Of a DNA stretch of 64,000 bases, positions 1 through 64,000 are shown piece by piece. Numbering within the stretch: position 1 is the first letter of the stretch; each line of letters opens with the position of its first letter. The translations under genes and the position numbers were made by a program. Origin of the DNA: Paenibacillus baekrokdamisoli. Its GTDB lineage: Bacteria; Bacillota; Bacilli; Paenibacillales; Paenibacillaceae. The DNA lies in the NCBI RefSeq assembly GCF_003945345.1, contig NZ_AP019308.1:1178001-1242000 (forward strand), read 5' to 3'. The notes below the pieces were generated by a model. That model worked only from the letters and a program-made list of their open reading frames with translations. It made no database searches and had not been told where the DNA came from.

Positions 1-242
1 TCATCGTTCGTATCATTGCCTTCAGAATCAGGAGAAGGGCTATCAGGAGAAGGGCTATCACTCTCAGTGCTCGTGTCATCACTATTCGAAGGGTTGGCGT
101 CGCTTCCTGTATCCGGCTGTGTGATTGGAGGATCATTAACTTTGGATTCATTAGGCTTGTCTGATTCAAGAGCTCCGTTCATGCAGCCTGATAGAATCGT
201 AAAGATGATCAAGGCGAGACCCAACAAACGGACGATTCTCAT
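1..242 (-). CDS. lipoprotein, N-terminal part (runs off window)
   Basis: The ATG is at 242-240 and the reading frame stays open to the window edge, so only about 80 residues are visible. They start with a basic n-region (MRIVR), a hydrophobic core and an LSGC lipobox with the lipidated cysteine at residue 20, then a low-complexity linker rich in Ser, Asp, Pro and Asn. A 15-bp unit is repeated in tandem at 27-56 and encodes repeated SPSPD-type residues. The start overlaps the stop of the upstream pseudouridine synthase in an ATGA arrangement, which suggests translational coupling. A surface lipoprotein is certain enough; the function lies in the missing C-terminal part. Confidence 0.75.
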   Translation of the reverse strand, partial: MRIVRLLGLALIIFTILSGCMNGALESDKPNESKVNDPPITQPDTGSDANPSNSDDTSTESDSPSPDSPSPDSEGNDTND

Positions 243-994
243 GCTTCAAACCCTTCCGATGGCAAGATATGCAGGGCATTCGTATAGTCACGTTCACTAA
301 ATCGCGTCCATACACCCGTTCGCGGGGGTTCTGAGAGGAAGATCATCCATTCCTTCGTAACCGGATGGGCAACGCCTATTGAAGCTGACCACAAGGCTAT
401 ATCTTGTTCACCCTCCACTATAGGAGCGCCATATTTGCGATCAAAGAAAAGAGGGCAATGAATAGCGGCCATTTGAGCTCGTATTTGATGGGATCTGCCC
501 GTAACGAGTTTCACGGCTATCAGTGAACAATCACGATGTTTGGCGACTACCACATAATCAAGCAGCGCTTCTTTGGCATCGGCTGTAGGTTTATCATAGA
601 CAGTGACGATGTTGCGGGCAGCATCCTTGCTCAAATAGTGCCGTAGACGCCCTGAGGAGGCCTTAGGAGAACCGTGAACGACTGTGATGTAGAACTTATC
701 GAACTGTCTGCTGCGAACGGACTCGGACAAACGTGATGCCGCCTTTGAAGTTTTGGCGAACAGCATCGCTCCGCCGACAGGTCGGTCCAAGCGATGAATA
801 AGCCCGACATAGACATTGCCAGGCTTTTCGTAGCGAATTTTCAAGTCTTCTTTAAGGAGGGTAACCATATCGGGCTCACCTGTGTCATCGGCTTGAGATA
901 AGATCCCAGGCTGTTTGACAACAGCGAGGAGGTGATTATCCTCAAATAGAATTGGCAGTATAGAAGAAGGCGATGAATGAGAATCGCTTGTCAT
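239..994 (-). CDS. RluA-family RNA pseudouridine synthase
   Basis: This 251-aa protein belongs to the RluA/RluD family, which isomerises uridine to pseudouridine in rRNA or tRNA. The family motif HRLDRPVGG is at residues 67-75, with Asp70 as the expected catalytic nucleophile. A downstream RSHQIRAQMA segment is the second conserved block. No N-terminal S4 RNA-binding domain is present, so it is a short RluA-like form. It follows a methyltransferase gene whose stop codon directly abuts this start, and it overlaps a lipoprotein gene by 4 bp, so the block is probably one transcript. The exact target uridine cannot be read from sequence. Confidence 0.92.
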   Translation of the reverse strand: MTSDSHSSPSSILPILFEDNHLLAVVKQPGILSQADDTGEPDMVTLLKEDLKIRYEKPGNVYVGLIHRLDRPVGGAMLFAKTSKAASRLSESVRSRQFDKFYITVVHGSPKASSGRLRHYLSKDAARNIVTVYDKPTADAKEALLDYVVVAKHRDCSLIAVKLVTGRSHQIRAQMAAIHCPLFFDRKYGAPIVEGEQDIALWSASIGVAHPVTKEWMIFLSEPPRTGVWTRFSERDYTNALHILPSEGFEA

Positions 995-1861
995 CTATTT
1001 AGCCTCCCAGCGGCCCAAAATTCCGCATGGCAGCGTTAGCCCCGTTGCTGTAATTGGAATTCCGATCTCTCCACTATGAATCGATCCGCTGAATTTCTGC
1101 CCCATTGTCATATGGAGCATATTATGCAGCACGGTAGGAGAGATTCCCGACGTATAGGAATTCACGAGCATAAAGAGTGGATCAGGTGATAAGACGCTTA
1201 AACAAGATTCAATGAAAGGGTAGAGGTTCTCCTCCAGCTTCCACATCTCGCCATTAGGACCGCGTCCGTAGGAAGGAGGGTCCATAATGATAGCATCATA
1301 TTGCTTACCACGGCGTTGCTCCCGCTGCACGAATTTGAACACATCGTCAATAATATATCGAATGGGATTGCTCTCTAGGCCAGATAGCTGCGCGTTTTCT
1401 TTGGCCCACTGTACCATTCCTTTGGCGGCGTCTACATGACATACCTCTGCACCAGCCGCTGCTGCCGCTAAGGTTGCTCCGCCTGTATAAGCAAATAGGT
1501 TAAGAACCCGAATCGGACGTCCTGCTCCGCGGATCTTATCCATCATCCAGCTCCAATTCACTGCTTGCTCAGGGAAAAGGCCTGTATGCTTGAAGCTAGT
1601 TGGACGAATGTGGAATTTAAGCTCCCCGTAGGATACAGTCCAACGTTCAGGCATCTTCGTGCGGAATTCCCATTCTCCACCTCCAGTAGAGCTGCGGTGG
1701 TAGTGACCATCTGCAGTCGTCCAGCGTGAGGTTTGTCCTGTATTCGGCCAAATGACCTGAGGATCAGGTCTTCTAAGGATGTAGGACCCCCAACGTTCTA
1801 ATTTCTCTCCATCCCCTGTGTCTAACAATTCATAGTCTTTCCATTGATCAGCGTTGTACAT
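995..1861 (-). CDS. class I SAM-dependent methyltransferase (RlmI-like)
   Basis: The 288-aa product has a Rossmann methyltransferase core: the SAM-binding NLFAYTGG motif is at 121-128, an acidic residue follows beta-2, and MDPPSYG is at 193-199. This arrangement is typical of RlmI/RlmK-type 23S rRNA methyltransferases, although the N-terminal PUA domain of true RlmI is absent. RNA is the likely substrate, supported by the directly adjoining pseudouridine synthase gene. The start overlaps the end of the upstream response regulator gene by 14 bp. Methyltransferase identity is secure; the modified base is an inference. Confidence 0.88.
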   Translation of the reverse strand: MYNADQWKDYELLDTGDGEKLERWGSYILRRPDPQVIWPNTGQTSRWTTADGHYHRSSTGGGEWEFRTKMPERWTVSYGELKFHIRPTSFKHTGLFPEQAVNWSWMMDKIRGAGRPIRVLNLFAYTGGATLAAAAAGAEVCHVDAAKGMVQWAKENAQLSGLESNPIRYIIDDVFKFVQREQRRGKQYDAIIMDPPSYGRGPNGEMWKLEENLYPFIESCLSVLSPDPLFMLVNSYTSGISPTVLHNMLHMTMGQKFSGSIHSGEIGIPITATGLTLPCGILGRWEAK

Positions 1862-2576
1862 AAGTCGATCCTTCCTTGATGTTGAATTTATAGCCGATTC
1901 CGCGAACCGTTATGATATACATAGGGTTAGTCGGATCGGGTTCAATCTTTTTGCGTAAATTGCTGATATGTACCATGAGAGTACGCGTATCACCCATACT
2001 ATCATGTCCCCAAATGATCGTGTACAAATCGTCCAGTGCAAATGCGCGATTCGGAGATTTGGCAAGGTGAACAAGCAATTCGAACTCTTTCGTTGATAAG
2101 AAGACTTCCTTATCTCGAATCTGTACGGTTCGTGCTGGTAGATCAATAACTAGACCATCAAAGGAGAGAAGCTCGCCATTCTCCCTTGCTGCGAAACTTT
2201 GCATGACGACGGACTGTCTGCGAAGATGCGCTTTGACGCGTGCAACCAGCTGGCTTGGACTGAACGGTTTTGTCATATAATCATCGCCGCCCACTGTCAA
2301 TCCGTGTATAATGTCGGTATCATCGCTCTTACAGCTTATGAACAAAATGGGAACATTGGAAATCGTACGGATTTGTTTGCATACTTCAAAGCCGTCTATG
2401 CTTTTAAGCGAAATATCCAATATGATTAAATCCGGCTGAAGCTCGCCAGCCAGCATGATGGCATCTTCACCGTTATCAGTGGAATGAACGTCAAAGCCTT
2501 CCCGTTCCATATAAAGTGTAATAAGCTCTGTAATGTCAGATTCATCATCTACGACCAATATTTTGCTCCCGCTCAT
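1848..2576 (-). CDS. OmpR/PhoB-type response regulator
   Basis: This 242-aa regulator has an N-terminal receiver domain with acidic pocket DDE at 10-12 and phosphoacceptor Asp54, and a C-terminal winged-helix DNA-binding domain ending with the usual RGIGYKF strand. The ATG at 2576 is preceded by AGGAGG with 7-nt spacing; a longer in-frame extension to 2657 has no such site and crosses the divergent kinase promoter region. The gene is divergent from the 7TM histidine kinase, so the two very probably form one signalling pair. It is transcribed into a methyltransferase and pseudouridine synthase that have no obvious regulatory link. Confidence 0.92.
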   Translation of the reverse strand: MSGSKILVVDDESDITELITLYMEREGFDVHSTDNGEDAIMLAGELQPDLIILDISLKSIDGFEVCKQIRTISNVPILFISCKSDDTDIIHGLTVGGDDYMTKPFSPSQLVARVKAHLRRQSVVMQSFAARENGELLSFDGLVIDLPARTVQIRDKEVFLSTKEFELLVHLAKSPNRAFALDDLYTIIWGHDSMGDTRTLMVHISNLRKKIEPDPTNPMYIITVRGIGYKFNIKEGSTYVQR

Positions 2577-2640
2577 TTTGAATCCTCCTCTTCCTCGAAC
2601 TATTATAGCGAATGGAGGGAGGGATGAGCAATCCACGTTT

Positions 2641-4737
2641 TTGCAGGAGGGATTCATTATTTATCGTTTGCCTGGTTTACTACTCATTCTTCTTCTATTA
2701 CCACTCCTTCTTTCGAGCTGCTCTGTTCAAACGGAGGCTTCAAAGCCGACTGCTGTTCATGGTGAGCTTGATCTTCGAAAATGGTCTTTCGAGTCTAATG
2801 GCGAACTGACTTTATCAGGGCAGTGGGCCTTTTTTGGGAAGCAGCTGTTACAGCCCAATGAGGCCCACATGTCTGAGAGCAGCTTCGTTATGGTCCCGCG
2901 TTCCTGGAATAGCTATCCGGCTAGCTTTGGATTCAAAAACGGACAAGGTTATGCAACATACCGTCTAACGGTTCGGATTCAGCCAACGGAGCATGTTCTT
3001 GCGCTGCGCGTGCCTAATATTTTCAGTTCATATAAGCTGTGGGTGAACGGGGATTTACTTGCTGCTGAAGGAGTTGTCGGCACGAGCAGAGATACGTCAA
3101 GTCCAGAGCAATTTCCACGCATAGTTTCGTTCGATGCTCATACGGACAAGCTGGATATTGTGGTGCAGGTTTCTAATTTTCAGCATCGCAAGGGTGGCAT
3201 CTGGGTTGATTTTAAGCTGGGAGACAGTGACCAAATTGTTCGCTCTCAAATGATCGCTACCGCTCAGGAGATGGCTATATTAGGAAGCTTGATTATTATT
3301 GGGGTGTACCATATCGGCTTATATGCCTTTTGGCGTCAAGAGCAATTCACGATTCACTTCGGGCTGCTCTGTCTATTCGTAGCTGCGAGATCAAGTGTGA
3401 CCGGAGATTCCTATTTGATGCAGCTCTTCCCTATCTCATGGGAGACGGGGCTGAAGATCGAATATATTTCCTTAGTGTTTAGTGCGGTAACCGGCTTCTT
3501 ATATGTATATCGATTGTTTCCAGGCGTGGTATCCAAAAGAGTCGTACAAGCTATTATTGGCATAGGAATGATGCTGTGCCTATTTGTTCTTGTATTTCCG
3601 GCCATCGTTTATTCCAAGTCGCTTCCGATCTTTCAACTATTTGTACTTGGTGTCGGCATGTACTGCCTTATTATTGTAATCAAAGCGCTGATTCTCAAAC
3701 GGGCAGGAGCTGGCTTCGTACTGGCAGGAGTTGCTGTCTTTGTGTTGACCGTAATGAATGACATGCTCTTCTATAATGAATGGTTCGTATTTCCCCAGCT
3801 TGTTCCGATTGGATTGTTTTTTTTCATGCTGATGCAGTCCTTCATTATTTCAACCCGCTTCTCTACGGCACTGCGGCGAGTAGGACAGGTGTCGGACGAG
3901 CTGAGAGAGCTCAACACGCACTTGGAAGAGAGAATCGAGGAGCGGACCGAAGCGCTAAGTCTTACGAATGAAACGTTAGAGCAGAGAAACCGTGATCTTG
4001 GGAGAATGGAGACTTCGAGGCGCCATCTTATGACGAATATCTCGCATGATTTGAGAACGCCGATCACACTGCTTCAGGGGTATTTGGAAGCTATTCAAGA
4101 TGGTGTTGTAAAGAGTGAGGAACAGCGGCAAAAATATGTCCGTATGATGCTTGGCAAAGTAGGCGGGCTGAACCGGCTCATACATGATCTGTTTGAGCTA
4201 TCCAAGTTGGAAGCAGGTCAGCTCCGCTTTGATCTTAGTGATGTATTGCTAAGTGAATGGATCGAACAGATTCAGGGTCAGTACGAAATTGATATCCGAA
4301 GCGGAGGATTATCGTTCACATGTGCTTATGACTACGCTAGACAAGAGGTGCCAGAGTTGGAGCAGCCGGAACGTATTCTAGTAAAGCTTGATCTGCCCAG
4401 AATGGACCAAGTGATAGCAAATGTCATTTATAATGCGCTCAAGCATACACCTCGGAATGGTCATCTTTCGCTTTTATTCTACTATGATTATGAAACGAGC
4501 CGGGTAATAATTAATGTTTGCGATACGGGAAGCGGCATTGAGACGGAGCATTTGCCCTTTATATTTGATCGGTTCTACAAGAAAGAGATCTCGCGCAACT
4601 CAGCAGAAGGAGGAAGCGGTCTAGGGCTCGCTATTGCGAAAGAAATTGTTGAAGGACATGAGGGAACAATTGGAGCTGAAAGTATTCCAAACAAAGGGAC
4701 TACTATCTGGATATCACTTCCAGCCAGGAAAATGTAA
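2641..4737 (+). CDS. 7TM sensor histidine kinase with extracellular lectin-like domain
   Basis: The protein opens with a hydrophobic segment ending in an LLSSC lipobox-like motif, followed by an extracellular beta-rich domain of the 7TMR-DISM type (about residues 30-205), seven membrane helices (about 214-410), a coiled-coil linker, HisKA with the H-box NISHDLRTP (about residue 468), and an HATPase domain with NALKHTP, DTGSGI and GGSGLGLAIA. It probably senses an extracellular small molecule and phosphorylates the divergent OmpR-type regulator. The start is uncertain. The only in-frame ATG (2533) lies inside the regulator gene. TTG at 2641 retains a positive n-region and TTG at 2668 does not. 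The best Shine-Dalgarno (2645-2651) precedes only ATT codons. Confidence 0.85.
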   Translation: MQEGFIIYRLPGLLLILLLLPLLLSSCSVQTEASKPTAVHGELDLRKWSFESNGELTLSGQWAFFGKQLLQPNEAHMSESSFVMVPRSWNSYPASFGFKNGQGYATYRLTVRIQPTEHVLALRVPNIFSSYKLWVNGDLLAAEGVVGTSRDTSSPEQFPRIVSFDAHTDKLDIVVQVSNFQHRKGGIWVDFKLGDSDQIVRSQMIATAQEMAILGSLIIIGVYHIGLYAFWRQEQFTIHFGLLCLFVAARSSVTGDSYLMQLFPISWETGLKIEYISLVFSAVTGFLYVYRLFPGVVSKRVVQAIIGIGMMLCLFVLVFPAIVYSKSLPIFQLFVLGVGMYCLIIVIKALILKRAGAGFVLAGVAVFVLTVMNDMLFYNEWFVFPQLVPIGLFFFMLMQSFIISTRFSTALRRVGQVSDELRELNTHLEERIEERTEALSLTNETLEQRNRDLGRMETSRRHLMTNISHDLRTPITLLQGYLEAIQDGVVKSEEQRQKYVRMMLGKVGGLNRLIHDLFELSKLEAGQLRFDLSDVLLSEWIEQIQGQYEIDIRSGGLSFTCAYDYARQEVPELEQPERILVKLDLPRMDQVIANVIYNALKHTPRNGHLSLLFYYDYETSRVIINVCDTGSGIETEHLPFIFDRFYKKEISRNSAEGGSGLGLAIAKEIVEGHEGTIGAESIPNKGTTIWISLPARKM

Positions 4738-4738
4738 G

Positions 4739-5062
4739 CTAATCGGCTTGTCTAATCACTGCCATCATCCTATCAATGGATTGCTTGCGTTTATCCTGAT
4801 CCATACTGTTAAGAATTCGAATGATTTCAATCGCTTCGGGTGTAACTGGTGTTTCAGGCTTGCTAGGCTCCCCTCCGATGATATAGTCGAGTGACACCTG
4901 AAACAAAACAGCCAATTTCTTCAAGGTTTCATAGACGGGCTGACGATTGTTGATTTCATAATGGCTATAGGCGGAGCGGGTTATGCCAATCTGTTTTGCG
5001 ACATCTTCTTGTGAAAGGCTTTTACGAAGTCTTAGTTCTCTCAAGCGGTCTCCCATCGTCAT
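4739..5062 (-). CDS. XRE-family transcriptional regulator
   Basis: This 107-aa protein carries an N-terminal Cro/C1-type helix-turn-helix (about residues 6-62, with LSQEDVAKQIGITRSAYSHYE) and a short charged C-terminal tail. ATG 5062 is preceded by AAGGAG at 8-nt spacing. It is convergent with the kinase gene, whose stop codon is 1 bp away. A promoter carrying an inverted repeat in its spacer lies about 80 bp upstream, which suggests autorepression. The small size and lack of an effector domain fit a simple repressor similar to SinR or Xre-type proteins. Its targets are unknown. Confidence 0.88.
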   Translation of the reverse strand: MTMGDRLRELRLRKSLSQEDVAKQIGITRSAYSHYEINNRQPVYETLKKLAVLFQVSLDYIIGGEPSKPETPVTPEAIEIIRILNSMDQDKRKQSIDRMMAVIRQAD

Positions 5063-5137
5063 GTTTAGGGCTCCTTACGTGAATACTAATCATCTAGTCC
5101 TAGTACGAGCAGATTATGTAATACTCTACTACTAGTA

Positions 5138-5166
5138 ATTTATGATACAAAGTGTATCATTGTCAA
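5138..5166 (-). promoter_or_regulatory. XRE promoter with operator in the spacer
   Basis: On the minus strand TTGACA (5166-5161) and ATAAAT (5143-5138) are separated by 17 bp. The spacer holds a perfect 8-3-8 inverted repeat, ATGATACA/TGTATCAT (5142-5160). A repressor bound there would block RNA polymerase, as expected for autoregulation by the XRE protein. Confidence 0.6.
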
Positions 5167-5234
5167 GTATATGAATAGAATTTATTAGCTATATCGTTAG
5201 ATAGTCGGGATAAAAGTCAAATTGAGCTCGAGGC

Positions 5235-5263
5235 TTGAAATTGAATCGATGAAAGCGTACAAT
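5235..5263 (+). promoter_or_regulatory. araA promoter
   Basis: TTGAAA (5235-5240) and TACAAT (5258-5263) are separated by exactly 17 bp, a good sigma-A promoter. Transcription would start near 5270, directly before the first AraR box. TGAAAGCG at 5250-5257 resembles half of a CcpA cre site, but the other half is poor. Confidence 0.7.
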
Positions 5264-5275
5264 GAAGGAAGTTAT

Positions 5276-5291
5276 AGTTGTACGTACAAGT
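5276..5291 (+). promoter_or_regulatory. AraR operator, box 1
   Basis: The site is AGTTGTACGTACAAGT, with a perfect 12-bp palindromic core at 5278-5289. It closely matches the Bacillus subtilis AraR consensus ATTTGTACGTACAAAT (established knowledge). It lies just downstream of the predicted araA transcription start. Confidence 0.8.
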
Positions 5292-5374
5292 TGGATGAAC
5301 AGAAAGCTCTTATTATTAGGTTATTTTCTCGATATGGGCAAAATATTGGGGGATTATAAAAGTTGTTTGTCTGT

Positions 5375-5390
5375 ATTTGTTCGTACAAGT
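5375..5390 (+). promoter_or_regulatory. AraR operator, box 2
   Basis: ATTTGTTCGTACAAGT matches the AraR consensus at 14 of 16 positions. Its centre is 99 bp from box 1, and it lies just upstream of the araA ribosome site. Two spaced boxes fit cooperative binding or looping as known for AraR. Confidence 0.75.
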
Positions 5391-5412
5391 AGAGTATAAG
5401 GAGGAGAATTTC

Positions 5413-6903
5413 TTGCTTATCATAAAAAAATATCAATTTTGGTTTGTAACGGGAAGTCAGCACTTGTACGGACCAGAAACGCTGCAAGAAGTAGCAGAGC
5501 ATTCACGAATCATTGCCGATGGGTTAGATCGTGATGAAGCGATTCCTTTTGAAGTGGTATTCAAACCGGTAGTGAAGACACCCGAAGAGATCTACAAGCT
5601 TTGCTCAGAAGCTAATGCGGATGAGAACTGCGCAGGTTTAATAACTTGGATGCATACGTTCTCTCCTGCCAAGATGTGGATCGCAGGTTTGTCTGAGCTG
5701 CGTAAGCCGCTGCTCCATTTGCATACACAATTTAACCGCGATATTCCATGGGATTCTATTGATATGGACTTCATGAACTTGAATCAATCGGCGCATGGCG
5801 ATCGTGAATATGGCTTTATTGGTGCTCGTATGGGCCTCGCTCGTAAAGTTGTTGTTGGTTACTGGGAGGATACAGAAGTACGTTCACGAATTGCGGGTTG
5901 GATGCGAACTTCGGTTGCTTTTACAGAAGGACGTTCCTTGAAGGTAGCGCGTTTTGGGGATAATATGCGTCAGGTTGCTGTGACGGAAGGCGACAAGGTA
6001 GAAGCACAGATCAAATTCGGCTGGTCGATTAACGGTTATGGGATTGGGGATCTTGTTGCCCGTATCTCAGATCTATCCGAAGCAGAGGTTAATGCATTAA
6101 CGGATGAATATCAATCTCTTTATGAGATTTCTTCGGAGGTACGTAATCATGCTGCGTCATGGGAATCCATCCGTGAGCAGGCTCGCATTGAGCTTGGAAT
6201 GAAGGCTTTCCTGCAAGAAGGTGGATTCACCGCGTTCACAACCACATTCGAAGACCTGCATGGCATGAAGCAGCTGCCTGGCTTAGCGGTTCAACGTTTG
6301 ATGGAACAGGGCTATGGTTTTGGAGGTGAAGGGGATTGGAAAACGGCAGCGTTGACTCGTATGATGAAAATGATTGCCGGTAATAAAGGGACTTCTTTCA
6401 TGGAAGATTATACGTATCATTTTGAGCCAGGCAATGAACTTATTCTTGGTGCACATATGCTGGAGATTTGCCCGACTATTGCCGCTGACCGTCCCCGCCT
6501 TGAAGTGCACCCGCTGGGTATCGGCGGTAAGGCAGATCCTGCCCGGATGATATTCGACGGCCGCAGCGGACAGGCGGTTAATGCTTCTCTGATCGATCTT
6601 GGCCATCGTTTCCGTCTGATCGTGAGCATTGTGGATGCCGTGCAGCCTGATCATGATATGTCAAAGCTTCCGGTAGCTCGTGTGCTTTGGAAGCCTCAGC
6701 CATCGCTTAAGGATTCTGCTGAAGCGTGGATTCGTGCAGGTGGAGCACATCATACAGTGTTCTCGTATGAAGTTACGGCCGAGCAGCTTGTTGACTGGGC
6801 TGAGCTAACCGGTATCGAGTGTGTTATTATTGATAATTCTACGAATCCACTCTCTTTCCGCAATGAATTGCGTTTGAATGACATGTACTGGCGCCTTCGT
6901 TAA
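5413..6903 (+). CDS. araA: L-arabinose isomerase
   Basis: The 496-aa product has the usual length of L-arabinose isomerase and begins with the family-typical QFWFVTGSQHLYGPETL segment. It converts L-arabinose to L-ribulose in the cytoplasm, the first step of arabinose breakdown. The start is TTG 5413, preceded by AAGGAGGA with 7-nt spacing; the in-frame ATG 36 bp upstream would place the ribosome site and an operator inside the gene. Two AraR boxes and a sigma-A promoter precede it, so it should be induced by arabinose. It stands alone: no araB, araD, araR or transporter gene is adjacent, and a terminator follows. Confidence 0.96.
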   Translation: MLIIKKYQFWFVTGSQHLYGPETLQEVAEHSRIIADGLDRDEAIPFEVVFKPVVKTPEEIYKLCSEANADENCAGLITWMHTFSPAKMWIAGLSELRKPLLHLHTQFNRDIPWDSIDMDFMNLNQSAHGDREYGFIGARMGLARKVVVGYWEDTEVRSRIAGWMRTSVAFTEGRSLKVARFGDNMRQVAVTEGDKVEAQIKFGWSINGYGIGDLVARISDLSEAEVNALTDEYQSLYEISSEVRNHAASWESIREQARIELGMKAFLQEGGFTAFTTTFEDLHGMKQLPGLAVQRLMEQGYGFGGEGDWKTAALTRMMKMIAGNKGTSFMEDYTYHFEPGNELILGAHMLEICPTIAADRPRLEVHPLGIGGKADPARMIFDGRSGQAVNASLIDLGHRFRLIVSIVDAVQPDHDMSKLPVARVLWKPQPSLKDSAEAWIRAGGAHHTVFSYEVTAEQLVDWAELTGIECVIIDNSTNPLSFRNELRLNDMYWRLR

Positions 6904-6950
6904 CAGTAAGCGTCAGCGGACATTTAAGCATCATTCTTTTTACACTGGCT

Positions 6951-6983
6951 AATAAGCGTCCCTTTGGGGGCGCTTATTTGTTT
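6951..6983 (+). terminator. intrinsic terminator after araA
   Basis: A 12-bp stem, AATAAGCGTCCC with GGGGCGCTTATT (one G-U pair), closes a TTTG loop and is followed by a T-rich stretch. It separates araA from the convergent cyclase gene. Confidence 0.8.
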
Positions 6984-7005
6984 GGTTGTCGACCTGCGCT
7001 TTACT

Positions 7006-8913
7006 TCATTCACCATTCGAAAGTAGATATTTATTACGATAATTGGCAAGTGCGAGCAGCGGCCAAATGATCGAGTAGCTGTCATAGCGAGTATACATAT
7101 GACCAGGAAGAGCCGCACCGGTCGGGTAGGAGGATGTTATATTTTTCTCAAAAAGATGGTCAAGCAGGAAACGAACAGCTCGCTGCATCTTGTCACATGG
7201 CGCTGCCGAAATAGAGATTAAAGCATCGAGTGCCCAAGCTGTTTGAGAGAGGGTGGAGCTTCCGAGGGGCATATATTGTCTGTTTTTGTCACTTCCGCAT
7301 GATTCGCCAAATCCGCCATCATCATTCTGAACGGCATACAGCCAATCCTTTGCCTTAAGGATAGCTGTTTCATTCGTAAGCTCGCCAACTGCGGCTAAAC
7401 CCGTTAAAGCAGCCCAAGTTCCATAGATGTAGCAGATTCCCCATCTCCCATGCCATGATCCATTCTTCTCTTGATGGTTATATAGCCATTTGACGGCTCG
7501 TTGAATATAAGGCAAGTGATTCTTCAATCCTGCAGTATGTCCCAAGTATTCCAAGGTACGACCCGTTAAATCAGCAGAGGAGGGATCCGTTGCTGCATCA
7601 TCCACTCCGTCTAGAGGCAGCCAGCTGATGAAACGGCTATCGTTATTTCGTTCGAAGGCCGCCCAGCCTCCATCACTATTTTGCATGGAAAGAAGCCACT
7701 GTAACCCTCGATTGGCTGCATGATTATACACATGATCGTGCCGCAGACCATGAATAGCTCTAAGGACGGCAGACGTATCATCAATATCGGGATTCATTGT
7801 ATTCACGTTGGAGAAGCCCCAGCCTCCTGGTATAGGGTTCTTTACTTGCTTTTGCCAATCACCTGACTTAACATGCTGCCTTGCGATTAAATAATGTCCC
7901 GATTGTAAGATGGAGGGGTGGTCACTAGGCACGCCGGCTTTCTGAAGGGTGTAGCTAATTAAGCTGGTGTCCCATACGGTGGATGACGTATTTTGAATAG
8001 TGGCAAGGTTATTATCCTGATCGATGTAAAGTAAGGATTCCAGACCTTGCACAGCCTTCGTGATCGTAGGATGATCCACTGCATAACCGATTGATCTTAA
8101 AGCATGGATCATCAATATCGTGGAGCTAATATAACTATATAAGGTACCGTCAGGCTCAATTCGATTGAGGATGAATTGCTCTGCATGACGTAAAGCCCAA
8201 TCCTGTGCCTGTCCGGGAAGATTGGTAATTGTCTTGGTCCATTGCTTCATAATGGGAAGCATTCGATGATCAAAATGCCCTTCCCAGCCAGCTTGTAAGC
8301 GATCTTCGGTTGAAGTGGGGGGAATAACAGATTGGATTCCTGAGATATGCGGCGGCATGAAATTTGGTTTACGGTCTGCAAGTATGAGCATGGGAGCCAT
8401 GTGAACCCGTGCATAGCCAGAAAATTGATAAAAATGGATGGGAGAGCTCGTCGGCAGCAGCATGAAGGAAAGGGGGACAGGGAACCATTTTGGCCATGGA
8501 TACTGACCGATTACCGCCAATAAAAATTTAGTCAGCAGACTATCTACGCGGGAGAGTCCGCCAAGCTGCTTAATGACTTCACTTGCGCGAATCATAGCCG
8601 TATCTGAAGGAGATAAGCCTGAGAGCAATAATGCAAAATAACATTCTGCTGTTGCGCATAAATTGGGTGAAGGCTCATCCGTGTACACACGCCAGCCTCC
8701 GTCAATCTGCTGTTTGCTAATTATTCGATCACGTATGGAAGCGATAAGCTGATGCTTTTCTGAACCAAGAGATCGCAGCAGCATGATGACTGCGGCATCT
8801 ATGGTTGTTCCATATTCAATAAAGCCGTAGCGCCACGAACCGTCATCGGTTTGCTGCTCCAACATATGCTGAACAAGGGTGTCAATGCCAGACTGAACAA
8901 TGCGCTGAAACAT
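7006..8913 (-). CDS. shc: squalene-hopene cyclase
   Basis: This 635-aa protein has the normal length and layout of squalene-hopene cyclases, which fold squalene into hopene/hopanol at the membrane surface. The catalytic DXDD motif is present as DIDD at residues 376-379, and several QW repeats are visible, for example QNSDGGW, QEKNGSW and QNDDGGF. The alpha/alpha-barrel repeat pattern spans the whole chain. No squalene-synthesis genes (hpnC/D/E type) adjoin it, so squalene must be made elsewhere or the true substrate may be another polyprenoid, as with the sporulenol cyclase SqhC of B. subtilis. Confidence 0.93.
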   Translation of the reverse strand: MFQRIVQSGIDTLVQHMLEQQTDDGSWRYGFIEYGTTIDAAVIMLLRSLGSEKHQLIASIRDRIISKQQIDGGWRVYTDEPSPNLCATAECYFALLLSGLSPSDTAMIRASEVIKQLGGLSRVDSLLTKFLLAVIGQYPWPKWFPVPLSFMLLPTSSPIHFYQFSGYARVHMAPMLILADRKPNFMPPHISGIQSVIPPTSTEDRLQAGWEGHFDHRMLPIMKQWTKTITNLPGQAQDWALRHAEQFILNRIEPDGTLYSYISSTILMIHALRSIGYAVDHPTITKAVQGLESLLYIDQDNNLATIQNTSSTVWDTSLISYTLQKAGVPSDHPSILQSGHYLIARQHVKSGDWQKQVKNPIPGGWGFSNVNTMNPDIDDTSAVLRAIHGLRHDHVYNHAANRGLQWLLSMQNSDGGWAAFERNNDSRFISWLPLDGVDDAATDPSSADLTGRTLEYLGHTAGLKNHLPYIQRAVKWLYNHQEKNGSWHGRWGICYIYGTWAALTGLAAVGELTNETAILKAKDWLYAVQNDDGGFGESCGSDKNRQYMPLGSSTLSQTAWALDALISISAAPCDKMQRAVRFLLDHLFEKNITSSYPTGAALPGHMYTRYDSYSIIWPLLALANYRNKYLLSNGE

Positions 8914-9011
8914 AAAGGATCACCTCGCTTCATGTTTGAAAAACGTTGATCAGATTTGGAGTTCATTTATTAAGATCGCACGGGCACTCATGCGCGTTTG
9001 CTATGCTATAG

Positions 9012-9027
9012 CCCGACTAAAGTCGGG
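9012..9027 (+). other. small GC-rich hairpin in 5' region
   Basis: CCCGAC/GTCGGG closes a TAAA loop about 85 bp before the next gene. It has no T tract, so it is not a terminator. It may be part of an mRNA leader. No known riboswitch class was recognised. Confidence 0.3.
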
Positions 9028-9112
9028 GAGTAAACAGTGCCGAGGACGGAGTACAGGGACTCTTTCAATAAAGTAAACTAAACATAGTAGAGTTCAAGGA
9101 GGTCGGAGGGAT

Positions 9113-9445
9113 ATGAATCCTTATCCTAATGGGTACAAAATACGTAAAAGTAAAGCGTTAACTGTTTTATTGTCCATGATGTTTCCAGGGGCGGGACATT
9201 TATATCTAGGTCTTATGCCAAGAGGGTTGTCGTTCATGCTGGTGTTTATTCTAAATATCGTTCTGATCGTCTTCGCAGCTCAAGGTTCGTTCCCGTTTCA
9301 TGTAGCGATCGTTACTTTCATGGCGCTGCTGCTTCCTGTTTCTTACTTATTGAATATCTTTGATGGGCTGCAGCAAGTGAATCAAATCAATCAGAATCAA
9401 CAAGCCTTTGAAGCGAATGAAGCGATGAACCCTTTCATGAATTAG
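9113..9445 (+). CDS. small multi-spanning membrane protein (TM2-like)
   Basis: The 110-aa product has a short basic N-terminus, a first hydrophobic segment with a MMFPGAGHLYLG motif, and two further membrane segments, followed by a Gln/Asn-rich cytoplasmic-type tail. The G-G-H-LYLG pattern at a helix start resembles TM2-domain and related small membrane proteins of unknown role. The start ATG has GGAGGTCGGAGGG upstream. It is a single-gene unit with its own terminator. No function is proposed. Confidence 0.8.
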   Translation: MNPYPNGYKIRKSKALTVLLSMMFPGAGHLYLGLMPRGLSFMLVFILNIVLIVFAAQGSFPFHVAIVTFMALLLPVSYLLNIFDGLQQVNQINQNQQAFEANEAMNPFMN

Positions 9446-9461
9446 TACATATTCATCTTAG

Positions 9462-9491
9462 AAGAGCGGCTGCTAAAGCCGTTCTTTTTTT
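9462..9491 (+). terminator. intrinsic terminator
   Basis: A 10-bp stem, AAGAGCGGCT with AGCCGTTCTT, is followed by a run of seven T residues. It ends the small membrane-protein transcript. The stretch 9492-9690 holds nothing recognisable. Confidence 0.85.
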
Positions 9492-9693
9492 GTGTATGTT
9501 ACGATTGCCTGTGTGAGTTATCGAGATAGAGCGATCACAACTACATTTTGTTCCATCTCCAAGAAATATGCTTAATGTACGTGGATTATCCCTGGGTTCA
9601 ACATGGGACAAGGAATGAATGTGCTTGATCTAGGGCTATAAATGGTTATTTTAAGGGCATAGAGTAGGGGCTTTGGGAAGGGGAAATTAATTA

Positions 9694-9727
9694 TTGACAT
9701 CATTAACTGTAATAAATTATATTCTAG
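9694..9727 (+). promoter_or_regulatory. rrf2 promoter with overlapping inverted repeat
   Basis: TTGACA (9694-9699) and TATATT (9718-9723) are 18 bp apart. An imperfect 8-5-8 inverted repeat, CTGTAATA...TATTCTAG (9707-9727), overlaps spacer and -10. A repeat of the same half-site and spacing precedes the MFS gene at 10194. Confidence 0.6.
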
Positions 9728-9757
9728 TTACGAGAAACAAGAGGGGCGGAGAATGTA

Positions 9758-10177
9758 ATGAATAGTGATTTTACGATTGCGGTACATAGTCTATCCTATC
9801 TAGCTCATTTACCTTCGCATATTGCGCCAAGCGATCGTATTGCTCAAAGTGTCTCTGTACATCCGGTCCGAGTACGAAAAGTGCTTAGTATGCTCTGCAA
9901 GAAAGGTTATATTAAGTCCAAAGAAGGAGCAAAAGGTGGCTTCGAGCTAAATTGCAAGCCTGAGGATGTGAAGCTGGATGAGCTGTATTTGCTTACGTCT
10001 GAGGGATCGTTGAAGCCCAAATTTCCTAACTGTAATCCACAATGTCTGATTGGTGCGAATATCGAGAGCGCAATGGACGGCATTTTCGTCGCATTGGAGG
10101 ATCAAGTTGGTAATTACCTAAATAATTTCACAATCGCCGATATACTTGATCGCGTGCAGGTACAAGCAAAACGCTAA
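9758..10177 (+). CDS. Rrf2-family transcriptional regulator
   Basis: The 139-aa protein has the Rrf2 layout: an N-terminal winged helix (about 1-70, with VSVHPVRVRKVLSMLCKKGYIKSKEGAKGGFEL) and a C-terminal dimerisation helix. Four cysteines are present (within MLCKKG, ELNCKP and the pair CNPQC). They are not spaced like the three-cysteine Fe-S motif of IscR or NsrR, so it may be a thiol-based or cluster-free sensor. The MFS gene follows 78 bp downstream. Matching inverted repeats before both genes suggest that this protein represses itself and the transporter. Confidence 0.88.
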   Translation: MNSDFTIAVHSLSYLAHLPSHIAPSDRIAQSVSVHPVRVRKVLSMLCKKGYIKSKEGAKGGFELNCKPEDVKLDELYLLTSEGSLKPKFPNCNPQCLIGANIESAMDGIFVALEDQVGNYLNNFTIADILDRVQVQAKR

Positions 10178-10193
10178 ATTTTTTTATGGATAT

Positions 10194-10214
10194 CTGTAAT
10201 ATTTTTTAATACAG
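10194..10214 (+). promoter_or_regulatory. inverted repeat, probable Rrf2 operator
   Basis: CTGTAATA, a 5-bp T spacer, then TAATACAG form a 21-bp inverted repeat with the same half-site and geometry as the one in the rrf2 promoter. It lies 41 bp before the MFS transporter start. Confidence 0.55.
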
Positions 10215-10255
10215 TAATAGGATTGTCGTAACATAGGTTAGAGGAGGAAAGGGAA

Positions 10256-11545
10256 ATGCAGTGGGACCAGAAGGAAGAGGCAAAGGCTTCAAAAATTTAT
10301 TATGGTTGGGTTGTCGTTTTCATTGCATTCTTGTCATTACTGGTATCTGCGGGAATTAATTCGATTCCTAGTGTCCTTATGCTGTCGTTCGAGAAAGAGT
10401 TCGGTTGGGATCGGGCAGCTGTGTCAGGGGCCCTTTCCATTAAAATTTTATTATATGGACTTATGGGCCCATTCTCAGCAGCATTGATGGCTCGATTCGG
10501 TATTCGTAGAATGATGGTAATCGCGATGATCCTATTGGCTGCAAGCTTATCGTTGACACCGCTAATGAATCAACTCTGGGAGTTCTTTCTACTTTGGGGA
10601 GTTATGGTTGGCCTTGGAACGGGGATGATGGCGAATGTACTCGGTGTTACGGTGGCTAATCGCTGGTTTGTGAAGCATAAAGGATTAGTTGTTGGCCTTC
10701 TCACAGCTAGTGCTGCGACAGGACAGCTTCTATTCCTGCCGCTGCTTGCGAGGGTAACCGAGGAATTAGGTTGGCGGTATGCCATATATACGACGGTCGC
10801 TGCTCTACTTATCATGATCCCAGTAGTCGCAGTATGGATGAGAAATCACCCTTATGATGTAAAGGTCGCGCCTCTTGGAAGTACAGAGATCGTCAAGCCG
10901 AGCCCTTTTCTGGGCAACCTATTCCTTGCACCTATTCTTGCTCTTGGATCTGCGGCTAAAAGCGGCACGTTCTGGATGCTTGCAGGAACCTTTTTCTTCT
11001 GTGGTTTCTCTACGAATGGTTTAATAGGCACGCATCTTATTCCCGCTTGTGGGGACTATGCTATTCCTATCGTAATGGCTGCGGGTTTATTAGCGATTAT
11101 GGGGATGTTCGATCTGGTAGGCACCACGCTTTCAGGCTGGTTATCCGATCGCTTTGACAGCAGATGGCTGCTTTTCTGGTATTATGGTCTTCGTGGGCTT
11201 TCTCTTCTTTTCCTACCGCAAGCGCTTGGTATGGGCTATCAACAGCTTCTTATCTTCGCAGTGTTCTATGGCCTGGATTGGATCGCTACTGTTCCGCCAA
11301 CGGTTAAGATTACGTCTGATGCATTTGGTAAAGAAAAGGCAGGTATGGTATTTGGCTGGATCATGGTTGCTCATCAGCTAGGTGCATCAACCGCGGCTTA
11401 CGGCGCTGGCGTACTTAGGGATTGGCTTGGCAGTTATACGGTACCATTCGTGGTGGCAGGCTTTGTTTGTCTGTTCGCTGCATTAATGTCAGTACGAATT
11501 CAACGCTATAGTAAAGGTAAGATTGTAACCTCTATTGAAGCTTGA
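10256..11545 (+). CDS. MFS transporter (OxlT/monocarboxylate-porter type)
   Basis: The 429-aa product has twelve predicted membrane helices in two six-helix halves. The YYGWVVVFIAFL start and the SFEKEFGWDRAAVSGALSI segment are typical of the OxlT/YhjX-like branch of the major facilitator superfamily, which moves small organic anions. The loop between helices 2 and 3 (ARFGIRRMM) is the expected basic signature. An Rrf2 regulator gene lies directly upstream with matching operators, suggesting substrate- or stress-responsive efflux or uptake. The substrate cannot be inferred from sequence alone. Confidence 0.88.
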   Translation: MQWDQKEEAKASKIYYGWVVVFIAFLSLLVSAGINSIPSVLMLSFEKEFGWDRAAVSGALSIKILLYGLMGPFSAALMARFGIRRMMVIAMILLAASLSLTPLMNQLWEFFLLWGVMVGLGTGMMANVLGVTVANRWFVKHKGLVVGLLTASAATGQLLFLPLLARVTEELGWRYAIYTTVAALLIMIPVVAVWMRNHPYDVKVAPLGSTEIVKPSPFLGNLFLAPILALGSAAKSGTFWMLAGTFFFCGFSTNGLIGTHLIPACGDYAIPIVMAAGLLAIMGMFDLVGTTLSGWLSDRFDSRWLLFWYYGLRGLSLLFLPQALGMGYQQLLIFAVFYGLDWIATVPPTVKITSDAFGKEKAGMVFGWIMVAHQLGASTAAYGAGVLRDWLGSYTVPFVVAGFVCLFAALMSVRIQRYSKGKIVTSIEA

Positions 11546-11553
11546 AAAAGGAG

Positions 11554-11603
11554 GGCTGCATGCTAGGCGTGTCCAAAACGCTAGAGGCATGCAGCCTTTT
11601 ATT
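11554..11603 (+). terminator. intrinsic terminator after MFS gene
   Basis: A 10-bp perfect stem, GGCTGCATGC with GCATGCAGCC, with further inner pairing, is followed by TTTTATT. Confidence 0.85.
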
Positions 11604-11765
11604 ATAGTAATTGAACTATTCTTCCCCAAATAGATCATTCAGCGTGGTCCTTCGTTTCGTTATCTTGCTATTATATTCGAGTATCCTTACATATGGCGCC
11701 CGGTGAGGTATATTATTGATATGGGTGATTCACCATTGCCAAAGCGTGGGGGATGATACATATCA

Positions 11766-12398
11766 ATGGAGGAAAATTACTTGCAAACCATTAAAACCAA
11801 ATATTTTGACTACGGGAAAGAAGAAATGGATTACCTAGCAAGCTTGGATGAGACGCTCGGGGCTGCAATGGCGCGAATGGGCAGGGTTGAACGGGTTATC
11901 ATTCCCGATCTGTTCACCGCTCTCATCTATGCTATTGTAGGTCAGCTAATTTCTGTTAAGGCAGTTCGCACGATTTGGGAAAGGATGCAGGTCAAATTCG
12001 GAGAAATTTCCCCGCAAAATCTAGCCATGCAGACTGCAGATGAAATCCAAAGCTGCGGTATGACGATGAAAAAAGCGGTTTGTATTAACAATATTGCTCA
12101 AATGATTGCGCAAGGTGCTTTTAACTTGGATGAGCTGAATGACTTGTCTGATACAGAGGTAATCAACAAACTCATGACATTAAATGGAGTAGGCAAATGG
12201 ACGGCGGAAATGATGCTCATCAATGCCATGGAACGCCCTGACGTAGTTAGTTGGGGTGATATTGCCATTCGCCGGGGGATGATGAAGTTGTATGGTCTTC
12301 CTGCAATTACAAAGGGGCAATTCGATGAATATCGCCTCGGATATTCACCGTTCGGTTCAGTTGCGTCCATATTTTTATGGGAAATTTCATTTGAATAA
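11766..12398 (+). CDS. AlkA-type DNA-3-methyladenine glycosylase
   Basis: The 210-aa product is a HhH-GPD base-excision glycosylase. The helix-hairpin-helix reads LNGVGKWTAEM (GVGKWTA at 141-147), and the catalytic aspartate is Asp165 in SWGDIAIRRG. This is the DNA-3-methyladenine glycosylase II subgroup, without the N-terminal TBP-like domain of full AlkA. It excises alkylated purines from DNA. A second alkylation-repair gene follows 22 bp downstream, so the two form a repair operon. No Ada-type regulator is adjacent. Confidence 0.92.
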   Translation: MEENYLQTIKTKYFDYGKEEMDYLASLDETLGAAMARMGRVERVIIPDLFTALIYAIVGQLISVKAVRTIWERMQVKFGEISPQNLAMQTADEIQSCGMTMKKAVCINNIAQMIAQGAFNLDELNDLSDTEVINKLMTLNGVGKWTAEMMLINAMERPDVVSWGDIAIRRGMMKLYGLPAITKGQFDEYRLGYSPFGSVASIFLWEISFE

Positions 12399-12420
12399 GT
12401 ATAGGAGAGCGGAGAAAACG

Positions 12421-13092
12421 ATGAAGGAACAGTTATTTGAATTGGCTGAGGAGGATTATAGAAAGTTTGCTGCGGCCTTGATTCCGAATATAAATAATGT
12501 TCTGGGCGTTCGGCTTCCTTTGCTGCGCAAGTTAGCTAAAAAAGTGGCAAAGGACGATTGGCGAACCTATCTTGAACATGCTGAAAGTGAGTATTTTGAG
12601 GAAATCATGCTGCAAGGTATGGTTATTGGCTGTGTAAATACAGATATTGAAGATATTCTGCGTTATACAGCTGAATTTGTTCCGAAAATTGATAATTGGT
12701 CGGTATGTGATAGTTTTTGTATTGGACTAAAGTTCACTAAAACGAATATGCAAAGAGTATGGTTATTTTTGCAGCCTTATCTATTGTCTGACAAAGAATA
12801 TGACATCCGTTTTGGTGTGGTCATGCTGCTTGATTTTTACATTCATGAAGAATACATCAGCAGCGTTTTACAGCTGCTAGATGGCGTCAAGAACGAGGGG
12901 TACTACGTCAAGATGGCAGTTGCATGGGCAGTATCCATCTGCTATGTGAAGTTCCCGGAACCTACCCTGGCATACTTAAAGCATAATTCATTGGACGATT
13001 TCACCTATAATAAAGCGCTGCAAAAAATAACAGAGTCTTACCGGGTGGACGCGGAAACAAAAACGATGATTCGCAGCATGAAACGAAAATAA
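12421..13092 (+). CDS. AlkD-like DNA alkylation repair protein
   Basis: The 223-aa protein is made of HEAT-like helical repeats typical of AlkC/AlkD DNA glycosylases. Typical segments are VRLPLLRKLAKKVAKDDW near the start and IDNWSVCDSF in the middle. These enzymes remove bulky or cationic alkylpurines without flipping the base out. The start ATG 12421 follows a GGAG site; the in-frame extension to 12292 only reads through the end of the upstream gene. Together with the AlkA-type glycosylase it gives two different routes for removing the same class of lesion. Confidence 0.88.
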   Translation: MKEQLFELAEEDYRKFAAALIPNINNVLGVRLPLLRKLAKKVAKDDWRTYLEHAESEYFEEIMLQGMVIGCVNTDIEDILRYTAEFVPKIDNWSVCDSFCIGLKFTKTNMQRVWLFLQPYLLSDKEYDIRFGVVMLLDFYIHEEYISSVLQLLDGVKNEGYYVKMAVAWAVSICYVKFPEPTLAYLKHNSLDDFTYNKALQKITESYRVDAETKTMIRSMKRK

Positions 13093-13131
13093 AAGAGCCT
13101 ATCATTTGTTTATGCAAATGATAGGCTCTTT
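13092..13131 (+). terminator. intrinsic terminator after repair operon
   Basis: A 17-nt perfect stem (13092-13108 with 13115-13131), carrying GAGCCTATCATTTG, flanks a short loop, with T residues in the 3' arm and an A run in the 5' arm. It can act in both directions and also ends the convergent radical SAM gene. Confidence 0.85.
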
Positions 13132-13183
13132 CGACATAGATACAGGAAATCAAGTTAAGCACATATATTGATGTTCTTCAGGA

Positions 13184-14002
13184 TTAAGGTTCAAATCCCT
13201 TCTGGCTTACATAAATCTGTTCCTCGGAAAAAACCTTCTTCAGTCGTTCAATGAGCATGCGATAGGAATCTGGGTGATACCATTCTTCCAGACCTATCTC
13301 TTTATACAAGGCATGGATGCCTAGTTGACGTGTGCGTTTTCCCCCGCTGCCATCTCCCATAAAATAATCATCTACACAGACACGATTGACCAATGGTTGA
13401 AGTAGTTGCGGGAAGCCTTCACTGCTTGGTAATAGGGGAGCAATCGTTGCTTGTGTCGGCACGCCAGCATCAGCCAATAACTGAAGCGTCTTTAACCGGG
13501 CGGGAATAGGAGGGGCATCCGGTGAAAAGTGCTTGCGGATGTCCTCACGGTCGGTTTCAACCGTCATACTTACACGAACCCTTTCCCCAAGGCGTAATAA
13601 CAGATCAATATCTCTGCGAACAAGGGGACTTCGGGTCTGTACGAACAAAAAATCGGGTGGATCGCTAACCATAACCTCTAATAAGGAGCGAGTTATTTGT
13701 TCTTTGTGCTCAATGGGCTGATAAGGATCTGTACTCGATGACATAAAGATTGTAACCGGGCCTTTGGTCTTGGCTCTCTTAAGCTCCTTTTGGAAAATGT
13801 CTGCCGCATCTTTCTTGATGTCGACCCATGTTCCCCATGGCGCTTCCCGGAAGGTAGAGACCGGCATTTGCCGTACATAGCAGTATGAACAGCCGAAAGA
13901 ACAGCCCGTATAAGGATTAAGGGAATGACTGTAGCCGGAGAGAAAGCCGGTTCCTTTATTCAGAAGCGTTTTCGGATTTTTGTATAAGTATTCCGTTTTC
14001 AA
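13184..14002 (-). CDS. SPL-family radical SAM protein
   Basis: The product (272 aa from the TTG at 14002) carries the radical SAM cysteine motif CSFGCSYC (Cys34, 38, 41) in the context GYSHSLNPYTGC, typical of spore-photoproduct-lyase-like proteins of the Rv2578c type. It binds a 4Fe-4S cluster and cleaves SAM; the substrate of this subfamily is unknown. The start is chosen because GGTGA precedes the TTG by 7 nt; the in-frame extension to 14104 is hydrophobic and unlike the family. It is a single gene, unlinked to spore genes here, so a photolyase function should not be assumed. Confidence 0.8.
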   Translation of the reverse strand: MKTEYLYKNPKTLLNKGTGFLSGYSHSLNPYTGCSFGCSYCYVRQMPVSTFREAPWGTWVDIKKDAADIFQKELKRAKTKGPVTIFMSSSTDPYQPIEHKEQITRSLLEVMVSDPPDFLFVQTRSPLVRRDIDLLLRLGERVRVSMTVETDREDIRKHFSPDAPPIPARLKTLQLLADAGVPTQATIAPLLPSSEGFPQLLQPLVNRVCVDDYFMGDGSGGKRTRQLGIHALYKEIGLEEWYHPDSYRMLIERLKKVFSEEQIYVSQKGFEP

Positions 14003-14209
14003 GTTTTCTTCACCATTTTCGTCCACCTCTACAAACAGTATAACGCCAACAATGAGTGTTTGTATGCAATATAGAATGTAACGGCAAGATAGCGAAATAA
14101 CCATCGTTTTATGTTACATCTAGAAGCGGGGAAAGGGATGAACGACGAGATGAAGTGCGTTATGAAGAAAAACAACATTTATCGGGGCTGCATGAATGTT
14201 AGACAAATG

Positions 14210-14240
14210 GAAAACCTGGCCTCTTGGAGGTCAGGTTTTC
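14210..14240 (+). other. strong hairpin in intergenic region
   Basis: A 14-bp stem with one G-U pair (GAAAACCTGGCCTC with GAGGTCAGGTTTTC) closes a TTG loop between threonine synthase and the radical SAM gene. No T tract follows on either strand. It may be a transcript-end or processing structure. The rest of 14003-14283 shows no credible gene. Confidence 0.45.
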
Positions 14241-14283
14241 GTATAGGTATTGGGTTATTCTCCATGTTGGATTTATGAAAAGA

Positions 14284-14327
14284 AGGGCAGTGAGCAAAAA
14301 GGGGTTCCCCCTCCTGCTCACTGCCCT
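14284..14327 (-). terminator. intrinsic terminator after thrC
   Basis: A 13-bp perfect stem, AGGGCAGTGAGCA with TGCTCACTGCCCT, lies just past the threonine synthase stop. On the minus strand it is followed by TTCTTTTC. Confidence 0.85.
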
Positions 14328-14344
14328 CTACACGAATCTGACTA

Positions 14345-15742
14345 TTATTTGCCGTTATAAAATGCTTCTAGCTCACGAACAATCGATTGGAGCGAGCCGT
14401 CAACGCGTGTCTGGCGCTGAGGCTTCTCGAAGAGCGCGGAAATTTGCTCTGGGAACTGCTGCTCAATGCCGCATAGCTCGATGGCTTCGTTAAATTTCGC
14501 TGGGTGAGCAGTTGCCAATGATACCGTAATTTCGCCTTCGCTGCTGCATTTGTCTGCCGCAGCTACGCCGCAAGCGGAATGAGGATCAAGCAGGTAGCCA
14601 GTTGCCGCCTCGTACTGTTTAATCGTGTTCAGACATTCTTGTCCTTGAACGCCATACGCAGAGAGATCAGCTTGCACGTTAGCAAGGGCTTCGCCGGAAA
14701 TGGTGATTTCGCCTGCTGACTTGAACTGCTCCATCAGTGTGCGAGTTTGCTCAGCATTCTCGCCGAGCACATAGTACAGGTAACGTTCAAAATTGCTTGC
14801 TACCTGTATATCCATCGAGGGGCTGTATGTCATTCGGAAATCGCCTGGCTTGTAAAGGCCATCCAGAACAAACCGTTCCAAAATATTATTTTCATTCGTT
14901 GCAAGAATAAGCTTGCCAACCGGCAGCCCCATCCGCTTAGCCAAATAGCCCGCGAAAATATCGCCGAAATTTCCAGTTGGTACGCTGAAGCTAACCCGCT
15001 TCGCACCCGTTTGCTTCGCAACCTGGAAGTAGGCATAAAAGTAATAGACGGTCTGCGCCATAATGCGCACGAAATTAATTGAGTTGATAGCGGCAAGCTG
15101 ATTAGCTGCCTTAAAGTCCAGATCAGCAAACAAATCCTTGATCATCCGCTGACAGTCGTCGAAATTGCCGTCTACGGACAAATTCAACACGTTGTCATCC
15201 TGAATAGTCGTCATTTGCAGTTCCTGTACCTTGCTTACTTTGCCATGCGGATGCAGAATGCAAATTTTGATCCCATCCTTGCCCTTCACACCCTCAATGG
15301 CAGAAGCGCCCGTATCGCCAGAGGTCGCACCAAGAATATGAATCTTCTTATTCTGCTTCGCTGCTACATACGTATATAATTGGCCCATGAATTGTAGGGC
15401 GATGTCTTTGAAAGCAAAGGTCGGACCATGGAATAGCTCCAGCAGGTATAAGTCATCCTTCAGCTTGCGTACGGGTGTTACTGCCGGGTCACGGAAGGTC
15501 GAATAGCTCGCATACACGAGTTCCTTCAAGTCCTGCTCCGGAATTTCTCCATTCGTATAGAGCGAGAAGATGGCAAGCACCAGTTCCTGATAGTCTAGCT
15601 CCTGCCACTTCTGCAGTGTCTCTGCCGAAACAACAGGAATTTCGTGCGGCACTAACAAGCCGCCGTCATTGCCAAGTCCCATCATGAATGCATCGATAAA
15701 CCCGATTTTGCCAACATTTCCTCTTGTACTAACAAATTCCAA
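14345..15742 (-). CDS. thrC: threonine synthase
   Basis: The 465-aa protein is a class II (fold-type II PLP) threonine synthase. It converts O-phospho-L-homoserine to threonine. The PLP-binding lysine is Lys112 in PTFAFKDIALQF, and the phosphate-binding ATSGDTGASA loop follows. The N-terminal STRGNVGKIGF segment is usual for the longer ThrC form. The start is TTG 15742 behind AGGAGGAG with about 7-nt spacing. Neither hom nor thrB adjoins it, which differs from the common hom-thrC-thrB operon, and no T-box leader was recognised upstream. Confidence 0.95.
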   Translation of the reverse strand: MEFVSTRGNVGKIGFIDAFMMGLGNDGGLLVPHEIPVVSAETLQKWQELDYQELVLAIFSLYTNGEIPEQDLKELVYASYSTFRDPAVTPVRKLKDDLYLLELFHGPTFAFKDIALQFMGQLYTYVAAKQNKKIHILGATSGDTGASAIEGVKGKDGIKICILHPHGKVSKVQELQMTTIQDDNVLNLSVDGNFDDCQRMIKDLFADLDFKAANQLAAINSINFVRIMAQTVYYFYAYFQVAKQTGAKRVSFSVPTGNFGDIFAGYLAKRMGLPVGKLILATNENNILERFVLDGLYKPGDFRMTYSPSMDIQVASNFERYLYYVLGENAEQTRTLMEQFKSAGEITISGEALANVQADLSAYGVQGQECLNTIKQYEAATGYLLDPHSACGVAAADKCSSEGEITVSLATAHPAKFNEAIELCGIEQQFPEQISALFEKPQRQTRVDGSLQSIVRELEAFYNGK

Positions 15743-15984
15743 ACGTATCTCCTCCTAATATACACACCAAAATCATTGACTATTAGTTAAAATAATATCA
15801 TCGTTTGCGCTAATAATCGAATTATTTATGAATCAAATTCATTTGATAATTCCAATGCCTGAATAGGCTTGAGCTATTAAGACATGAAAAAGGGGTGCCT
15901 CCGATTAATAAAATGGAGTGATTTGTTAATAAAACAGCAAAAAAATCCTTCCTTATGATCAAATTTGGTGTTATGATGTGAAAA

Positions 15985-16124
15985 TAAAAGAACTTGAAGG
16001 AAGAAATCCACCGACTCTATAAAGAGCAGCCCGAAGGAATCGGCGCTTGCTGCCGTTACAGATTAGCAAAGAAATCATAAGTGTATATTGGTATTATAAC
16101 AAAATATATTAAAACCACAGGTGA
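15985..16124 (+). ncRNA. candidate structured mRNA leader
   Basis: Upstream of the big SLH protein lies a segment with nested pairing: CTCT/AGAG, then GCAGC...GCTGC enclosing CCGA/TCGG (about 16010-16060). It is followed by an intrinsic terminator and then 150 bp before the start codon. This leader-plus-terminator order is what an attenuator or riboswitch would show. No known class (T-box, SAM, c-di-GMP, glycine, cobalamin) was recognised, so it is only a candidate. The preceding 15743-15980 is AT-rich and shows no gene. Confidence 0.35.
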
Positions 16125-16129
16125 GATAG

Positions 16130-16165
16130 CGCAGCTTAGATCGTATAAGATGCGCTATTTTTTTG
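16130..16165 (+). terminator. intrinsic terminator within the leader
   Basis: ATAGCGCA pairs with TGCGCTAT across a 17-nt loop and is followed by seven T residues. It sits before, not after, a gene, so it would cut the leader transcript unless antiterminated. Confidence 0.6.
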
Positions 16166-16317
16166 TCGCAAAATGGTGGAAAAATCCTCTTATTATTTTA
16201 AATAAAAGGATTAATATACCAAAAAAAGTTAAGGAGGTGATGCTATCACTTAGGATGGTACATAAAAAAAGGAGTGTTTGGGAAGCTATCTTTCAAAAAA
16301 AATTGGGAGGTACGAAA

Positions 16318-19300
16318 ATGAGGTTGAAACAAACGCTTTTTTCTATCTTATGTATGGCTCTCGCTTTTTCTGGAACTACCTTCACTGCTTCTGCAGCAGA
16401 TCCAGTCATCACTGCGAAGGCTTCTAACAGCAACACCATTACGGTTACAGCTGTGAATAGGGCAATAGGAGCAGCTGACGAAATGATTCTGTTTACACGA
16501 GAAAACAGCAGTAAATTAACAGATTCAAATATTTATTCGACTGCAGCAGTCGTGGATTATCATGATGGTGAGTATAGTGTTACCTCCATCAGTGAACGTA
16601 AGGGTGCTGTAGAGATTCCCGCAAATGGCTTTGTGCTATTTGGACACGGAACGAGTGAGGATTGGATAAAAGACAATTTGAATCCAGGTGACTCAGTTGA
16701 AATTATCGGATATAAGCTCCCTGAACCGATAATCGGAGGTCCGCAGCTCATCATCAATAATGGGAGTGGAATACCAATTGATTTGATTGATGAGGATCAA
16801 CAGAGTAATACTCTTGCCGTTTATACACGTCATTTTGGTGAAATGACAAAACCTTTTACGGAAGATACTGTTCAATTCATCATTGCCAATGATGCAGCTG
16901 TGGTGAAAAGCACCTATGCGCTCAATGGTCAAAGAGGAACAAATATCCCTGCGAATGGATATGTGATCTCGGCTTCAGGCAGCGCAGCGACAGCCTTATC
17001 AGACTTAAATCTGGAAGTGGGTCAAACGGTGCAGATCATCAATGTAACGATCCCCATTTTACCTTCCAAATATGTGAAAGTTAATGGCATTGCGGTAGGT
17101 ATTGATAAAATAAACGGACCGCGCGGAGCGGGGGAAGTGATTCTATACCAGCCTTCTTATGGCGCAACAACCAATCAGAACGCCTGGGGAATGGAGCTTA
17201 CTGTTAGTGGTAATAAGGTAACGAGAGTAGTAGCGATTGAAGCAGATCCCAATGGGGGTTTTCTCAATAACAATTCACCCATTCCAGCGGATGGGTACGT
17301 GCTGTCGATCCAATCGGGAAGTCCATATTATGATCAGCTCATTGGCCAGGTTCAAATTGGTGCAGAAGTTGAACTTGTAACGGATAACCTCACCTACCAA
17401 GCGGCAAAAACTTCGTTTGACGCTTTTAACCCGAAGGTAAAAGAGGATAATCCGAATGGCTGGAATGATTCCAGCGATAAGCCTTATCCAGGATTTAGAG
17501 GTACGGATCAGCTAATCGTCTATAATCGCAATTATGGCAATGAAACCGGCACGAACCCTTGGGGCAGTGAAGTGGTTGTCAACGACAAAGGCTATGTGAT
17601 TAGTAATGGCGGTAATAACAAGAAAATTCCTGAAGGTGGATATGTACTGTCAGGCCATGGTGTAAAAAATACGTGGTTAACGAACAATGCGCCGATCGGA
17701 GCGAAAGTAAGTTTTGATTTTGCCAACAAGCAAGTGCTAGTTATCTTTACACCGGAGTCCTACTTGGATAGAGCGGCTATTAGTATCGAGAGTGCAGAGA
17801 AGTCGCTTCAGCAGTCCAAGGAACATTTTATGGATGTGCCGTATGATCAAATAAAACAGAAAATTGCGGATGCAAAAGCAGTTTATGAACAGGCAAAAGC
17901 GCAAATGCACGCTGGCGGCACAAGTGGTTTATTGGGTTTGCTTAATGACTTGGATGTGCAGGTCATAGATGCCAACTATATGAATTTTGAGTCTCCAAAG
18001 GTGCAAACCCGCGGGGTTTGGCTGAGGCCAAAAGAAAAAAGCTTAGATCAGGTTAAAGCGAATTTGCAAAAAATCAAAGAGACTGGCATTAACTCTATTT
18101 ATCTGGAAACGTGGTGGGATGGATATACAACATGGCCAACATCTATTCCGGATACGGAATTGAATCCGATCTATGAAGGCTTTGATGTACTCGGTGCTTA
18201 TATTGAAGAAGGGAAAAAACTGGGCTTGGAAATTCATGCTTGGGTGGAAAATTTCTTTGCTGGAGGGCCAGTTGTTCAGAATCATCCCGATTGGCGTTTG
18301 ATGAGCAGAAAAGGCGATGACTATGAAGTAGGTAGCTTCAACGCCAAATGGTACTGGCTCAATCCAGCCCTGCCACAAACGAGAGATTTTGTTGCTTCCG
18401 TCTACAAAGAATTAGTTACGAAATATGATATTGATTCCCTTCATTTGGATTATGCAAGGTACCCAGGTTCCGGCGATTATACGAATGACTTTGGATACGA
18501 TACGTATACTCGGAAGCTATTTAGCGACAAATATGGGGTTGATCCGATTAATCTACATCCGGGAGCCCAGCATTGGGATGAATGGCTTCAGTTCCGTGCA
18601 GATATTATTAATGATTGGGTGAAGCAGGCGGCTGAAGATGCACACAAAATAAAACCTAAGCTTCAAATTACGGCAGCTGTTTGGCCAAATTATGATGAAG
18701 CACCGAAAAGCCATGCACAAGAAACGAAAAAATGGTTAGACAATAACTGGATCGATCAAGTGTTCCATATGTCCTACGCGCCCGACTCAGCTTTAGTCGT
18801 AGAGGATTTGAAAAACACAATGAGAATAGCCGGTGACAATTCCTTCGTCTCATCAGGTCTGGACACATTCCAGGGCAACACGACATCGGTTGTTGTCGAT
18901 CAGGTTAACGAAGCAAACAAGAATGGTGCAGCCGGTGCGGCATTATTCGAATTTGAAGGATTATTCAATTATAAATATGACAAATTACTAAAAATCGGGG
19001 TCTATCGTAATGAAGCAATCATGCCCGATTATCGAACAACGAAACCATTAGCCACAATTATGGAAGAGATTATACGCAAAATAAATGAGATTTATATCCC
19101 TTTTGGGGGCTTGAGTAGTGTTGAGGCTGATAAGCTGAAACAGATGCTTCAAGTAGCCTCGCAAGCTTTGAAAGCAAACCCAGATTTGCAGGATGAGACC
19201 GCAAGCATCGTGATGCAGCAGATCGACATTGTAAAGAGCGAACTTCTTGGAAACAGCTCGATTAATTTGGAAGTGAAGAACCGTATGAACCATGATTTGG

Positions 19301-20967
19301 ATTATGGCAGAACAATAGCAAAGATTTACTTTTCCAAAGCAGCGTCGAAAGCGCAATTAAGTAAATTGACGGTAAGTACGGGAGCTTTAACCCCTGCATT
19401 CCATCCATCGACGTATTCCTATCGAGTACAGGTTGGGTATGGTGTTGCGAAATTGAACATTTCGGCAAGCGCTAGTAAGCCGAACTCTGTTATTTCTGTG
19501 GCCAACAAACAGTACGATAATGATTCGGCTATTCCTGTGGAGCTCGCTGTTGGATCGAATCAGGTTAAAATCAAAGTCATTTCCGATGATGGTTTAACGG
19601 AGAGCTACACCGTAACGATTGTTCGTGAATCGAATTCGGGAAGCGTGGGCGGAGGCGGCATAACTCCTCCAACAACAACCCCTGTCGTTCCGGATCCTCA
19701 AGATCAAGAGAATCCTTCGAGGAATGTGAAGCTCGACAGCGATGCGTTAACGCTTAAATCAGAAGTCAAGGCAAATGGGAAAACCTTATTAACTGCATTG
19801 GTGAAGGCAGATGAGCTGAATAAAGCCCTCAAAAGTTTGAAGGGAAGAGATACGATAACGATCGATGTCGGAGACGGAGAGGATATTCAACAGGTAGGCA
19901 TTCCTGCACAGTCATTGATAGATGCGAGAGCAAGTGTACCGAATGCAGCAATAATCATTCAGGGAAATCACGCTGCATTTGAACTTCCGATAAGCTTACT
20001 TAACCTATCCGCTTACAGCAATGAGCTTGGAGGAGATATCAAAGATGCTGTCATCTACATCACAATGGAGCAAGTTAAGGGCAATGAATTAGAGCGAATT
20101 CGGAATCAGATCAAGCAGGAAGGAGCTACTCTGTTAGATGATCGGGTTATTGACTTCTCCGTTCGAGTTGAAGCAAATGGCAAAGTGATAACCATTTCGA
20201 ACTTCGGCAATATGTATGTGGCTCGCAGCATTATTCTGGATCAATCTGCACCCTCGGATATTGCAACAGCTGTCTATATCGATCCGATAACAGGACGATT
20301 CTCTTATGCTCCTTCTCTGTTTACGACAGCAAAAGGTCAGACCACCGTTCAAATTAAACGGAATAGCACCAGTATGTACGCTGTTATTCAATCCTCTAAA
20401 ACATTCAAGGATTTGACCAATCACTGGGCAAAATCCGATATTGAGCTGCTTGCTTCAAAGCGCGTTATAGAGGGAATAAGCTTCGATCAGTTTGCACCGG
20501 ACCAAAAGGTTTCTCGTGCTGAATTTGTAAGTCTTTTAGTTCGAGCGTTAGGCCTGAATATCGATTCTGGTATCTCCAAATTTGATGATGTTTCTGAATC
20601 AGCGTGGTTCGCTGGGACCGTAGGTGCTGCGGTGAATGCAGGAATTGTGAATGGCTATAAAGACGGCTCCTTCGGTCCTAAGAATGCGATTACTCGAGAG
20701 GAGATGGCCGTGATGGTCGGCAGAGCGATAGCATTTGCTGGCAAATCATTAGAGACTTCCGCTAAACTTGATGCCCTGTTAGCTGTGTATCGAGATAAAG
20801 ATAGGATGAGCTCATGGTCACAATCTGCAATCGGCAAGATACTAGAGACAGGTATTATGAAAGGCGTGACGAGTACGACTTTCGAGCCTGGAAAACAGGC
20901 AATGCGCTCTGAAGCAGCTGTAGTTATTAAACGCATGCTGCAGTATTTAGCTTTTCTGAATTCGTAA
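16318..20967 (+). CDS. SLH-anchored GHL10-type glycosidase-like protein
   Basis: This 1549-aa exported protein has a signal peptide (cleavage after ASA, residue 26). It then has about four tandem beta modules (roughly 30-550) sharing IPxxGYVLSxxG, and a glycosyl-hydrolase-like TIM barrel of the GHL10/YngK type (about 560-900, with QTRGVWLRP, HAWVENFF and DSLHLDYARYP). A cadherin-like beta-sandwich (about 1012-1104), a Gly/Pro/Thr linker and three SLH repeats (about 1362-1549) follow. SLH repeats bind pyruvylated wall polymer, so the enzyme is displayed on the surface. ATG 16318 has GGGAGG 7 nt upstream. The ABC importer genes just downstream suggest it supplies sugar to them. Confidence 0.88.
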   Translation: MRLKQTLFSILCMALAFSGTTFTASAADPVITAKASNSNTITVTAVNRAIGAADEMILFTRENSSKLTDSNIYSTAAVVDYHDGEYSVTSISERKGAVEIPANGFVLFGHGTSEDWIKDNLNPGDSVEIIGYKLPEPIIGGPQLIINNGSGIPIDLIDEDQQSNTLAVYTRHFGEMTKPFTEDTVQFIIANDAAVVKSTYALNGQRGTNIPANGYVISASGSAATALSDLNLEVGQTVQIINVTIPILPSKYVKVNGIAVGIDKINGPRGAGEVILYQPSYGATTNQNAWGMELTVSGNKVTRVVAIEADPNGGFLNNNSPIPADGYVLSIQSGSPYYDQLIGQVQIGAEVELVTDNLTYQAAKTSFDAFNPKVKEDNPNGWNDSSDKPYPGFRGTDQLIVYNRNYGNETGTNPWGSEVVVNDKGYVISNGGNNKKIPEGGYVLSGHGVKNTWLTNNAPIGAKVSFDFANKQVLVIFTPESYLDRAAISIESAEKSLQQSKEHFMDVPYDQIKQKIADAKAVYEQAKAQMHAGGTSGLLGLLNDLDVQVIDANYMNFESPKVQTRGVWLRPKEKSLDQVKANLQKIKETGINSIYLETWWDGYTTWPTSIPDTELNPIYEGFDVLGAYIEEGKKLGLEIHAWVENFFAGGPVVQNHPDWRLMSRKGDDYEVGSFNAKWYWLNPALPQTRDFVASVYKELVTKYDIDSLHLDYARYPGSGDYTNDFGYDTYTRKLFSDKYGVDPINLHPGAQHWDEWLQFRADIINDWVKQAAEDAHKIKPKLQITAAVWPNYDEAPKSHAQETKKWLDNNWIDQVFHMSYAPDSALVVEDLKNTMRIAGDNSFVSSGLDTFQGNTTSVVVDQVNEANKNGAAGAALFEFEGLFNYKYDKLLKIGVYRNEAIMPDYRTTKPLATIMEEIIRKINEIYIPFGGLSSVEADKLKQMLQVASQALKANPDLQDETASIVMQQIDIVKSELLGNSSINLEVKNRMNHDLDYGRTIAKIYFSKAASKAQLSKLTVSTGALTPAFHPSTYSYRVQVGYGVAKLNISASASKPNSVISVANKQYDNDSAIPVELAVGSNQVKIKVISDDGLTESYTVTIVRESNSGSVGGGGITPPTTTPVVPDPQDQENPSRNVKLDSDALTLKSEVKANGKTLLTALVKADELNKALKSLKGRDTITIDVGDGEDIQQVGIPAQSLIDARASVPNAAIIIQGNHAAFELPISLLNLSAYSNELGGDIKDAVIYITMEQVKGNELERIRNQIKQEGATLLDDRVIDFSVRVEANGKVITISNFGNMYVARSIILDQSAPSDIATAVYIDPITGRFSYAPSLFTTAKGQTTVQIKRNSTSMYAVIQSSKTFKDLTNHWAKSDIELLASKRVIEGISFDQFAPDQKVSRAEFVSLLVRALGLNIDSGISKFDDVSESAWFAGTVGAAVNAGIVNGYKDGSFGPKNAITREEMAVMVGRAIAFAGKSLETSAKLDALLAVYRDKDRMSSWSQSAIGKILETGIMKGVTSTTFEPGKQAMRSEAAVVIKRMLQYLAFLNS

Positions 20968-21005
20968 TGGAAGATTAATCATTCAATGAAGGTGGGGAAA
21001 GTAAA

Positions 21006-22385
21006 ATGTCAAAGAGGTATCGTTCATTTGCACTCCTATTAGTCATTGTTATGTTGATTTCGTTGCTTGCCGCTTGTGCCTCCAATAGCTCGAGCGGAAA
21101 CAAAGATACTACAAAACCAGTTGCGGAAACGACTCCTAAAGGAACGGATAATGCAACAACTACACCAGCAGATACGGATAAGCCTAAAGATAAGGAACCT
21201 GTGGAAATTAAATTTTGGACGATCTCTCTAAGCCCTAATTTTGATGACTATATCAATGGACGTATTAAAAAGTTTGAAGAGCAGAATAAGGGAGTAACGG
21301 TTAAATGGACAGATATTCCCTATGGTTCTATGGAGAATAAACTGCTGACATCGATCGCTGGCGGCAAATCTCCGGACGTGGTCAATTTAAATACGGGCAT
21401 GACAATGACATTGGCTGGGAAAAACGCGCTCGTTGATTTGAACAAGGAAGCAACGGAGGAGCAACGTTCCATTTACTTCCCGGATTTGTACAATTCAACG
21501 AAATTGGGCGAAAGCGTATATGCTTTTCCATGGTATTACGGTCTGTCTGTATTCGCCTACAACAAGAAAATCTACGAAGAAGCGGGACTTGATCCGAATA
21601 AACCGCCTACCACGTATGAAGAGATGAAGCAGCAAGCCATTATTATTAAAGAAAAGACCGGCAAATATGGGTTCGTTCCGAGTTATAATCCACCGTCAGA
21701 TTTTTATTTCTTAGGTGTGCCTATGATTAGTGAAGATAAGAAGACCATCATTATCAATACGCCGGAAGCGTTGGAATGGTCCAAATGGAACAAAGATCTT
21801 TATGAAAAAGGAATTGTTCCCAAAGAGAGCTTGGCCGCAGATGCCAACTATGTGACTGACAAATATCAATCCGGTAAAATTGCAACATTGATTACAGGAG
21901 CTCAGTTCTTAAACCGCGTAAAAACTAACGCACCAGACGTCTACAATAACACCCTCGTTGCCAAAATGCCTACCCTCAAAGCAGGCGGTAATGTTCAAGC
22001 AGGTTTGATGAACGTCGTTGTTCCTACCATGAGCACCCATCATACAGAGGCGATATTATTCGCTAATTTTATTACCAACGATGAATCCCAGCTTGAGTTC
22101 TGTAAAGTAGTTAATATTCTTCCATCTACAAAGCAAGCTGCATCGGATCCATTCTTCACGGAAGCTGGAACCGATCCAGAATCGCAAGCTAAAATCATCA
22201 CTGCCCAAATGGCATCCATGAGTAAAGACTTCTCGTTAGGCGTGAAGAATGAAGGAGAAGTGCTTGATCCGTTATGGAAAGGATGGAAGGAAATGTTGAA
22301 CGGAAAAGTGTCTCCGGAGGAGATGCTGAAAAAAGCGGAAGCAGAAATGCAAAAGAAGCTGGATGAAGTTAACGCAAATGAATAA
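21006..22385 (+). CDS. sugar ABC transporter substrate-binding lipoprotein
   Basis: The 459-aa protein has a signal peptide ending in a LAAC lipobox (Cys24), a Thr/Lys-rich linker and a family 1 extracellular solute-binding fold (EIKFWTISLSPNFDDYINGRIKKFEEQNKGVTVKW onward in two pieces of the usual order). It captures a sugar outside the membrane and passes it to the two permeases downstream. It starts 38 bp after the SLH glycosidase gene with GGTGGGG upstream of the ATG. A strong terminator follows before the permease genes, which should make the binding protein more abundant than the channel. The ligand is unknown. Confidence 0.92.
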   Translation: MSKRYRSFALLLVIVMLISLLAACASNSSSGNKDTTKPVAETTPKGTDNATTTPADTDKPKDKEPVEIKFWTISLSPNFDDYINGRIKKFEEQNKGVTVKWTDIPYGSMENKLLTSIAGGKSPDVVNLNTGMTMTLAGKNALVDLNKEATEEQRSIYFPDLYNSTKLGESVYAFPWYYGLSVFAYNKKIYEEAGLDPNKPPTTYEEMKQQAIIIKEKTGKYGFVPSYNPPSDFYFLGVPMISEDKKTIIINTPEALEWSKWNKDLYEKGIVPKESLAADANYVTDKYQSGKIATLITGAQFLNRVKTNAPDVYNNTLVAKMPTLKAGGNVQAGLMNVVVPTMSTHHTEAILFANFITNDESQLEFCKVVNILPSTKQAASDPFFTEAGTDPESQAKIITAQMASMSKDFSLGVKNEGEVLDPLWKGWKEMLNGKVSPEEMLKKAEAEMQKKLDEVNANE

Positions 22386-22426
22386 GAGTCAAGACAACAT
22401 GAAGGAGTAAGTGCCAAGACAATACG

Positions 22427-22451
22427 GAGGAGTGAGCGTAACTCACTCCTC
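22427..22451 (+). other. hairpin after binding-protein gene
   Basis: A perfect 10-bp stem, GAGGAGTGAG with CTCACTCCTC, lies between the binding-protein and permease genes, immediately before a terminator. Such stems often protect the 3' end of the upstream mRNA. Confidence 0.6.
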
Positions 22452-22452
22452 A

Positions 22453-22484
22453 GACTGTCGAGAAACCTCGACAGTCATTTTTTG
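22453..22484 (+). terminator. intrinsic terminator inside ABC operon
   Basis: A perfect 10-bp stem, GACTGTCGAG with CTCGACAGTC, closes an AAAC loop and is followed by ATTTTTTT. Placed between binding protein and permeases, it probably sets their expression ratio. Confidence 0.85.
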
Positions 22485-22487
22485 AAA

Positions 22488-22582
22488 AATAAGAAAGTAT
22501 AAGTTTTCTCCATACTTTGCTTATTTTTCAGAGGGAAGAAACTTACTTCGCCGCCAAGGACGGCATTAGCCGTTTCTTCTTG
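22488..22582 (+). repeat. 95-bp structured repeat, copy A
   Basis: This segment is about 90% identical to 28151-28245 (86 of 95 by eye). It forms two hairpins: an AT-rich one with outer arms AATAAG/CTTATT and inner AAGTAT/ATACTT, and a second with AAGAAAC/GTTTCTT around GCC...GGC. It ends just before the ribosome site of the permease gene. It has no ORF. It resembles a small non-autonomous repeat or mobile structured element. Confidence 0.75.
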
Positions 22583-22598
22583 AAAGGAGGGATATTGC

Positions 22599-23495
22599 TT
22601 GGCTGTATCAAAAGAGAGGGCTCGCCAAACCAGATTTGCCTATGCCATGCTGACTCCAGGAATTGTTTTACTGCTGCTCTTTACTTTTATACCGATCGTC
22701 TATGGTTTGCCGCTTGCCTTTACGAACTATTCTGCCGTCGATACAACAAAATGGGTTGGATTCAAAAACTTCATAAAAGCATTTGATGATCCTGATTTTT
22801 GGGTCTCTATGAAAAACTCAATTATCTATGTCATTGTTGTTCCTGTTATTCAGCTGTTATCGATTTTGATGGCGATTCTTGTGAACAATAAGCTGCGTTT
22901 TGTTCATTTATTTAGAATCTCATATTTTATCCCCGTAGTAACTTCTATGACAGCTGCTGCAATTGCTTGGAAATGGGTGTTTGAAGAAGATGGGATATTG
23001 AACTACTATCTAAAAGTTATAGGGATTATCGATACGCCAATCTCCTTTATGGCGGATATGAATTTGGCTCTCTACGGTGTCATGTGTGTGACAATCTGGA
23101 AGGGACTCGGTTACTACATGATGATTTATCTTGCCGGACTGCAATCCATTCCGACTGAGCTTCAAGAGGCGGCCAGAATAGATGGTGCCGGTCGCTTGCG
23201 AGTGATCTGGCATATTACGATCCCCTTATTAATGCCGTTCGTGATGTTATGCTCGCTGCTATCCGTTATGGGTGCTATTCGCGTCTTTGACGAGATCTAC
23301 GTTATGCATGGACCGAAGGGGGATCCGGCATCGGCAACGTTAACAACAAGTGTTTATACATATAAAGTTTCTTTTCAGGATTATAACTTTGGTTATGGAG
23401 CGGCGGTCGGTCTGGTAGTCTCCTTGTTAATTATGATCTTCACGATTCTTCTATTCAAATATACGAGAAAGGGAGGAATGAACTATTATGAATAA
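22599..23495 (+). CDS. sugar ABC transporter permease (MalF/UgpA type)
   Basis: The 298-aa product has six membrane helices and the cytoplasmic EAA loop that docks to the ATPase (EAARIDGAGRLRVIWHITIPLL). The start is TTG 22599 behind AAAGGAGGG with 7-nt spacing. It overlaps the second permease gene by 8 bp. A 95-bp repeat element lies directly upstream. As usual for this importer class, no ATPase gene is present; a shared MsmX-type ATPase encoded elsewhere is expected. Confidence 0.92.
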   Translation: MAVSKERARQTRFAYAMLTPGIVLLLLFTFIPIVYGLPLAFTNYSAVDTTKWVGFKNFIKAFDDPDFWVSMKNSIIYVIVVPVIQLLSILMAILVNNKLRFVHLFRISYFIPVVTSMTAAAIAWKWVFEEDGILNYYLKVIGIIDTPISFMADMNLALYGVMCVTIWKGLGYYMMIYLAGLQSIPTELQEAARIDGAGRLRVIWHITIPLLMPFVMLCSLLSVMGAIRVFDEIYVMHGPKGDPASATLTTSVYTYKVSFQDYNFGYGAAVGLVVSLLIMIFTILLFKYTRKGGMNYYE

Positions 23496-24381
23496 CGGCA
23501 TCCGACCCATTCCTACCCGCTCTCGACCTTTCAACTATCATACGTTGACGACAGCACGGATGTGGAAAAAAATTGGCTCTATCCTTGTGTTGTATTCACT
23601 CCTTATTATCACTGCGCTGTTCTGTCTTGGACCCTTCTTATGGCTGCTCTCAACTGCATTCAAAACTGGAGAAAATGTCTATACGTTCCCACCACAATTT
23701 ATCCCCAATCCCATCTCGTTTAAAAATTTTATCGATGTCTTTGACATCATGCCGTTATGGAAATATATCTATAACACGATCTATATGACTGTTCTAGGTG
23801 TCGGATTAAACCTTCTGCTCTGTACATTTACAGCATATCCGCTGGCTCGTATTCAGTTTCCGGGGCGAAATTTTATTTTTAAGGCCATCGTTAGTACAAT
23901 GATTTTGCCAAATGCTGCGGGAATGATTGTTAATTTTATCATCATACAGAAGATGGGATTATACAATAATATGCTAGGTGTCGTGCTTCCTTCTGCAATC
24001 AGCGTTTTTAATATTTTTTTACTCCGACAAGCTTTTATTACCATCCCGATTGATATGGAGCAATCAGCCAGAATCGATGGGGCTCGGGAATTTAGAATAT
24101 TTTATAGCATTATGCTTCCGATGATTCGTCCGGCTGTGGCGACTGTAGTCATTTTTGATTTCATGGCATTTTGGAATAGCTTGATTTGGCCTGTTATTGT
24201 TTTTGACGACCAGGATAAATATCCATTGGCACCAGCACTGCAGTATCTGCAGGGTTCATTGTCCTTTAATTTTCCTTATATTGCATCGGGAACGATCATT
24301 TCTATCATCCCGATCATCATCATCTTCTTGGTTCTGCAGAAACAATTTATAAACGGTATGGTTGGGGCAGTCAAAGGTTAA
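23488..24381 (+). CDS. sugar ABC transporter permease (MalG/UgpE type)
   Basis: The 297-aa protein is the second membrane subunit of the importer, with six helices and an EAA loop variant (MEQSARIDGAREFRIFYSIMLP). It overlaps the first permease gene by 8 bp, so the two are translated together. A longer than usual basic N-terminal extension (about 25 residues) precedes the first helix. No gene follows in the same direction for 4 kb, so this is the end of the unit. Confidence 0.92.
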   Translation: MNNGIRPIPTRSRPFNYHTLTTARMWKKIGSILVLYSLLIITALFCLGPFLWLLSTAFKTGENVYTFPPQFIPNPISFKNFIDVFDIMPLWKYIYNTIYMTVLGVGLNLLLCTFTAYPLARIQFPGRNFIFKAIVSTMILPNAAGMIVNFIIIQKMGLYNNMLGVVLPSAISVFNIFLLRQAFITIPIDMEQSARIDGAREFRIFYSIMLPMIRPAVATVVIFDFMAFWNSLIWPVIVFDDQDKYPLAPALQYLQGSLSFNFPYIASGTIISIIPIIIIFLVLQKQFINGMVGAVKG

Positions 24382-24506
24382 CCGATTATTGGTGAGAGCA
24401 GATGAGCATATATCGGTATCACGAAAGACTGGTCCCGTTACTAGAAGGTGAGTTTTGCCTGAGATAACCAGGGCGCTACTCTGCCGGATCATTCTTTCGA
24501 TCGCTG

Positions 24507-24607
24507 TTGTCTCCCTATTTCTTGATTCTATCCCTTAGGGGTAGAAATAAGGAGACAAAGGCGAACGCTATCGCTTCTTCAGAACGATTCCGTCCGCTTC
24601 GCTTTTG
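24507..24607 (+). other. intergenic structured element
   Basis: TTGTCTCC plus TATTTCT pair with AGAAATA plus GGAGACAA, a long stem with one mismatch (24507-24558). A second GC-richer stretch (24559-24607) has near-complementary ends (AAAGGCGAA...TTCGCTTTT). The two-hairpin layout is like that of the 95-bp repeat, but the sequence differs. The rest of 24382-24745 shows no gene. Confidence 0.45.
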
Positions 24608-24749
24608 TTATTCGTGATAGCAAGCACTGATAAAGAATGTGAAATGATTGGTGCCGTCGATGATCCTGATTAGAATAAGATCATAACTTGGTAGAGATTT
24701 AATGCCAGCATATCTGTTATACAAACGAGCACAATTATGATCAAAAAAT

Positions 24750-24781
24750 AAGGAAAGCACCGCCACTAGGGAGCTTTCCTT
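24750..24781 (-). terminator. intrinsic terminator after GlcG-like gene
   Basis: AAGGAAAGC pairs with GCTTTCCTT across a 14-nt segment. On the minus strand the stem is followed by ATTTTTTG. Confidence 0.75.
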
Positions 24782-24821
24782 TCGTCTGTATCCCCATATC
24801 TGGGCTTTAGCACTGATTTTT

Positions 24822-25274
24822 TCATTCAATCACAAATTTACTAGCAGTCCCTATGCGCGAATGAGGATAAGTCTCAAATGCTTTAACAGCTGCGTTGGCA
24901 ACCTCTATGTCTTGATCACTAGATGCTCCACTGACGCCAATAGCTCCGATAATTCTTCCCTCTTTTACAAATGGAACTCCGCCACCTAGAATAACCACTC
25001 GTCCATGATTGGTTGTATTAATCCCATACGCTGGTGAGTTTGGGAGAGCCGATTTAGCCAAGTTAGAAGTAGGCATCTTCATCGCTACCGCCGTCCACGC
25101 CTTATCTTGGGCAATGCTAATACCAGCCAATCTGGCATCATCCATCCGGTAGAAAGCGATTAAATTACCGCCATCATCGACGATTGCAATGTCCTCGGAA
25201 ATACCGAGCTCTTTTGCTCTGCGCTCCGCGGCATTTAGTAACATTTTAGTAACCTCTAAGGATAATTTCGTCAA
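24822..25274 (-). CDS. GlcG/HbpS-family protein
   Basis: The 150-aa protein matches the GlcG/HbpS fold: an N-terminal helix, the AIVDDGGNLIAFYRMDDARLAGISIAQDKAWTA segment and a glycine-rich LGGGVPFVKEGRIIGAIGVSGASSDQD block. Members include the Streptomyces heme-binding HbpS and proteins of unknown role in glycolate or propanediol gene clusters. No signal peptide is present, so it is cytoplasmic. The start is TTG 25274 with AAAGGAGC upstream. It stands alone with its own terminator, so the context gives no further clue. Confidence 0.85.
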   Translation of the reverse strand: MTKLSLEVTKMLLNAAERRAKELGISEDIAIVDDGGNLIAFYRMDDARLAGISIAQDKAWTAVAMKMPTSNLAKSALPNSPAYGINTTNHGRVVILGGGVPFVKEGRIIGAIGVSGASSDQDIEVANAAVKAFETYPHSRIGTASKFVIE

Positions 25275-25355
25275 ATGCAGCTGCTCCTTTATGGGAAATA
25301 ATTCGCTTTTTATATACTATGGCCTATGTTGATTTTGGGTGTCACCTGCCGTTCC

Positions 25356-25390
25356 TGTACTTGCACAAATGGAGTGAAAGTGCGGGTACA
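25356..25390 (+). other. hairpin with G-U pairs
   Basis: TGTACTTGCAC and GTGCGGGTACA pair fully if two G-U pairs are allowed, which favours structure in a plus-strand RNA. No plus-strand gene lies nearby. Its role is unclear. Confidence 0.25.
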
Positions 25391-25436
25391 ATTGTTGCTA
25401 GTTGTTACGTTGATCAAGGAATATAGTTTTAAAAGT

Positions 25437-25652
25437 TTAATTGAAATTCAAAATAGAGCCCCCTGAAAAAAGTACTGCGAATCCGAGAATGATTGCAATA
25501 AATCCGCCAAGCCGCGACATAAAGATGAATGCGTCACTTGGCTCAGAATCACCATCCACCATCCAACCATATCTAATGTACCAGCCTAAAGTAGGGAAAA
25601 ATATACCGAGAAGGCCCGGTACAAAAAAAAGTAAGGCCGCAAAAAACACCAT
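25437..25652 (-). CDS. small two-helix membrane protein (DUF6199-like)
   Basis: This 71-aa protein has two hydrophobic segments flanking a short loop with WMVDGDSEPSDAFIFMSRLGG. That loop motif resembles the small DUF6199-type membrane proteins common in Firmicutes and actinobacteria, whose function is unknown. The ATG at 25652 has AAGGGGGGA with 7-nt spacing, which supports real translation. It is not clearly linked to either neighbour. Confidence 0.7.
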   Translation of the reverse strand: MVFFAALLFFVPGLLGIFFPTLGWYIRYGWMVDGDSEPSDAFIFMSRLGGFIAIILGFAVLFSGGSILNFN

Positions 25653-25822
25653 TTGGAAAATCCCCCCTTCTTAATGTTGATATTCATACGCGTGGGTAGG
25701 GGGAAAGTTACTGTCCAAGCTATCATTCTAGGCTCTGCAGATCGTATTTACTTTGGTAGCCTAAGAAAGTACTTTTCTGAATGGAGCAGATACTTTAACT
25801 GCTGTATAAGACAGCAATGAAC

Positions 25823-25865
25823 AAAAAAAGGATGAAGCAGATTTGACCCTGCTCCATCCTTTTTA
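25823..25865 (-). terminator. intrinsic terminator after GlnL-like regulator
   Basis: A long stem with arms around AAAGGATG-AGCAG and CTGCT-CATCCTTT is flanked by an A run and a T run, so it can work in both directions. It lies just past the response regulator stop. Confidence 0.8.
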
Positions 25866-25898
25866 TTGTATTGACAACTAAACTTGCGAGTTCGGCTG

Positions 25899-26822
25899 TT
25901 AACCCATCAACTGCTTTGCTTCCAAATACAGGACTTGAATGAATTTTTTTATGTTTAGTCGAACACTGGATTGTCTTGGATCGATGTCGTCTTCGATTTC
26001 GATCATTTTTTTACGGACTTCTGTGAATTCGAAAAATTTGGAGGAGTAATTTTCAAATTTGGCATTCGAATAATCGGTCAAACCGAGTGAAGCCAAATGC
26101 TTCAACGCTTGAAAGATAACTCGACGCACCCGTTGTTCCGCTGCTTTTGTTTCTTTTTTTAATATTTCCTGCGAGGTAGATTCACCTAATTTCCTTGCGG
26201 CTATTCGATCAAATAGAAGCTGGAGGGAAGGGAAACCTTGATCCAAGGCATTCTCTTTATCTTGTGCGTATAGTTCCTCTAGCATGTCTAACAGGTCTTT
26301 GCAGCCCGCTTCACCTATCATGCCGAGCTCGGATAATAGAAAATTACCTGGTGTAAGAATATTTTTTGAAGCAAGAGGGTGGGCGCTCGTTGCCATCCCT
26401 TGACCGATGCCTAAATTGGCTAACGACCGTTGGATTTCTTGAACTGAGTTTTGCAGCTTCATCCGTTCGATGACCTTCTGAATGACCCCGATTACTTCCA
26501 ATCGGTTGATCGGCTTCGTAATATAATATTCAATACCGAGTGAGTAGGCGCTGCCAACCATGTCCTTAGATTCCACTTGCGAGATCATGATGATCTTGCC
26601 GCGGAATGTCTCGGCAATGTGGCGTACTGTTTCGATGCCGTCTCGAAGCGGCATTAACAAATCGATAAGCAGAATATCGACTTCTTTTGCAGCCAACAGG
26701 GGGCTGTCCACATAAACGCCGTCTATCGCTTCGCCTGCAATATCGCCCAAATCCTCATCCTCGATAATTTGCGCCAACATGGAACGAATCGCCTGATCGT
26801 CGTCTGTTATAAAAAAACGCAT
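25899..26822 (-). CDS. response regulator with YcbB-type output domain (GlnL-like)
   Basis: The 307-aa protein has a receiver domain (acidic DDD at 7-9, phosphoacceptor Asp54 in LLIDLLMP), then a helical output region resembling the YcbB domain of B. subtilis GlnL, with a conserved C-terminal RLNIKKFIQVLYLEAKQL. GlnL activates glutamine-use genes; here the pair lies next to a symporter, aspartase and malic enzyme, so dicarboxylate or aspartate response is more likely. The gene is 6 bp downstream of its kinase partner. The function of the family is established; the target genes are inferred from position. Confidence 0.85.
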   Translation of the reverse strand: MRFFITDDDQAIRSMLAQIIEDEDLGDIAGEAIDGVYVDSPLLAAKEVDILLIDLLMPLRDGIETVRHIAETFRGKIIMISQVESKDMVGSAYSLGIEYYITKPINRLEVIGVIQKVIERMKLQNSVQEIQRSLANLGIGQGMATSAHPLASKNILTPGNFLLSELGMIGEAGCKDLLDMLEELYAQDKENALDQGFPSLQLLFDRIAARKLGESTSQEILKKETKAAEQRVRRVIFQALKHLASLGLTDYSNAKFENYSSKFFEFTEVRKKMIEIEDDIDPRQSSVRLNIKKFIQVLYLEAKQLMG

Positions 26823-26828
26823 CTCATC

Positions 26829-28118
26829 TCATCCTTTACTTTTGCTGATTAGGTTGTCAATCGGGAGTCGAAGTATGAAGGTTGTCCCGGTTTCCCCGCT
26901 ATTGCAGCTGCGAAAGCTGACCTCACCTTGCAAACTCCCCGCCAATTCTCTCACATAGTATAACCCGATACCTGTTGACGAGTTTCCTGACTTATCATAT
27001 TTCGTTGTAAATCCGGGCTCGAATAGCGCTTCATGAATTTTTGGAGAAATCCCCGGCCCGTTATCGTGAACCTCGAGCTGCAGTGAATCCCCATCACGAT
27101 GAGCGGAGATCGTAATGATTCCGCTAGCTGCGATAGATTCTACCGCATTGGAGACTAGATTGTTAAGAAGCGACAGTATGGTATTTACCGGATATAATGG
27201 ATGCGTTCCGACGGTAATTAATTGGAGGTCAATTGTTTTACCTAACATTTGAGCATATTTCTGGTTTGATTTTACCACAACATCGCCTAGCTCTTGAATG
27301 GGCATGAATTCGGTTACACTCTCGCTGGAAATAATGTTATGAATACCGGCATAGATGCGTTGGTTGTCTTTCTTGATTTCATGTATTTGTCCGGCAATTT
27401 GCAGTGCGCTTCTAGCCAACTGTTCACCATCAGGCAAAGAAGCTTCATCTTTTAATCGTTGGTATAACGCATAGCTGTCTCTTGTAATCCGCTCCGCGTC
27501 CTGCTGCGTTTTTTTTAATTGAATCGATTCTTCGTACAAGTGGGAAATGAGCATGAGCATTTGTTCATACTGCTGTTGCTTTTGCTTTTCCGCCAATTGT
27601 TGTTCCCGATGCTTCATGAGGGTGAAAAAGCCAATGACACAGAAACTGCGAAATATCGCGATAAGTACGAGTTCATTGATTTCGGGTACTGTAAAATCTT
27701 CAACGGTAACCGGGGAGCGAAACCACAATTCCACGATACTGGCTGCAACTTCTGCAAGTATCGCCAGTATACCCATAACGAACGGACGATGCTCGAACAG
27801 GTGAATTCGAAACAAATAAAATAATAAGGTGTACGTCAAATAGTAGAAAAAAACGGAATAATTCACATGAAAGGCTTGGGAAAAATGAAGCTGGTCGTAA
27901 ATGAACACATCGGCGGCAATGCGAAATAAAGGAACGGTTAAGGCTATAATGATCCCGAATATTAACGTATGAATATGACGATTCCACAGCAAACAGAAGA
28001 AAAATGCCGCAGAAGCCAAACTGACTCGGAAATTATTGTGAAACGGGTAAAACTTAAATTCTCCGGCTAAAGATACCACGAGAGCCATACAAATTAACAT
28101 CATTACTTTTTTTTTCAA
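26829..28118 (-). CDS. sensor histidine kinase (GlnK/DcuS-like group)
   Basis: This 429-aa kinase has several N-terminal membrane helices (about the first 180 residues) with no large extracellular domain, a helical stretch with a probable phosphoacceptor region (QIHEIKKDNQRIY), and an HATPase domain with NNLVSNAVESI, VHDNGPGI and TGIGLYYVREL. It probably phosphorylates the YcbB-type regulator encoded directly downstream. The start is TTG 28118 behind GGAAGGA with 8-nt spacing. The lack of a PAS or Cache domain suggests it senses within the membrane, perhaps through the divergent symporter. That last point is inference. Confidence 0.85.
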   Translation of the reverse strand: MKKKVMMLICMALVVSLAGEFKFYPFHNNFRVSLASAAFFFCLLWNRHIHTLIFGIIIALTVPLFRIAADVFIYDQLHFSQAFHVNYSVFFYYLTYTLLFYLFRIHLFEHRPFVMGILAILAEVAASIVELWFRSPVTVEDFTVPEINELVLIAIFRSFCVIGFFTLMKHREQQLAEKQKQQQYEQMLMLISHLYEESIQLKKTQQDAERITRDSYALYQRLKDEASLPDGEQLARSALQIAGQIHEIKKDNQRIYAGIHNIISSESVTEFMPIQELGDVVVKSNQKYAQMLGKTIDLQLITVGTHPLYPVNTILSLLNNLVSNAVESIAASGIITISAHRDGDSLQLEVHDNGPGISPKIHEALFEPGFTTKYDKSGNSSTGIGLYYVRELAGSLQGEVSFRSCNSGETGTTFILRLPIDNLISKSKG

Positions 28119-28150
28119 TGTAAAGATCCTTCCGTAGTTTTTTCTTAAAA

Positions 28151-28245
28151 TATAAGAAAGTATATGTTTTCTCTATACTTTGCTTATATTTCAGAGGGAA
28201 GAAACTTGTTTCACCGCCAAGGATGGCGTTAGCCGTTTCTTCTTG
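28151..28245 (+). repeat. 95-bp structured repeat, copy B
   Basis: Copy B of the element at 22488-22582. Nine differences by eye include a compensatory pair: the outer stem is TATAAG/CTTATA here and AATAAG/CTTATT in copy A. The inner stem is also one pair longer. It lies between the kinase start and the symporter gene. Confidence 0.75.
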
Positions 28246-28279
28246 TCTCATATATAATTGGCTATTTATTTGAGAAAAA

Positions 28280-28298
28280 TGTAGATTTGTGTAGATTT
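28280..28298 (+). promoter_or_regulatory. direct repeat upstream of symporter
   Basis: TGTAGATTT occurs twice with a 10-bp period (28280-28288 and 28290-28298), about 80 bp before the symporter start. Tandem sites on one DNA face are typical of response-regulator dimers, so this may be the GlnL-like protein's site. Confidence 0.4.
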
Positions 28299-28377
28299 TA
28301 ATAGGAGTAAGTATATGATCAGTTTACAGCGTGGTTCAACAAAAAGAAAGCGCTTAAATGTTGAAGAGAGGTGACAT

Positions 28378-29652
28378 ATGAAGAAGTTTGGATTAGCGAT
28401 ACAAGTATTTATTGGTCTAACGTTAGGGATCATTGTAGGCGCAATTTTTTATGGAAATCCTATGATTGCTACCTATTTGCAGCCGATCGGTGATGTTTTT
28501 ATTCGATTAATTAAAATGATTGTTGTACCTATTGTTATTTCATCGCTGATTGTTGGTGTAGCGGGTACGGGCGATATCAAGAAGGTCGGGAAGCTTGGCG
28601 TCAAAACACTGCTTTATTTTGAAATCGTAACGACTATCGCAATCATCGTTGGTCTGCTGATGGCGAATATCTTTCAGCCAGGTAATGGTCTCAATCAAGA
28701 GCAACTCGTCAAAACGGACATCACGAAGTACGTTCATACGGCGGCAAGTGTACAAAGCCACGGCTTTGCTGATACATTCGTCAATATTGTACCGAATAAC
28801 ATTTTTGAAGCGTTGTCTAATGGGAATATGTTGGCAATTATCTTCTTTTCTGTTATGTTCGCTTTAGGCATTGCTTCAATTGGCGAAAAAGGGAAGCCTG
28901 TAATTAATTTTTTTCAGGGCGTTTCGGAATCGATGTTCTGGGTTACAAATCAAATCATGAAACTTGCCCCAATCGGCGTATTTGCGTTAATTGGTGTGAC
29001 GGTCTCGAAGTTTGGGATTTCCTCACTCATACCGCTTGGTAAATTGATCGCTACAGTCTACGGTGGCATGTTCATTTTTGTCCTCGTTGTGTTCGGTCTT
29101 ATTGCCAAAATGGCGGGAACAAGCATTTTCGCAATGATCCGAATTTTGAAGGATGAGCTGGTTCTTGCTTATTCGACAGCGAGTTCGGAATCGGTGCTGC
29201 CGAAGCTGATGCAAAAGATGGAGGATTTTGGATGTCCAAAAGCGATTACCGCCTTCGTCATTCCGACAGGCTATACATTTAATTTGGATGGTTCAACGTT
29301 GTATCAAGCAATTGTTGCACTGTTTATCGCACAAATGTACGGCATTCATTTATCGATAATGACGCAAATTACACTCGTGCTCGTGCTGGTGGTAACTTCT
29401 AAGGGCATCGCAGGCGTACCTGGCGCATCATTCGTAGTACTACTAGCTACACTGGGTTCCGTAGGCATTCCAGTTGAAGGACTTGCGGTTGTTGCTGGTA
29501 TTGACCGCATTCTCGATATGGCGCGTACGGTCGTGAATGTTCTCGGGAATGGATTAGCCGCCATCGTCATGTCCAAGTTGGAAGGGCAATATGATAAGGA
29601 ACAAGCGAAACAATATTTGAACGCCATTGATGAAAAGAAAAGCGCAGCATAA
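28378..29652 (+). CDS. dicarboxylate/amino acid:cation symporter (DctA/GltT family)
   Basis: The 424-aa protein is a DAACS-family carrier with eight membrane helices and two re-entrant loops. The serine-rich hairpin is present as YSTASSESVLPKLM, and the substrate site includes IPTGYTFNLDGSTLYQA and MARTVVNVLGNG. It takes up C4-dicarboxylates, aspartate or glutamate with Na+ or H+. The ATG has GAGAGGTG upstream. Aspartase and malic enzyme genes follow at once, pointing to aspartate, fumarate or malate as substrate. The divergent two-component system is the likely regulator. Confidence 0.93.
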   Translation: MKKFGLAIQVFIGLTLGIIVGAIFYGNPMIATYLQPIGDVFIRLIKMIVVPIVISSLIVGVAGTGDIKKVGKLGVKTLLYFEIVTTIAIIVGLLMANIFQPGNGLNQEQLVKTDITKYVHTAASVQSHGFADTFVNIVPNNIFEALSNGNMLAIIFFSVMFALGIASIGEKGKPVINFFQGVSESMFWVTNQIMKLAPIGVFALIGVTVSKFGISSLIPLGKLIATVYGGMFIFVLVVFGLIAKMAGTSIFAMIRILKDELVLAYSTASSESVLPKLMQKMEDFGCPKAITAFVIPTGYTFNLDGSTLYQAIVALFIAQMYGIHLSIMTQITLVLVLVVTSKGIAGVPGASFVVLLATLGSVGIPVEGLAVVAGIDRILDMARTVVNVLGNGLAAIVMSKLEGQYDKEQAKQYLNAIDEKKSAA

Positions 29653-29697
29653 TAACATCATTAATCTGAGGAATTAGAAATTTCGAGGGGTGTGGAA

Positions 29698-31122
29698 ATG
29701 ATGAATGAGAATATGAGGATAGAAAAGGATTTTCTAGGCTCCAAAGAAGTACCAGCAGATGCTTATTACGGCATTCAGACGCTGCGCGCAATTGAGAATT
29801 TTCCAATTACCGGATATCGAATTCATCGGGAATTGATCGTCGCTATGGCAATGGTGAAGAAAGCAGCAGCGCAGGCGAACATGTCGGTAAAACAGCTGAA
29901 TACAAGGCTGGGAGAAGCTATTGTTCAAGCTGCGGAGGAAATTATCGGCGGAAAATGGCATGACCAGATCATTGTCGATCCGATACAGGGTGGAGCTGGG
30001 ACTTCAATTAATATGAATATTAATGAAGTTATTGCTAATCTTGGAATTGAACGACTCGGCGGCATGAAAGGAGACTATTTCACCTTAAGTCCGAATAGTC
30101 ACGTCAATATGGCGCAGTCAACGAATGATGCTTTTCCTACGGCTATCCATATTGCCACGCTTTCGCTGCTCGATCAATTGCTAGCGACGTTGGAACAATT
30201 GCACATTGCCTTTCAGAGTAAGGCGCTTGAGTTCGATGGCGTTATTAAAATGGGACGCACCCATTTGCAGGACGGCGTTCCGATTCGTCTAGGTCAAGAA
30301 TTCGAGTCGTACAGCCGGGTGCTGGCTCGGGATATACGGCGGATTTCCGCGACTCGCCAGTGCTTGTATGAGGTTAACATGGGCGCTACTGCAGTTGGCA
30401 CCGGACTGAACGCTTCGCCCCAATATATCCAGAATGTCGTCGAACTTCTGGCGAAATTAAGTGGGTTTCCGCTGGTGAATGCCGAACATTTGGTTGATGC
30501 CACACAAAATACGGATGCCTATACCGAAGTTTCTGCTGCCTTGAAAGTGTGTATGATCAACATGTCCAAAGTCGCCAACGACTTGCGCTTGCTCGCATCC
30601 GGTCCGCGCGCGGGGCTTGGTGAAATCAGCTTGCCGCCTCGTCAGCCAGGCTCGTCGATTATGCCAGGTAAGGTGAATCCTGTCATGTGCGAGGTTGTTA
30701 ATCAGGTTGCATTCCAGGTGATTGGCAACGACCATACAATCTGTTTGGCTTCGGAAGCAGGTCAGCTTGAGTTGAATGTGATGGAACCAGTACTGGTATT
30801 TAATTTGCTGCAGTCGTTAAGCATGATGAACCAAGTGTTTATAGCATTCCGGACCTATTGTTTGGAAGGCATTCAAGCTAATGTGGAGCAATGTAAAGCT
30901 TATGTAGATAAAAGCGTAGGCATCATTACCGCACTTAATCCTCATCTGGGGTATGAGGTGGTCGCCAGAATTGCTCGAGAAGCAATCGAAACCGGGCGTC
31001 CGGTGCGTGAGCTATGTCTCCTGTACAATGTGCTGACTGAGAAAGAATTGGATCTCATCCTGGACCCCTATGAAATGACAAATCCCGGTATCGCTGGCTC
31101 GTCGCTGTTGGAAAGAGAATAG
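29698..31122 (+). CDS. aspA: aspartate ammonia-lyase
   Basis: The 474-aa protein belongs to the fumarase/aspartase superfamily and deaminates L-aspartate to fumarate and ammonia. The signature loop GSSIMPGKVNP, holding the catalytic serine, is near residue 320, and NMNINEVIANLG and the THLQDGVPIRLGQE block are typical of aspartase rather than fumarase. ATG 29698 is chosen because GAGGGG precedes it by 7 nt; an in-frame GTG lies 6 nt upstream. It follows the symporter by 45 bp and precedes malic enzyme, forming a short catabolic operon. Confidence 0.93.
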   Translation: MMNENMRIEKDFLGSKEVPADAYYGIQTLRAIENFPITGYRIHRELIVAMAMVKKAAAQANMSVKQLNTRLGEAIVQAAEEIIGGKWHDQIIVDPIQGGAGTSINMNINEVIANLGIERLGGMKGDYFTLSPNSHVNMAQSTNDAFPTAIHIATLSLLDQLLATLEQLHIAFQSKALEFDGVIKMGRTHLQDGVPIRLGQEFESYSRVLARDIRRISATRQCLYEVNMGATAVGTGLNASPQYIQNVVELLAKLSGFPLVNAEHLVDATQNTDAYTEVSAALKVCMINMSKVANDLRLLASGPRAGLGEISLPPRQPGSSIMPGKVNPVMCEVVNQVAFQVIGNDHTICLASEAGQLELNVMEPVLVFNLLQSLSMMNQVFIAFRTYCLEGIQANVEQCKAYVDKSVGIITALNPHLGYEVVARIAREAIETGRPVRELCLLYNVLTEKELDLILDPYEMTNPGIAGSSLLERE

Positions 31123-31174
31123 AAAATACTATGAACCTGAGAGAACTTGTTCAAAAAGGGAGAGAAACAAATCC

Positions 31175-32614
31175 ATGTCAATAGCTAGTTCAGGTACGTA
31201 TATGATTTATCGGCTTAAGATCGAGAAGGAGCAGGTTCCGTTCGGCGATATCGCCACGATTATTGATGGTGGTGGGGGAGATATTGTAGGAATTGACGTT
31301 ATCTCCTCCGGTCGCTCGCATTCGGTTCGAGACATTACGGTGAATGTGACTGATCCTCTTGATAGCGAACGAATCGGCGAAGCTTTGCAGCGACTGGATG
31401 GCGTCACTGTCATTCATGTGTCGGATCGTACGTTTCTCGTCCATCTCGGCGGGAAAATTGAAATCCAGTCCAAAACTCCAGTGAAAAATCGCGATGATTT
31501 GTCACGGGTTTATACGCCAGGCGTTGCCCGAGTCTGTATGGCAATTGCCGAAAAACCAGACAAGGCACACACCTTAACGATCAAGCGCAATACGATTGCT
31601 GTCATTTCCGACGGAACGGCTGTACTCGGGCTTGGTGATATCGGTCCGGAGGCCGCCATGCCGGTCATGGAAGGAAAAGCGATGCTTTTTAAAGAGTTTG
31701 CAGGGGTGGATGCTTTTCCATTATGTCTGGATACGAAAGACACAGAAGAGATTATTCGCATTGTAAAAGCAGTCGCTCCGGCTTTTGGAGGGATTAATCT
31801 GGAGGATATTTCTTCTCCACGCTGCTTTGAAATTGAAGAGCGCTTGAAGAAGGAACTCGATATTCCCGTATTTCATGATGATCAGCATGGGACAGCCGTC
31901 GTCCTGCTAGCTGGTCTGCTGAATGCATTGAAAATTACGGGAAAACGGCTGGAGGAATGTAAAGTCGTGGTCAGTGGAATTGGTGCGGCGGGTATCGCCT
32001 GCAGCAAAATTCTGCTTTCCGCAGGCGTCCGCAATCTGATCGGAGTTGATCGGCAGGGAGCGATTCACCGCAATATGGTCTACGACAATCCGCAATGGAA
32101 CGCTTACGCTCAAATGACTAATCCAGATGGCATCAGCGGTACACTATCGGATGTAATGGAAGGCGCCGATGTGTTTATCGGGGTATCGGCTCCGAGTATT
32201 TTGCAAGTGGACGATGTGCGCAAGATGGCTCCGGATCCGATCGTGTTTGCCATGGCCAATCCGGTTCCAGAGATCGATCCAGAGCTCGCCAAGCCGTATG
32301 TCAGGGTCATGGCAACGGGTAGGTCAGACAAGCCGAATCAAATTAACAACGTGCTTTGCTTTCCAGGTATGTTCCGCGGCGCGCTTGATTGTCGGGCACG
32401 CGAAATCAATGAGGATATGAAGCTGGCTGCCGCGTATGCGATTGCTTCTGTCGTCCGTGATGATGAGTTGTCCGAAACGTATATTATTCCTAGCGTGTTC
32501 AACAATAAAGTCGTTGAAAAGGTAAGGGAAGCGGTCATTGAAGCGGCATATCGAACAGGCGTCGCCCGGAAAAGCATGCCGGATTTCCATGCTGAAGATG
32601 TAGACCCAGCATAA
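31175..32614 (+). CDS. NAD(P)-dependent malic enzyme with N-terminal ACT domain
   Basis: The 479-aa product starts with an ACT-type regulatory domain (about residues 9-88), followed by the malic enzyme catalytic domain (YTPGVARVCMAIAEKP, then the metal and lysine region FPLCLDTKDTEEI and FHDDQHGTA) and a Rossmann domain (VVSGIGAAGIACSKIL). It decarboxylates malate to pyruvate. With the symporter and aspartase it gives a route from external aspartate or C4 acids to pyruvate, needing only a fumarase from elsewhere. The ACT domain suggests allosteric control by a small ligand. Cofactor preference is not determined. Confidence 0.93.
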   Translation: MSIASSGTYMIYRLKIEKEQVPFGDIATIIDGGGGDIVGIDVISSGRSHSVRDITVNVTDPLDSERIGEALQRLDGVTVIHVSDRTFLVHLGGKIEIQSKTPVKNRDDLSRVYTPGVARVCMAIAEKPDKAHTLTIKRNTIAVISDGTAVLGLGDIGPEAAMPVMEGKAMLFKEFAGVDAFPLCLDTKDTEEIIRIVKAVAPAFGGINLEDISSPRCFEIEERLKKELDIPVFHDDQHGTAVVLLAGLLNALKITGKRLEECKVVVSGIGAAGIACSKILLSAGVRNLIGVDRQGAIHRNMVYDNPQWNAYAQMTNPDGISGTLSDVMEGADVFIGVSAPSILQVDDVRKMAPDPIVFAMANPVPEIDPELAKPYVRVMATGRSDKPNQINNVLCFPGMFRGALDCRAREINEDMKLAAAYAIASVVRDDELSETYIIPSVFNNKVVEKVREAVIEAAYRTGVARKSMPDFHAEDVDPA

Positions 32615-32625
32615 GACTTTTTAGG

Positions 32626-32666
32626 CAACCTTGGTTCGGAATTCCGGACTAAGGTTGTTTATTTTG
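32626..32666 (+). terminator. intrinsic terminator after malic enzyme
   Basis: A 16-bp stem with two G-U pairs and nearly no loop (arms 32626-32641 and 32642-32657) is followed by TTTATTTTG. Confidence 0.8.
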
Positions 32667-32686
32667 ACGTGTAAGTGCTTTGCAAA

Positions 32687-32738
32687 AAAAAAGGATATAG
32701 AAACTTTTCTATAGAAGAGAAGTTTCATATCCTTTTTT
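32687..32738 (-). terminator. bidirectional terminator
   Basis: AAAAAAGGATAT plus GAAACTT pair with AAGTTTC plus ATATCCTTTTTT. The A run on one side and T run on the other let it end both the malic enzyme operon and the VOC gene. Confidence 0.85.
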
Positions 32739-32755
32739 GACTTTTATTTTAAAAA

Positions 32756-33184
32756 TTACATTACCATTTCTCCGTTATCATAGTTAAACTGCCATCCAAT
32801 ACCAAACTTATCAGTGAGCTGGCCGTAACATTTGCTCCAAAATGTTTCTTGCAGCTCCATCACGACAGTGCCGCCTTCTTTCATTTTATGAAACAATGAT
32901 TTTACCTCATCCATGTCTTTACTGCCAACTGCAAGGCTTATGTTGTTTCCTAACACAAAGGGCATACCAGGAAAGACGTCTGAAAACATCACGTTACTCC
33001 CAAGAAGGTTAAGCCTTGCATGCATGACTAAATGTTTTGCTTCCTCTGGAAGTGGAAATTCCGGACTAGGCGGTGAATCTCCAAAGCTCATAATTTGCGG
33101 TTGTTCTGTTCCGAAAACCTGTGCATAATACTCTACTGCTTCACGACAGTTCCCATTAAAATTAAGATAAACATCAACAGACAT
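32756..33184 (-). CDS. VOC-family (PhnB/glyoxalase-like) protein
   Basis: This 142-aa protein has the two beta-alpha-beta-beta-beta units of the vicinal oxygen chelate fold, in the PhnB/YjdN-like arrangement: YLNFNGNCREAVEYYAQVFGTE at the start and DKFGIGWQFNYD at the end. It may bind or modify a small molecule; many relatives serve in antibiotic resistance or remain uncharacterised. ATG 33184 has GGGAG at 8-nt spacing and is preferred over GTG 33193. A bidirectional terminator follows. The reaction is not predictable. Confidence 0.85.
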   Translation of the reverse strand: MSVDVYLNFNGNCREAVEYYAQVFGTEQPQIMSFGDSPPSPEFPLPEEAKHLVMHARLNLLGSNVMFSDVFPGMPFVLGNNISLAVGSKDMDEVKSLFHKMKEGGTVVMELQETFWSKCYGQLTDKFGIGWQFNYDNGEMVM

Positions 33185-33329
33185 GTGCTTCACTCCCTAG
33201 GTTTAAATTGTTAATCATTGTTAGATGATTATTATTATATTGTATCATTCAACGGTGCATTTTCAAATATTGCAGAGAATGATCGGCACTAAATCGATTG
33301 TAGGTGCTTAGTAAGATGAATTTTCACGC

Positions 33330-33390
33330 TTGCAATAATTCGTAATTAAATGTATATTATTAATTAAGTGATCGATCATTTAATTAATAA
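33330..33390 (+). promoter_or_regulatory. TetR promoter with 34-bp palindromic operator
   Basis: TTGCAA (33330-33335) and TATATT (33353-33358) are 17 bp apart. Starting at 33357 is a 34-bp palindrome (to 33390) with only one mismatched pair, centred on GATCGATC. It sits over the transcription start and fits autorepression by the TetR protein encoded 31 bp later. Confidence 0.7.
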
Positions 33391-33420
33391 CAATTAAATC
33401 AAAAGAGAGGGGGAATACAA

Positions 33421-34050
33421 TTGGCAAGACCAATCAATGAAGAAAAAAGACAGGAGCGGCGTAGTCGTATCCTAGAAGAAGCCGTTGTCCTGTTCGCAGA
33501 AAATGGATATTCTAATACGACAACTGCTCTCATTGCGCAGGGTGTGGGAGTGACCCCTGGAACCATTTTTCAATATTTCCCAAGCAAAGAAGCCTTATTC
33601 TACGCCGCTGTCCTTGAGCCGCTTGCTGATATTCAGGCGAAGTCGCTTGCTTGTCTAAAACAAGAGGGTACGCCGAGCGAATTAATTAAGAACATGGTAG
33701 AAGAACAATTCAATCATATCTATTGCTATACAAATGAATTGCGGCTTGTTCAATATGTCTTAGGACAACGGATAAGATTTCCTGAACTTACACAGAAGGT
33801 ACTTGAAAGTACAAAAGTAATGACAGATACTATCGAATGCGTCTATGCCAAGGGACAGTTAATGGGAGAATTCAACAAAAGCTTTTCACCAGCTATGATC
33901 TCTCGTGCCTATATCTCTTTATTAAATGGGGTAGGCTTAACTCTTGGAAAAAATATTATCCATCACCCCGAGTGGGGAAATTTGAAGGAGCATGCCTTAT
34001 ATTTGTTCGCACCCACACAACCTAAAGAAAAAGCGAGGGAATTTGAATGA
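33421..34050 (+). CDS. TetR-family transcriptional regulator
   Basis: The 209-aa protein has the TetR helix-turn-helix at about residues 10-55 (RILEEAVVLFAENGYSNTTTALIAQGVGVTPGTIFQYFPSKEALFYA) and a helical ligand-binding half. The start is TTG 33421 behind GAGGGGG. Its stop overlaps the start of the downstream hydrolase gene in an ATGA junction, so the two are co-translated. The long palindrome over its promoter is the probable operator. The inducer may be a substrate or product of the hydrolase; that is inference. Confidence 0.92.
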   Translation: MARPINEEKRQERRSRILEEAVVLFAENGYSNTTTALIAQGVGVTPGTIFQYFPSKEALFYAAVLEPLADIQAKSLACLKQEGTPSELIKNMVEEQFNHIYCYTNELRLVQYVLGQRIRFPELTQKVLESTKVMTDTIECVYAKGQLMGEFNKSFSPAMISRAYISLLNGVGLTLGKNIIHHPEWGNLKEHALYLFAPTQPKEKAREFE

Positions 34051-35024
34051 GTGAAACATCATTACAACCAAATTTGACATCAAACGTTCGTTCGAAAAAA
34101 CGGAGAAAAATTATATTGATCCTAGGGATCGTGCTTTTGCTTGTGATAGGTCTTGTATTTTTTATATCCTATAAAGTAATGGATACCTTGCTGCACCATC
34201 CTAGAGACACGAATGTCAGCTACGACTTGAATATCGATAAAACTCCTTACCAAGAGGTTGAGTTCAAGAGCTTGAAAAATGATAATACGATTAGAGGTTC
34301 CTTCTTTTATGCAAATGGTCTTTCCAATAAGGCAAGTGATAAGACGATTATTGTCGTCCATGGATATACAAGCAATCGTTTAGTCAAAGGGCGGACCAAT
34401 AAGTTAGTAGAGCATTTCGTTCCGAAAGGCTATAATGTATTGGCATTTGACCTCAGTTCGCAAGGTAAATCCGATGGTAATATGATTACACTTGGCCTCA
34501 ATGAAAAATATGATTTGCTTGGAGCTGTAAGCTATTTAAAATCCAGAGACCATACTGGTGATAACATTGGAGTTATTGGCTTTTCAATGGGTGCTGCTAC
34601 TTCTTTGCTAGCTGCAAGTGAAAGTGCTGACATCAAAGCTGTAATTGCAGATAGTCCTTTTCGTAATGCAGGTCTATTTCTGAGAGAGGGTTTGCCCTTC
34701 TTCTCAGGTTTACCTTCTTTTCCATTTAGTTATACATCGATATGGGTGGGTAAATGGTTCTTAAATATTGATCTTGATTCCGTATCTCCTATGGATGCAG
34801 TAAAGAAGATGAAAGACAAGCCAGTTATGCTGATTCATGGAACTGGAGATCAGCAAATTAGTTATAAAAATTCAGAAGTAATTTGGGAGTCATTAAAAAA
34901 TGACCCAAATGCAGAAGCATGGTACCCGAATAATACGGAGCACATCGATGCCATCAATCATTACCCCACTGAATATTTCCAAAGAGTAGATCGCTTTATG
35001 GATAAGTATATAGGTAAAGAGTAG
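34047..35024 (+). CDS. membrane-anchored alpha/beta hydrolase (YqkD-like)
   Basis: The 325-aa protein has one N-terminal membrane helix (about 25-47) and a serine-hydrolase domain. The oxyanion and nucleophile motifs are VVHGYTSNR and GFSMGAATS, with Asp in PVMLIHGTGDQQI and His in NNTEHIDAI completing the triad. It resembles B. subtilis YqkD and S33-type hydrolases and may act on acyl or peptide bonds at the outer membrane face. Its ATG overlaps the TetR gene by 4 bp. A terminator follows at once. Confidence 0.88.
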   Translation: MSETSLQPNLTSNVRSKKRRKIILILGIVLLLVIGLVFFISYKVMDTLLHHPRDTNVSYDLNIDKTPYQEVEFKSLKNDNTIRGSFFYANGLSNKASDKTIIVVHGYTSNRLVKGRTNKLVEHFVPKGYNVLAFDLSSQGKSDGNMITLGLNEKYDLLGAVSYLKSRDHTGDNIGVIGFSMGAATSLLAASESADIKAVIADSPFRNAGLFLREGLPFFSGLPSFPFSYTSIWVGKWFLNIDLDSVSPMDAVKKMKDKPVMLIHGTGDQQISYKNSEVIWESLKNDPNAEAWYPNNTEHIDAINHYPTEYFQRVDRFMDKYIGKE

Positions 35025-35034
35025 AAACGACATG

Positions 35035-35071
35035 AAAGCCGGTATTCCTTCGTATAAGGAACCGGCTTTTC
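35035..35071 (+). terminator. intrinsic terminator after hydrolase
   Basis: AAAGCCGGT-TTCCTT pairs with AAGGAACCGGCTTT around a CGTAT loop and ends in TTTTCT. Confidence 0.85.
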
Positions 35072-35104
35072 TGCTGTCATTCGACTAAAAGGGAGGGCTT
35101 TGCT

Positions 35105-35323
35105 TTATAAATTTTTGTCTTTATCGTCACCATGATCATCATCAACCTCTTTCACTTGCTTCTCTTCATGAAACTCTATTGTTGATTGCGCCATTATGTA
35201 ATCAAAAGGAGTGTAGTTATTACTAGGTAATTCTTTCTTCATAATCATTTTGACAACTACGATTCCAAGCAAGATGACAATGAAGATAGAAACTCCAAAT
35301 ATCATATAAAGACCAAGGCTCAT
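35105..35323 (-). CDS. DUF3951-like small membrane protein
   Basis: The 72-aa product has one N-terminal membrane helix and a soluble tail with NNYTPFDYIMAQSTIEFHEEK, a pattern seen in DUF3951 proteins of Bacillales, then an acidic His/Asp/Lys-rich end. ATG 35323 has AAGGA at 10-nt spacing; an in-frame GTG three codons upstream lies too close to it. Function is unknown. Confidence 0.72.
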   Translation of the reverse strand: MSLGLYMIFGVSIFIVILLGIVVVKMIMKKELPSNNYTPFDYIMAQSTIEFHEEKQVKEVDDDHGDDKDKNL

Positions 35324-35455
35324 TATTAACACATCCTTTTTAATTTTTGAATTACATACTACTACGAAAATACGTAGCTATAGTTTCAAGTTGACCTTCT
35401 CCTTACGTCAAGCAGTATCCTTCTATATAAGTCAGTTATTTATAGGAGGATATTT

Positions 35456-36742
35456 ATGAGAATACTCATCAAGGATGTAACGATTGTTACCATGAAAGAA
35501 GAAGCACCATTTGTAGGGGACATTATGATTGAGGGAGACAAGATTGAGGACATTCAATCTGAAATCAACGAATCGGCGGATGATGTGATTCAGGGCAAAG
35601 GATTTGTCGCTATGCCAGGGCTTATCAATGCTCATCAGCATACACCAATGAGTCTTTTGAGAGGTTTCTCTGACGACCTTATTTTGATGGATTGGTTAAA
35701 TAAAAAAATGCTGCCTGCTGAAGCGAGAATGACTGAAGAAGATATTTATTGGGGAGCAAAACTCTCCATGGCGGAAATGATAAAAACCGGGACAACGGCA
35801 TTTGCAGACATGTATATTCACATGAATGAAATTGCTTTAGCCGTTGAAGAGGTTGGAATGCGTGCGTCATTGACCCGTGGATTGGTCTTTATTGAAGATG
35901 ATGGGGGTAAACGATTGACGGAAGCCTTAGATCTGATCGAACGTTGGTCAGGTAAAGCTGGGGGAAGAATCACGACCATGTATGGGCCGCACTCGCCTTA
36001 CACTTGTCCTCCAGAACCATTAAAAGAAGTTATTCAGTTGGCTGAAGCAAGAAACATTCCCGTACACATTCATTTGGCCGAGACAAAAGAAGAAGTAATC
36101 AAGATTCGGGAGAAGTACAATCAAACACCGACAGAATATTTGTATCATGCCGGTTTATTTGAAAGGGCACATGTTCTATTAGCACACAGTGTTCACCTAA
36201 ATCGAAGAGATGTTGGTTTCTTGAAGGGAATGCGTGGCGGCGTATCCCATAACCCCGTTAGCAATCTGAAATTAGGCTGCGGTATTGCGCCAATAACAGA
36301 GATGCTTGCGCAAGGAATCACCGTTGGTTTAGGCACGGATGGAGCAGGAAGTGCTACAACGGTGGATATGTTTGAGGAGATAAAAGCTGCTTCATGGTTG
36401 CAAAAGTTGGATTATAGCGATCCAACCCGGATTCTTGCTGCTTTTGCTTTGCGTATGGCAACCCATGAAGGTGCCAAGCTGCTCAATATTGACGATCAAG
36501 TCGGTACATTGGAAGTCGGCAAAAAAGCGGATGTCATTTTAGTCGATATGAAAAAACCGCATCTACAACCCATTCACAATATTGAATCCTTACTCGCGTA
36601 TAGCGCGAATGGTGCTGATGTGGACACAACGATTGTAAATGGCAGAATGCTTATGAAACATCGTCAGTTACTAACGATTGATGAAGAAGAATTGTATAGT
36701 CAGGTAGCAGCACGAGCTACAAGAATTGTTGACGGGATCTAG
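35456..36742 (+). CDS. MtaD-like amidohydrolase (5'-methylthioadenosine/SAH deaminase family)
   Basis: The 428-aa protein is a TRZ/ATZ-type metal-dependent amidohydrolase. Metal ligands are visible in NAHQHTP, HIHLAET and GTDGAGS, in a TIM barrel flanked by the small beta-sandwich (start LIKDVTIVTM; end ADVILVDMKKPHL). The closest characterised group deaminates 5'-methylthioadenosine or S-adenosylhomocysteine, with related enzymes acting on other purines or triazines. The ATG is preceded by ATAGGAGGA. It is a single-gene unit followed by a hairpin. Confidence 0.88.
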   Translation: MRILIKDVTIVTMKEEAPFVGDIMIEGDKIEDIQSEINESADDVIQGKGFVAMPGLINAHQHTPMSLLRGFSDDLILMDWLNKKMLPAEARMTEEDIYWGAKLSMAEMIKTGTTAFADMYIHMNEIALAVEEVGMRASLTRGLVFIEDDGGKRLTEALDLIERWSGKAGGRITTMYGPHSPYTCPPEPLKEVIQLAEARNIPVHIHLAETKEEVIKIREKYNQTPTEYLYHAGLFERAHVLLAHSVHLNRRDVGFLKGMRGGVSHNPVSNLKLGCGIAPITEMLAQGITVGLGTDGAGSATTVDMFEEIKAASWLQKLDYSDPTRILAAFALRMATHEGAKLLNIDDQVGTLEVGKKADVILVDMKKPHLQPIHNIESLLAYSANGADVDTTIVNGRMLMKHRQLLTIDEEELYSQVAARATRIVDGI

Positions 36743-36846
36743 TGTGTGGCTAGTTCAGTTTGATGTAGGGTATTTCAATCGTTAGAGCACCATCTGGTGT
36801 AAACGAAGCTCTAGTTGAAGATAATGAATAATTGAATGGATATTAT

Positions 36847-36890
36847 CAAAAGGACACTAACTCTTCGTTATTGTCTTTTTGTTTTGTATT
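36847..36890 (+). terminator. intrinsic terminator after amidohydrolase
   Basis: AAAAGGACA with partial inner pairing faces TGTCTTTTT around a TCTTC loop and is followed by a T-rich tail. Confidence 0.6.
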
Positions 36891-36916
36891 GGGTAATAGT
36901 TGGAGGAGGGTAAATC

Positions 36917-37612
36917 ATGGAGAATAAGGATGCTATTATAACTGCCATAACTAAAGCAAAAGGAAGAAAGTCCCTTTATCATTTTACAAGAGTAAGGAAT
37001 TTGCCTGCTATTGCTCATTTCGATTCCCTATTGTCCAGCTATAACATAAATCCCCACTTTGCAGGTGAGCGCCGATCAGAGGCCAAGGAAGTTAACTATG
37101 ATGAATATTTGATTACAATAAATGCTCATCTTAGGATTCCTGATAGTATGATAGCTGCTGCATGCACACAGGAACAATTTCGGGCTTATCTGGACAGGCA
37201 TGTATTTTTTTGGCCAACAATAAAGGATTGTCAGAAAATGCTGGATTCATACACTCGAAGAGAACCGGATGAAGGGTTTGCTATTCTGCAATTCGATGCA
37301 TATTCCTTATTATTGGAACATTATTCGGCAGTGAAGCTATCTAAATACGACTCGGGGAGCGCGCCGCGGTTTCCAAAGCACTGTTCTTATAAAAAGAGTC
37401 CTGAAATGTTTCTACCATTAAACGGATTCAAGAGAATAATGAATAACACTGTACCTACAAAAGCATCAGAGATACGGGAGGTATTAATCGAAGATCAGGT
37501 TATTAAATTGTCAAAATATTTACGTTCGGTTTACGTTGATAATTGTAATGTTGTACCTGAGTGTTGGAGAGATCTGGCTAAGCCTCAGGCGAGGATTGCG
37601 AATTCCTCATGA
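36917..37612 (+). CDS. unassigned protein, possible ADP-ribosyltransferase fold
   Basis: I do not recognise this 231-aa protein with certainty. The N-terminal SLYHFTRVRNLPAI resembles the LYHFT...NL..I entry motif of DarT/DUF4433 and other ADP-ribosyltransferase-like folds, and HVFFWPTIKDC resembles a motif seen in DUF7002 proteins. There is no signal peptide or membrane segment. The ATG has TTGGAGGAGGG upstream and a terminator follows, so it is a free-standing gene with no antitoxin-like macrodomain neighbour. A toxin role would be speculation; the fold resemblance is the only clue. Confidence 0.6.
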   Translation: MENKDAIITAITKAKGRKSLYHFTRVRNLPAIAHFDSLLSSYNINPHFAGERRSEAKEVNYDEYLITINAHLRIPDSMIAAACTQEQFRAYLDRHVFFWPTIKDCQKMLDSYTRREPDEGFAILQFDAYSLLLEHYSAVKLSKYDSGSAPRFPKHCSYKKSPEMFLPLNGFKRIMNNTVPTKASEIREVLIEDQVIKLSKYLRSVYVDNCNVVPECWRDLAKPQARIANSS

Positions 37613-37625
37613 TAGGGTGACCGTT

Positions 37626-37670
37626 ATATTCGTTATTAGGTGAGTTTCTGGCCTAGTAACGAATATTTTT
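37626..37670 (+). terminator. intrinsic terminator
   Basis: ATATTCGTTATTAGG pairs with CCTAGTAACGAATAT (one mismatch) across an 11-nt loop and is followed by TTTT. Its 3' arm overlaps the first half of the regulatory repeat of the next operon. Confidence 0.75.
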
Positions 37671-37704
37671 ATGTTTTACCCGAATAAATTCAAATCCTGT
37701 CGAA
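37660..37704 (+). promoter_or_regulatory. 21-bp-period direct repeat upstream of first saccharide operon
   Basis: CGAATA occurs at 37660 and 37681, a 21-bp period. The segment 37662-37691 is identical at 26 of 30 positions to 48401-48430 upstream of the second binding-protein gene, and weaker similarity (TGT-GAA) continues downstream. Direct repeats of this period are typical of AraC-family sites, so the YesN-type regulator encoded at 51561 is the likely binder. Confidence 0.6.
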
Positions 37705-37844
37705 TTGAAAAAAGCTACTATTGGGATTATGAAAGGCAAGTATTAGAGGATGAAGGAAGAGGTGATTAGGCGCATCTGATTATCCCCACAAAAGTAAGAT
37801 GGTTAAGACAGGATTAAACTAGTTCATCCAAGGGAGGCAATACA

Positions 37845-39164
37845 ATGAAAAGTCAATCAAGAGTAAAAACAATCGGTATGCTTATAATCGCAATGTCCAT
37901 CATTCTTTATGGTTGTTCATCTAGCAAAAAGGAAACTACGGTATCGCCTAATTCAGAAGCTCCTAATACAAGCGCACCTACCGAGGCTCCTGCCAAGACT
38001 GAGAAAGCGAGTATCCGTTTAGCGACTGCGATGGATCCAACTCGTTTAGCTCCCTATGAAAAAGTAGTAGCAGACTGGAATGCGAAGCACCCTGAAACTG
38101 AAGTTGTGTTAGAGAATACTCCCTATGCCGAATATTGGCAGAAAATTCAAGTCATGACCGCTTCCAAAACATTGCCGGATATCTGGGTGTTCACTCCTGG
38201 ACTAGGCTCGCAATGGCTTGAGAATGATCAATTGCTTTCTCTTAGCAGCTATATCAAAAATGACAGCGCTTTAAATATTGAAGATTATCACAAAATGATG
38301 ATTGACTATATGACCTACAAAGGGGAAGTATACGGGTTTCCATATGATGTATCAGCACAGGTCCTTTTCTATAATAAAGATTTATTCGATCAAGCTAAAT
38401 TGGATTACCCAACGGATAAGTGGACGTTTGATGATGTAAGAACGGCAGCGAAGAAAATTTCAGAATTGAAATCCGATAAAGGCAAGGTCTATGGACTTTT
38501 ATCGACGATGGCAGGAGATTTCACGGCTGACTCCTATTTCCGCGCTTTCGGATCAGGCTTAATTACGAAAGACGGTAAAGTAGGGCTTAATAATCAAGGC
38601 GGAATCGATACGCTTCAGTATTTCAAAGACAATATTGATCAAGGAATCACACCGAAACCAGAGCCGGGAAGTCCAACTCGACCGATTTGGCTTAATGGGC
38701 TTGCAGGGATGATGGCAGATGGCGGATGGGCGATTCCATCCTTCAAGGATGTACCCTTCAAATGGGATATGGTCAGTATTCCGGCTGGTCCACAAGGACA
38801 ATTTACAACAGGCTTGGGCGGCACCTATGTGGTAAGCAAGCAAACGAAATTTCCAAAAGCATCCTATGAATTCCTCAAATATTTAACGAGCACGGAAAGT
38901 CTTAATCAGCTTATTACGCAAACGGATGCAGGTGTGCCTGGACGTATATCCTCGCAAGCAGGTCTATCACCATTGCTCAAAAAGTATGCAGATTTGATTA
39001 GCAATGCAACACCGTTTAGCGCAATAAACGGCACGCTGGAAATGCAAGAAATTCTTGGGAAAGATTTGGAACAAGTCTTCAATGGTACGATGTCACCTGC
39101 AGATGCCGTAAAAGATATTGAACTAAAAGGCAACAAAGTGCTGGAAGATAAACAAAAGAAATAA
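37845..39164 (+). CDS. sugar ABC transporter substrate-binding lipoprotein 1
   Basis: The 439-aa protein has a signal peptide ending in ILYGC, a Thr/Pro/Ala linker and a family 1 solute-binding fold. It is a close paralogue of the protein at 48504: long identical stretches such as GFPYDVSAQVLFYNKDLFDQA are shared along the full length. As first gene of an operon with two permeases it is the transport-dedicated copy. GGGAGGC precedes the ATG. Regulation is probably through the 21-bp-period repeat upstream. Confidence 0.93.
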   Translation: MKSQSRVKTIGMLIIAMSIILYGCSSSKKETTVSPNSEAPNTSAPTEAPAKTEKASIRLATAMDPTRLAPYEKVVADWNAKHPETEVVLENTPYAEYWQKIQVMTASKTLPDIWVFTPGLGSQWLENDQLLSLSSYIKNDSALNIEDYHKMMIDYMTYKGEVYGFPYDVSAQVLFYNKDLFDQAKLDYPTDKWTFDDVRTAAKKISELKSDKGKVYGLLSTMAGDFTADSYFRAFGSGLITKDGKVGLNNQGGIDTLQYFKDNIDQGITPKPEPGSPTRPIWLNGLAGMMADGGWAIPSFKDVPFKWDMVSIPAGPQGQFTTGLGGTYVVSKQTKFPKASYEFLKYLTSTESLNQLITQTDAGVPGRISSQAGLSPLLKKYADLISNATPFSAINGTLEMQEILGKDLEQVFNGTMSPADAVKDIELKGNKVLEDKQKK

Positions 39165-39181
39165 CCCGAACTATTCATAAT

Positions 39182-39207
39182 GGCGGATAGACGAAGGTTT
39201 ATCCGCC
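39182..39207 (+). other. hairpin between binding protein and permease
   Basis: GGCGGATA pairs with TATCCGCC across a 10-nt loop, 17 bp after the binding-protein stop. It has no T tract and probably stabilises the upstream message, which would favour binding protein over permeases. Confidence 0.55.
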
Positions 39208-39233
39208 TTACTTCAGGGAAGGACGCGATAGTC

Positions 39234-40106
39234 ATGTACCGTACCCGCGAACAAGCCGCAGCCTATTTATTTATATTACCTTCCTTCGTGAGCTTTATTA
39301 TTTTCGTGCTTGTGCCTGCAGTAATGGGATTAGGGCTATCTTTTTTTCAGTGGGACCTGGTATCGCCTATCCAATTTGTTGGAATGGAGAACTGGTCAGA
39401 TCTTCTTGAGAATAAGGAAGCGCTGGGGAGTATCAAAACAACGATTATATTGGTTATTATTTCTTTGCCTTTAACGGTGATCTGTGGTCTGATACTTGCC
39501 TTGCTGGTCAATAAATTGCCATTTGGAAAGACGTTTTTCCGCTCTGTTTTTTTTATTCCAAGCATTACTTCCATGGTGGCCATGTCTGTAATCTGGGGCA
39601 ACATGTACTCGAAGGACATTGGTCTCATCAACTATGTTTTAAGTCAGGTAGGCATTCAACCTGTAGGATGGCTTTCCAATCCGCATATGGCGCTTATTTC
39701 CATAGTCATCTTGGGGATTTGGTCCTCTGCCGGCTATAATATGCTTATTTTTTTGGCTGGCCTGCAGGGAATCGACGAATCGTTATATGAAGCGGCTAAG
39801 GTAGATGGCGGAGGCGGCTTTTATATATTCTGGAAAATTACATTGCCTTTATTATCGCCAACCTTATTCTTTATTTCGATTACATCCATTATTGGTGGCT
39901 TGCAATCCTTTGAAGCGGTTTACTTGCTGACGGGCGGTGGTCCTGGTTATGCAACAACTACGCTTGTGTATTTCATTGTGAATGCAGCGTTTAAGAGCTT
40001 TAACATGGGACTTGCAGCAACGATTTCTCTAGTGCTTTTCATGTTAATTCTTCTTGTTACTTTGATTCAGTGGAGATTTCAGAAGAAGTGGGTGCATTAT
40101 GATTAA
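39234..40106 (+). CDS. sugar ABC transporter permease (MalF type)
   Basis: The 290-aa product has six membrane helices and an EAA loop (ESLYEAAKVDGGGGFYIFWKITLPLL). ATG 39234 has GGAAGGA about 9 nt upstream; an in-frame ATG at 39180 would put the intergenic hairpin inside the gene. It overlaps the next permease gene by 8 bp. No ATPase gene is present, so a shared ATPase is expected. Confidence 0.92.
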   Translation: MYRTREQAAAYLFILPSFVSFIIFVLVPAVMGLGLSFFQWDLVSPIQFVGMENWSDLLENKEALGSIKTTIILVIISLPLTVICGLILALLVNKLPFGKTFFRSVFFIPSITSMVAMSVIWGNMYSKDIGLINYVLSQVGIQPVGWLSNPHMALISIVILGIWSSAGYNMLIFLAGLQGIDESLYEAAKVDGGGGFYIFWKITLPLLSPTLFFISITSIIGGLQSFEAVYLLTGGGPGYATTTLVYFIVNAAFKSFNMGLAATISLVLFMLILLVTLIQWRFQKKWVHYD

Positions 40107-40938
40107 GTCGCAGCGAAAATTCCCCTTTGGTCTTTATATCAAATATTGTATAACGATTATTCTGGCTTTGCTATTTCTTACACCATTTGTTTGGATGCTA
40201 GCTCTATCGATTAAAACGCTTGGCAATTTTTATGATTTTCCGCCTAAGCTTTGGGTAAGCCATCCGCAATGGTCTAATTTCATCGATGTTTTGAAGCAAT
40301 TTTCACTTTTTCGGTTTTTGTTGAACAGCTTGTTTGTTTCCACTACGATTACTTTGCTGCAGCTCCTTTTGGCTTCCATGGCAGCTTTTGCCTTTGCTGT
40401 TCTTTCCTTCAGAGGGAAAAATGCGCTTTTCATGACTTTTCTACTGAGCCTCATGATTCCGGGTACGGTTATCCTGATCCCGCTTTTTCTAGTCACCCAA
40501 AAGCTTGGAATGCTTGATTCCTACAAAGGCCTCATCCTGCCTTTCCTGTTTACGGGTTACGGGATTTTTATGCTGCGCCAATTTTTTAGGAGTCTGCCCC
40601 GTGATTTCTTTGAGGCGGCACGGATGGATGGGTGCAGCTATTTCGGAATCTATGCCAGAATTTATATACCTCTTTCCAAGCCTGCTTTGGCTACATTAGG
40701 CACACTCGCGTTCATGTCGTTTTATAATTCACTGCTTTGGCCGCTTGTGTCGACCAATAGTGAGCATTTAAAGACAATTCCTGTCGGAATCGCCGGTCTG
40801 GTGGGCCAGAATAATTATATTTATCCGCATCTCGTGATGGCTGGAACCACGATTATGGTCATACCGGGAATCCTTATCTTTATGTTTTTGCAGCGTTATT
40901 TTATTCAAGGCGTGGTCATGTCGGGTATCAAAGGCTAA
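40099..40938 (+). CDS. sugar ABC transporter permease (MalG type)
   Basis: The 279-aa protein is the second channel subunit, with six helices and an EAA loop (DFFEAARMDGCSYFGIYARIYIPLSKP). It overlaps the first permease by 8 bp. The next gene, a PIG-L deacetylase, starts 30 bp later, so transport and processing of the imported compound are encoded on one transcript. Confidence 0.92.
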   Translation: MIKSQRKFPFGLYIKYCITIILALLFLTPFVWMLALSIKTLGNFYDFPPKLWVSHPQWSNFIDVLKQFSLFRFLLNSLFVSTTITLLQLLLASMAAFAFAVLSFRGKNALFMTFLLSLMIPGTVILIPLFLVTQKLGMLDSYKGLILPFLFTGYGIFMLRQFFRSLPRDFFEAARMDGCSYFGIYARIYIPLSKPALATLGTLAFMSFYNSLLWPLVSTNSEHLKTIPVGIAGLVGQNNYIYPHLVMAGTTIMVIPGILIFMFLQRYFIQGVVMSGIKG

Positions 40939-40968
40939 TCAATTTCTGTAAAGAAGGGACATACGTAT

Positions 40969-41649
40969 ATGTTGAATGTTGAAAGGGCGCTGATTATATG
41001 TGCGCATCCGGATGATGAAGTGCTGGGACTGGGCGGTACGATTAAAAAGATGACCAATGCCGGTGTTGAGGTCACTGTTCTGATGTTTGCCAATGGGAAT
41101 GAGGGCTATACCAGCATGGAGGAAATAGCTACTATCGTTGAAACAAGGCGCATAGAACGTGAAGTGGTCCAGAAAATGCTGAATATTCATCATTATGAAG
41201 CCCACAGCTACGAGGATTATGCCATTCCTGCCAATGAAATTACGTATAAAATCTGCATCGAAGCCATTCGTAAATATAAGCCGAATATCGTTTTTACTCA
41301 CTACTGGCAGGAGTACAATACGCACAAAGCGGTGGCATCGATTGCAACCGATGCATTCTGGCAAGCAGGGTGGAGCTGTTCGTTGGATTTGGGCGAGCCT
41401 TGGAAGCCGGATGCTTTGTATTATTTTGAAGTGATCGAGCTGTTGAATCATGTTTCTCATATGGTCGATATTACGGATACCTTTGAAGCGAAAATGGAAT
41501 CCATGCGGGCCTATGCGTCTCAATGTACCGTTGTTTCCGGAGCTTTGCAGCAAATCGAAGGCAAGGCGCTCATGCGAGGCTCACAAGCCGGGCTGAAATA
41601 CGGGGAAGCGTTTCTTAAAAGCATCAATAGACCAGAAATTATTTGTTAG
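40969..41649 (+). CDS. PIG-L family deacetylase
   Basis: The 226-aa cytoplasmic protein has the zinc-binding AHPDDEVLGLGG motif (about residues 12-23) and a downstream THYWQEYNTHKAV histidine region, typical of PIG-L/LmbE deacetylases. These remove N-acetyl groups from GlcNAc-type sugars or conjugates such as GlcNAc-malate or GlcNAc-inositol. Lying directly behind an importer, it suggests that the imported compound contains an N-acetylated amino sugar. That substrate is inference from family and position. AAGAAGGGA precedes the ATG. Confidence 0.92.
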   Translation: MLNVERALIICAHPDDEVLGLGGTIKKMTNAGVEVTVLMFANGNEGYTSMEEIATIVETRRIEREVVQKMLNIHHYEAHSYEDYAIPANEITYKICIEAIRKYKPNIVFTHYWQEYNTHKAVASIATDAFWQAGWSCSLDLGEPWKPDALYYFEVIELLNHVSHMVDITDTFEAKMESMRAYASQCTVVSGALQQIEGKALMRGSQAGLKYGEAFLKSINRPEIIC

Positions 41650-41663
41650 GAGAGTGGAAAAAG

Positions 41664-42869
41664 ATGAACAAAATTCCAGCATCCGAGTTTAAAATGAGGA
41701 TCGATAAGCTGAAAAGCAGCATGAAAAAAGAAAATCTAGATGTTTGCTTCGTATATGGAGATGAGTATCGGAGGGAGAATTTGCGTTATGTCAGCAACTA
41801 CTGGGCTCTCTTTGAGCGGGGGGCATTAATTGTACCGCTTGAAGGTGAACCAATCTTGCTGGCTGCACCAGAAGGGGAGAAAATTTGCTCCGAAATGAGC
41901 GCATGGCCGGACATCCGGGTGATTCCAGACTTTGCCTGTGTAACTGTTCCGGAAGAGATCGAATATCCTCAAGCGGATTATACTGATTTTAATAAAGTGT
42001 TTGCTGAGCTTCGGCTGAAGCAGTCGCTGCAAAGAGTGGGAATTATAGGCTTGGATGCTATGTCGCACATTGTTTATTTATCTATTGCCAACTGTTTAAA
42101 GGGCAGTGAATTGGTAGATGCCAGCCACTTGCTCTATGAAAGCCGGTTGATCAAGTCTGAGTTCGAGATCGCTTGTCTGAAGGAAGCGGGTCGAATCGCC
42201 GATGCTGGTTACAAGGCTTTGTTAATAGCGGCAGCACCGGGGAAAACAGAGCTAGAGCTTGCTGCGGCAGCTCATGAAGCAGCTTTTCGCGAAGGTGCAG
42301 AAACGATTCCCTTCTGCCTTGTATCGAGTGGAGAACGTGTCCATACGATTATAGGCAGAGCAACGAATAAAGTGATTGCCGACGGTGAAATGGTGATGGC
42401 AGCTTTATCTGTACAGTATGAGGGCTATATTGCGACGATCAACTTTCCTTTTGTAGTTGGAGCCATGACGGAGGATCAGGGCAAATTCATTAGCCTATTA
42501 ATTGTGGCGAATGAGCTGGCCAAATCCAAGCTGCAGCCGGGTGCAAGCTTAGCTGATTTAGTTAAAACAGTTAAAGATTATTTCCGAATGCAGAATGTAA
42601 GTCCTTATGATTTATATCCACCCTTGCATGGCTGCGGGGTAGCTGAGGCGGAATTGCCTTATCCGAACGAAGCTTCGGAGGGTGAATTTGTTCCAGGCAT
42701 GACGGTCAATACGGATATAAGCTTATTCGGCCATCCAGCAGGCTCCAATCGGATTGAAGAAGGCTTTGTGGTGACGGCACAGGGCAATGAATCCTTGTCG
42801 GTTCTGATCGGGGAATTATGCAAGCAATGGAAAGAGCATGGATCTATTGATCCTTTAAATATGAAGTAG
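41664..42869 (+). CDS. M24-fold protein with degenerate metal site (creatinase/aminopeptidase P-like)
   Basis: The 401-aa protein has the creatinase N-terminal domain and the C-terminal pita-bread fold of M24 peptidases. The five metal ligands are mostly lost: the DxG aspartate is replaced in MVMAALSVQYEGY, the second Asp is replaced in GYIATINFPF, and the third-ligand Glu is Asp in TVNTDISLF. The His in HGCGVAEAELP and the last Glu in RIEEGFVVTAQG remain. Creatinase also works without metal, so a metal-free hydrolase is possible; a non-catalytic binding protein is the alternative. ATG 41664 has AGGAGAG 8 nt upstream. Confidence 0.82.
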   Translation: MNKIPASEFKMRIDKLKSSMKKENLDVCFVYGDEYRRENLRYVSNYWALFERGALIVPLEGEPILLAAPEGEKICSEMSAWPDIRVIPDFACVTVPEEIEYPQADYTDFNKVFAELRLKQSLQRVGIIGLDAMSHIVYLSIANCLKGSELVDASHLLYESRLIKSEFEIACLKEAGRIADAGYKALLIAAAPGKTELELAAAAHEAAFREGAETIPFCLVSSGERVHTIIGRATNKVIADGEMVMAALSVQYEGYIATINFPFVVGAMTEDQGKFISLLIVANELAKSKLQPGASLADLVKTVKDYFRMQNVSPYDLYPPLHGCGVAEAELPYPNEASEGEFVPGMTVNTDISLFGHPAGSNRIEEGFVVTAQGNESLSVLIGELCKQWKEHGSIDPLNMK

Positions 42870-42902
42870 TTAGTATATTTCAATGTAAAGGAGAGCTGGG
42901 AA

Positions 42903-44888
42903 ATGGGTTCGCATGCTAATTATGCCAGATGGATTTGGGTCGAGTTAATTGGGTTTGATAATGAACATAGTGATTATGCGGTTAAAGCCTATATCGATAA
43001 TCTCGGATTTGTTCCTGATGCCCTCTCCTTGCTTTTTTTCACTCCAGAGTTTGTCCATAATCATGAGAATATGGAAATAGAGCGGGCACTACCGCGTGAA
43101 TGCTGTTCCTATACGGCTCGCCCTTATAACAGGGAACGAGCAAGGCAGGCTTGGACCAACCATCAGCTGAGAAATTTAATAGCGGAGCTTCAAAAATATA
43201 ATATCGCGGTGTATTGCAGCTTTTTTAATATCTACGAGTACAATTTTGATGGAGAGAAATTTAGAGGCGACTGGTCAGATAAGCATAGCTATCTCTGTGA
43301 GCGTATGAAGTCAGGGCTGCTGCATGGTTTGTTAAATCCACTGAAGCGCTTTGAGAATCAAACGTATTATGAAGATTTTTTTATAAGCAAGCTGACGCAG
43401 GTATTAACTGATTATGGCTTTAATGGCTATCATGGGGCAGATGGTTATACAAGTGGGCGAATTACACTAGCCGAGGGCGATTATTCAGACGATATGGTAG
43501 GGCAGTTTATAGCCTCAAGGAAATTGGAGTCTATTGCAGAAATCACCGCTTTTTGTGAAGGGCGGCAAGCTGAATTTGAGCAAAGAGCAGAATGGATCTG
43601 GGCGAATCTGCGTGAAGAATGGATAGCTTTCTATGCGGACCGTTGGGAACTGTTTTGGCAAAAGGTCGTAGCTGCCGTTCATCGGGATCATCGCAAGGTC
43701 GTGTTTAATACGGCTTGGACCCGAGATCCGTTTGAGGCCTTATATCGTTACGGAGTGGATTACAGACGAATTGCGAACACCGGCATCGATGGTTTTGTAG
43801 TGGAAACCGTAGGCGCTTCCTTAATCATGGGTGCGGGAGGCGTGGAAATGAATCCGCACTACGATTTCCTCGCTATGCTCATGACGATTAAAGCCTACGT
43901 GCCGAAGGTCGATTTATACTGCTTGAATGCAATTCAAGATACGACTGAGCGATGGGATGCTTTACGGCATGCGCCAACGATTCTGGAACGGGATATTTAT
44001 TCGCTTTCCAATGTATTCTGGATGAATGAAGCTGGCGCGTTAAATCGCTGCTCCACCGGATTCGTCGCCTGTCTCTCAGACGGTATTCATCATCACGAAT
44101 GGAAATGGATCCATAATCGCTGGAATCTTGCCTTTGGCGAGGGTCCGAAACAGATTCTTGGAGCGACAATGATCTGGTCGGATTATGCCTTTAACAATCA
44201 ATTATCTGACTATGTGAGAACTAGAGGCTGGTCGACTCATAAGCTGCTTCATGAGCTGATTTCAAGAGGAGCTCCCATTCATTCGATAGTGAATATTAAA
44301 TTTCTCGAGCAAGCACATGGGGCCATTCTTGTGCCTCATTCACATCTTCTATCCGAAGATGAACGGAGAGCCGTATCCGCTTATAGCAACGGACCTGTAA
44401 TTATGATCGGTCCAGAGCTTAGTGACATTCAAGAAGATCAGCTTAGCTGCGCTGTATACGGCGAGAAGGGTCGCTTAGACCAAAGCTTCACGGCTGATCA
44501 AGAGTTGCTAACAGCGGATGAACTTAAAGATATTAATGATCCAAAATACTGGGTGCACGAGCTCTATTTTCAGAGGATTTCGGATGATTTCTTACAGAAA
44601 TGTGCAAATGTCATTGGCGAGCATACCGGTTCACCACAAATTCTTCAAGGTGCAGCCGTTATAGAGGTAACCGCTTTGCAATTGTCAGACAATTATATTC
44701 GTCTATTCATCGGAAATGATCATGTGAATTACAGCGAAGCCAGAATTGAAATGGGAAAGCGGATTGTGACGATCGCGATTCGTACAGATTTCCCGGGAAC
44801 GCCTGTTATTCCAGAAGGGAAATGCTTTAACGTAAGAGTGCCGGGCAGAGGTATTGTGGTTCTGGATGTCGCAACGGAAACGAATTAA
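42903..44888 (+). CDS. unassigned large TIM-barrel, glycosidase-like protein
   Basis: This 661-aa cytoplasmic protein has no signal peptide or membrane helix. I cannot place it in a named family. The N-terminal two thirds alternate predicted strands and helices, with YGFNGYHGADGYTSG, KVVFNTAWTRDP and GIDGFVVETVGA arranged like the barrel strands of glycoside hydrolases, including a candidate acidic residue (Glu of VVETVG). The part after about residue 430 (AHGAILVPHSHLLSEDERRAV) resembles the Rossmann-like trimerisation domain seen in GH42-type enzymes. Its position between the deacetylase/M24 pair and the ASRT homologue implies processing of the imported saccharide. AAAGGAGAG precedes the ATG. 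Confidence 0.7.
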   Translation: MGSHANYARWIWVELIGFDNEHSDYAVKAYIDNLGFVPDALSLLFFTPEFVHNHENMEIERALPRECCSYTARPYNRERARQAWTNHQLRNLIAELQKYNIAVYCSFFNIYEYNFDGEKFRGDWSDKHSYLCERMKSGLLHGLLNPLKRFENQTYYEDFFISKLTQVLTDYGFNGYHGADGYTSGRITLAEGDYSDDMVGQFIASRKLESIAEITAFCEGRQAEFEQRAEWIWANLREEWIAFYADRWELFWQKVVAAVHRDHRKVVFNTAWTRDPFEALYRYGVDYRRIANTGIDGFVVETVGASLIMGAGGVEMNPHYDFLAMLMTIKAYVPKVDLYCLNAIQDTTERWDALRHAPTILERDIYSLSNVFWMNEAGALNRCSTGFVACLSDGIHHHEWKWIHNRWNLAFGEGPKQILGATMIWSDYAFNNQLSDYVRTRGWSTHKLLHELISRGAPIHSIVNIKFLEQAHGAILVPHSHLLSEDERRAVSAYSNGPVIMIGPELSDIQEDQLSCAVYGEKGRLDQSFTADQELLTADELKDINDPKYWVHELYFQRISDDFLQKCANVIGEHTGSPQILQGAAVIEVTALQLSDNYIRLFIGNDHVNYSEARIEMGKRIVTIAIRTDFPGTPVIPEGKCFNVRVPGRGIVVLDVATETN

Positions 44889-44911
44889 GAAGATTACAGG
44901 AGGGAAGAACA

Positions 44912-45289
44912 ATGGCAAATCACGGTAAAAAAAGCTGGTATATTGTCGATGGGTGGCTGCCGAGCCAAGCAGAATTGCAGAACTCATTCTATGAAGGACA
45001 TGAAGCCGTAATGATTCTAAACTGCCATCCTGTTGATGCGGAGGTCATCATGGATATTTATTATGAGGATAAAGAGCCTATTGAAGGAATCCGCATTCAT
45101 GTTCCGGCCAAAAGAGTGAAGTGTCTCCGGATGGATCACCCTGAGGAAATAGGCGGTATCGCACTGCAGAAGCATGAACAATACTCCTTAAAGATAACAA
45201 GCTCGGTTGAAGTTATCGTGCAATATGGAAGAATGGACGTCACTCAATCAAATCTCGCCTATATCGGAATGATGGGTTATTCAGAATAG
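44912..45289 (+). CDS. sensory rhodopsin transducer (ASRT)-family protein
   Basis: This 125-aa protein aligns by eye along its whole length with the Anabaena sensory rhodopsin transducer family. It has the SWYIVDGWLPS start, HEAVMILNCHPVDAEVIMDIYYEDKEP, the VPAKRVKCLRMD strand and VEVIVQYGRMDVTQSNLAY near the end. No rhodopsin gene is nearby. Members in heterotrophic bacteria sit in carbohydrate gene clusters, and the beta-sandwich has been proposed to bind small sugar-like ligands. Here it may sense or carry the saccharide, or bind DNA as proposed for ASRT. GGAGGGAAG precedes the ATG. Confidence 0.85.
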   Translation: MANHGKKSWYIVDGWLPSQAELQNSFYEGHEAVMILNCHPVDAEVIMDIYYEDKEPIEGIRIHVPAKRVKCLRMDHPEEIGGIALQKHEQYSLKITSSVEVIVQYGRMDVTQSNLAYIGMMGYSE

Positions 45290-45308
45290 AAAAGGAGATG
45301 AATCGTAG

Positions 45309-48300
45309 ATGAGGAAAATGTACGGGTTTGTTTTAGGCGTTATGGTGCTCACAGCTTTAATGCTATTTGGTTCAAAGGTTAGTTATGCAGCGAATGTTGC
45401 CGTACAGGATACCGATAGCAGCTTCGTCTATTATAACGGGATATCGAGTGCCGCTGATAGTACGACTGCAGATAACTCCAGTGCTAAAATGATGAATAAC
45501 AGCCTTAATTGGAACATTACGTATTTAAAGACTGATTTAAGCCTACTCAAGCCCGGCATATCCTATGATATCTACTTTAAAGTAAAGGTGAAGCATGCGG
45601 CTGCATCTCCAACAGGGGCAGCGTTTAAGCTGGGTGTTTGGGATAACACGAATCTTTCCTATGTACTAGCCGAGAAGGTTATCCCAGCATCCAATACCCA
45701 GAATATGGTGTGGAAAGAATATAGAATCGGTACATTTAAGCCTAATTCCAGTGTTAACCAGTTAGTGTTTTATGTAGCTGGAGCTAATAATATGGCGCAA
45801 GTATCTGAAATCTACGTAGATTCTATTATTTTTAAAGAGCATGCTTCGTATATTATCCAAAATAGCAGCTTTGATTTATATAATGATTCTATTGGCGCTA
45901 CAATTGCGGATGGATTGCCGAGTGATAACAGCGCGGCTGTCTTAAATAACGGTGTGATTCAGGAATGGAATGTCCAGGCGCCAATTGATTCAGCTAAGAT
46001 TGAGGCTGGCGTCCCATACAAAATCGAAATGGTGGTTTATCCTCAATATACGAATTGGGATACATCCACAGGAGATGTATTCGGGTACTTGGTGTATGAC
46101 AACACAGCCGCTGCCTATGCGATTAGTCCAACCGTTGTGAAATCAACGGATTGGCCCGTCAGCTTGAAATTCCCGACTTATTTTGGTGTGACTACAGCAG
46201 CCGTAACACTCGATCCTACCCATACTTATCATGTAGCCTTCTTTAAAGTAAATAATGCTGCCGGCTTCCCTGCGGTAAGAATTGATAAAGTAATCATCGA
46301 GAAAGCGACTATTGATGATAATCCAAGTCAATCTATTTCAGCCTATCCCTATAAAATTTCTCCTTCTAATCAGGATGGAATGAATGACAGTACGCAAATC
46401 ACATATACTTTGCCTTCTACACAAACCATTGATTTGAAGATATACAATACAGCTGACAACTCATTAATAAAAACGTTAACAAATGGAGTCAGTCAGTCGG
46501 GTACGAATACTATCATTTGGGATGGTAAGAACACGGCTGGACAGATCGTTCCAAATGGTTTGTATGTAGCAAAAGTATCCAATTCTACTGGGACTTTATT
46601 CGCGAAAAATATTCAAGTCATAACTGGAATAACTCTAGCAGTTCCGCCAGTGAATACATCAAGTAATTTATTTCCAAGAATTGTATGGTTTGCCGGGGAG
46701 CTAGTGCCTTATTATAGTCCGGCTGCATCAACATATATGAATTCAACCTTCAGTGATATTAAGAATATGAATGCGAATACGGTGGCTATGGTCAATATGT
46801 CCCGTAAAACTCCAGCAGATTATGCGATGTATTTGGATACGGCAAGCACCCATGGGTTAAAAGTGATTGCAATGCCAGATCCCGAATCAGCCTATCTGAA
46901 TGAGGCTCTAGCAAATGATGAAGCAGCCATGTACAGTTATTTAACTGATTTAATTGCACCTATAAGATATAAAAGTGCTCTTCTGAATTATTATTTAAGA
47001 GATGAACCAACAGATGATGCCAAGACAGTGGACAATTTAAAAGATATGAAGCGAATGCTGGAGACTATTGATCCGGTTCACCCCGTATCCCTCGTGTTCG
47101 AGGACATTAAATCGGTATCCAGCCTTTATTCTCAACTAACTCCTTTTTCTTTAATCGAAGATGTTTATCCCGCTAAGGAAGGGGAACCCATTGGGAAATT
47201 TGGCGCAGGCGTTTGGGATTATACCGAGCAAATGGACTATTTCGATTTGCAAATCAGAAAAAACATTAGTAATCCTGCACCCTATTGGAATGTAGTACAA
47301 ACTTTTGGCGGAACCGGCACTAGCTGGAGAATTCCAACCGCTGCAGAACTAAGAGCCATGACCTATTTGGCGATCGGGCATGATGCAAAGGGGACTGGAA
47401 GCTTTATCTACCAATCTCAACAAGGCTGGAAGGGAATAGTAGATAATAATTATAATCATACAGCGGCTTATACAGCCTTTCAAACGCTGTTTGCCGAGAT
47501 ATCATCGATGGAAACTACAGTGAAAAATATGAAAGTTATAGGGAATGCCGCGAGTACAATTGGGGGTGGCCTGGTTGTTAGCGGTGTTACAATAAACGCC
47601 AGTGCGGACGTTACTACTCATATAGATAAGGTAACTGGCGATAAGTATCTTGTAGTGGTCAATCGTGACTGCACGGCCTCGCAAAATGTAACGATAACAA
47701 TTGATCGAGCCAAGCTGGGCATGGATATATCCGCAATCACAAACGTTTATGATAATTCAACTATTTCTTACACCACGAATGCAAGCAATTATCAAATCAT
47801 TAATTTGAATTTTGCTCCTGGTGCGGGAAAACTATTAAAATTGGTGAAGAGCAGTGCATATTATACAGGACAAGATTCATCTTTTAGTATATGGAATGGA
47901 GCGACTATTAATAATGCCGATGTGTCGGCTTCTGATTCAAAAACGGCAATGAAAGTCGTTACGGCAACGAATGGATGGGATTTTCAGTGGTTTTGGGATA
48001 AATCTCAGCTGGTGCCTGGAGTGACCTATCAAATATATGCGGTGGTTAAAATTCGATACGCTAACGATGAGATTACAACCAATCCTTATAGTTCTCCTCC
48101 CTTAACTCCAACAGGAAATGCCATTGAAGCGGGTGTGTATGACGTTACAGCCGGAACTCAAATTGGTACGCCAGTTGCTGTATCAGCAGCCAATATGAAG
48201 AATATGCTTTGGCAAACAATTAAAGTAGGGACATTTATACCGTCACAAACGAATTCGCAATATGTATACATTTCTCCAGCTAATAATATGAGCAACGTAA

Positions 48301-48341
48301 ATGCAGTCTATGTCGATAAATTTTATTTTATACCGGCTTAA
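45309..48341 (+). CDS. secreted multimodular glycosidase-like protein
   Basis: The 1010-aa protein has a signal peptide (ending near SYAA, residue 28). Two beta modules follow (about 28-175 and 178-343), then a FlgD-type Ig domain (about 344-440, SPSNQDGMND...NGLYVAKV). Next is a TIM-barrel-like region (about 453-740, LFPRIVWFAGE, with YLRDEPTDD as candidate active-site loop) and a C-terminal module (about 853-1010) that repeats the first. Modules 1 and 3 share DSSF...WN, LxPGxxYxIY and MLWxxIKVGTF-like blocks; they look like carbohydrate-binding jelly rolls. It has no wall anchor and is probably released to attack an extracellular polysaccharide. Confidence 0.82.
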   Translation: MRKMYGFVLGVMVLTALMLFGSKVSYAANVAVQDTDSSFVYYNGISSAADSTTADNSSAKMMNNSLNWNITYLKTDLSLLKPGISYDIYFKVKVKHAAASPTGAAFKLGVWDNTNLSYVLAEKVIPASNTQNMVWKEYRIGTFKPNSSVNQLVFYVAGANNMAQVSEIYVDSIIFKEHASYIIQNSSFDLYNDSIGATIADGLPSDNSAAVLNNGVIQEWNVQAPIDSAKIEAGVPYKIEMVVYPQYTNWDTSTGDVFGYLVYDNTAAAYAISPTVVKSTDWPVSLKFPTYFGVTTAAVTLDPTHTYHVAFFKVNNAAGFPAVRIDKVIIEKATIDDNPSQSISAYPYKISPSNQDGMNDSTQITYTLPSTQTIDLKIYNTADNSLIKTLTNGVSQSGTNTIIWDGKNTAGQIVPNGLYVAKVSNSTGTLFAKNIQVITGITLAVPPVNTSSNLFPRIVWFAGELVPYYSPAASTYMNSTFSDIKNMNANTVAMVNMSRKTPADYAMYLDTASTHGLKVIAMPDPESAYLNEALANDEAAMYSYLTDLIAPIRYKSALLNYYLRDEPTDDAKTVDNLKDMKRMLETIDPVHPVSLVFEDIKSVSSLYSQLTPFSLIEDVYPAKEGEPIGKFGAGVWDYTEQMDYFDLQIRKNISNPAPYWNVVQTFGGTGTSWRIPTAAELRAMTYLAIGHDAKGTGSFIYQSQQGWKGIVDNNYNHTAAYTAFQTLFAEISSMETTVKNMKVIGNAASTIGGGLVVSGVTINASADVTTHIDKVTGDKYLVVVNRDCTASQNVTITIDRAKLGMDISAITNVYDNSTISYTTNASNYQIINLNFAPGAGKLLKLVKSSAYYTGQDSSFSIWNGATINNADVSASDSKTAMKVVTATNGWDFQWFWDKSQLVPGVTYQIYAVVKIRYANDEITTNPYSSPPLTPTGNAIEAGVYDVTAGTQIGTPVAVSAANMKNMLWQTIKVGTFIPSQTNSQYVYISPANNMSNVNAVYVDKFYFIPA

Positions 48342-48398
48342 ACAGCTGCTCCTTTTGATGAAAAAATTATTGGGTATACCATGCATGCAACCATTTTC

Positions 48399-48443
48399 CG
48401 AATATTTTTATATTACTCCCGAATAAATTCTAACTATGTTGAA
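48399..48443 (+). promoter_or_regulatory. 21-bp-period direct repeat upstream of second saccharide operon
   Basis: CGAATA occurs at 48399 and 48420, again 21 bp apart, in a 30-bp block 26/30 identical to the one at 37662. TTGAAC (48439-48444) may be a -35 element. The shared motif ties both operons to one regulator. Confidence 0.6.
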
Positions 48444-48503
48444 CCTTAGGATGTTATGTTATAGAGGGAGTATGCTTCCAATGTAGTTCGTTTAGGGGGT
48501 TCT

Positions 48504-49802
48504 ATGGGCATACGAAGAAAAGATTATTTCTTGCTGGTATTACTTATTTCTACCTTAATGACCTTTTGCGGATGCTCCTCTAATAAACAACCTTCTGTGC
48601 TGCCGTCTCAGGAAACGGAAACAGCAGGAAACGGAAGCGAGAACGAACCGGTTATGATTCGTTTGGCGACGGCAATGGATCCAGCAAGGCTAGATCCGTA
48701 TAAAAAAATGATTAATTTATGGAATACAGAGCATCCCCATATTCAGGTCGAATTGGAGAATACACCTTATACGGATTACTGGCAGAAGCTGCGAATTATG
48801 ACGGCGTCCAATTCAATGCCTGATGTATGGGTATTTACTCCAGGTGTTGGAGCACATTGGCTGCGGAATGATCAGATCCTTTCATTGGATCCGTTTATTA
48901 AAGATGATCCCACACTTAATCTGCAAGATTTTAATAAAATGATGATTGAATATATGACATACAAGGGAAGTATCTATGGATTTCCCTATGACGTTTCAGC
49001 TCAGGTGTTGTTTTACAACAAAGATCTGTTTGATCAAGCACAGCTGGAATACCCGACGAATCAATGGACTTTTGAGGACGTTCGTAATGCGGCGAAGAAG
49101 TTTGTGAAATTAAAGTCGGATAAAGGACAAGTATACGGATTGTTGTCTACCATTAACGGAGATTGGACAGCGGATTCTTATTATCGCGCTTTTGGAGGAT
49201 CGCTGATTACTGATGATGGAAAAGTAGGGATCAATACTAAAGGTGGAATAGCAGCGCTGCAGTATTTCAAGGACAACATTAAGCTGGGGATTACCCCTAA
49301 GCCAGGGCCGGGTCAATCCTCCCGTCCCATTTGGAACAATGGATTGGCCGCAATGATGGCAGATGGAGGATGGGCAATTCCTTCATTTAAGGATGTAGAT
49401 TTTCATTGGGATATGGTAAGGCTGCCAGCAGGTCCGGCAGGTCAATTCACCACAGGACTAGGTGGAACCTTTGTGATTAGCAAACAAACCAAGTACCCGA
49501 AGGAAGCCTATGAGATTCTCAAGTATTTGACGAGTACGGACAGTCTTAATGAAATTGTGACCAAGACGGAAGCTGGTGTTCCTGGACGTATATCATCATC
49601 AGCAGAATTGACACCAGTTATGAAGAAGTACGCTGACCTGATTAATAATGCAATTCCTTATAATGCTTTGGATGGATCGTTGGAGCTGCAAGACATTTTA
49701 TCGAAGGAAATTGAACAGCTTCTGTATGGCATTAAGACACCAGAAGAGATTGCCCAGTTCATTGAGAAGAATGGAAATAAAGCACTGCAAGCGAAAAATT
49801 AG
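48504..49802 (+). CDS. sugar-binding lipoprotein 2, paralogue linked to a two-component system
   Basis: The 432-aa lipoprotein (lipobox FCGC) is a close paralogue of the protein at 37845, alike along the full mature part (for example WVFTPGVGAHWL against WVFTPGLGSQWL). It has no permease genes of its own; instead it is followed after 26 bp by a YesM-type kinase and its regulator. It may therefore present ligand to the kinase, or serve the same importer under different conditions. GGGGG lies upstream of the ATG. Confidence 0.92.
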   Translation: MGIRRKDYFLLVLLISTLMTFCGCSSNKQPSVLPSQETETAGNGSENEPVMIRLATAMDPARLDPYKKMINLWNTEHPHIQVELENTPYTDYWQKLRIMTASNSMPDVWVFTPGVGAHWLRNDQILSLDPFIKDDPTLNLQDFNKMMIEYMTYKGSIYGFPYDVSAQVLFYNKDLFDQAQLEYPTNQWTFEDVRNAAKKFVKLKSDKGQVYGLLSTINGDWTADSYYRAFGGSLITDDGKVGINTKGGIAALQYFKDNIKLGITPKPGPGQSSRPIWNNGLAAMMADGGWAIPSFKDVDFHWDMVRLPAGPAGQFTTGLGGTFVISKQTKYPKEAYEILKYLTSTDSLNEIVTKTEAGVPGRISSSAELTPVMKKYADLINNAIPYNALDGSLELQDILSKEIEQLLYGIKTPEEIAQFIEKNGNKALQAKN

Positions 49803-49828
49803 CGATCGTATACACGAGGGTGAGCACA

Positions 49829-51586
49829 ATGAAGCTGTCTTCTAGGAGTTTAGTTACACAGATGCTCTTATATTTTTCTTTGCTAGTGTTAACCCCGTTG
49901 ATCATTATCATCCTATTAAGCTATGCCACCTTTACCCGAAGTATGGGAGAAGAAATAAAGAAGTCGATCCAACAATCGATTAATTATGAGGTCGATAAGC
50001 TAGAGGTGTATTATTCAGTTCTTACCGAATTGACCAACAATATCGTGAACTATGAGGAGTTATGGAGGCTTCTTGAAAAGCAAGATTCTATTGCCAAGGA
50101 TGATGATTCGGCAGTGACTGTGAATAAACTTGATATTTCGGAGTCTTTGAGAATTCTGAAGAATTCTCGAAATGACGTGATGGATATTGGTTTATTCACC
50201 AAGTCCGGTGGTGTGTTTCATTCTGTGCTGTATGACTATAATCCGGGCAGTATTTTTCTGAAGGAAAGTAAGCTTTTGCAATCATCTTGGTATCAGGATT
50301 TTAATAATCATGGGCTGGTGAGAGGGATTTATCGTTCTTCTGAAGATCGTATGGTGTTTCTCAGTCGAATCAATAATCCCCGAACATTTACGGATTTTTA
50401 TGGGACACTGATTTATGAACTGGATATAAAGTTCTTTGATCAAATTTTTCAGGAGAATGCTAACCAATATCAATCCTCGATTTATTTGTTTAATGAGCAA
50501 GATGAGCTGATTTATTCTAAGGGAGATGCGATAGCTTCACAGAAACTGCAGGTTATTCGCAGCTCAGACATCGCCGCAATGGCCAAGAATAGCAACAAGT
50601 ATTTAGTAGTAAGTAAACATTCTCATTCAACCAATTGGTCTACTTACGAGGTTGTTCCTTACAAGACAATGATGAAGGATGCTAATTCACTTAGAAATAC
50701 TTCTTTTTTATTGGTTCTTGTCAGTTATTTTGCTGCGGTATGCGTAACATTTTTCTTAGGACATCAAGTGGTAAGACCGCTGAAAAAGCTAATGATAGCC
50801 ATGAGGCAGCTTGGATCCGGCTTCCAAGGCATCACTATGAAAGTAAATGGACCCGTAGAAGTCCAGGAAATTACGAAACGATTTAATACCATGGAGCTGC
50901 AAATTGGCAGGTTGATTACGAATGTTGTGGAGGAACAGCAGAAGGTTCGGGAGGCAGATCTTTCGGCTTTGCAAGCGCAAATTCATCCGCACTTTTTATA
51001 CAATACACTTAATTTAATTGTTTTTCTAGCCCGTAAGAATAAAGTAAATGAAATTCAATCGTTAACGGGTTCCTTGATCGAATTCTTGCAAAATTCACTC
51101 AAGACTAATCGCTTCGTTGACACGATCGCTAATGAGCTTCGGATGATAGAGCATTATGTCCTGCTCCATCAGCATCGCGCGGAAGGAAAGGTTAGCCTAT
51201 TCATCGAGGCGGATCTTGATTTGCTGGGCATCCATATCCCAAAATTTATTCTACAACCATTAGTAGAGAATGCGATTTTCCATGGTATATATCCCAAGGA
51301 TGGACATGGCAGCATTAGAATTGTCGTTCAAAGAATCGGCAATCTATGTGAAATTAGAGTGATTGATGATGGGGTTGGCTTGAATTCGCAGCTTATTCCC
51401 GAACCCCATAAGGGTCTTGGCATGAAAAATGTAAGACAGCGCTTTTTGAATTATTTCTCAGAAGGAAATTCGGGTATGGACGTTGCGAGCAAGCCTGGGA
51501 TAGGAACAGTAATCGTATTATTCTTTCAAATAACACAACTCGGGCAGGTGGTGATGAAAGATGAAGACCGTACTGATCGTGGATGA
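49829..51586 (+). CDS. YesM-type sensor histidine kinase
   Basis: The 585-aa kinase has an N-terminal helix, an extracellular sensor domain (about 35-285, Cache-like), a second membrane helix (about 290-312), a HAMP linker and a HisKA-type domain of the LytS/YesM group. The phosphoacceptor His is in QIHPHFLYN (about residue 385), and the N box is PLVENAIFHGI. ATG 49829 is preceded by GAGGGTGAG; an in-frame GTG lies 9 nt upstream. The 3' end overlaps the regulator gene by 26 bp. It is expected to sense an extracellular saccharide directly or through the adjacent binding protein. Confidence 0.92.
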   Translation: MKLSSRSLVTQMLLYFSLLVLTPLIIIILLSYATFTRSMGEEIKKSIQQSINYEVDKLEVYYSVLTELTNNIVNYEELWRLLEKQDSIAKDDDSAVTVNKLDISESLRILKNSRNDVMDIGLFTKSGGVFHSVLYDYNPGSIFLKESKLLQSSWYQDFNNHGLVRGIYRSSEDRMVFLSRINNPRTFTDFYGTLIYELDIKFFDQIFQENANQYQSSIYLFNEQDELIYSKGDAIASQKLQVIRSSDIAAMAKNSNKYLVVSKHSHSTNWSTYEVVPYKTMMKDANSLRNTSFLLVLVSYFAAVCVTFFLGHQVVRPLKKLMIAMRQLGSGFQGITMKVNGPVEVQEITKRFNTMELQIGRLITNVVEEQQKVREADLSALQAQIHPHFLYNTLNLIVFLARKNKVNEIQSLTGSLIEFLQNSLKTNRFVDTIANELRMIEHYVLLHQHRAEGKVSLFIEADLDLLGIHIPKFILQPLVENAIFHGIYPKDGHGSIRIVVQRIGNLCEIRVIDDGVGLNSQLIPEPHKGLGMKNVRQRFLNYFSEGNSGMDVASKPGIGTVIVLFFQITQLGQVVMKDEDRTDRG

Positions 51587-53123
51587 TGAAGCGTTTGTAA
51601 GGGAAGAGCTCAATGAGCGAATTGACTGGAAGAAGTATGGATATAAGCGAGTAATTGAAGCAGATAACGGAAGCAGGGGCTTGGAGTGCTTCAAGCGAGA
51701 AAGCCCGGACTTGGTATTTACAGATATCCGTATGCCGGTCATGGATGGCATTACATTTTGTTCTGAATTAAAGAAGCTTAATCAACATGTCAAAATTGTC
51801 GTGCTCAGCTCTTATATGGATTTTGATTATGTACGTCAGGCCTTTAAGCTCGGTGTTGTTGACTATCTGCCGAAGCATCAAATGGAAGATCATCATGTGT
51901 CGGCATTATTCCAACGTTTAGCAGAGGCAGACAAAGGAGAGAATCAAGTCGTCAATATACTCGGGAAAAGAGTCCATTTGCGACATTGGTTAATGGATCC
52001 TCAAGCCTCCGAATCTTCTGTAAGTCTAAAGGAACAATACGTTCCACCTTTAAACTCCAAGCTTATGCTATTGCAGATGCGGGTTGATGATTACAACTGG
52101 CGCAAGCAAGCTTCTCCTGTTTGGCGAAATCCAAGGGAGATAGAAAAGCAAATTGTTCAAATGGTGAATAAAGCGGCATTAGAGTTAAAAGTAGAAATGA
52201 CAGATGTTAATGAAGATATTATATTAATGGTTTGCGCCTTTCCTGAGACTTCAACCCACTCCTTCCTATACTCACATATGCGTAACTTCGCACAAACTAT
52301 GCAGAATTTAATGGATGATCAGCTGAGAATTAGCGTTTCCATACTCTATTCCCCGGGCTCGGTTTCAGGCAAAGAGCTGCCTGCTGCATTCGAGAAAATA
52401 AGACTTGAATCCAAGCGAATACATCACGAAAAGGAAATAAGATCGATCGACCAAGTAAATAAAGCATTCGTGCTGCAAGCGGTAAGACCAGATTCAATTG
52501 AAGAGCTTCGAGCTCTTATCCGTGCAGGTGAAGTCGACAAAGTAAAGCAAATTCTGCAAGTGCTTTGGTTGGAGCAAGCTCCTTTGATGGAAACGCGGCA
52601 GATCGGAATTTGTTTCAGAAAGCTCCTCAGAGAGCTTTATCGGATTTATCAAGAGAATACCAGCATGCAAGAAGAATATACGGATCTATCTCTCGTTTCT
52701 TTGGATCATTTTACAACATTTGAAGGCTTGTTCGAATGGTCCTTTTCTGTTGCAAAAAAGCTGCTTGACGAAGTAGCCGTGACAGCAGGCAGCAGAGTTA
52801 AGGACAAAAAAATCCACGAAATATTAGATTATCTCCATGCCAATCCGGAGGAAGATTTAGGCTTAAACGCGATTGCTGAAAAATTTCATTTCAATAAATC
52901 CTACTTGTCCGAAATGTTCAAGCTGAAGGTAGGTACTACTTACACCCGTTACACGACTAATATTCGTATGGAGCTGGCTAAGCAATGGCTCGAGACATCT
53001 GACTTGTCGATTCAAGAAATCAGTGAACGAATTGGCTTTAATGATGCAGCTTATTTTATCAAAACCTTTCGGATTTATATGGGAAAATCTCCCGAAAAGT
53101 TTCGCAAGAGTATGAATAAATAA
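51561..53123 (+). CDS. YesN-type response regulator with AraC output domain
   Basis: The 520-aa protein has a receiver domain (acidic DDE, phosphoacceptor Asp55 in FTDIRMP), a long helical linker region (about 130-400) usual for this group, and a C-terminal AraC/XylS DNA-binding domain with two helix-turn-helix motifs (about 415-515, ending IGFNDAAYFIKTFRIYMGKSPEKFRK). It overlaps the kinase gene by 26 bp. AraC domains contact direct repeats about 21 bp apart, and such a repeat precedes both operons here. It is the best candidate activator of the whole 37.8-57.6 kb locus. Confidence 0.93.
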   Translation: MKTVLIVDDEAFVREELNERIDWKKYGYKRVIEADNGSRGLECFKRESPDLVFTDIRMPVMDGITFCSELKKLNQHVKIVVLSSYMDFDYVRQAFKLGVVDYLPKHQMEDHHVSALFQRLAEADKGENQVVNILGKRVHLRHWLMDPQASESSVSLKEQYVPPLNSKLMLLQMRVDDYNWRKQASPVWRNPREIEKQIVQMVNKAALELKVEMTDVNEDIILMVCAFPETSTHSFLYSHMRNFAQTMQNLMDDQLRISVSILYSPGSVSGKELPAAFEKIRLESKRIHHEKEIRSIDQVNKAFVLQAVRPDSIEELRALIRAGEVDKVKQILQVLWLEQAPLMETRQIGICFRKLLRELYRIYQENTSMQEEYTDLSLVSLDHFTTFEGLFEWSFSVAKKLLDEVAVTAGSRVKDKKIHEILDYLHANPEEDLGLNAIAEKFHFNKSYLSEMFKLKVGTTYTRYTTNIRMELAKQWLETSDLSIQEISERIGFNDAAYFIKTFRIYMGKSPEKFRKSMNK

Positions 53124-53148
53124 AATAATCATAAAAGGAAGTATTGAA

Positions 53149-54270
53149 ATGAATCCACTTATCGAAAAAACTGCATTTATTGGACTGATGGATCACACCT
53201 GGTTTTATAGTGGAGCTGAATCACCGCCTCACCAGGGGTGTATGGATGCGGTTAATGAATATATGATGGCTCGCACTCTGGGACCGGATGGTCGTGAACG
53301 CAATACCCAGGTAGAGCAGACCTGCAAGAGTAATATTGCCCAACTGCTTAAGGGAAAGCCCGCAGATATTGCGTTTCTCTCTAATTCTTCCGAGGCCATT
53401 TCAATGATAGCCCAATCATTAGTATTGGAAAAGGGCGATAATATCGTGATCAATACCTTGGAATTTCCCTCTGGCATTCTGCCATGGCTTCTACTAAAAG
53501 ATAAAGGTGTGGAGGTTCGTATCGTCAATCATGCCAATTGGGAAATATCCGTGGAAGATATCATGAACCAAGTCGATTCGCATACCAAGCTGGTTATGAC
53601 CAGCCATGTAAGTTATTTATCAGGTGCCAGATTGGATTATAAAGCGCTATACGCTCAGCTTAAGACAACAGAAGCCTTATTATTGCTGGATATTACACAG
53701 TCACTCGGTGCCGTAGCGGTTGATATGAATCATGCGGATTTCGTTGTATGCAGCTCCTATAAATGGTTGCTGTCCATACATGGATTATCGATATTGGGTA
53801 TTAACCCAGCCCGTGCTGCTCGATTTAATTCACGTTCTATAGGCTGGCGCAGTGTAACCGATATGTTTGGGCCTAATCGATTTGAGGCATTTGATTTCCA
53901 TGCGGATGCACGTCGATTTGAACTAGGCTTTCCGAGCTATCCGACGATTTATGCAACTAATTTTTCGACGAGTCTGCTTTTGGAGATCGGGGAAAGCCGC
54001 ATTGAGTCTCATATTCTCGAGCTAGGCAGGTATTTAATAGATCAGTTAACCGAGTTGGGTTATGAGATTATGACACCGTCAGATCCAGAAAGAAGAGCCG
54101 GAAATATATGTATCGTTGCGAAGCATGGAGATAAGATTGCCGAGAATTTACGCAAGCAGCGGGTATATATTTGGGGCGGAGATGGCAGATTCCGTGTGTC
54201 ATTGCATGTATTCAATGATAAGGAGGATATCGATAAGCTGGTTTTATTACTTGGAATGAAACAACTATAG
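53149..54270 (+). CDS. class V aminotransferase-fold PLP enzyme
   Basis: The 373-aa cytoplasmic protein has the fold-type I layout of cysteine desulfurase-like enzymes. It has a sugar-clamp-like start (GAESPPHQGCMDAVNEY), the cofactor-stacking region FLSNSSEAISMIAQSL, Asp in LLLLDITQSLGAV and the Schiff-base lysine in VVCSSYKWLL. The cysteine-bearing loop expected of a desulfurase is not evident, so an aminotransferase or lyase acting on an amino-acid or amino-sugar part of the substrate is likelier. It lies 25 bp after the regulator and 16 bp before the next gene. Confidence 0.82.
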   Translation: MNPLIEKTAFIGLMDHTWFYSGAESPPHQGCMDAVNEYMMARTLGPDGRERNTQVEQTCKSNIAQLLKGKPADIAFLSNSSEAISMIAQSLVLEKGDNIVINTLEFPSGILPWLLLKDKGVEVRIVNHANWEISVEDIMNQVDSHTKLVMTSHVSYLSGARLDYKALYAQLKTTEALLLLDITQSLGAVAVDMNHADFVVCSSYKWLLSIHGLSILGINPARAARFNSRSIGWRSVTDMFGPNRFEAFDFHADARRFELGFPSYPTIYATNFSTSLLLEIGESRIESHILELGRYLIDQLTELGYEIMTPSDPERRAGNICIVAKHGDKIAENLRKQRVYIWGGDGRFRVSLHVFNDKEDIDKLVLLLGMKQL

Positions 54271-54286
54271 AGGGGGAATAGCTCCA

Positions 54287-56542
54287 ATGATGCACAATTC
54301 AATAATGATCAGGGATCGACTCCGTGAGGCAAATCAAAGTTCGCTACATAAGGAACGGAGAAAAGCACATCGGTTTGTTCGAGCCTTAAATACCCATGCC
54401 CTTCCAAGGGAAGAAGAATTGAAAATAGCGGGAAATTGGCTAATTTATTCTAATGATTCAATCCCAGGTATGGTTGAAGCCATAACAGATCTAAAAGAAT
54501 ATTGGCTTAAAAGCGGACTATCCCTATCTGATGATGCAAGTCAGATGATAGGCATACAGTTGCGTGTGGATATAGAGGACGGTTGCTTTACACGATTGGT
54601 AACAGCCGAACGAATTGAAATAATGGCGAGCACAATGAAGGGGATTTGGGCGGGGATCGTTCATTTACAGCAGGAGCTATCTGCGCGACAAGCTCCTTTT
54701 TTAAAAGCAGGCTTAATTGAATGCCAGCCATCTTGGAAAATACAAGTCAGTCAGTCTCCATTTGGCTCCAACTATTTGGTTCCGGATTTATCTGAAACTT
54801 ATTTGTCCAATGATGCCTTTCGCATGCTGGCACATTCAGGAATCAATGGGATGATCATTTATGGAGATTGGCTGTGTTATGTCCAAAGCAGCATTTACCC
54901 CGAATTGAATTGTGTAGATTATGAGCGGAATATCATGCAGCTGCGGGATGCAATCGAACGCGCCAAACGATATGGGGTACAGCTGTTTTATGTGCCTGTA
55001 AGCCCTAAATTAGCGATGGATCATCCGTTGTTTGTGAAGTATCCGAAATCACGGGGAGCACAAAATTTCTCCGGTTTATCTGAAAACTCGCCTAAAATTT
55101 TTAATTTGTGCTCATCTGATCCAACGACACTCGCCTTTCATGGTGAGGTAATGGCTAATTTATTCAAAGAAGCACCGGATTTGGGCGGACTGATCCTGAT
55201 TATTGGCGGCGAATCCTACTATCACTGTTTTATGCGACCCGATAAAAATGGGCTTGAAGCACATGAGAGAACCAATTGTCCTGGGTGTAAGGCTTATGCG
55301 CCTGAAGTAGTTGTCAATGGACTGCTTGCAGCAACCGAGGAGGCCGTTCATCGGGTTAAAGCAGATGCCTGGATCATGGCTTGGCCCTATAGTGCCTTTT
55401 TCTGGTCGAGTGACCCGGCGCAGCTGCAGCTTCTGGAGAATATGCCGGAGGAAGTGGCTTTGTTAAGCACGATTGAAAAGGATGAATGGTTACAAAAGGA
55501 TGGATACCAAAAGTCGATTTGGGATTACAGCATTGATTTTACAGGTCCTGCGGGAAATTTAATTCAACAAGCTGAAATAATTAAAACCCGTGAGATGCAG
55601 CTAGTTGTAAAGACCGAAACAGCGCTGGGGCTCGAGTGTATCCAGTACCCATATATGCCTAGTTTACAACGGCTTGCCGAGAAATGGCGCCATGTAAGTG
55701 AGTTGAATCCAGATGGTGTAGTGCAATCATGGATGTTCTTCGGTATGTGGGGCTCGCGAGCGGAGGAGTTGGGCTGGTGGGCATCATGGCATCCAGAAAA
55801 AACCACGGATGAAGTATTAGTGCTGATGGCAAGCAGGGATTTTGCCGAGAATGCGTCAACGATGATTCAAGTATGGTCTTACCTAAGTGAAGCTGCCGGA
55901 CATTTCCCTTATGTAGCCCATTATTTCACGGGGCCGGAGTTTCTTGGACCTGCGCATCCTTTCTTTTTTGAGGATCCTGTACCGCTTCCGATCGAATTCA
56001 CTTCACTTTTATATTATTTACAAGAGAATGAAGAAAGCTTTTCTTCGACAGTTACTGATATTCGGCAAACCCTCTTATTGGATCGTTTTCCACATGCGAT
56101 GCTGAAGGAGGTATTCAAAGCAGATGAGGGACGAGAAGTCTCGCAGCTTGTTATCGCCGAATATGAAGCTGCCGTTGCAGCGTCAGAGAAGGCCTATCTT
56201 TTAATTAAAGACATACCGCTTCCAGAGGATCCGATTTTGCTGCAATCATTACAGGAGGAATCGCTGCTATGTGAGCTAATCTATCGAACCTTTGTCACAA
56301 CCGCTCATACGTATCGATTTTTATTGCTTAAAGAGCAGTTAGCTGAATCGCCTAATGAGGCTGCTTTTGCAGAAATGAAGGAAATTGTGAAAGACGAGCT
56401 TGAGAATACACGGCATGCCCGACATATTTTTCAAGAAGCACCTTGGCTGGATTTGGCTTTGCGTTTGGATGGTAAGTATCCTTCGAGTATTCAGATGATT
56501 GATTCTAAGCTCGTCATGATGGAACAAGGCTCCACATTTTGA
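54287..56542 (+). CDS. unassigned glycosidase-like protein with GH20-type N-terminal domain
   Basis: The 751-aa cytoplasmic protein begins with an alpha/beta domain (about 45-140) like the non-catalytic domain that precedes the barrel of GH20, GH67 and GH84 enzymes. A barrel-like region follows (HSGINGMIIYGDWLCYV, YGVQLFYVPVSPK, GGLILIIGGESYYHCF) and a helical C-terminal part. Glu in IIGGESYYH is a candidate catalytic acid. No exact family was recognised. A CPGC pair (in RTNCPGCKAY) could bind metal. The GH20-like context agrees with an N-acetylhexosamine substrate, but this is inference. Confidence 0.7.
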   Translation: MMHNSIMIRDRLREANQSSLHKERRKAHRFVRALNTHALPREEELKIAGNWLIYSNDSIPGMVEAITDLKEYWLKSGLSLSDDASQMIGIQLRVDIEDGCFTRLVTAERIEIMASTMKGIWAGIVHLQQELSARQAPFLKAGLIECQPSWKIQVSQSPFGSNYLVPDLSETYLSNDAFRMLAHSGINGMIIYGDWLCYVQSSIYPELNCVDYERNIMQLRDAIERAKRYGVQLFYVPVSPKLAMDHPLFVKYPKSRGAQNFSGLSENSPKIFNLCSSDPTTLAFHGEVMANLFKEAPDLGGLILIIGGESYYHCFMRPDKNGLEAHERTNCPGCKAYAPEVVVNGLLAATEEAVHRVKADAWIMAWPYSAFFWSSDPAQLQLLENMPEEVALLSTIEKDEWLQKDGYQKSIWDYSIDFTGPAGNLIQQAEIIKTREMQLVVKTETALGLECIQYPYMPSLQRLAEKWRHVSELNPDGVVQSWMFFGMWGSRAEELGWWASWHPEKTTDEVLVLMASRDFAENASTMIQVWSYLSEAAGHFPYVAHYFTGPEFLGPAHPFFFEDPVPLPIEFTSLLYYLQENEESFSSTVTDIRQTLLLDRFPHAMLKEVFKADEGREVSQLVIAEYEAAVAASEKAYLLIKDIPLPEDPILLQSLQEESLLCELIYRTFVTTAHTYRFLLLKEQLAESPNEAAFAEMKEIVKDELENTRHARHIFQEAPWLDLALRLDGKYPSSIQMIDSKLVMMEQGSTF

Positions 56543-56579
56543 CAAGCAGACGCGTGGAAAAAACCGGAGGGATCATAGG

Positions 56580-57623
56580 ATGAATACATTGGTTTGGACA
56601 GCTGTTGAAGAAATGAGCTGGGAGCATCGGGATGCACCGCATCTGCAAGAAGATGAAGTATTGATTCAAGTTGAGGTTGTAGGTATTTGCGGTTCTGAAA
56701 TAGAAGGCTATCTGGGACATAATAGTTTGCGTATTCCACCCTTGATCATGGGGCATGAATTCTGTGGGCGGATTGCTCAGCTGGGAACGGGGATAGCAGA
56801 GGATAGTGGAATTAAGCTTGGAGTTAAAGTGGTCGTCAATCCTTTGTTATTCTGCGGGAAGTGTCTTAGCTGTGAGAAAGGGCTGACACAGCTTTGTGAA
56901 AAACGTGCTGTTATTGGTATCCATCGACCAGGAGCATTTAGCGAATGGGTTGCTGTTCCTGCGAGTGCTGTTGTTGTCTTACCTGATACAATTAGCTCCT
57001 TTCGGGCCGCATTAGCAGAGCCTCTAGCCTGTTCTGTAAGAGCGACAAGACGAGCATTGGAGCATCATCCTATGGCGAATGTCGTTGTTTTTGGTGCTGG
57101 AGGGATTGGATTGCTGTGCGCGAAAATGGCTCGGATCTTAGGTGCGGATCAGATCATAGTCGTGGATACGAATCCAGAGCGCTTGCAAATTGCTATGGCT
57201 AATGGTGTGAATGCTGTGATTAATCCGAAAGAAGAAGATATAGGGGCAAGGATTAAATCAATGGCTGGCAGAAAAGGTGTAAATGTAGTGATTGATGCGG
57301 CTGGCTTTCAACCAACAAGGGAAACTGCGGTTATGCTGCTTAATCCAGGCGGAACCTTAATGAATATAGGCTTAGGGATTGACGCCACTAGCTTGCCGAT
57401 TAACTATACCATTCGAAGTGAAATCGAAATAAAGGGATCGTTTAGCTATACTAAACAGGACTTTCAGGATGCCGTTAATTTATTAATTGATGGAAAAATA
57501 ACAGAAGCAGGTTGGACGGAAGTACGCCCCATGTCTGAGGGAGGCCATGCCTTTGCCGAACTGGTAGCTGGAAAAGTGATGAATGGAAAGATATTCCTGA
57601 CCTTAAGCGAAGGAGTATTCTAA
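56580..57623 (+). CDS. zinc-dependent medium-chain dehydrogenase
   Basis: The 347-aa protein is an MDR-family alcohol/polyol dehydrogenase. The catalytic zinc region has CGSE and GHEFCGRI, the structural zinc lobe is CGKCLSCEKGLTQLC, and the NAD-binding motif is VFGAGGIGLLCAKM with an acidic residue (VVDTNPE) favouring NAD. Relatives oxidise sorbitol, threonine or sugar hydroxyls. As last gene of the second saccharide operon it probably oxidises a released sugar or polyol. GGAGGGAT lies before the ATG. Confidence 0.92.
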   Translation: MNTLVWTAVEEMSWEHRDAPHLQEDEVLIQVEVVGICGSEIEGYLGHNSLRIPPLIMGHEFCGRIAQLGTGIAEDSGIKLGVKVVVNPLLFCGKCLSCEKGLTQLCEKRAVIGIHRPGAFSEWVAVPASAVVVLPDTISSFRAALAEPLACSVRATRRALEHHPMANVVVFGAGGIGLLCAKMARILGADQIIVVDTNPERLQIAMANGVNAVINPKEEDIGARIKSMAGRKGVNVVIDAAGFQPTRETAVMLLNPGGTLMNIGLGIDATSLPINYTIRSEIEIKGSFSYTKQDFQDAVNLLIDGKITEAGWTEVRPMSEGGHAFAELVAGKVMNGKIFLTLSEGVF

Positions 57624-57661
57624 TGGCTGCGAGTTGAATTAGCAGTCTCAATTTGATTTGC

Positions 57662-57693
57662 CGCTTGCTCAGACAATCCTGTCTGAGCAAGCG
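57662..57693 (+). terminator. hairpin ending second saccharide operon
   Basis: A perfect 14-bp stem, CGCTTGCTCAGACA with TGTCTGAGCAAGCG, closes an ATCC loop. The tail is only moderately T-rich. The stretch 57694-57817 shows nothing else. Confidence 0.7.
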
Positions 57694-57817
57694 ACAATTA
57701 TTCCTCACTAATCAAGAACGAGAGATGATGGTTGGAACAATAAAGTGAAACCATACCATGCAATGGTTAGTTTAAGGACTGCCTCCGGATCATCCTCTAT
57801 CTAATAATTTTTCGAAA

Positions 57818-58930
57818 TTACAACCATTCTTTTAGCAGCTCTCTGAAAATTGGCTCGAGAGATTGAGCCATACGCTTGAAGCCAAGATCTGTTGGGTGGA
57901 CGCCGTCTACAGTACACTCTTCGGCATCTTCTTCACCGAGCAAGGTGAAGCCATCCACGAAATGGATGTTGCGATCTCCTTCACTTCGCAGCCGTTCCAC
58001 TGTTGTTTTTTGGATTTCCTTTCTGTCCTCATGCAATCTCAGCATATCTTGGTAGAAACGATCGCCAGAATAATGAATTTTTGAAATTACTATAATCGGT
58101 ACGATAGGATGGCGCTCACGAAGGATACGGATAAATGACGGTAACGTACTGGCTATTTCCTCAACTGTTCCTGAATTGGCCTCATAGTCGAGAACGAGAA
58201 GAGCAGGATTGGGTATATCAGCAACCGTTCGAGCTACCTCTGCTTCACCTCTCCCGCTGCCAGAAAAACCAAGGTTAATAAACTCTAGCGGAATGGAACG
58301 GCTCAAAATGTTTGTATACGCCATACCCGGTCTTGTTGCACAACCGCCTTGTGTAATGGATGTACCGTAGATGACTATTGGATTTTTGCTTGCATACTGA
58401 GGAGCCGAGATAATATGCGCATCTTCATCAACACCGATTAATACCTCTTCGACCCCTTGATACAAGGGGAAATTTAAAGTAACACAAAACTCCCGCTTCG
58501 TTTTCCAATTGTATAATAATGCTTCATATTCGGACTTCAAATGATCAAAGCTGGTAGTACTCAAAAAGTGCTGGTTTCCAGGCTCACCCAGATAGCAGTC
58601 GAACCCGCATTGTCCTGTTGCAGGCATATGATACATATCAGCAGGTCCGGTAAGCTTAACTCTGATCGACAGATTTGAGGAGTTGGTTATAAATCGAATT
58701 TGTCCTCCTGCAGTACAATTTGCCAGTGCATCGACTGCCGGAGGCAGAGGATCCTTAGGTGAGGATGGGAGACGACGGTATTTCTTTTCATGATCCAGCC
58801 ATGCAAATCCAGCAATTTGAAAAGGAGCTTCAAGTGGCGATAACCATTTTAAAGAATCATCTCCGTTTTTCTTAATACTCATATTTGAATCCAGTTTAAT
58901 AGCGTTAATTGGTTTAGGTTGATCCGGCAT
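57818..58930 (-). CDS. SGNH/GDSL hydrolase with N-terminal beta domain
   Basis: The 370-aa protein has an N-terminal jelly-roll-like region (about 40-175) and a SGNH hydrolase domain. The nucleophile is Ser191 in GTSITQG, the oxyanion glycine and asparagine blocks are NLGFSGSGRGE and LDYEANSG, and the catalytic pair is in VDGVHPTDLGF. Relatives deacetylate xylan-type and other acylated sugars. There is no signal peptide, so it would act inside the cell. It is convergent with the second saccharide operon and could remove O-acyl groups from the same compound. Confidence 0.87.
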   Translation of the reverse strand: MPDQPKPINAIKLDSNMSIKKNGDDSLKWLSPLEAPFQIAGFAWLDHEKKYRRLPSSPKDPLPPAVDALANCTAGGQIRFITNSSNLSIRVKLTGPADMYHMPATGQCGFDCYLGEPGNQHFLSTTSFDHLKSEYEALLYNWKTKREFCVTLNFPLYQGVEEVLIGVDEDAHIISAPQYASKNPIVIYGTSITQGGCATRPGMAYTNILSRSIPLEFINLGFSGSGRGEAEVARTVADIPNPALLVLDYEANSGTVEEIASTLPSFIRILRERHPIVPIIVISKIHYSGDRFYQDMLRLHEDRKEIQKTTVERLRSEGDRNIHFVDGFTLLGEEDAEECTVDGVHPTDLGFKRMAQSLEPIFRELLKEWL

Positions 58931-58957
58931 AAGCTTTCATCTCCTATTAAAAAGTAT

Positions 58958-59116
58958 TTAACGTTCACATGCAATCATGTCATTATCGCGATCACTTTTT
59001 TTATTAGCGTCATAGATTTCCTTTGAAACAAATGGTTTATATTTGGTTTTTCCACCTTTGTTTTTCGCGGAAGAAGAGCGAGCAACGCCTCCTTTATATA
59101 CTTTATTTAGCTCCAC
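58958..59116 (-). CDS. short Excalibur-domain ORF (possibly a gene remnant)
   Basis: An ORF of 52 codons from GTG 59116 encodes VYKGGVARSSSAKNK near its start and ends in KSDRDNDMIACER, the Ca-binding DxDxDxxxCE pattern of the Excalibur domain. Full proteins usually have a signal peptide or nuclease part upstream; here an in-frame TAG closes the frame a few codons before the GTG. It is either a very small protein or the 3' remnant of a decayed gene. The flanks (58931-58957 and 59117-59260) hold nothing else. Confidence 0.5.
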   Translation of the reverse strand: MELNKVYKGGVARSSSAKNKGGKTKYKPFVSKEIYDANKKSDRDNDMIACER

Positions 59117-59260
59117 ATTCCCTTCAATAATATACTCCTAGTATAGATCATAATTCAATGAAACATTAATAAAAAATACCAGATTTGGATATGGAGAAAT
59201 AGTATTGCATAGATAGGAGGAACAAGACGTTCTTTGATTGATTCGATTGCAGTGAGCAGA

Positions 59261-59306
59261 ACAAAAGCAGCTCGTTCCTTCATCTGGGAACGAGCTGCTT
59301 TTGTTA
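59261..59306 (+). terminator. strong bidirectional hairpin
   Basis: A perfect 18-bp stem, ACAAAAGCAGCTCGTTCC with GGAACGAGCTGCTTTTGT, has A/T-rich ends on both sides. It has no evident gene directly upstream on either strand, again suggesting gene loss in this 630-bp gap. Confidence 0.7.
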
Positions 59307-59563
59307 ACATGTAATGACTTTTCAGCCCTTGTTCAGTATATAGGAGAGTGAAATCTCGGTTGAGGGTTTGACTTGGACCATATTGTGAATCAGGATCATA
59401 AATTTGACCAAAAGGAGAATAATAAACCAAACTGTTGCAAGGCATCTAGCCGGTCGGGCCACTCCGCTTAACAATCATTTAAGATTTTTTTCATCGGAGG
59501 TTAACTATTGGGGATTAGAATTAGGAAGAAGGCATCCAAACATCCCGAAAGGAAGTTGATCTC

Positions 59564-60745
59564 ATGAAAAAAGATCCTTGCATCTTAATCCTTTATTCTT
59601 CCTTCGGTGAAGGGCACATTCAGGCGTCGCTTGCAATCCAAAAACAGCTCGCCTCCATTGGAGTCCTCAAGGTTCATTTGGTAGATCTGCTCGCGGAAGC
59701 TCACCCCGTCTGGAACGCTTTCTCGCGGTTTTGTTATATAAGTAGCATGTCTCGATTTCCTAGCTTATACGGTTATTTGTATAGTCGGACGAACCGGATC
59801 ACACCGGACGAGACTTATAGCAAGTTGATTCATCGGATCGGCAAAGGCAAGCTCAAAGAGACGATTGAAAGGATTAAGCCGGATGCAGTCGTCCATACGT
59901 TCCCATTCCTGGGGATGGAGATCTTAAAGGATGAAGAAGGTTATACGATTCCGACGTTTACCGTCATGACGGACTTCGTCCTTCATGCAAGATGGCTGCA
60001 TGAGCATACAGACCGCTATTTCGTCGCGACGGAAGCATTGAAGCAAGAGATGCTCGCGGCTGGAATCGGCGGCAGCCGCATTACCGTGACCGGCATACCC
60101 ATTAGGGAAGCTTTCGAAAAACCGCAATCCAAAGAAAAGTTGTTCCGAAAGCATGGACTGAATCCCCATTCTAAGTTTGCACTAATCGCTGCGGGGGCAT
60201 TCGGCGTGCTGGCGGACGTCGAATGGATGACGAACGAAGCTCTCCGGATCACTGAATACGAAATCATTATCGTTTGCGGGCGTAACCAAAAGTTACGGGA
60301 TCACTTGTCAGCAATTTTTCGGGAAGAGCCCCGGGTTCGCATTTTGGGGTACGTTGATTATGTGGAAGAATTGATGGCCGTTTCTTCCTGCATGTTGACC
60401 AAAGCCGGAGGACTTACATTGTCTGAAGCGCTAAGTTTGTCCCTGCCCGTAATCGTCTACCGTCCGATACCTGGACAGGAGCAGGGCAATGCGGAGATGC
60501 TATCCGCCTTAGGAACCGTTCGGATCGCGAATAGCCCGGAAGAGTTGACGAAAGAGCTCCTTAGAATGCAGGAAGAACCGAACCGGTACCGGATCCGCGA
60601 AGCGATGCAAGCCCTCTACCGTCCGGGAGCCGCGCGTTCAATCGCGGACGAAGTCATCCGAATGATGGAACAAAGCGAACTTCCCATTCCAGTCCTTCCT
60701 TTGCGGGTGAGTCGAAAGGCGGTTCGCGTCCATGGATATCGCTAA
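59564..60745 (+). CDS. UgtP/MGDG-synthase-like glycolipid glycosyltransferase
   Basis: The 393-aa protein is a GT28-type transferase. It has the N-terminal acceptor region LILYSSFGEGHIQASLAIQKQL typical of diacylglycerol glucosyltransferases and MGDG synthases, and the nucleotide-sugar site MLTKAGGLTLSEALSLSLPVIVYRPIPGQEQGN near the C-terminus. It probably adds glucose or galactose to diacylglycerol at the inner membrane face. Its base composition is visibly GC-richer than its neighbours. It overlaps an MFS gene by 14 bp. Confidence 0.9.
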   Translation: MKKDPCILILYSSFGEGHIQASLAIQKQLASIGVLKVHLVDLLAEAHPVWNAFSRFCYISSMSRFPSLYGYLYSRTNRITPDETYSKLIHRIGKGKLKETIERIKPDAVVHTFPFLGMEILKDEEGYTIPTFTVMTDFVLHARWLHEHTDRYFVATEALKQEMLAAGIGGSRITVTGIPIREAFEKPQSKEKLFRKHGLNPHSKFALIAAGAFGVLADVEWMTNEALRITEYEIIIVCGRNQKLRDHLSAIFREEPRVRILGYVDYVEELMAVSSCMLTKAGGLTLSEALSLSLPVIVYRPIPGQEQGNAEMLSALGTVRIANSPEELTKELLRMQEEPNRYRIREAMQALYRPGAARSIADEVIRMMEQSELPIPVLPLRVSRKAVRVHGYR

Positions 60746-61949
60746 CGAATCGGTAAGATTAAGAATCGGCTTGAAGAACAATTTTCGCAGGCTCGCACTG
60801 GCGCTGTTTTTTGCGGAATTCATCCGGGGAGCGTTACTTGTCGTATTGCTTCCGTCTTACGGGGCATCGCATCTAGGTTTCTCACTATCCATTATCGGAA
60901 CGGCCGTATCGTTGCATTATTTAATTGATTCTTTCATTAAAGGCTTCGTCGGCTATTTGCTCGATAAGCTATCGCCACGACTAGTCCTAAACGTAGGGTT
61001 CTTGTTGTCAGCATTGGGCATTGGCCTTCTGATGACTGCCCCGAACGTATGGGTGTTCTTGACCGGAGCAGGATTGGTTGGTGCCGGGTTCTCCCCTTTA
61101 TGGCTCATGTGCCTCGGCCAAGTGGAGGAAGAGAGCCGCGCTGCGCAGATGGGAAAGCTCTACATCTATTGGTTGGCCGGGCTAGGGCTAGGACCCGTCT
61201 CCATCGGATACATGATAGATATCGGCTATGGAACGGCTTTCGCCGCAATCTTCTGCCTGTGTTTCATCGGCTGGATGATAAGCGGGATGACTGCGATAAC
61301 GATGAGCGCCAACACCGAAGACAAAGTTACTCTTCGTCAACAATTGACCGGCCTTTGGCGGAGGATGAGCAAAGGCGGCTTCCTATTGCCAGGGATGCTG
61401 CTTCAGACCCTGGCTGGAGGCATGCTTGTGCCCGTTCTCTCGTCTTTCGTCGCGGAACGTCTTGCGTTCTCCCACACGCAATTTTCGATTTTGTTAATGA
61501 CCGGCGGCGCTTGCGTGATCGGTTTGCTCATTCCGATGGGCAAGTTATTCGACCGGTTCGGAGGAAAATGGTTTTTGGCGGGCGGCTTTGGAGCTTTCGC
61601 ATTAGCTCTCTACGGGTTGACCCAAGTGACGACTTTCCTAGCCGCTGAAGCGTTGACGTTAGGGATGGGTGTTGCCTATGCCGCGCTGCTTCCGGCTTGG
61701 AATACTCTGATGGCCAGTTACGTTCCGGAGAATTCCAAAGGAATGGGATGGGGAATTTTTTCGTCCGTCGAAGGGCTCGGGGTCGTCTTCGGGCCGCTAC
61801 TAGGAAGCTGGCTTGCGAGCGGCGGTCACCTTAGCCGTCCCTTCATGATTAGCGCTTTCTTGTTCGCCGTCATAGGCATCGTTTACGCGTTCTCACCTTC
61901 CCGGTTATATAGAAACGGAGCGTATCGGGGCGCTTCCGGCCGAACCTAG
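60732..61949 (+). CDS. MFS transporter paired with glycolipid transferase
   Basis: The 405-aa protein has twelve predicted membrane helices and the loop motif DKLSPRLVLN after helix 2. It overlaps the transferase gene by 14 bp and shares its GC-rich codon use, so both were probably acquired together. The pairing suggests it exports or flips the glycolipid or a precursor, but it could equally be a drug exporter. No separate ribosome site is clear, in line with translational coupling. Confidence 0.88.
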   Translation: MDIANESVRLRIGLKNNFRRLALALFFAEFIRGALLVVLLPSYGASHLGFSLSIIGTAVSLHYLIDSFIKGFVGYLLDKLSPRLVLNVGFLLSALGIGLLMTAPNVWVFLTGAGLVGAGFSPLWLMCLGQVEEESRAAQMGKLYIYWLAGLGLGPVSIGYMIDIGYGTAFAAIFCLCFIGWMISGMTAITMSANTEDKVTLRQQLTGLWRRMSKGGFLLPGMLLQTLAGGMLVPVLSSFVAERLAFSHTQFSILLMTGGACVIGLLIPMGKLFDRFGGKWFLAGGFGAFALALYGLTQVTTFLAAEALTLGMGVAYAALLPAWNTLMASYVPENSKGMGWGIFSSVEGLGVVFGPLLGSWLASGGHLSRPFMISAFLFAVIGIVYAFSPSRLYRNGAYRGASGRT

Positions 61950-62071
61950 GATATAGTGAGGAAGAATTATGGAAAATTCAAATAGAGGGAATTTGTCCGC
62001 GCTTGCTTGAATATCTGGAGAAATTGATATTAAAAGAGCGAGGGAAGGAAAATCTGAAAAAGATCGTATGA
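61950..62071 (+). pseudogene. possible short gene remnant
   Basis: Immediately after the MFS stop one frame stays open to a TGA at about 62070. It encodes a charged amphipathic segment (SEEELWKIQIEGICPRLLEY, then Lys/Glu-rich) without a usable start codon. It looks like the C-terminal end of a lost gene, but chance is possible. Confidence 0.25.
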
Positions 62072-62078
62072 ATGAAAT

Positions 62079-62130
62079 AAGCATAATCGTAACAGTTTCC
62101 TGTGAACTGCCGCGATTATGCTTTTATTTT
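62079..62130 (+). terminator. intrinsic terminator after glycolipid/MFS pair
   Basis: AAGCATAATCG pairs with CGATTATGCTT, with extra inner pairing CAGTT/AACTG, and TTATTTTTT follows. The stretch 62131-62280 shows no gene; it holds the leader of the SLH gene. Confidence 0.8.
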
Positions 62131-62301
62131 TTGCAAAATCCCAAACCTTGGCGGCATGATCAGGCCATTTCGCCCACTTTCAATAAATGCTCAGCTCATG
62201 CTCAGGTCCTTTTCAGGGATCGCTCAGATTTATTTCAGATAAGGGGTCTATACTTGTCCTTGTAACAAACAATAACATACCCGAGAGGTGGAACTACTAT
62301 C

Positions 62302-63396
62302 ATGAGAGCAATAAGCAAAAAATTCATCGCCGGTACTCTTCTTACTACTTGTCTTTTCAGCGCAGGAAGCGTCATGCACGCTTCTCAAGCATTCGCTGCA
62401 ACACCAAATTTAAAACATAACGCAGCCGTTGCTGCTGTTAACCAAAGCGGATTTCAAGACAGCAAAGTAGTCAAAGGATGCGCAAAAGTGCTTGGAGTTG
62501 ACGAAGCATCCGTTACCAAAGAATTGAAAAAAGGCAAAACCTTGTCTCAATTAGCAACAGAGAAAGGTCTGAAGAAAGACGCATTCCTGCAAAAGCTGAA
62601 AAATGCCGTAGCTACTTCCATCGACGCTGACGTTACTGCCGGCGCCATGACAAAGGCTCAAGCAGATCAACAAAAAAACATCCTGCCTGACCACTTGAAA
62701 AAGCAAATCGATAATGCGAGCTTCGGAAGCACTCTTGTAAAAAACGATCCGACCCTTGTTCAGCCGCAAAACAATAACACTGTCGCAACAGTTGTCAATA
62801 CGAACAATGAAAACAATGGTTTGATCGATATCAATAATCACTGGGCGGTAAAATCCATTAAGGATCTGGTAGCGAAAGGCATTCTGCAAGGAGACCAGAA
62901 CAAACGCTTCAACCCGGATTCAACTGTAACTCGTGAAGCACTGGCTGCCATGCTGTCCAGAAGCTTTAACTTACATGCAGATACATCTGCGGCTCCAAGT
63001 ATCTCCGATGTACCGCAAGACAGATGGTCATACAAAAACATCGCAGCAACTAAAGAATTCTTTGATATGAAAAAAGACCCACAGGGCAATGAAAGCTTCA
63101 ATCCTACAGCGGGTGCAAAACGCGAGGACGTAGTCGTTTCCATGGTGAAAGTGCTGATAAAGAAAAAACCTTCGGTTACCCTGATGAATGCTGTTTCCGC
63201 CGACAATCTGCTTAAAGAGAAATTCAAGGATGAGGGCAGCATTCCGGTTGAACTTCGTCCTTACGTAGCTACAGCCGTTCAGTGCAATTTAATCCAAGGG
63301 GACGCTCAAGGACATTTCGCTCCTACACATACCATTACCCGCGCAGAAACAGCTACTTTGCTGGATCGCATGCTCAGCAGCAACACAGTAAAATAA
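62302..63396 (+). CDS. SLH-domain surface protein
   Basis: The 364-aa protein has a signal peptide (ASQAFA, near residue 34), a small helical domain (about 50-135) with the LGVDEASVTKELKKGKTLSQLATEKG pattern found in other exported Firmicute proteins, an Asn/Gln-rich linker, and three SLH repeats (DINNHWAVKSIKDLV, SDVPQDRWSYKNIA, VPVELRPYVATAV-type units from about 175 to 360). It is expected to sit in the wall through SLH binding. GAGAGGTGG lies upstream of the ATG. No enzyme domain is present, so it is probably structural or regulatory at the surface. Confidence 0.88.
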   Translation: MRAISKKFIAGTLLTTCLFSAGSVMHASQAFAATPNLKHNAAVAAVNQSGFQDSKVVKGCAKVLGVDEASVTKELKKGKTLSQLATEKGLKKDAFLQKLKNAVATSIDADVTAGAMTKAQADQQKNILPDHLKKQIDNASFGSTLVKNDPTLVQPQNNNTVATVVNTNNENNGLIDINNHWAVKSIKDLVAKGILQGDQNKRFNPDSTVTREALAAMLSRSFNLHADTSAAPSISDVPQDRWSYKNIAATKEFFDMKKDPQGNESFNPTAGAKREDVVVSMVKVLIKKKPSVTLMNAVSADNLLKEKFKDEGSIPVELRPYVATAVQCNLIQGDAQGHFAPTHTITRAETATLLDRMLSSNTVK

Positions 63397-63407
63397 TATA
63401 TTTCTGC

Positions 63408-63441
63408 GCAAAAGGCATACCCTGATGGGTATGCCTTTTGC
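63408..63441 (+). terminator. intrinsic terminator after SLH gene
   Basis: A perfect 15-bp stem, GCAAAAGGCATACCC with GGGTATGCCTTTTGC, closes a TGAT loop. Confidence 0.85.
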
Positions 63442-63540
63442 ATGCTGGAATAACCTTCTATCTAGTTCAGAATAGACTTTTTCTTTTTGAACTTTATTTT
63501 CTCTAAAAGTGAGTTGTTTCACAAGTGAAAACTAAGGTAA

Positions 63541-63572
63541 GGTCCTAGGGGACCGCCTCTGTATCCTATAAT
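63541..63572 (+). promoter_or_regulatory. candidate promoter of terminal kinase gene
   Basis: A TATAAT box is at 63567-63572. A small inverted repeat, GGTCC/GGACC (63541-63554), lies where a -35 element would be. No good -35 sequence is seen, so an activator may be needed. Confidence 0.35.
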
Positions 63573-63663
63573 AATATTGTTTCCATTTAGCGGTAATGAT
63601 ATATTTGGGTGAAATTAGCAAGTTACATACTACAATCTTCCATCAAATTAAGGAGGGAATTCG

Positions 63664-64000
63664 ATGGATTATCTGAAGAGAAGGCCCATTAAGCTTCAAT
63701 TATTAATGATATTTATTCTTTTCGTAATGGTTGTCTCAGTGGTCATGCTCTTGACTTATTTTCAATCTAAGAAAGTGATTTATCAGAAAAATGAAGAGTA
63801 TTCGATCGAGCTGCTGGATAAAATTACCCAATACATCGAATCTCAAATCGAGAATATAGATGGGCTGGTCATCAATACCTCTTACAATATGGATGTTCAT
63901 CAGTATTTAAAATCCTCTGATCTGATCGATAAGATTGATTTATTTAAAAAGGTCGACTCCCAAATTACAACGATTAGTCAGCTTAAGAACGGGATAGTGG
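63664..64000 (+). CDS. YesM-type sensor kinase, N-terminal part (runs off window)
   Basis: From ATG 63664 (AAGGAGGG upstream) 112 codons are open to the window edge. The product starts MDYLKRRPIKLQL, has one membrane helix (about 13-33) and then a helical extracellular stretch with YSIELLDKITQYIESQIENI, the typical start of YesM-type histidine kinases in Paenibacillus. The kinase domain lies outside the window, so the family is inferred from the N-terminal pattern and from the similar layout of the kinase at 49829. Confidence 0.7.
   Translation, partial: MDYLKRRPIKLQLLMIFILFVMVVSVVMLLTYFQSKKVIYQKNEEYSIELLDKITQYIESQIENIDGLVINTSYNMDVHQYLKSSDLIDKIDLFKKVDSQITTISQLKNGIV

Follow-up and report, generated by a model that had tools for sequence, protein, structure and literature searches.

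Two adjacent operons of Paenibacillus baekrokdamisoli encode a sugar importer, a two-component system and an uncommon set of enzymes whose genes recur together in other genomes. We propose, with a confidence that stands about evenly balanced, that they form an inducible system which takes up an N-acetylated amino-sugar glycan and breaks it down in the cytoplasm through the chain of enzymes described below.

Layout of the two operons and their upstream motif

The 14 genes lie in the window, by which we mean the whole 64,000-nucleotide stretch of DNA that was analyzed, and all are on the + strand: operon 1 (37845-48341) has 8 genes and operon 2 (48504-57623) has 6, the same arrangement that a preliminary description of this DNA had given. 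Pfam assigned two solute-binding proteins, two permeases, a PIG-L deacetylase, an M24 protein with a creatinase N-domain, an ASRT protein, a YesM-type kinase, a YesN-type regulator, a class-V PLP enzyme and a zinc dehydrogenase, bearing out the list in that description, and gave no family at E 0.001 to the proteins of 661 and 751 residues (P661 and P751). The features are as follows.

37660..37691, +, upstream motif, first copy, with a pair of CGAATA half-sites spaced by 21 nt, 185 nt upstream of the start of SBP1
37845..39164, +, SBP1, sugar-type solute-binding protein (PF01547, 3.2e-37; lipoprotein signal by eye)
39180..40106, +, ABC permease 1 (PF00528, 5.6e-17)
40099..40938, +, ABC permease 2 (PF00528, 1e-19)
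40969..41649, +, PIG-L/LmbE deacetylase (PF02585, 4.9e-22)
41643..42869, +, M24/creatinase-like protein (PF00557, 6.7e-24), overlapping the PIG-L gene by 7 nt
42903..44888, +, P661, predicted intracellular glycoside-hydrolase-type barrel protein (661 aa; no Pfam family)
44912..45289, +, ASRT, predicted sugar-binding regulator/sensor (PF07100, 4.5e-33)
45309..48341, +, SEC1010, predicted secreted multidomain protein (1010 aa; FlgD-Ig domain PF13860; hydrolase-like central part by eye)
48399..48430, +, upstream motif, second copy, 105 nt upstream of the start of SBP2
48504..49802, +, SBP2 (PF01547, 9.6e-39; no permeases in operon 2)
49820..51586, +, YesM-type sensor kinase (His_kinase, HATPase_c, HAMP)
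51561..53123, +, YesN-type AraC response regulator (Response_reg, HTH_18)
53149..54270, +, class-V PLP enzyme, PLPV (PF00266, 4.2e-39)
54287..56542, +, P751, predicted intracellular GH67/GH138/GH20-superfamily protein (751 aa; E309 candidate acid)
56580..57623, +, zinc-dependent dehydrogenase (PF00107, 1.7e-31; PF08240, 1e-24)

SBP1 and SBP2, each of which leads its operon, share 63% identity across 433 aligned positions, as expected from the duplicated binding protein of the preliminary description. SBP1 and the two permeases would import an oligosaccharide with an ATPase assumed to be encoded elsewhere; a Pfam search of both operons' proteins found an ABC ATPase gene in neither. SEC1010 would act outside the cell, and its predicted multimodular, secreted character comes from the FlgD-Ig match and reading by eye; FlgD was its sole sequence relative in the PDB at 0.01, and a relative at 67% occurs in the Paenibacillus locus L055.

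The shared upstream motif that had been noted earlier proved to be real. The segments 37660-37704 and 48399-48443 are 80% identical over 45 nt, and a 32-base pattern built from both copies, with up to 3 mismatches allowed, had exactly 2 matches across all 7,261,317 bases of the genome, against 0 for the reversed pattern. Ten stretches in other loci were searched as well: the one before the orthologous operon in P. eucommiae (L070) matched at 25 of 32 positions, against at most 20 in shuffled 300-base window pieces (n = 200), and the remaining nine gave 15 to 20, inside the shuffled range. We hypothesize that the copies are the operator of YesN, which would bind the 21-nt-spaced CGAATA repeats ahead of both operons, and that the two operons belong to a single inducible regulon devoted to a glycan. 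SBP2, which adjoins YesM/YesN in an operon without permeases, may present the ligand to the sensor.

Promoter-like sites (19 versus 28.2) and terminator-like sites (7 versus 8.8) were both fewer in 37600-49000 than in shuffled sequence; one weak terminator-like site (5 pairs) at 48334-48348 coincides with the end of operon 1. A PADLOC search with three proteins of the locus gave no matches.

Co-occurrence of the genes in other genomes

A conserved-neighborhood search, which the preliminary description had set as a refuting test, revealed that the genes do co-occur, and that they fall into two modules of different distribution, a division which that description did not make. Module A consists of the M24-like protein, P661, ASRT and PIG-L; module B of the class-V PLP enzyme, the zinc dehydrogenase and a P751-type barrel protein, often with M20, RidA and MBL-fold hydrolases. 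Among 295 genomes, the M24-like protein and P661 (found in 12 and 13) share 11, and the PLP enzyme and the P751-type protein (19 and 13) share 12. P661 lies ≤15 kb from M24 in 15 of the 16 M24 loci, a count from which two fragment rows of P661 genes were dropped; locus counts are lower bounds, since the search scored the first few candidates per genome. Beside the PLP enzyme, in 23 distinct loci, M20 was found in 19, RidA in 12 and MBL in 15; the window has none of these three frequent companions, a point against our reading.

Across phyla (80 M24 loci), P661 was nearby in 33, ASRT in 36 and PIG-L in 16, counts that prefer open reading frames with matches and replace values of 31, 28 and 14 of 80. 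Neither PIG-L nor P661 is universal to M24 function, since 64 of the 80 loci lack PIG-L near M24 and 47 lack P661, which also counts against our reading. A gene of DUF2334/polysaccharide-deacetylase type adjoins M24 in 12 of the 80, and sister M24 loci have a FucI-like isomerase, a PTE and an amidohydrolase as partners. The window also has an L-arabinose isomerase gene (5377-6903), 30 kb from the locus, which was not counted as a FucI partner. An antisense open reading frame over the M24 gene probably accounts, from its position, for one neighbor family.

The two operons could instead be unrelated catabolic units with different substrates that happen to lie next to each other. The modules are indeed mostly apart, with PLPV ≤15 kb from M24 in 2 of 16 M24 loci and M24 near PLPV in 3 of 23 PLPV loci, and the first of these counts also weighs against the single-pathway reading that we prefer. 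However, the common motif occurs nowhere else in the genome, the binding protein is duplicated across both operons, and the modules meet elsewhere: they are interleaved in L055, where SEC1010, PLPV, PIG-L, M24, P661 and the dehydrogenase form one run, and their members stand side by side in L071. We consider mere adjacency very improbable. The co-occurrence supports what had been proposed from the start, one co-regulated system for saccharide uptake and breakdown with an uncommon enzyme set.

The enzymes and the proposed substrate

The PIG-L protein scored 79.2 bits (Pfam cut-off 28.2) and carries the superfamily signature, HxDD plus a later His; these residues (H13, D15, D16 and H119) are kept in 17 of 17 sequences. 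Its nearest solved relatives are diacetylchitobiose deacetylases (4.9e-23). The thiol deacetylases BshB1, BshB2, MshB and Mca were rejected on the NCBIfam equivalog cut-offs, BshB1 reaching 105.1 of 182.5 bits and the others less. PIG-L, which would remove N-acetyl groups inside the cell, is encoded just ahead of M24 in L055, L071, L168, the window and, with a 90-aa open reading frame called in between, L070.

M24 metallopeptidases bind metal through five ligands, D, D, H, E and E. The M24-like protein has the M24 fold and the creatinase N-domain (PF01321, 1.1e-10), both above cut-off, and when it was aligned to PepQ (3q6d) both Asp positions were found to be lost, in keeping with the "degenerate M24" of the preliminary description. 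In 82 filtered family sequences, Asp occurs at neither position (A254, 0/82; T265, 0/82), H329 and E372 are present in all 82, and D358 replaces Glu in all 82. The filter dropped 18 of 100 rows. One was the truncated L129; the other 17 had 26-34% identity and were for the most part second copies from Clostridial and Spirochaetal loci. Among the 18, Asp was seen at 254 in one (L129), which counts against our reading, and at 265 in none. As both Asp residues are lost in 82/82 while many other residues never vary, the protein looks like a separate family rather than a product of decay. Relatives occur in 12 named phyla, among others in Clostridia, Lentisphaerota, Planctomycetota, Acidobacteriota and Paenibacillaceae, and the protein represents a distinct family that spans phyla, a point that goes beyond the preliminary description. 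In a relative without these ligands of the metal site, the metallopeptidase activity implied by the family name is unlikely. Since other M24-fold enzymes (creatinase, ectoine hydrolase) hydrolyze nonpeptide C-N bonds, its most likely reaction, by analogy, would be hydrolysis of a C-N bond in a sugar derivative without the help of a metal.

Both barrel proteins would remove sugars in the cytoplasm. The predicted P661 barrel resembles Cwp19 (Z 24.5) and the GH153 domain of PgaB (Z 23.6, rmsd 3.5, 315 aligned), a likeness that is not specific, as GH42-type chains also match; P661 is thus predicted to fold like GH153/GH42-type barrels. Homology to PgaB was ruled out at the sequence level, where hhalign of a 20-row P661 alignment against one PgaB gave a probability of 0.2%; this result, and the general likeness among GH-type barrels, weigh against our reading. 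An ungapped match made by eye (FNGYHGADG in P661, FDGILFHDD in PgaB) places D180 on the probable catalytic Asp of PgaB and was not relied upon. Pfam searches of 20 P661 members at E up to 5 gave scattered weak matches only (GHL6, 0.11, in one), and the P661 profile matched no PDB sequence at 0.1.

For P751, a profile of its family, built from 18 sequences of which 15 are distant relatives, reached E 2e-5 to GH20 chains and 3.6e-4 to GH67 chains, so the GH20-like N-domain seen earlier stands at the family-profile level, and the Glu after the fourth barrel strand is invariant in 18/18. The predicted fold matched GH138 (Z 19.6, rmsd 5.4, 582 aligned) and GH67 (Z 17.5). P751 is thus modeled as folding like GH138/GH67/GH20, a fold that would be no less compatible with uronidases than with hexosaminidases, which is a further point against our reading.

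The target could be a plant or algal glycan that is rich in uronic acids and free of amino sugar, with P751 as an α-uronidase and PIG-L acting on another acyl group or a cellular thiol conjugate. GH138 is an enzyme of rhamnogalacturonan II, and the best fold matches of P751 are GH138 and GH67 glucuronidases. DUF4838 proteins in related loci, one with a weak GH67-like N-domain match just under the cut-off, fit this substrate, and the isomerase, PTE and amidohydrolase of the sister M24 loci suggest lactone or aldose chemistry. However, P751 matches GH20 and GH84 too, the closest solved PIG-L relatives act on chitobiose and the BshB1 score is well under its cut-off, and the PLP enzyme is found with M20 in 19 and with RidA in 12 of 23 loci, proteins that typically belong to N-acyl and imine chemistry. 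We regard a uronic-acid target as rather unlikely. An amino sugar or amino acid in the substrate is hinted at by PIG-L, the GH20/GH67-like N-domain and the M20/RidA partners, which point that way and prove nothing.

Once freed, the amino sugar would be processed by the PLP enzyme and the dehydrogenase. ASRT (114.2 bits, Pfam cut-off 25) would sense sugar. PLPV has K205 in 22/22 sequences. SufS cysteine desulfurase, which has its catalytic Cys in a C-terminal loop, was rejected for PLPV, with 107.2 of 475.1 bits (NCBIfam) and Cys at residues 339-349 in 0/22. For the dehydrogenase, L-threonine 3-dehydrogenase and other named zinc dehydrogenases scored at best 175.4 of 380 bits, and no NCBIfam cut-off was reached among the 25 models listed of 26.

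Comparison with known systems

Glycan-utilization loci of Bacillota combine a sugar ABC importer with YesM/YesN control. The locus resembles them in its binding protein, two permeases, YesM/YesN, outside secreted protein and intracellular trimming enzymes, and differs in barrel enzymes that have no Pfam family at E 0.001 and in the set of M24-like, PIG-L, ASRT, PLP and dehydrogenase proteins. PgaB pairs a deacetylase with a GH153 barrel, but in our locus the functions are on separate genes, and GH42-type chains align with an additional C-terminal part of P661. With the GH138/GH67/GH20/GH84 superfamily P751 shares an N-domain plus barrel and the Glu after the fourth strand, but at ~10% identity and with profile E-values of only 2e-5 to 7e-4.

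In the ectoine degradation cluster, an M24-family hydrolase, a deacetylase, a PLP transaminase and a dehydrogenase (DoeA, DoeB, DoeD, DoeC) are encoded together (PMC3187862), a logic that our locus repeats. The substrate could be an amino conjugate, whether of a sugar with an amino acid or of another kind (opine, Amadori or ectoine-like), with the barrel proteins accessory, and the best NCBIfam match of the M24-like protein is the ectoine hydrolase model (NF038259). That match, at 80.7 bits, is far under the cut-off of 575. The locus deacetylase is PIG-L, the PLP enzyme is of class V, a sugar importer and GH-like proteins are present, and M24 or its window partners are repeatedly accompanied by ASRT, sugar ABC partners, a secreted multidomain protein and two large GH-type proteins. 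We consider an amino conjugate improbable.

Solo ASRT genes in sugar-metabolism neighborhoods, as in our locus, were described by De Souza et al. 2009, some of the operons having a sugar isomerase; the main text of that paper does not contain the words M24, peptidase, LmbE or phosphotriesterase (PMC2739507). Our literature search found no paper describing the gene set, and family and literature searches did not place all the enzymes in one characterized pathway, the outcome that would have spoken against the preliminary description.

Taken together, a conserved set whose M24 member is found in 12 named phyla points to a catabolic pathway for a glycan. We tentatively suggest, at somewhat less than an even chance, that the M24-like protein is the founding member of a cross-phylum family whose enzymes cleave a C-N bond in a sugar derivative without a metal, and that with ASRT, PIG-L or a polysaccharide-deacetylase-type protein, a FucI-like isomerase and P661 it stands at the center of an amino-sugar pathway not described before, working like the ectoine pathway transposed to carbohydrates. 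One biochemical result would re-annotate a cross-phylum family and assign a function to two families of barrel proteins that have no entry in Pfam.

Gene content and shared upstream motif

The preliminary description had proposed a saccharide system of two operons with an uncommon enzyme set, and gene calls together with Pfam searches confirmed both same-strand operons and the reported genes:

37845-48341, same strand as operon 2: operon 1, encoding a solute-binding protein (SBP), two permeases, a PIG-L deacetylase, an M24 protein with a creatinase N-domain (M24-like), the 661-aa barrel protein P661 (no Pfam family), the predicted sugar-binding regulator or sensor ASRT and the 1010-aa, predicted secreted multidomain protein SEC1010
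48504-57623, same strand as operon 1: operon 2, encoding an SBP, YesM, YesN, a class-V PLP enzyme (PLPV), the 751-aa barrel protein P751 (no Pfam family) and a zinc dehydrogenase

The PIG-L and M24 genes overlap by 7 nt, and neither operon contains a gene for an ABC ATPase, M20, RidA or MBL protein. Directly upstream of operon 1 is a DUF7002 protein without a PADLOC match (36917-37612), and right behind operon 2, on the opposite strand, is a GDSL/GxDLY esterase (57818-58930, minus), a relative of which lies within the M24/P661 operon of locus L114. A further sugar ABC operon (16081-24381) encodes, among others, a protein of 1628 aa that has S-layer and GHL10 domains.

Both operons are preceded by a 45-nt repeat whose copies are 80% identical. 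The 32-nt core, which carries CGAATA twice, 21 nt apart, gave exactly two matches in the 7.26-Mb genome when up to 3 mismatches were allowed; the zero mismatch of both window copies is by construction, and the informative part is that no further copy was found in the genome. The reversed 32-nt pattern, used as a control, had zero genome matches. In Paenibacillus eucommiae (L070), 25 of the 32 positions match ahead of the orthologous operon, compared with a best match of 20 positions in a shuffled control of 200 300-base window pieces and 15 to 20 positions only in nine other stretches tested. The L070 proteins share 70% (SBP), 71 and 70% (permeases), 50% (P661), 80% (PIG-L), 73% (M24), 50% (YesM) and 42% (YesN) identity with those of the window. 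We infer that YesN binds the upstream motif.

Two gene modules in Paenibacillaceae

Co-occurrence was examined in 295 family genomes, the host's own included, with M24-like and PLPV proteins taken at E up to 1e-60 and locus counts being lower bounds. M24-like proteins were present in 12 genomes, P661 in 13 and both in 11 (hypergeometric 3e-17), while PLPV was present in 19, P751-type proteins in 13 and both in 12 (9e-16); these values overstate independence because the genomes share kinship. P661 lay within 15 kb at 15 of 16 M24 loci and M24 at 15 of 20 P661 loci; for PLPV and P751-type genes the corresponding counts were 13 of 24 and, in reverse, 14 of 23. M24 and PLPV genes were this close at only 2 of 16 M24 loci, one of them the window. 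Beyond the host genome, orthologues of P751 itself (54-56%) turned up in two of 294 genomes, and all other matches were 25-30% relatives.

Around PLPV (>50% identity; 23 distinct loci, 20-21 kb read at each, the window whole and some ended by the contig), the frequent neighbors were M20 (19), Gfo/Idh (19), dehydrogenase (16), MBL (15), P751 or relatives (13), RidA (12) and GntR (11); rarer were SEC1010-like proteins (5) and M24, P661 and PIG-L (3 each). At L055, taken to be on the same contig as L072 of Paenibacillus sp. J5C2022, the gene order is SEC1010, PLPV, PIG-L, M24, P661, dehydrogenase, GntR, M20, RidA, MBL, Gfo/Idh and P751-like. This mixed run and the shared motif are the main evidence that both window operons serve a single purpose.

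About 7 kb beyond the window end, the host carries a paralogous cluster (within L153, 1242001-1262000, a stretch that begins right behind the window) with PLPV (69%), dehydrogenase, Gfo/Idh, DUF4838 and P751-like genes and its own ABC importer; L154 holds a third PLPV.

The M24-like family

The nearest relatives of the window M24 protein with named records are from Paenibacillus. A GTDB genome scan with the M24 alignment returned 128 relatives, and the best 80 of the 128 came from Bacillota (46), Lentisphaerota (9), Planctomycetota (5), Spirochaetota, Bacteroidota, Acidobacteriota and Armatimonadota (3 each) and five further phyla (one each), with 3 lacking a named phylum. Within up to 10 kb of these 80 matches, some on shorter contigs, we counted ASRT at 36, PTE-type genes at 35, P661 at 33, FucI-like genes at 32, PIG-L at 16 and a DUF2334-type deacetylase at 12. 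Together with L070, L071 and L072 the window forms a clade (SH-aLRT 99) in which each of the four members has P661 and PIG-L. M24, P661, ASRT and PIG-L occur jointly in 5 of these best 80 (L111, L131, L142, L147 and L149), which are from Omnitrophota and Lentisphaerota and lie far from that clade in the phylogeny.

The host has two more M24/P661/ASRT loci (L067 and L068) with PTE-type and FucI-like genes, L067 additionally encoding two amidohydrolases, a melibiase-type protein and an S-layer DUF4838 protein. At L168 (Paenibacillaceae), PIG-L, M24 and ASRT genes lie downstream of genes for a SIS_2-domain protein and two Pfam-less proteins (379 and 373 aa).

Two Asp are among the positions that we take to be the M24 metal ligands, located by alignment to PepQ (3q6d). 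In 82 sequences (>40% identity, >350 aa; the host genome contributed three and 79 of 80 named loci one each), Asp-ligand position 254 is always Ala, Ser or Gly and position 265 always Thr or Ser, while H329, D358 (in place of Glu) and E372 are retained in all 82, and no variation is seen at R232, R239, E335, E337, N356, S360, N369, R370 or the residues of an N-terminal GDEYRxE stretch. Loss of the Asp ligands alongside such strong conservation elsewhere suggests a different chemistry rather than decay. A further 18 sequences were excluded from this count: 17 of them, at 26-34% identity and mostly second copies, have no Asp at either position, and the remaining one, L129, is cut off by the end of its contig and carries Asp at 254 but Thr at 265.

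A second M24-like gene, 29-34% identical and usually in tandem, is found at L095, L100, L101, L102, L104, L107, L109, L110, L113 and L116, which are mostly Clostridial and have a ribose-type ABC importer and LacI, PTE or ASRT. In its product, a further variant of the site, the five ligand residues are Q, T, H, C and E at 9 of 10 loci and Q, T, H, D and E at L100.

Creatinase and DoeA are not known to require a metal. DoeA, of ectoine degradation, is a creatinase-similar M24 protein whose pathway partners are a deacetylase, a transaminase and a dehydrogenase (PMC3187862). The window's M24, PIG-L, PLP enzyme and dehydrogenase repeat this pathway logic by analogy only, since the M24-like protein reaches 80.7 bits against an ectoine hydrolase model whose cut-off is 575.

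Partner enzymes and proposed substrate

PIG-L retains H13, D15, D16 and H119, to which we assign metal and catalytic roles, in 17 of 17 sequences, and its closest solved structures are diacetylchitobiose deacetylases (4.9e-23). PLPV has K205, presumably the PLP lysine, in 22 of 22; we rejected a desulfurase assignment because its loop 339-349 lacks Cys and its score falls far under the SufS cut-off.

In the P661 structure model (mean pLDDT 86.8), the predicted barrel aligns with Cwp19 at Z 24.5 and with the GH153 domain of PgaB at Z 23.6. A sequence comparison of P661 with PgaB found no relation. Over the whole chain the model resembles GH42 and GH164 enzymes as well as an alpha-L-fucosidase, which we take to be GH151, at Z 18 to 20, rmsd >5 and ~10% identity. 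D180 (47/48, one gap), D286 (48/48), E349 (48/48) and E278 (46/48) are candidate active-site residues. For the P751 model (pLDDT 80.3), the structural matches were GH138 (Z 19.6), the barrel of Cwp19 (17.7) and GH67 (17.5), next GH115, GH20 and GH84; a search with its family profile hit chains of GH20 and GH67 with E of 2e-5 to 7e-4, and E309, behind the fourth barrel strand, is invariant (18/18). For both predicted structures, a fold in common with known enzymes is no proof of function.

An N-acetylated amino-sugar glycan is the best-fitting guess for the substrate, with roughly an even chance of being correct. Counting against the reading of the locus, PIG-L is absent nearby in 64 and P661 in 47 of the best 80 of 128 M24 loci, and many Clostridial members adjoin a ribose-type importer and LacI instead.

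ASRT proteins have been put forward as sugar sensors (PMC2739507), and the main text of that paper contains neither M24 nor LmbE. Our literature searches, whose coverage excluded most subscription journals, found no paper on this gene set. As far as searched, the core M24-like family is uncharacterized, and it is widespread; the locus is a real glycan-utilization locus of new composition, its operons very probably co-regulated.
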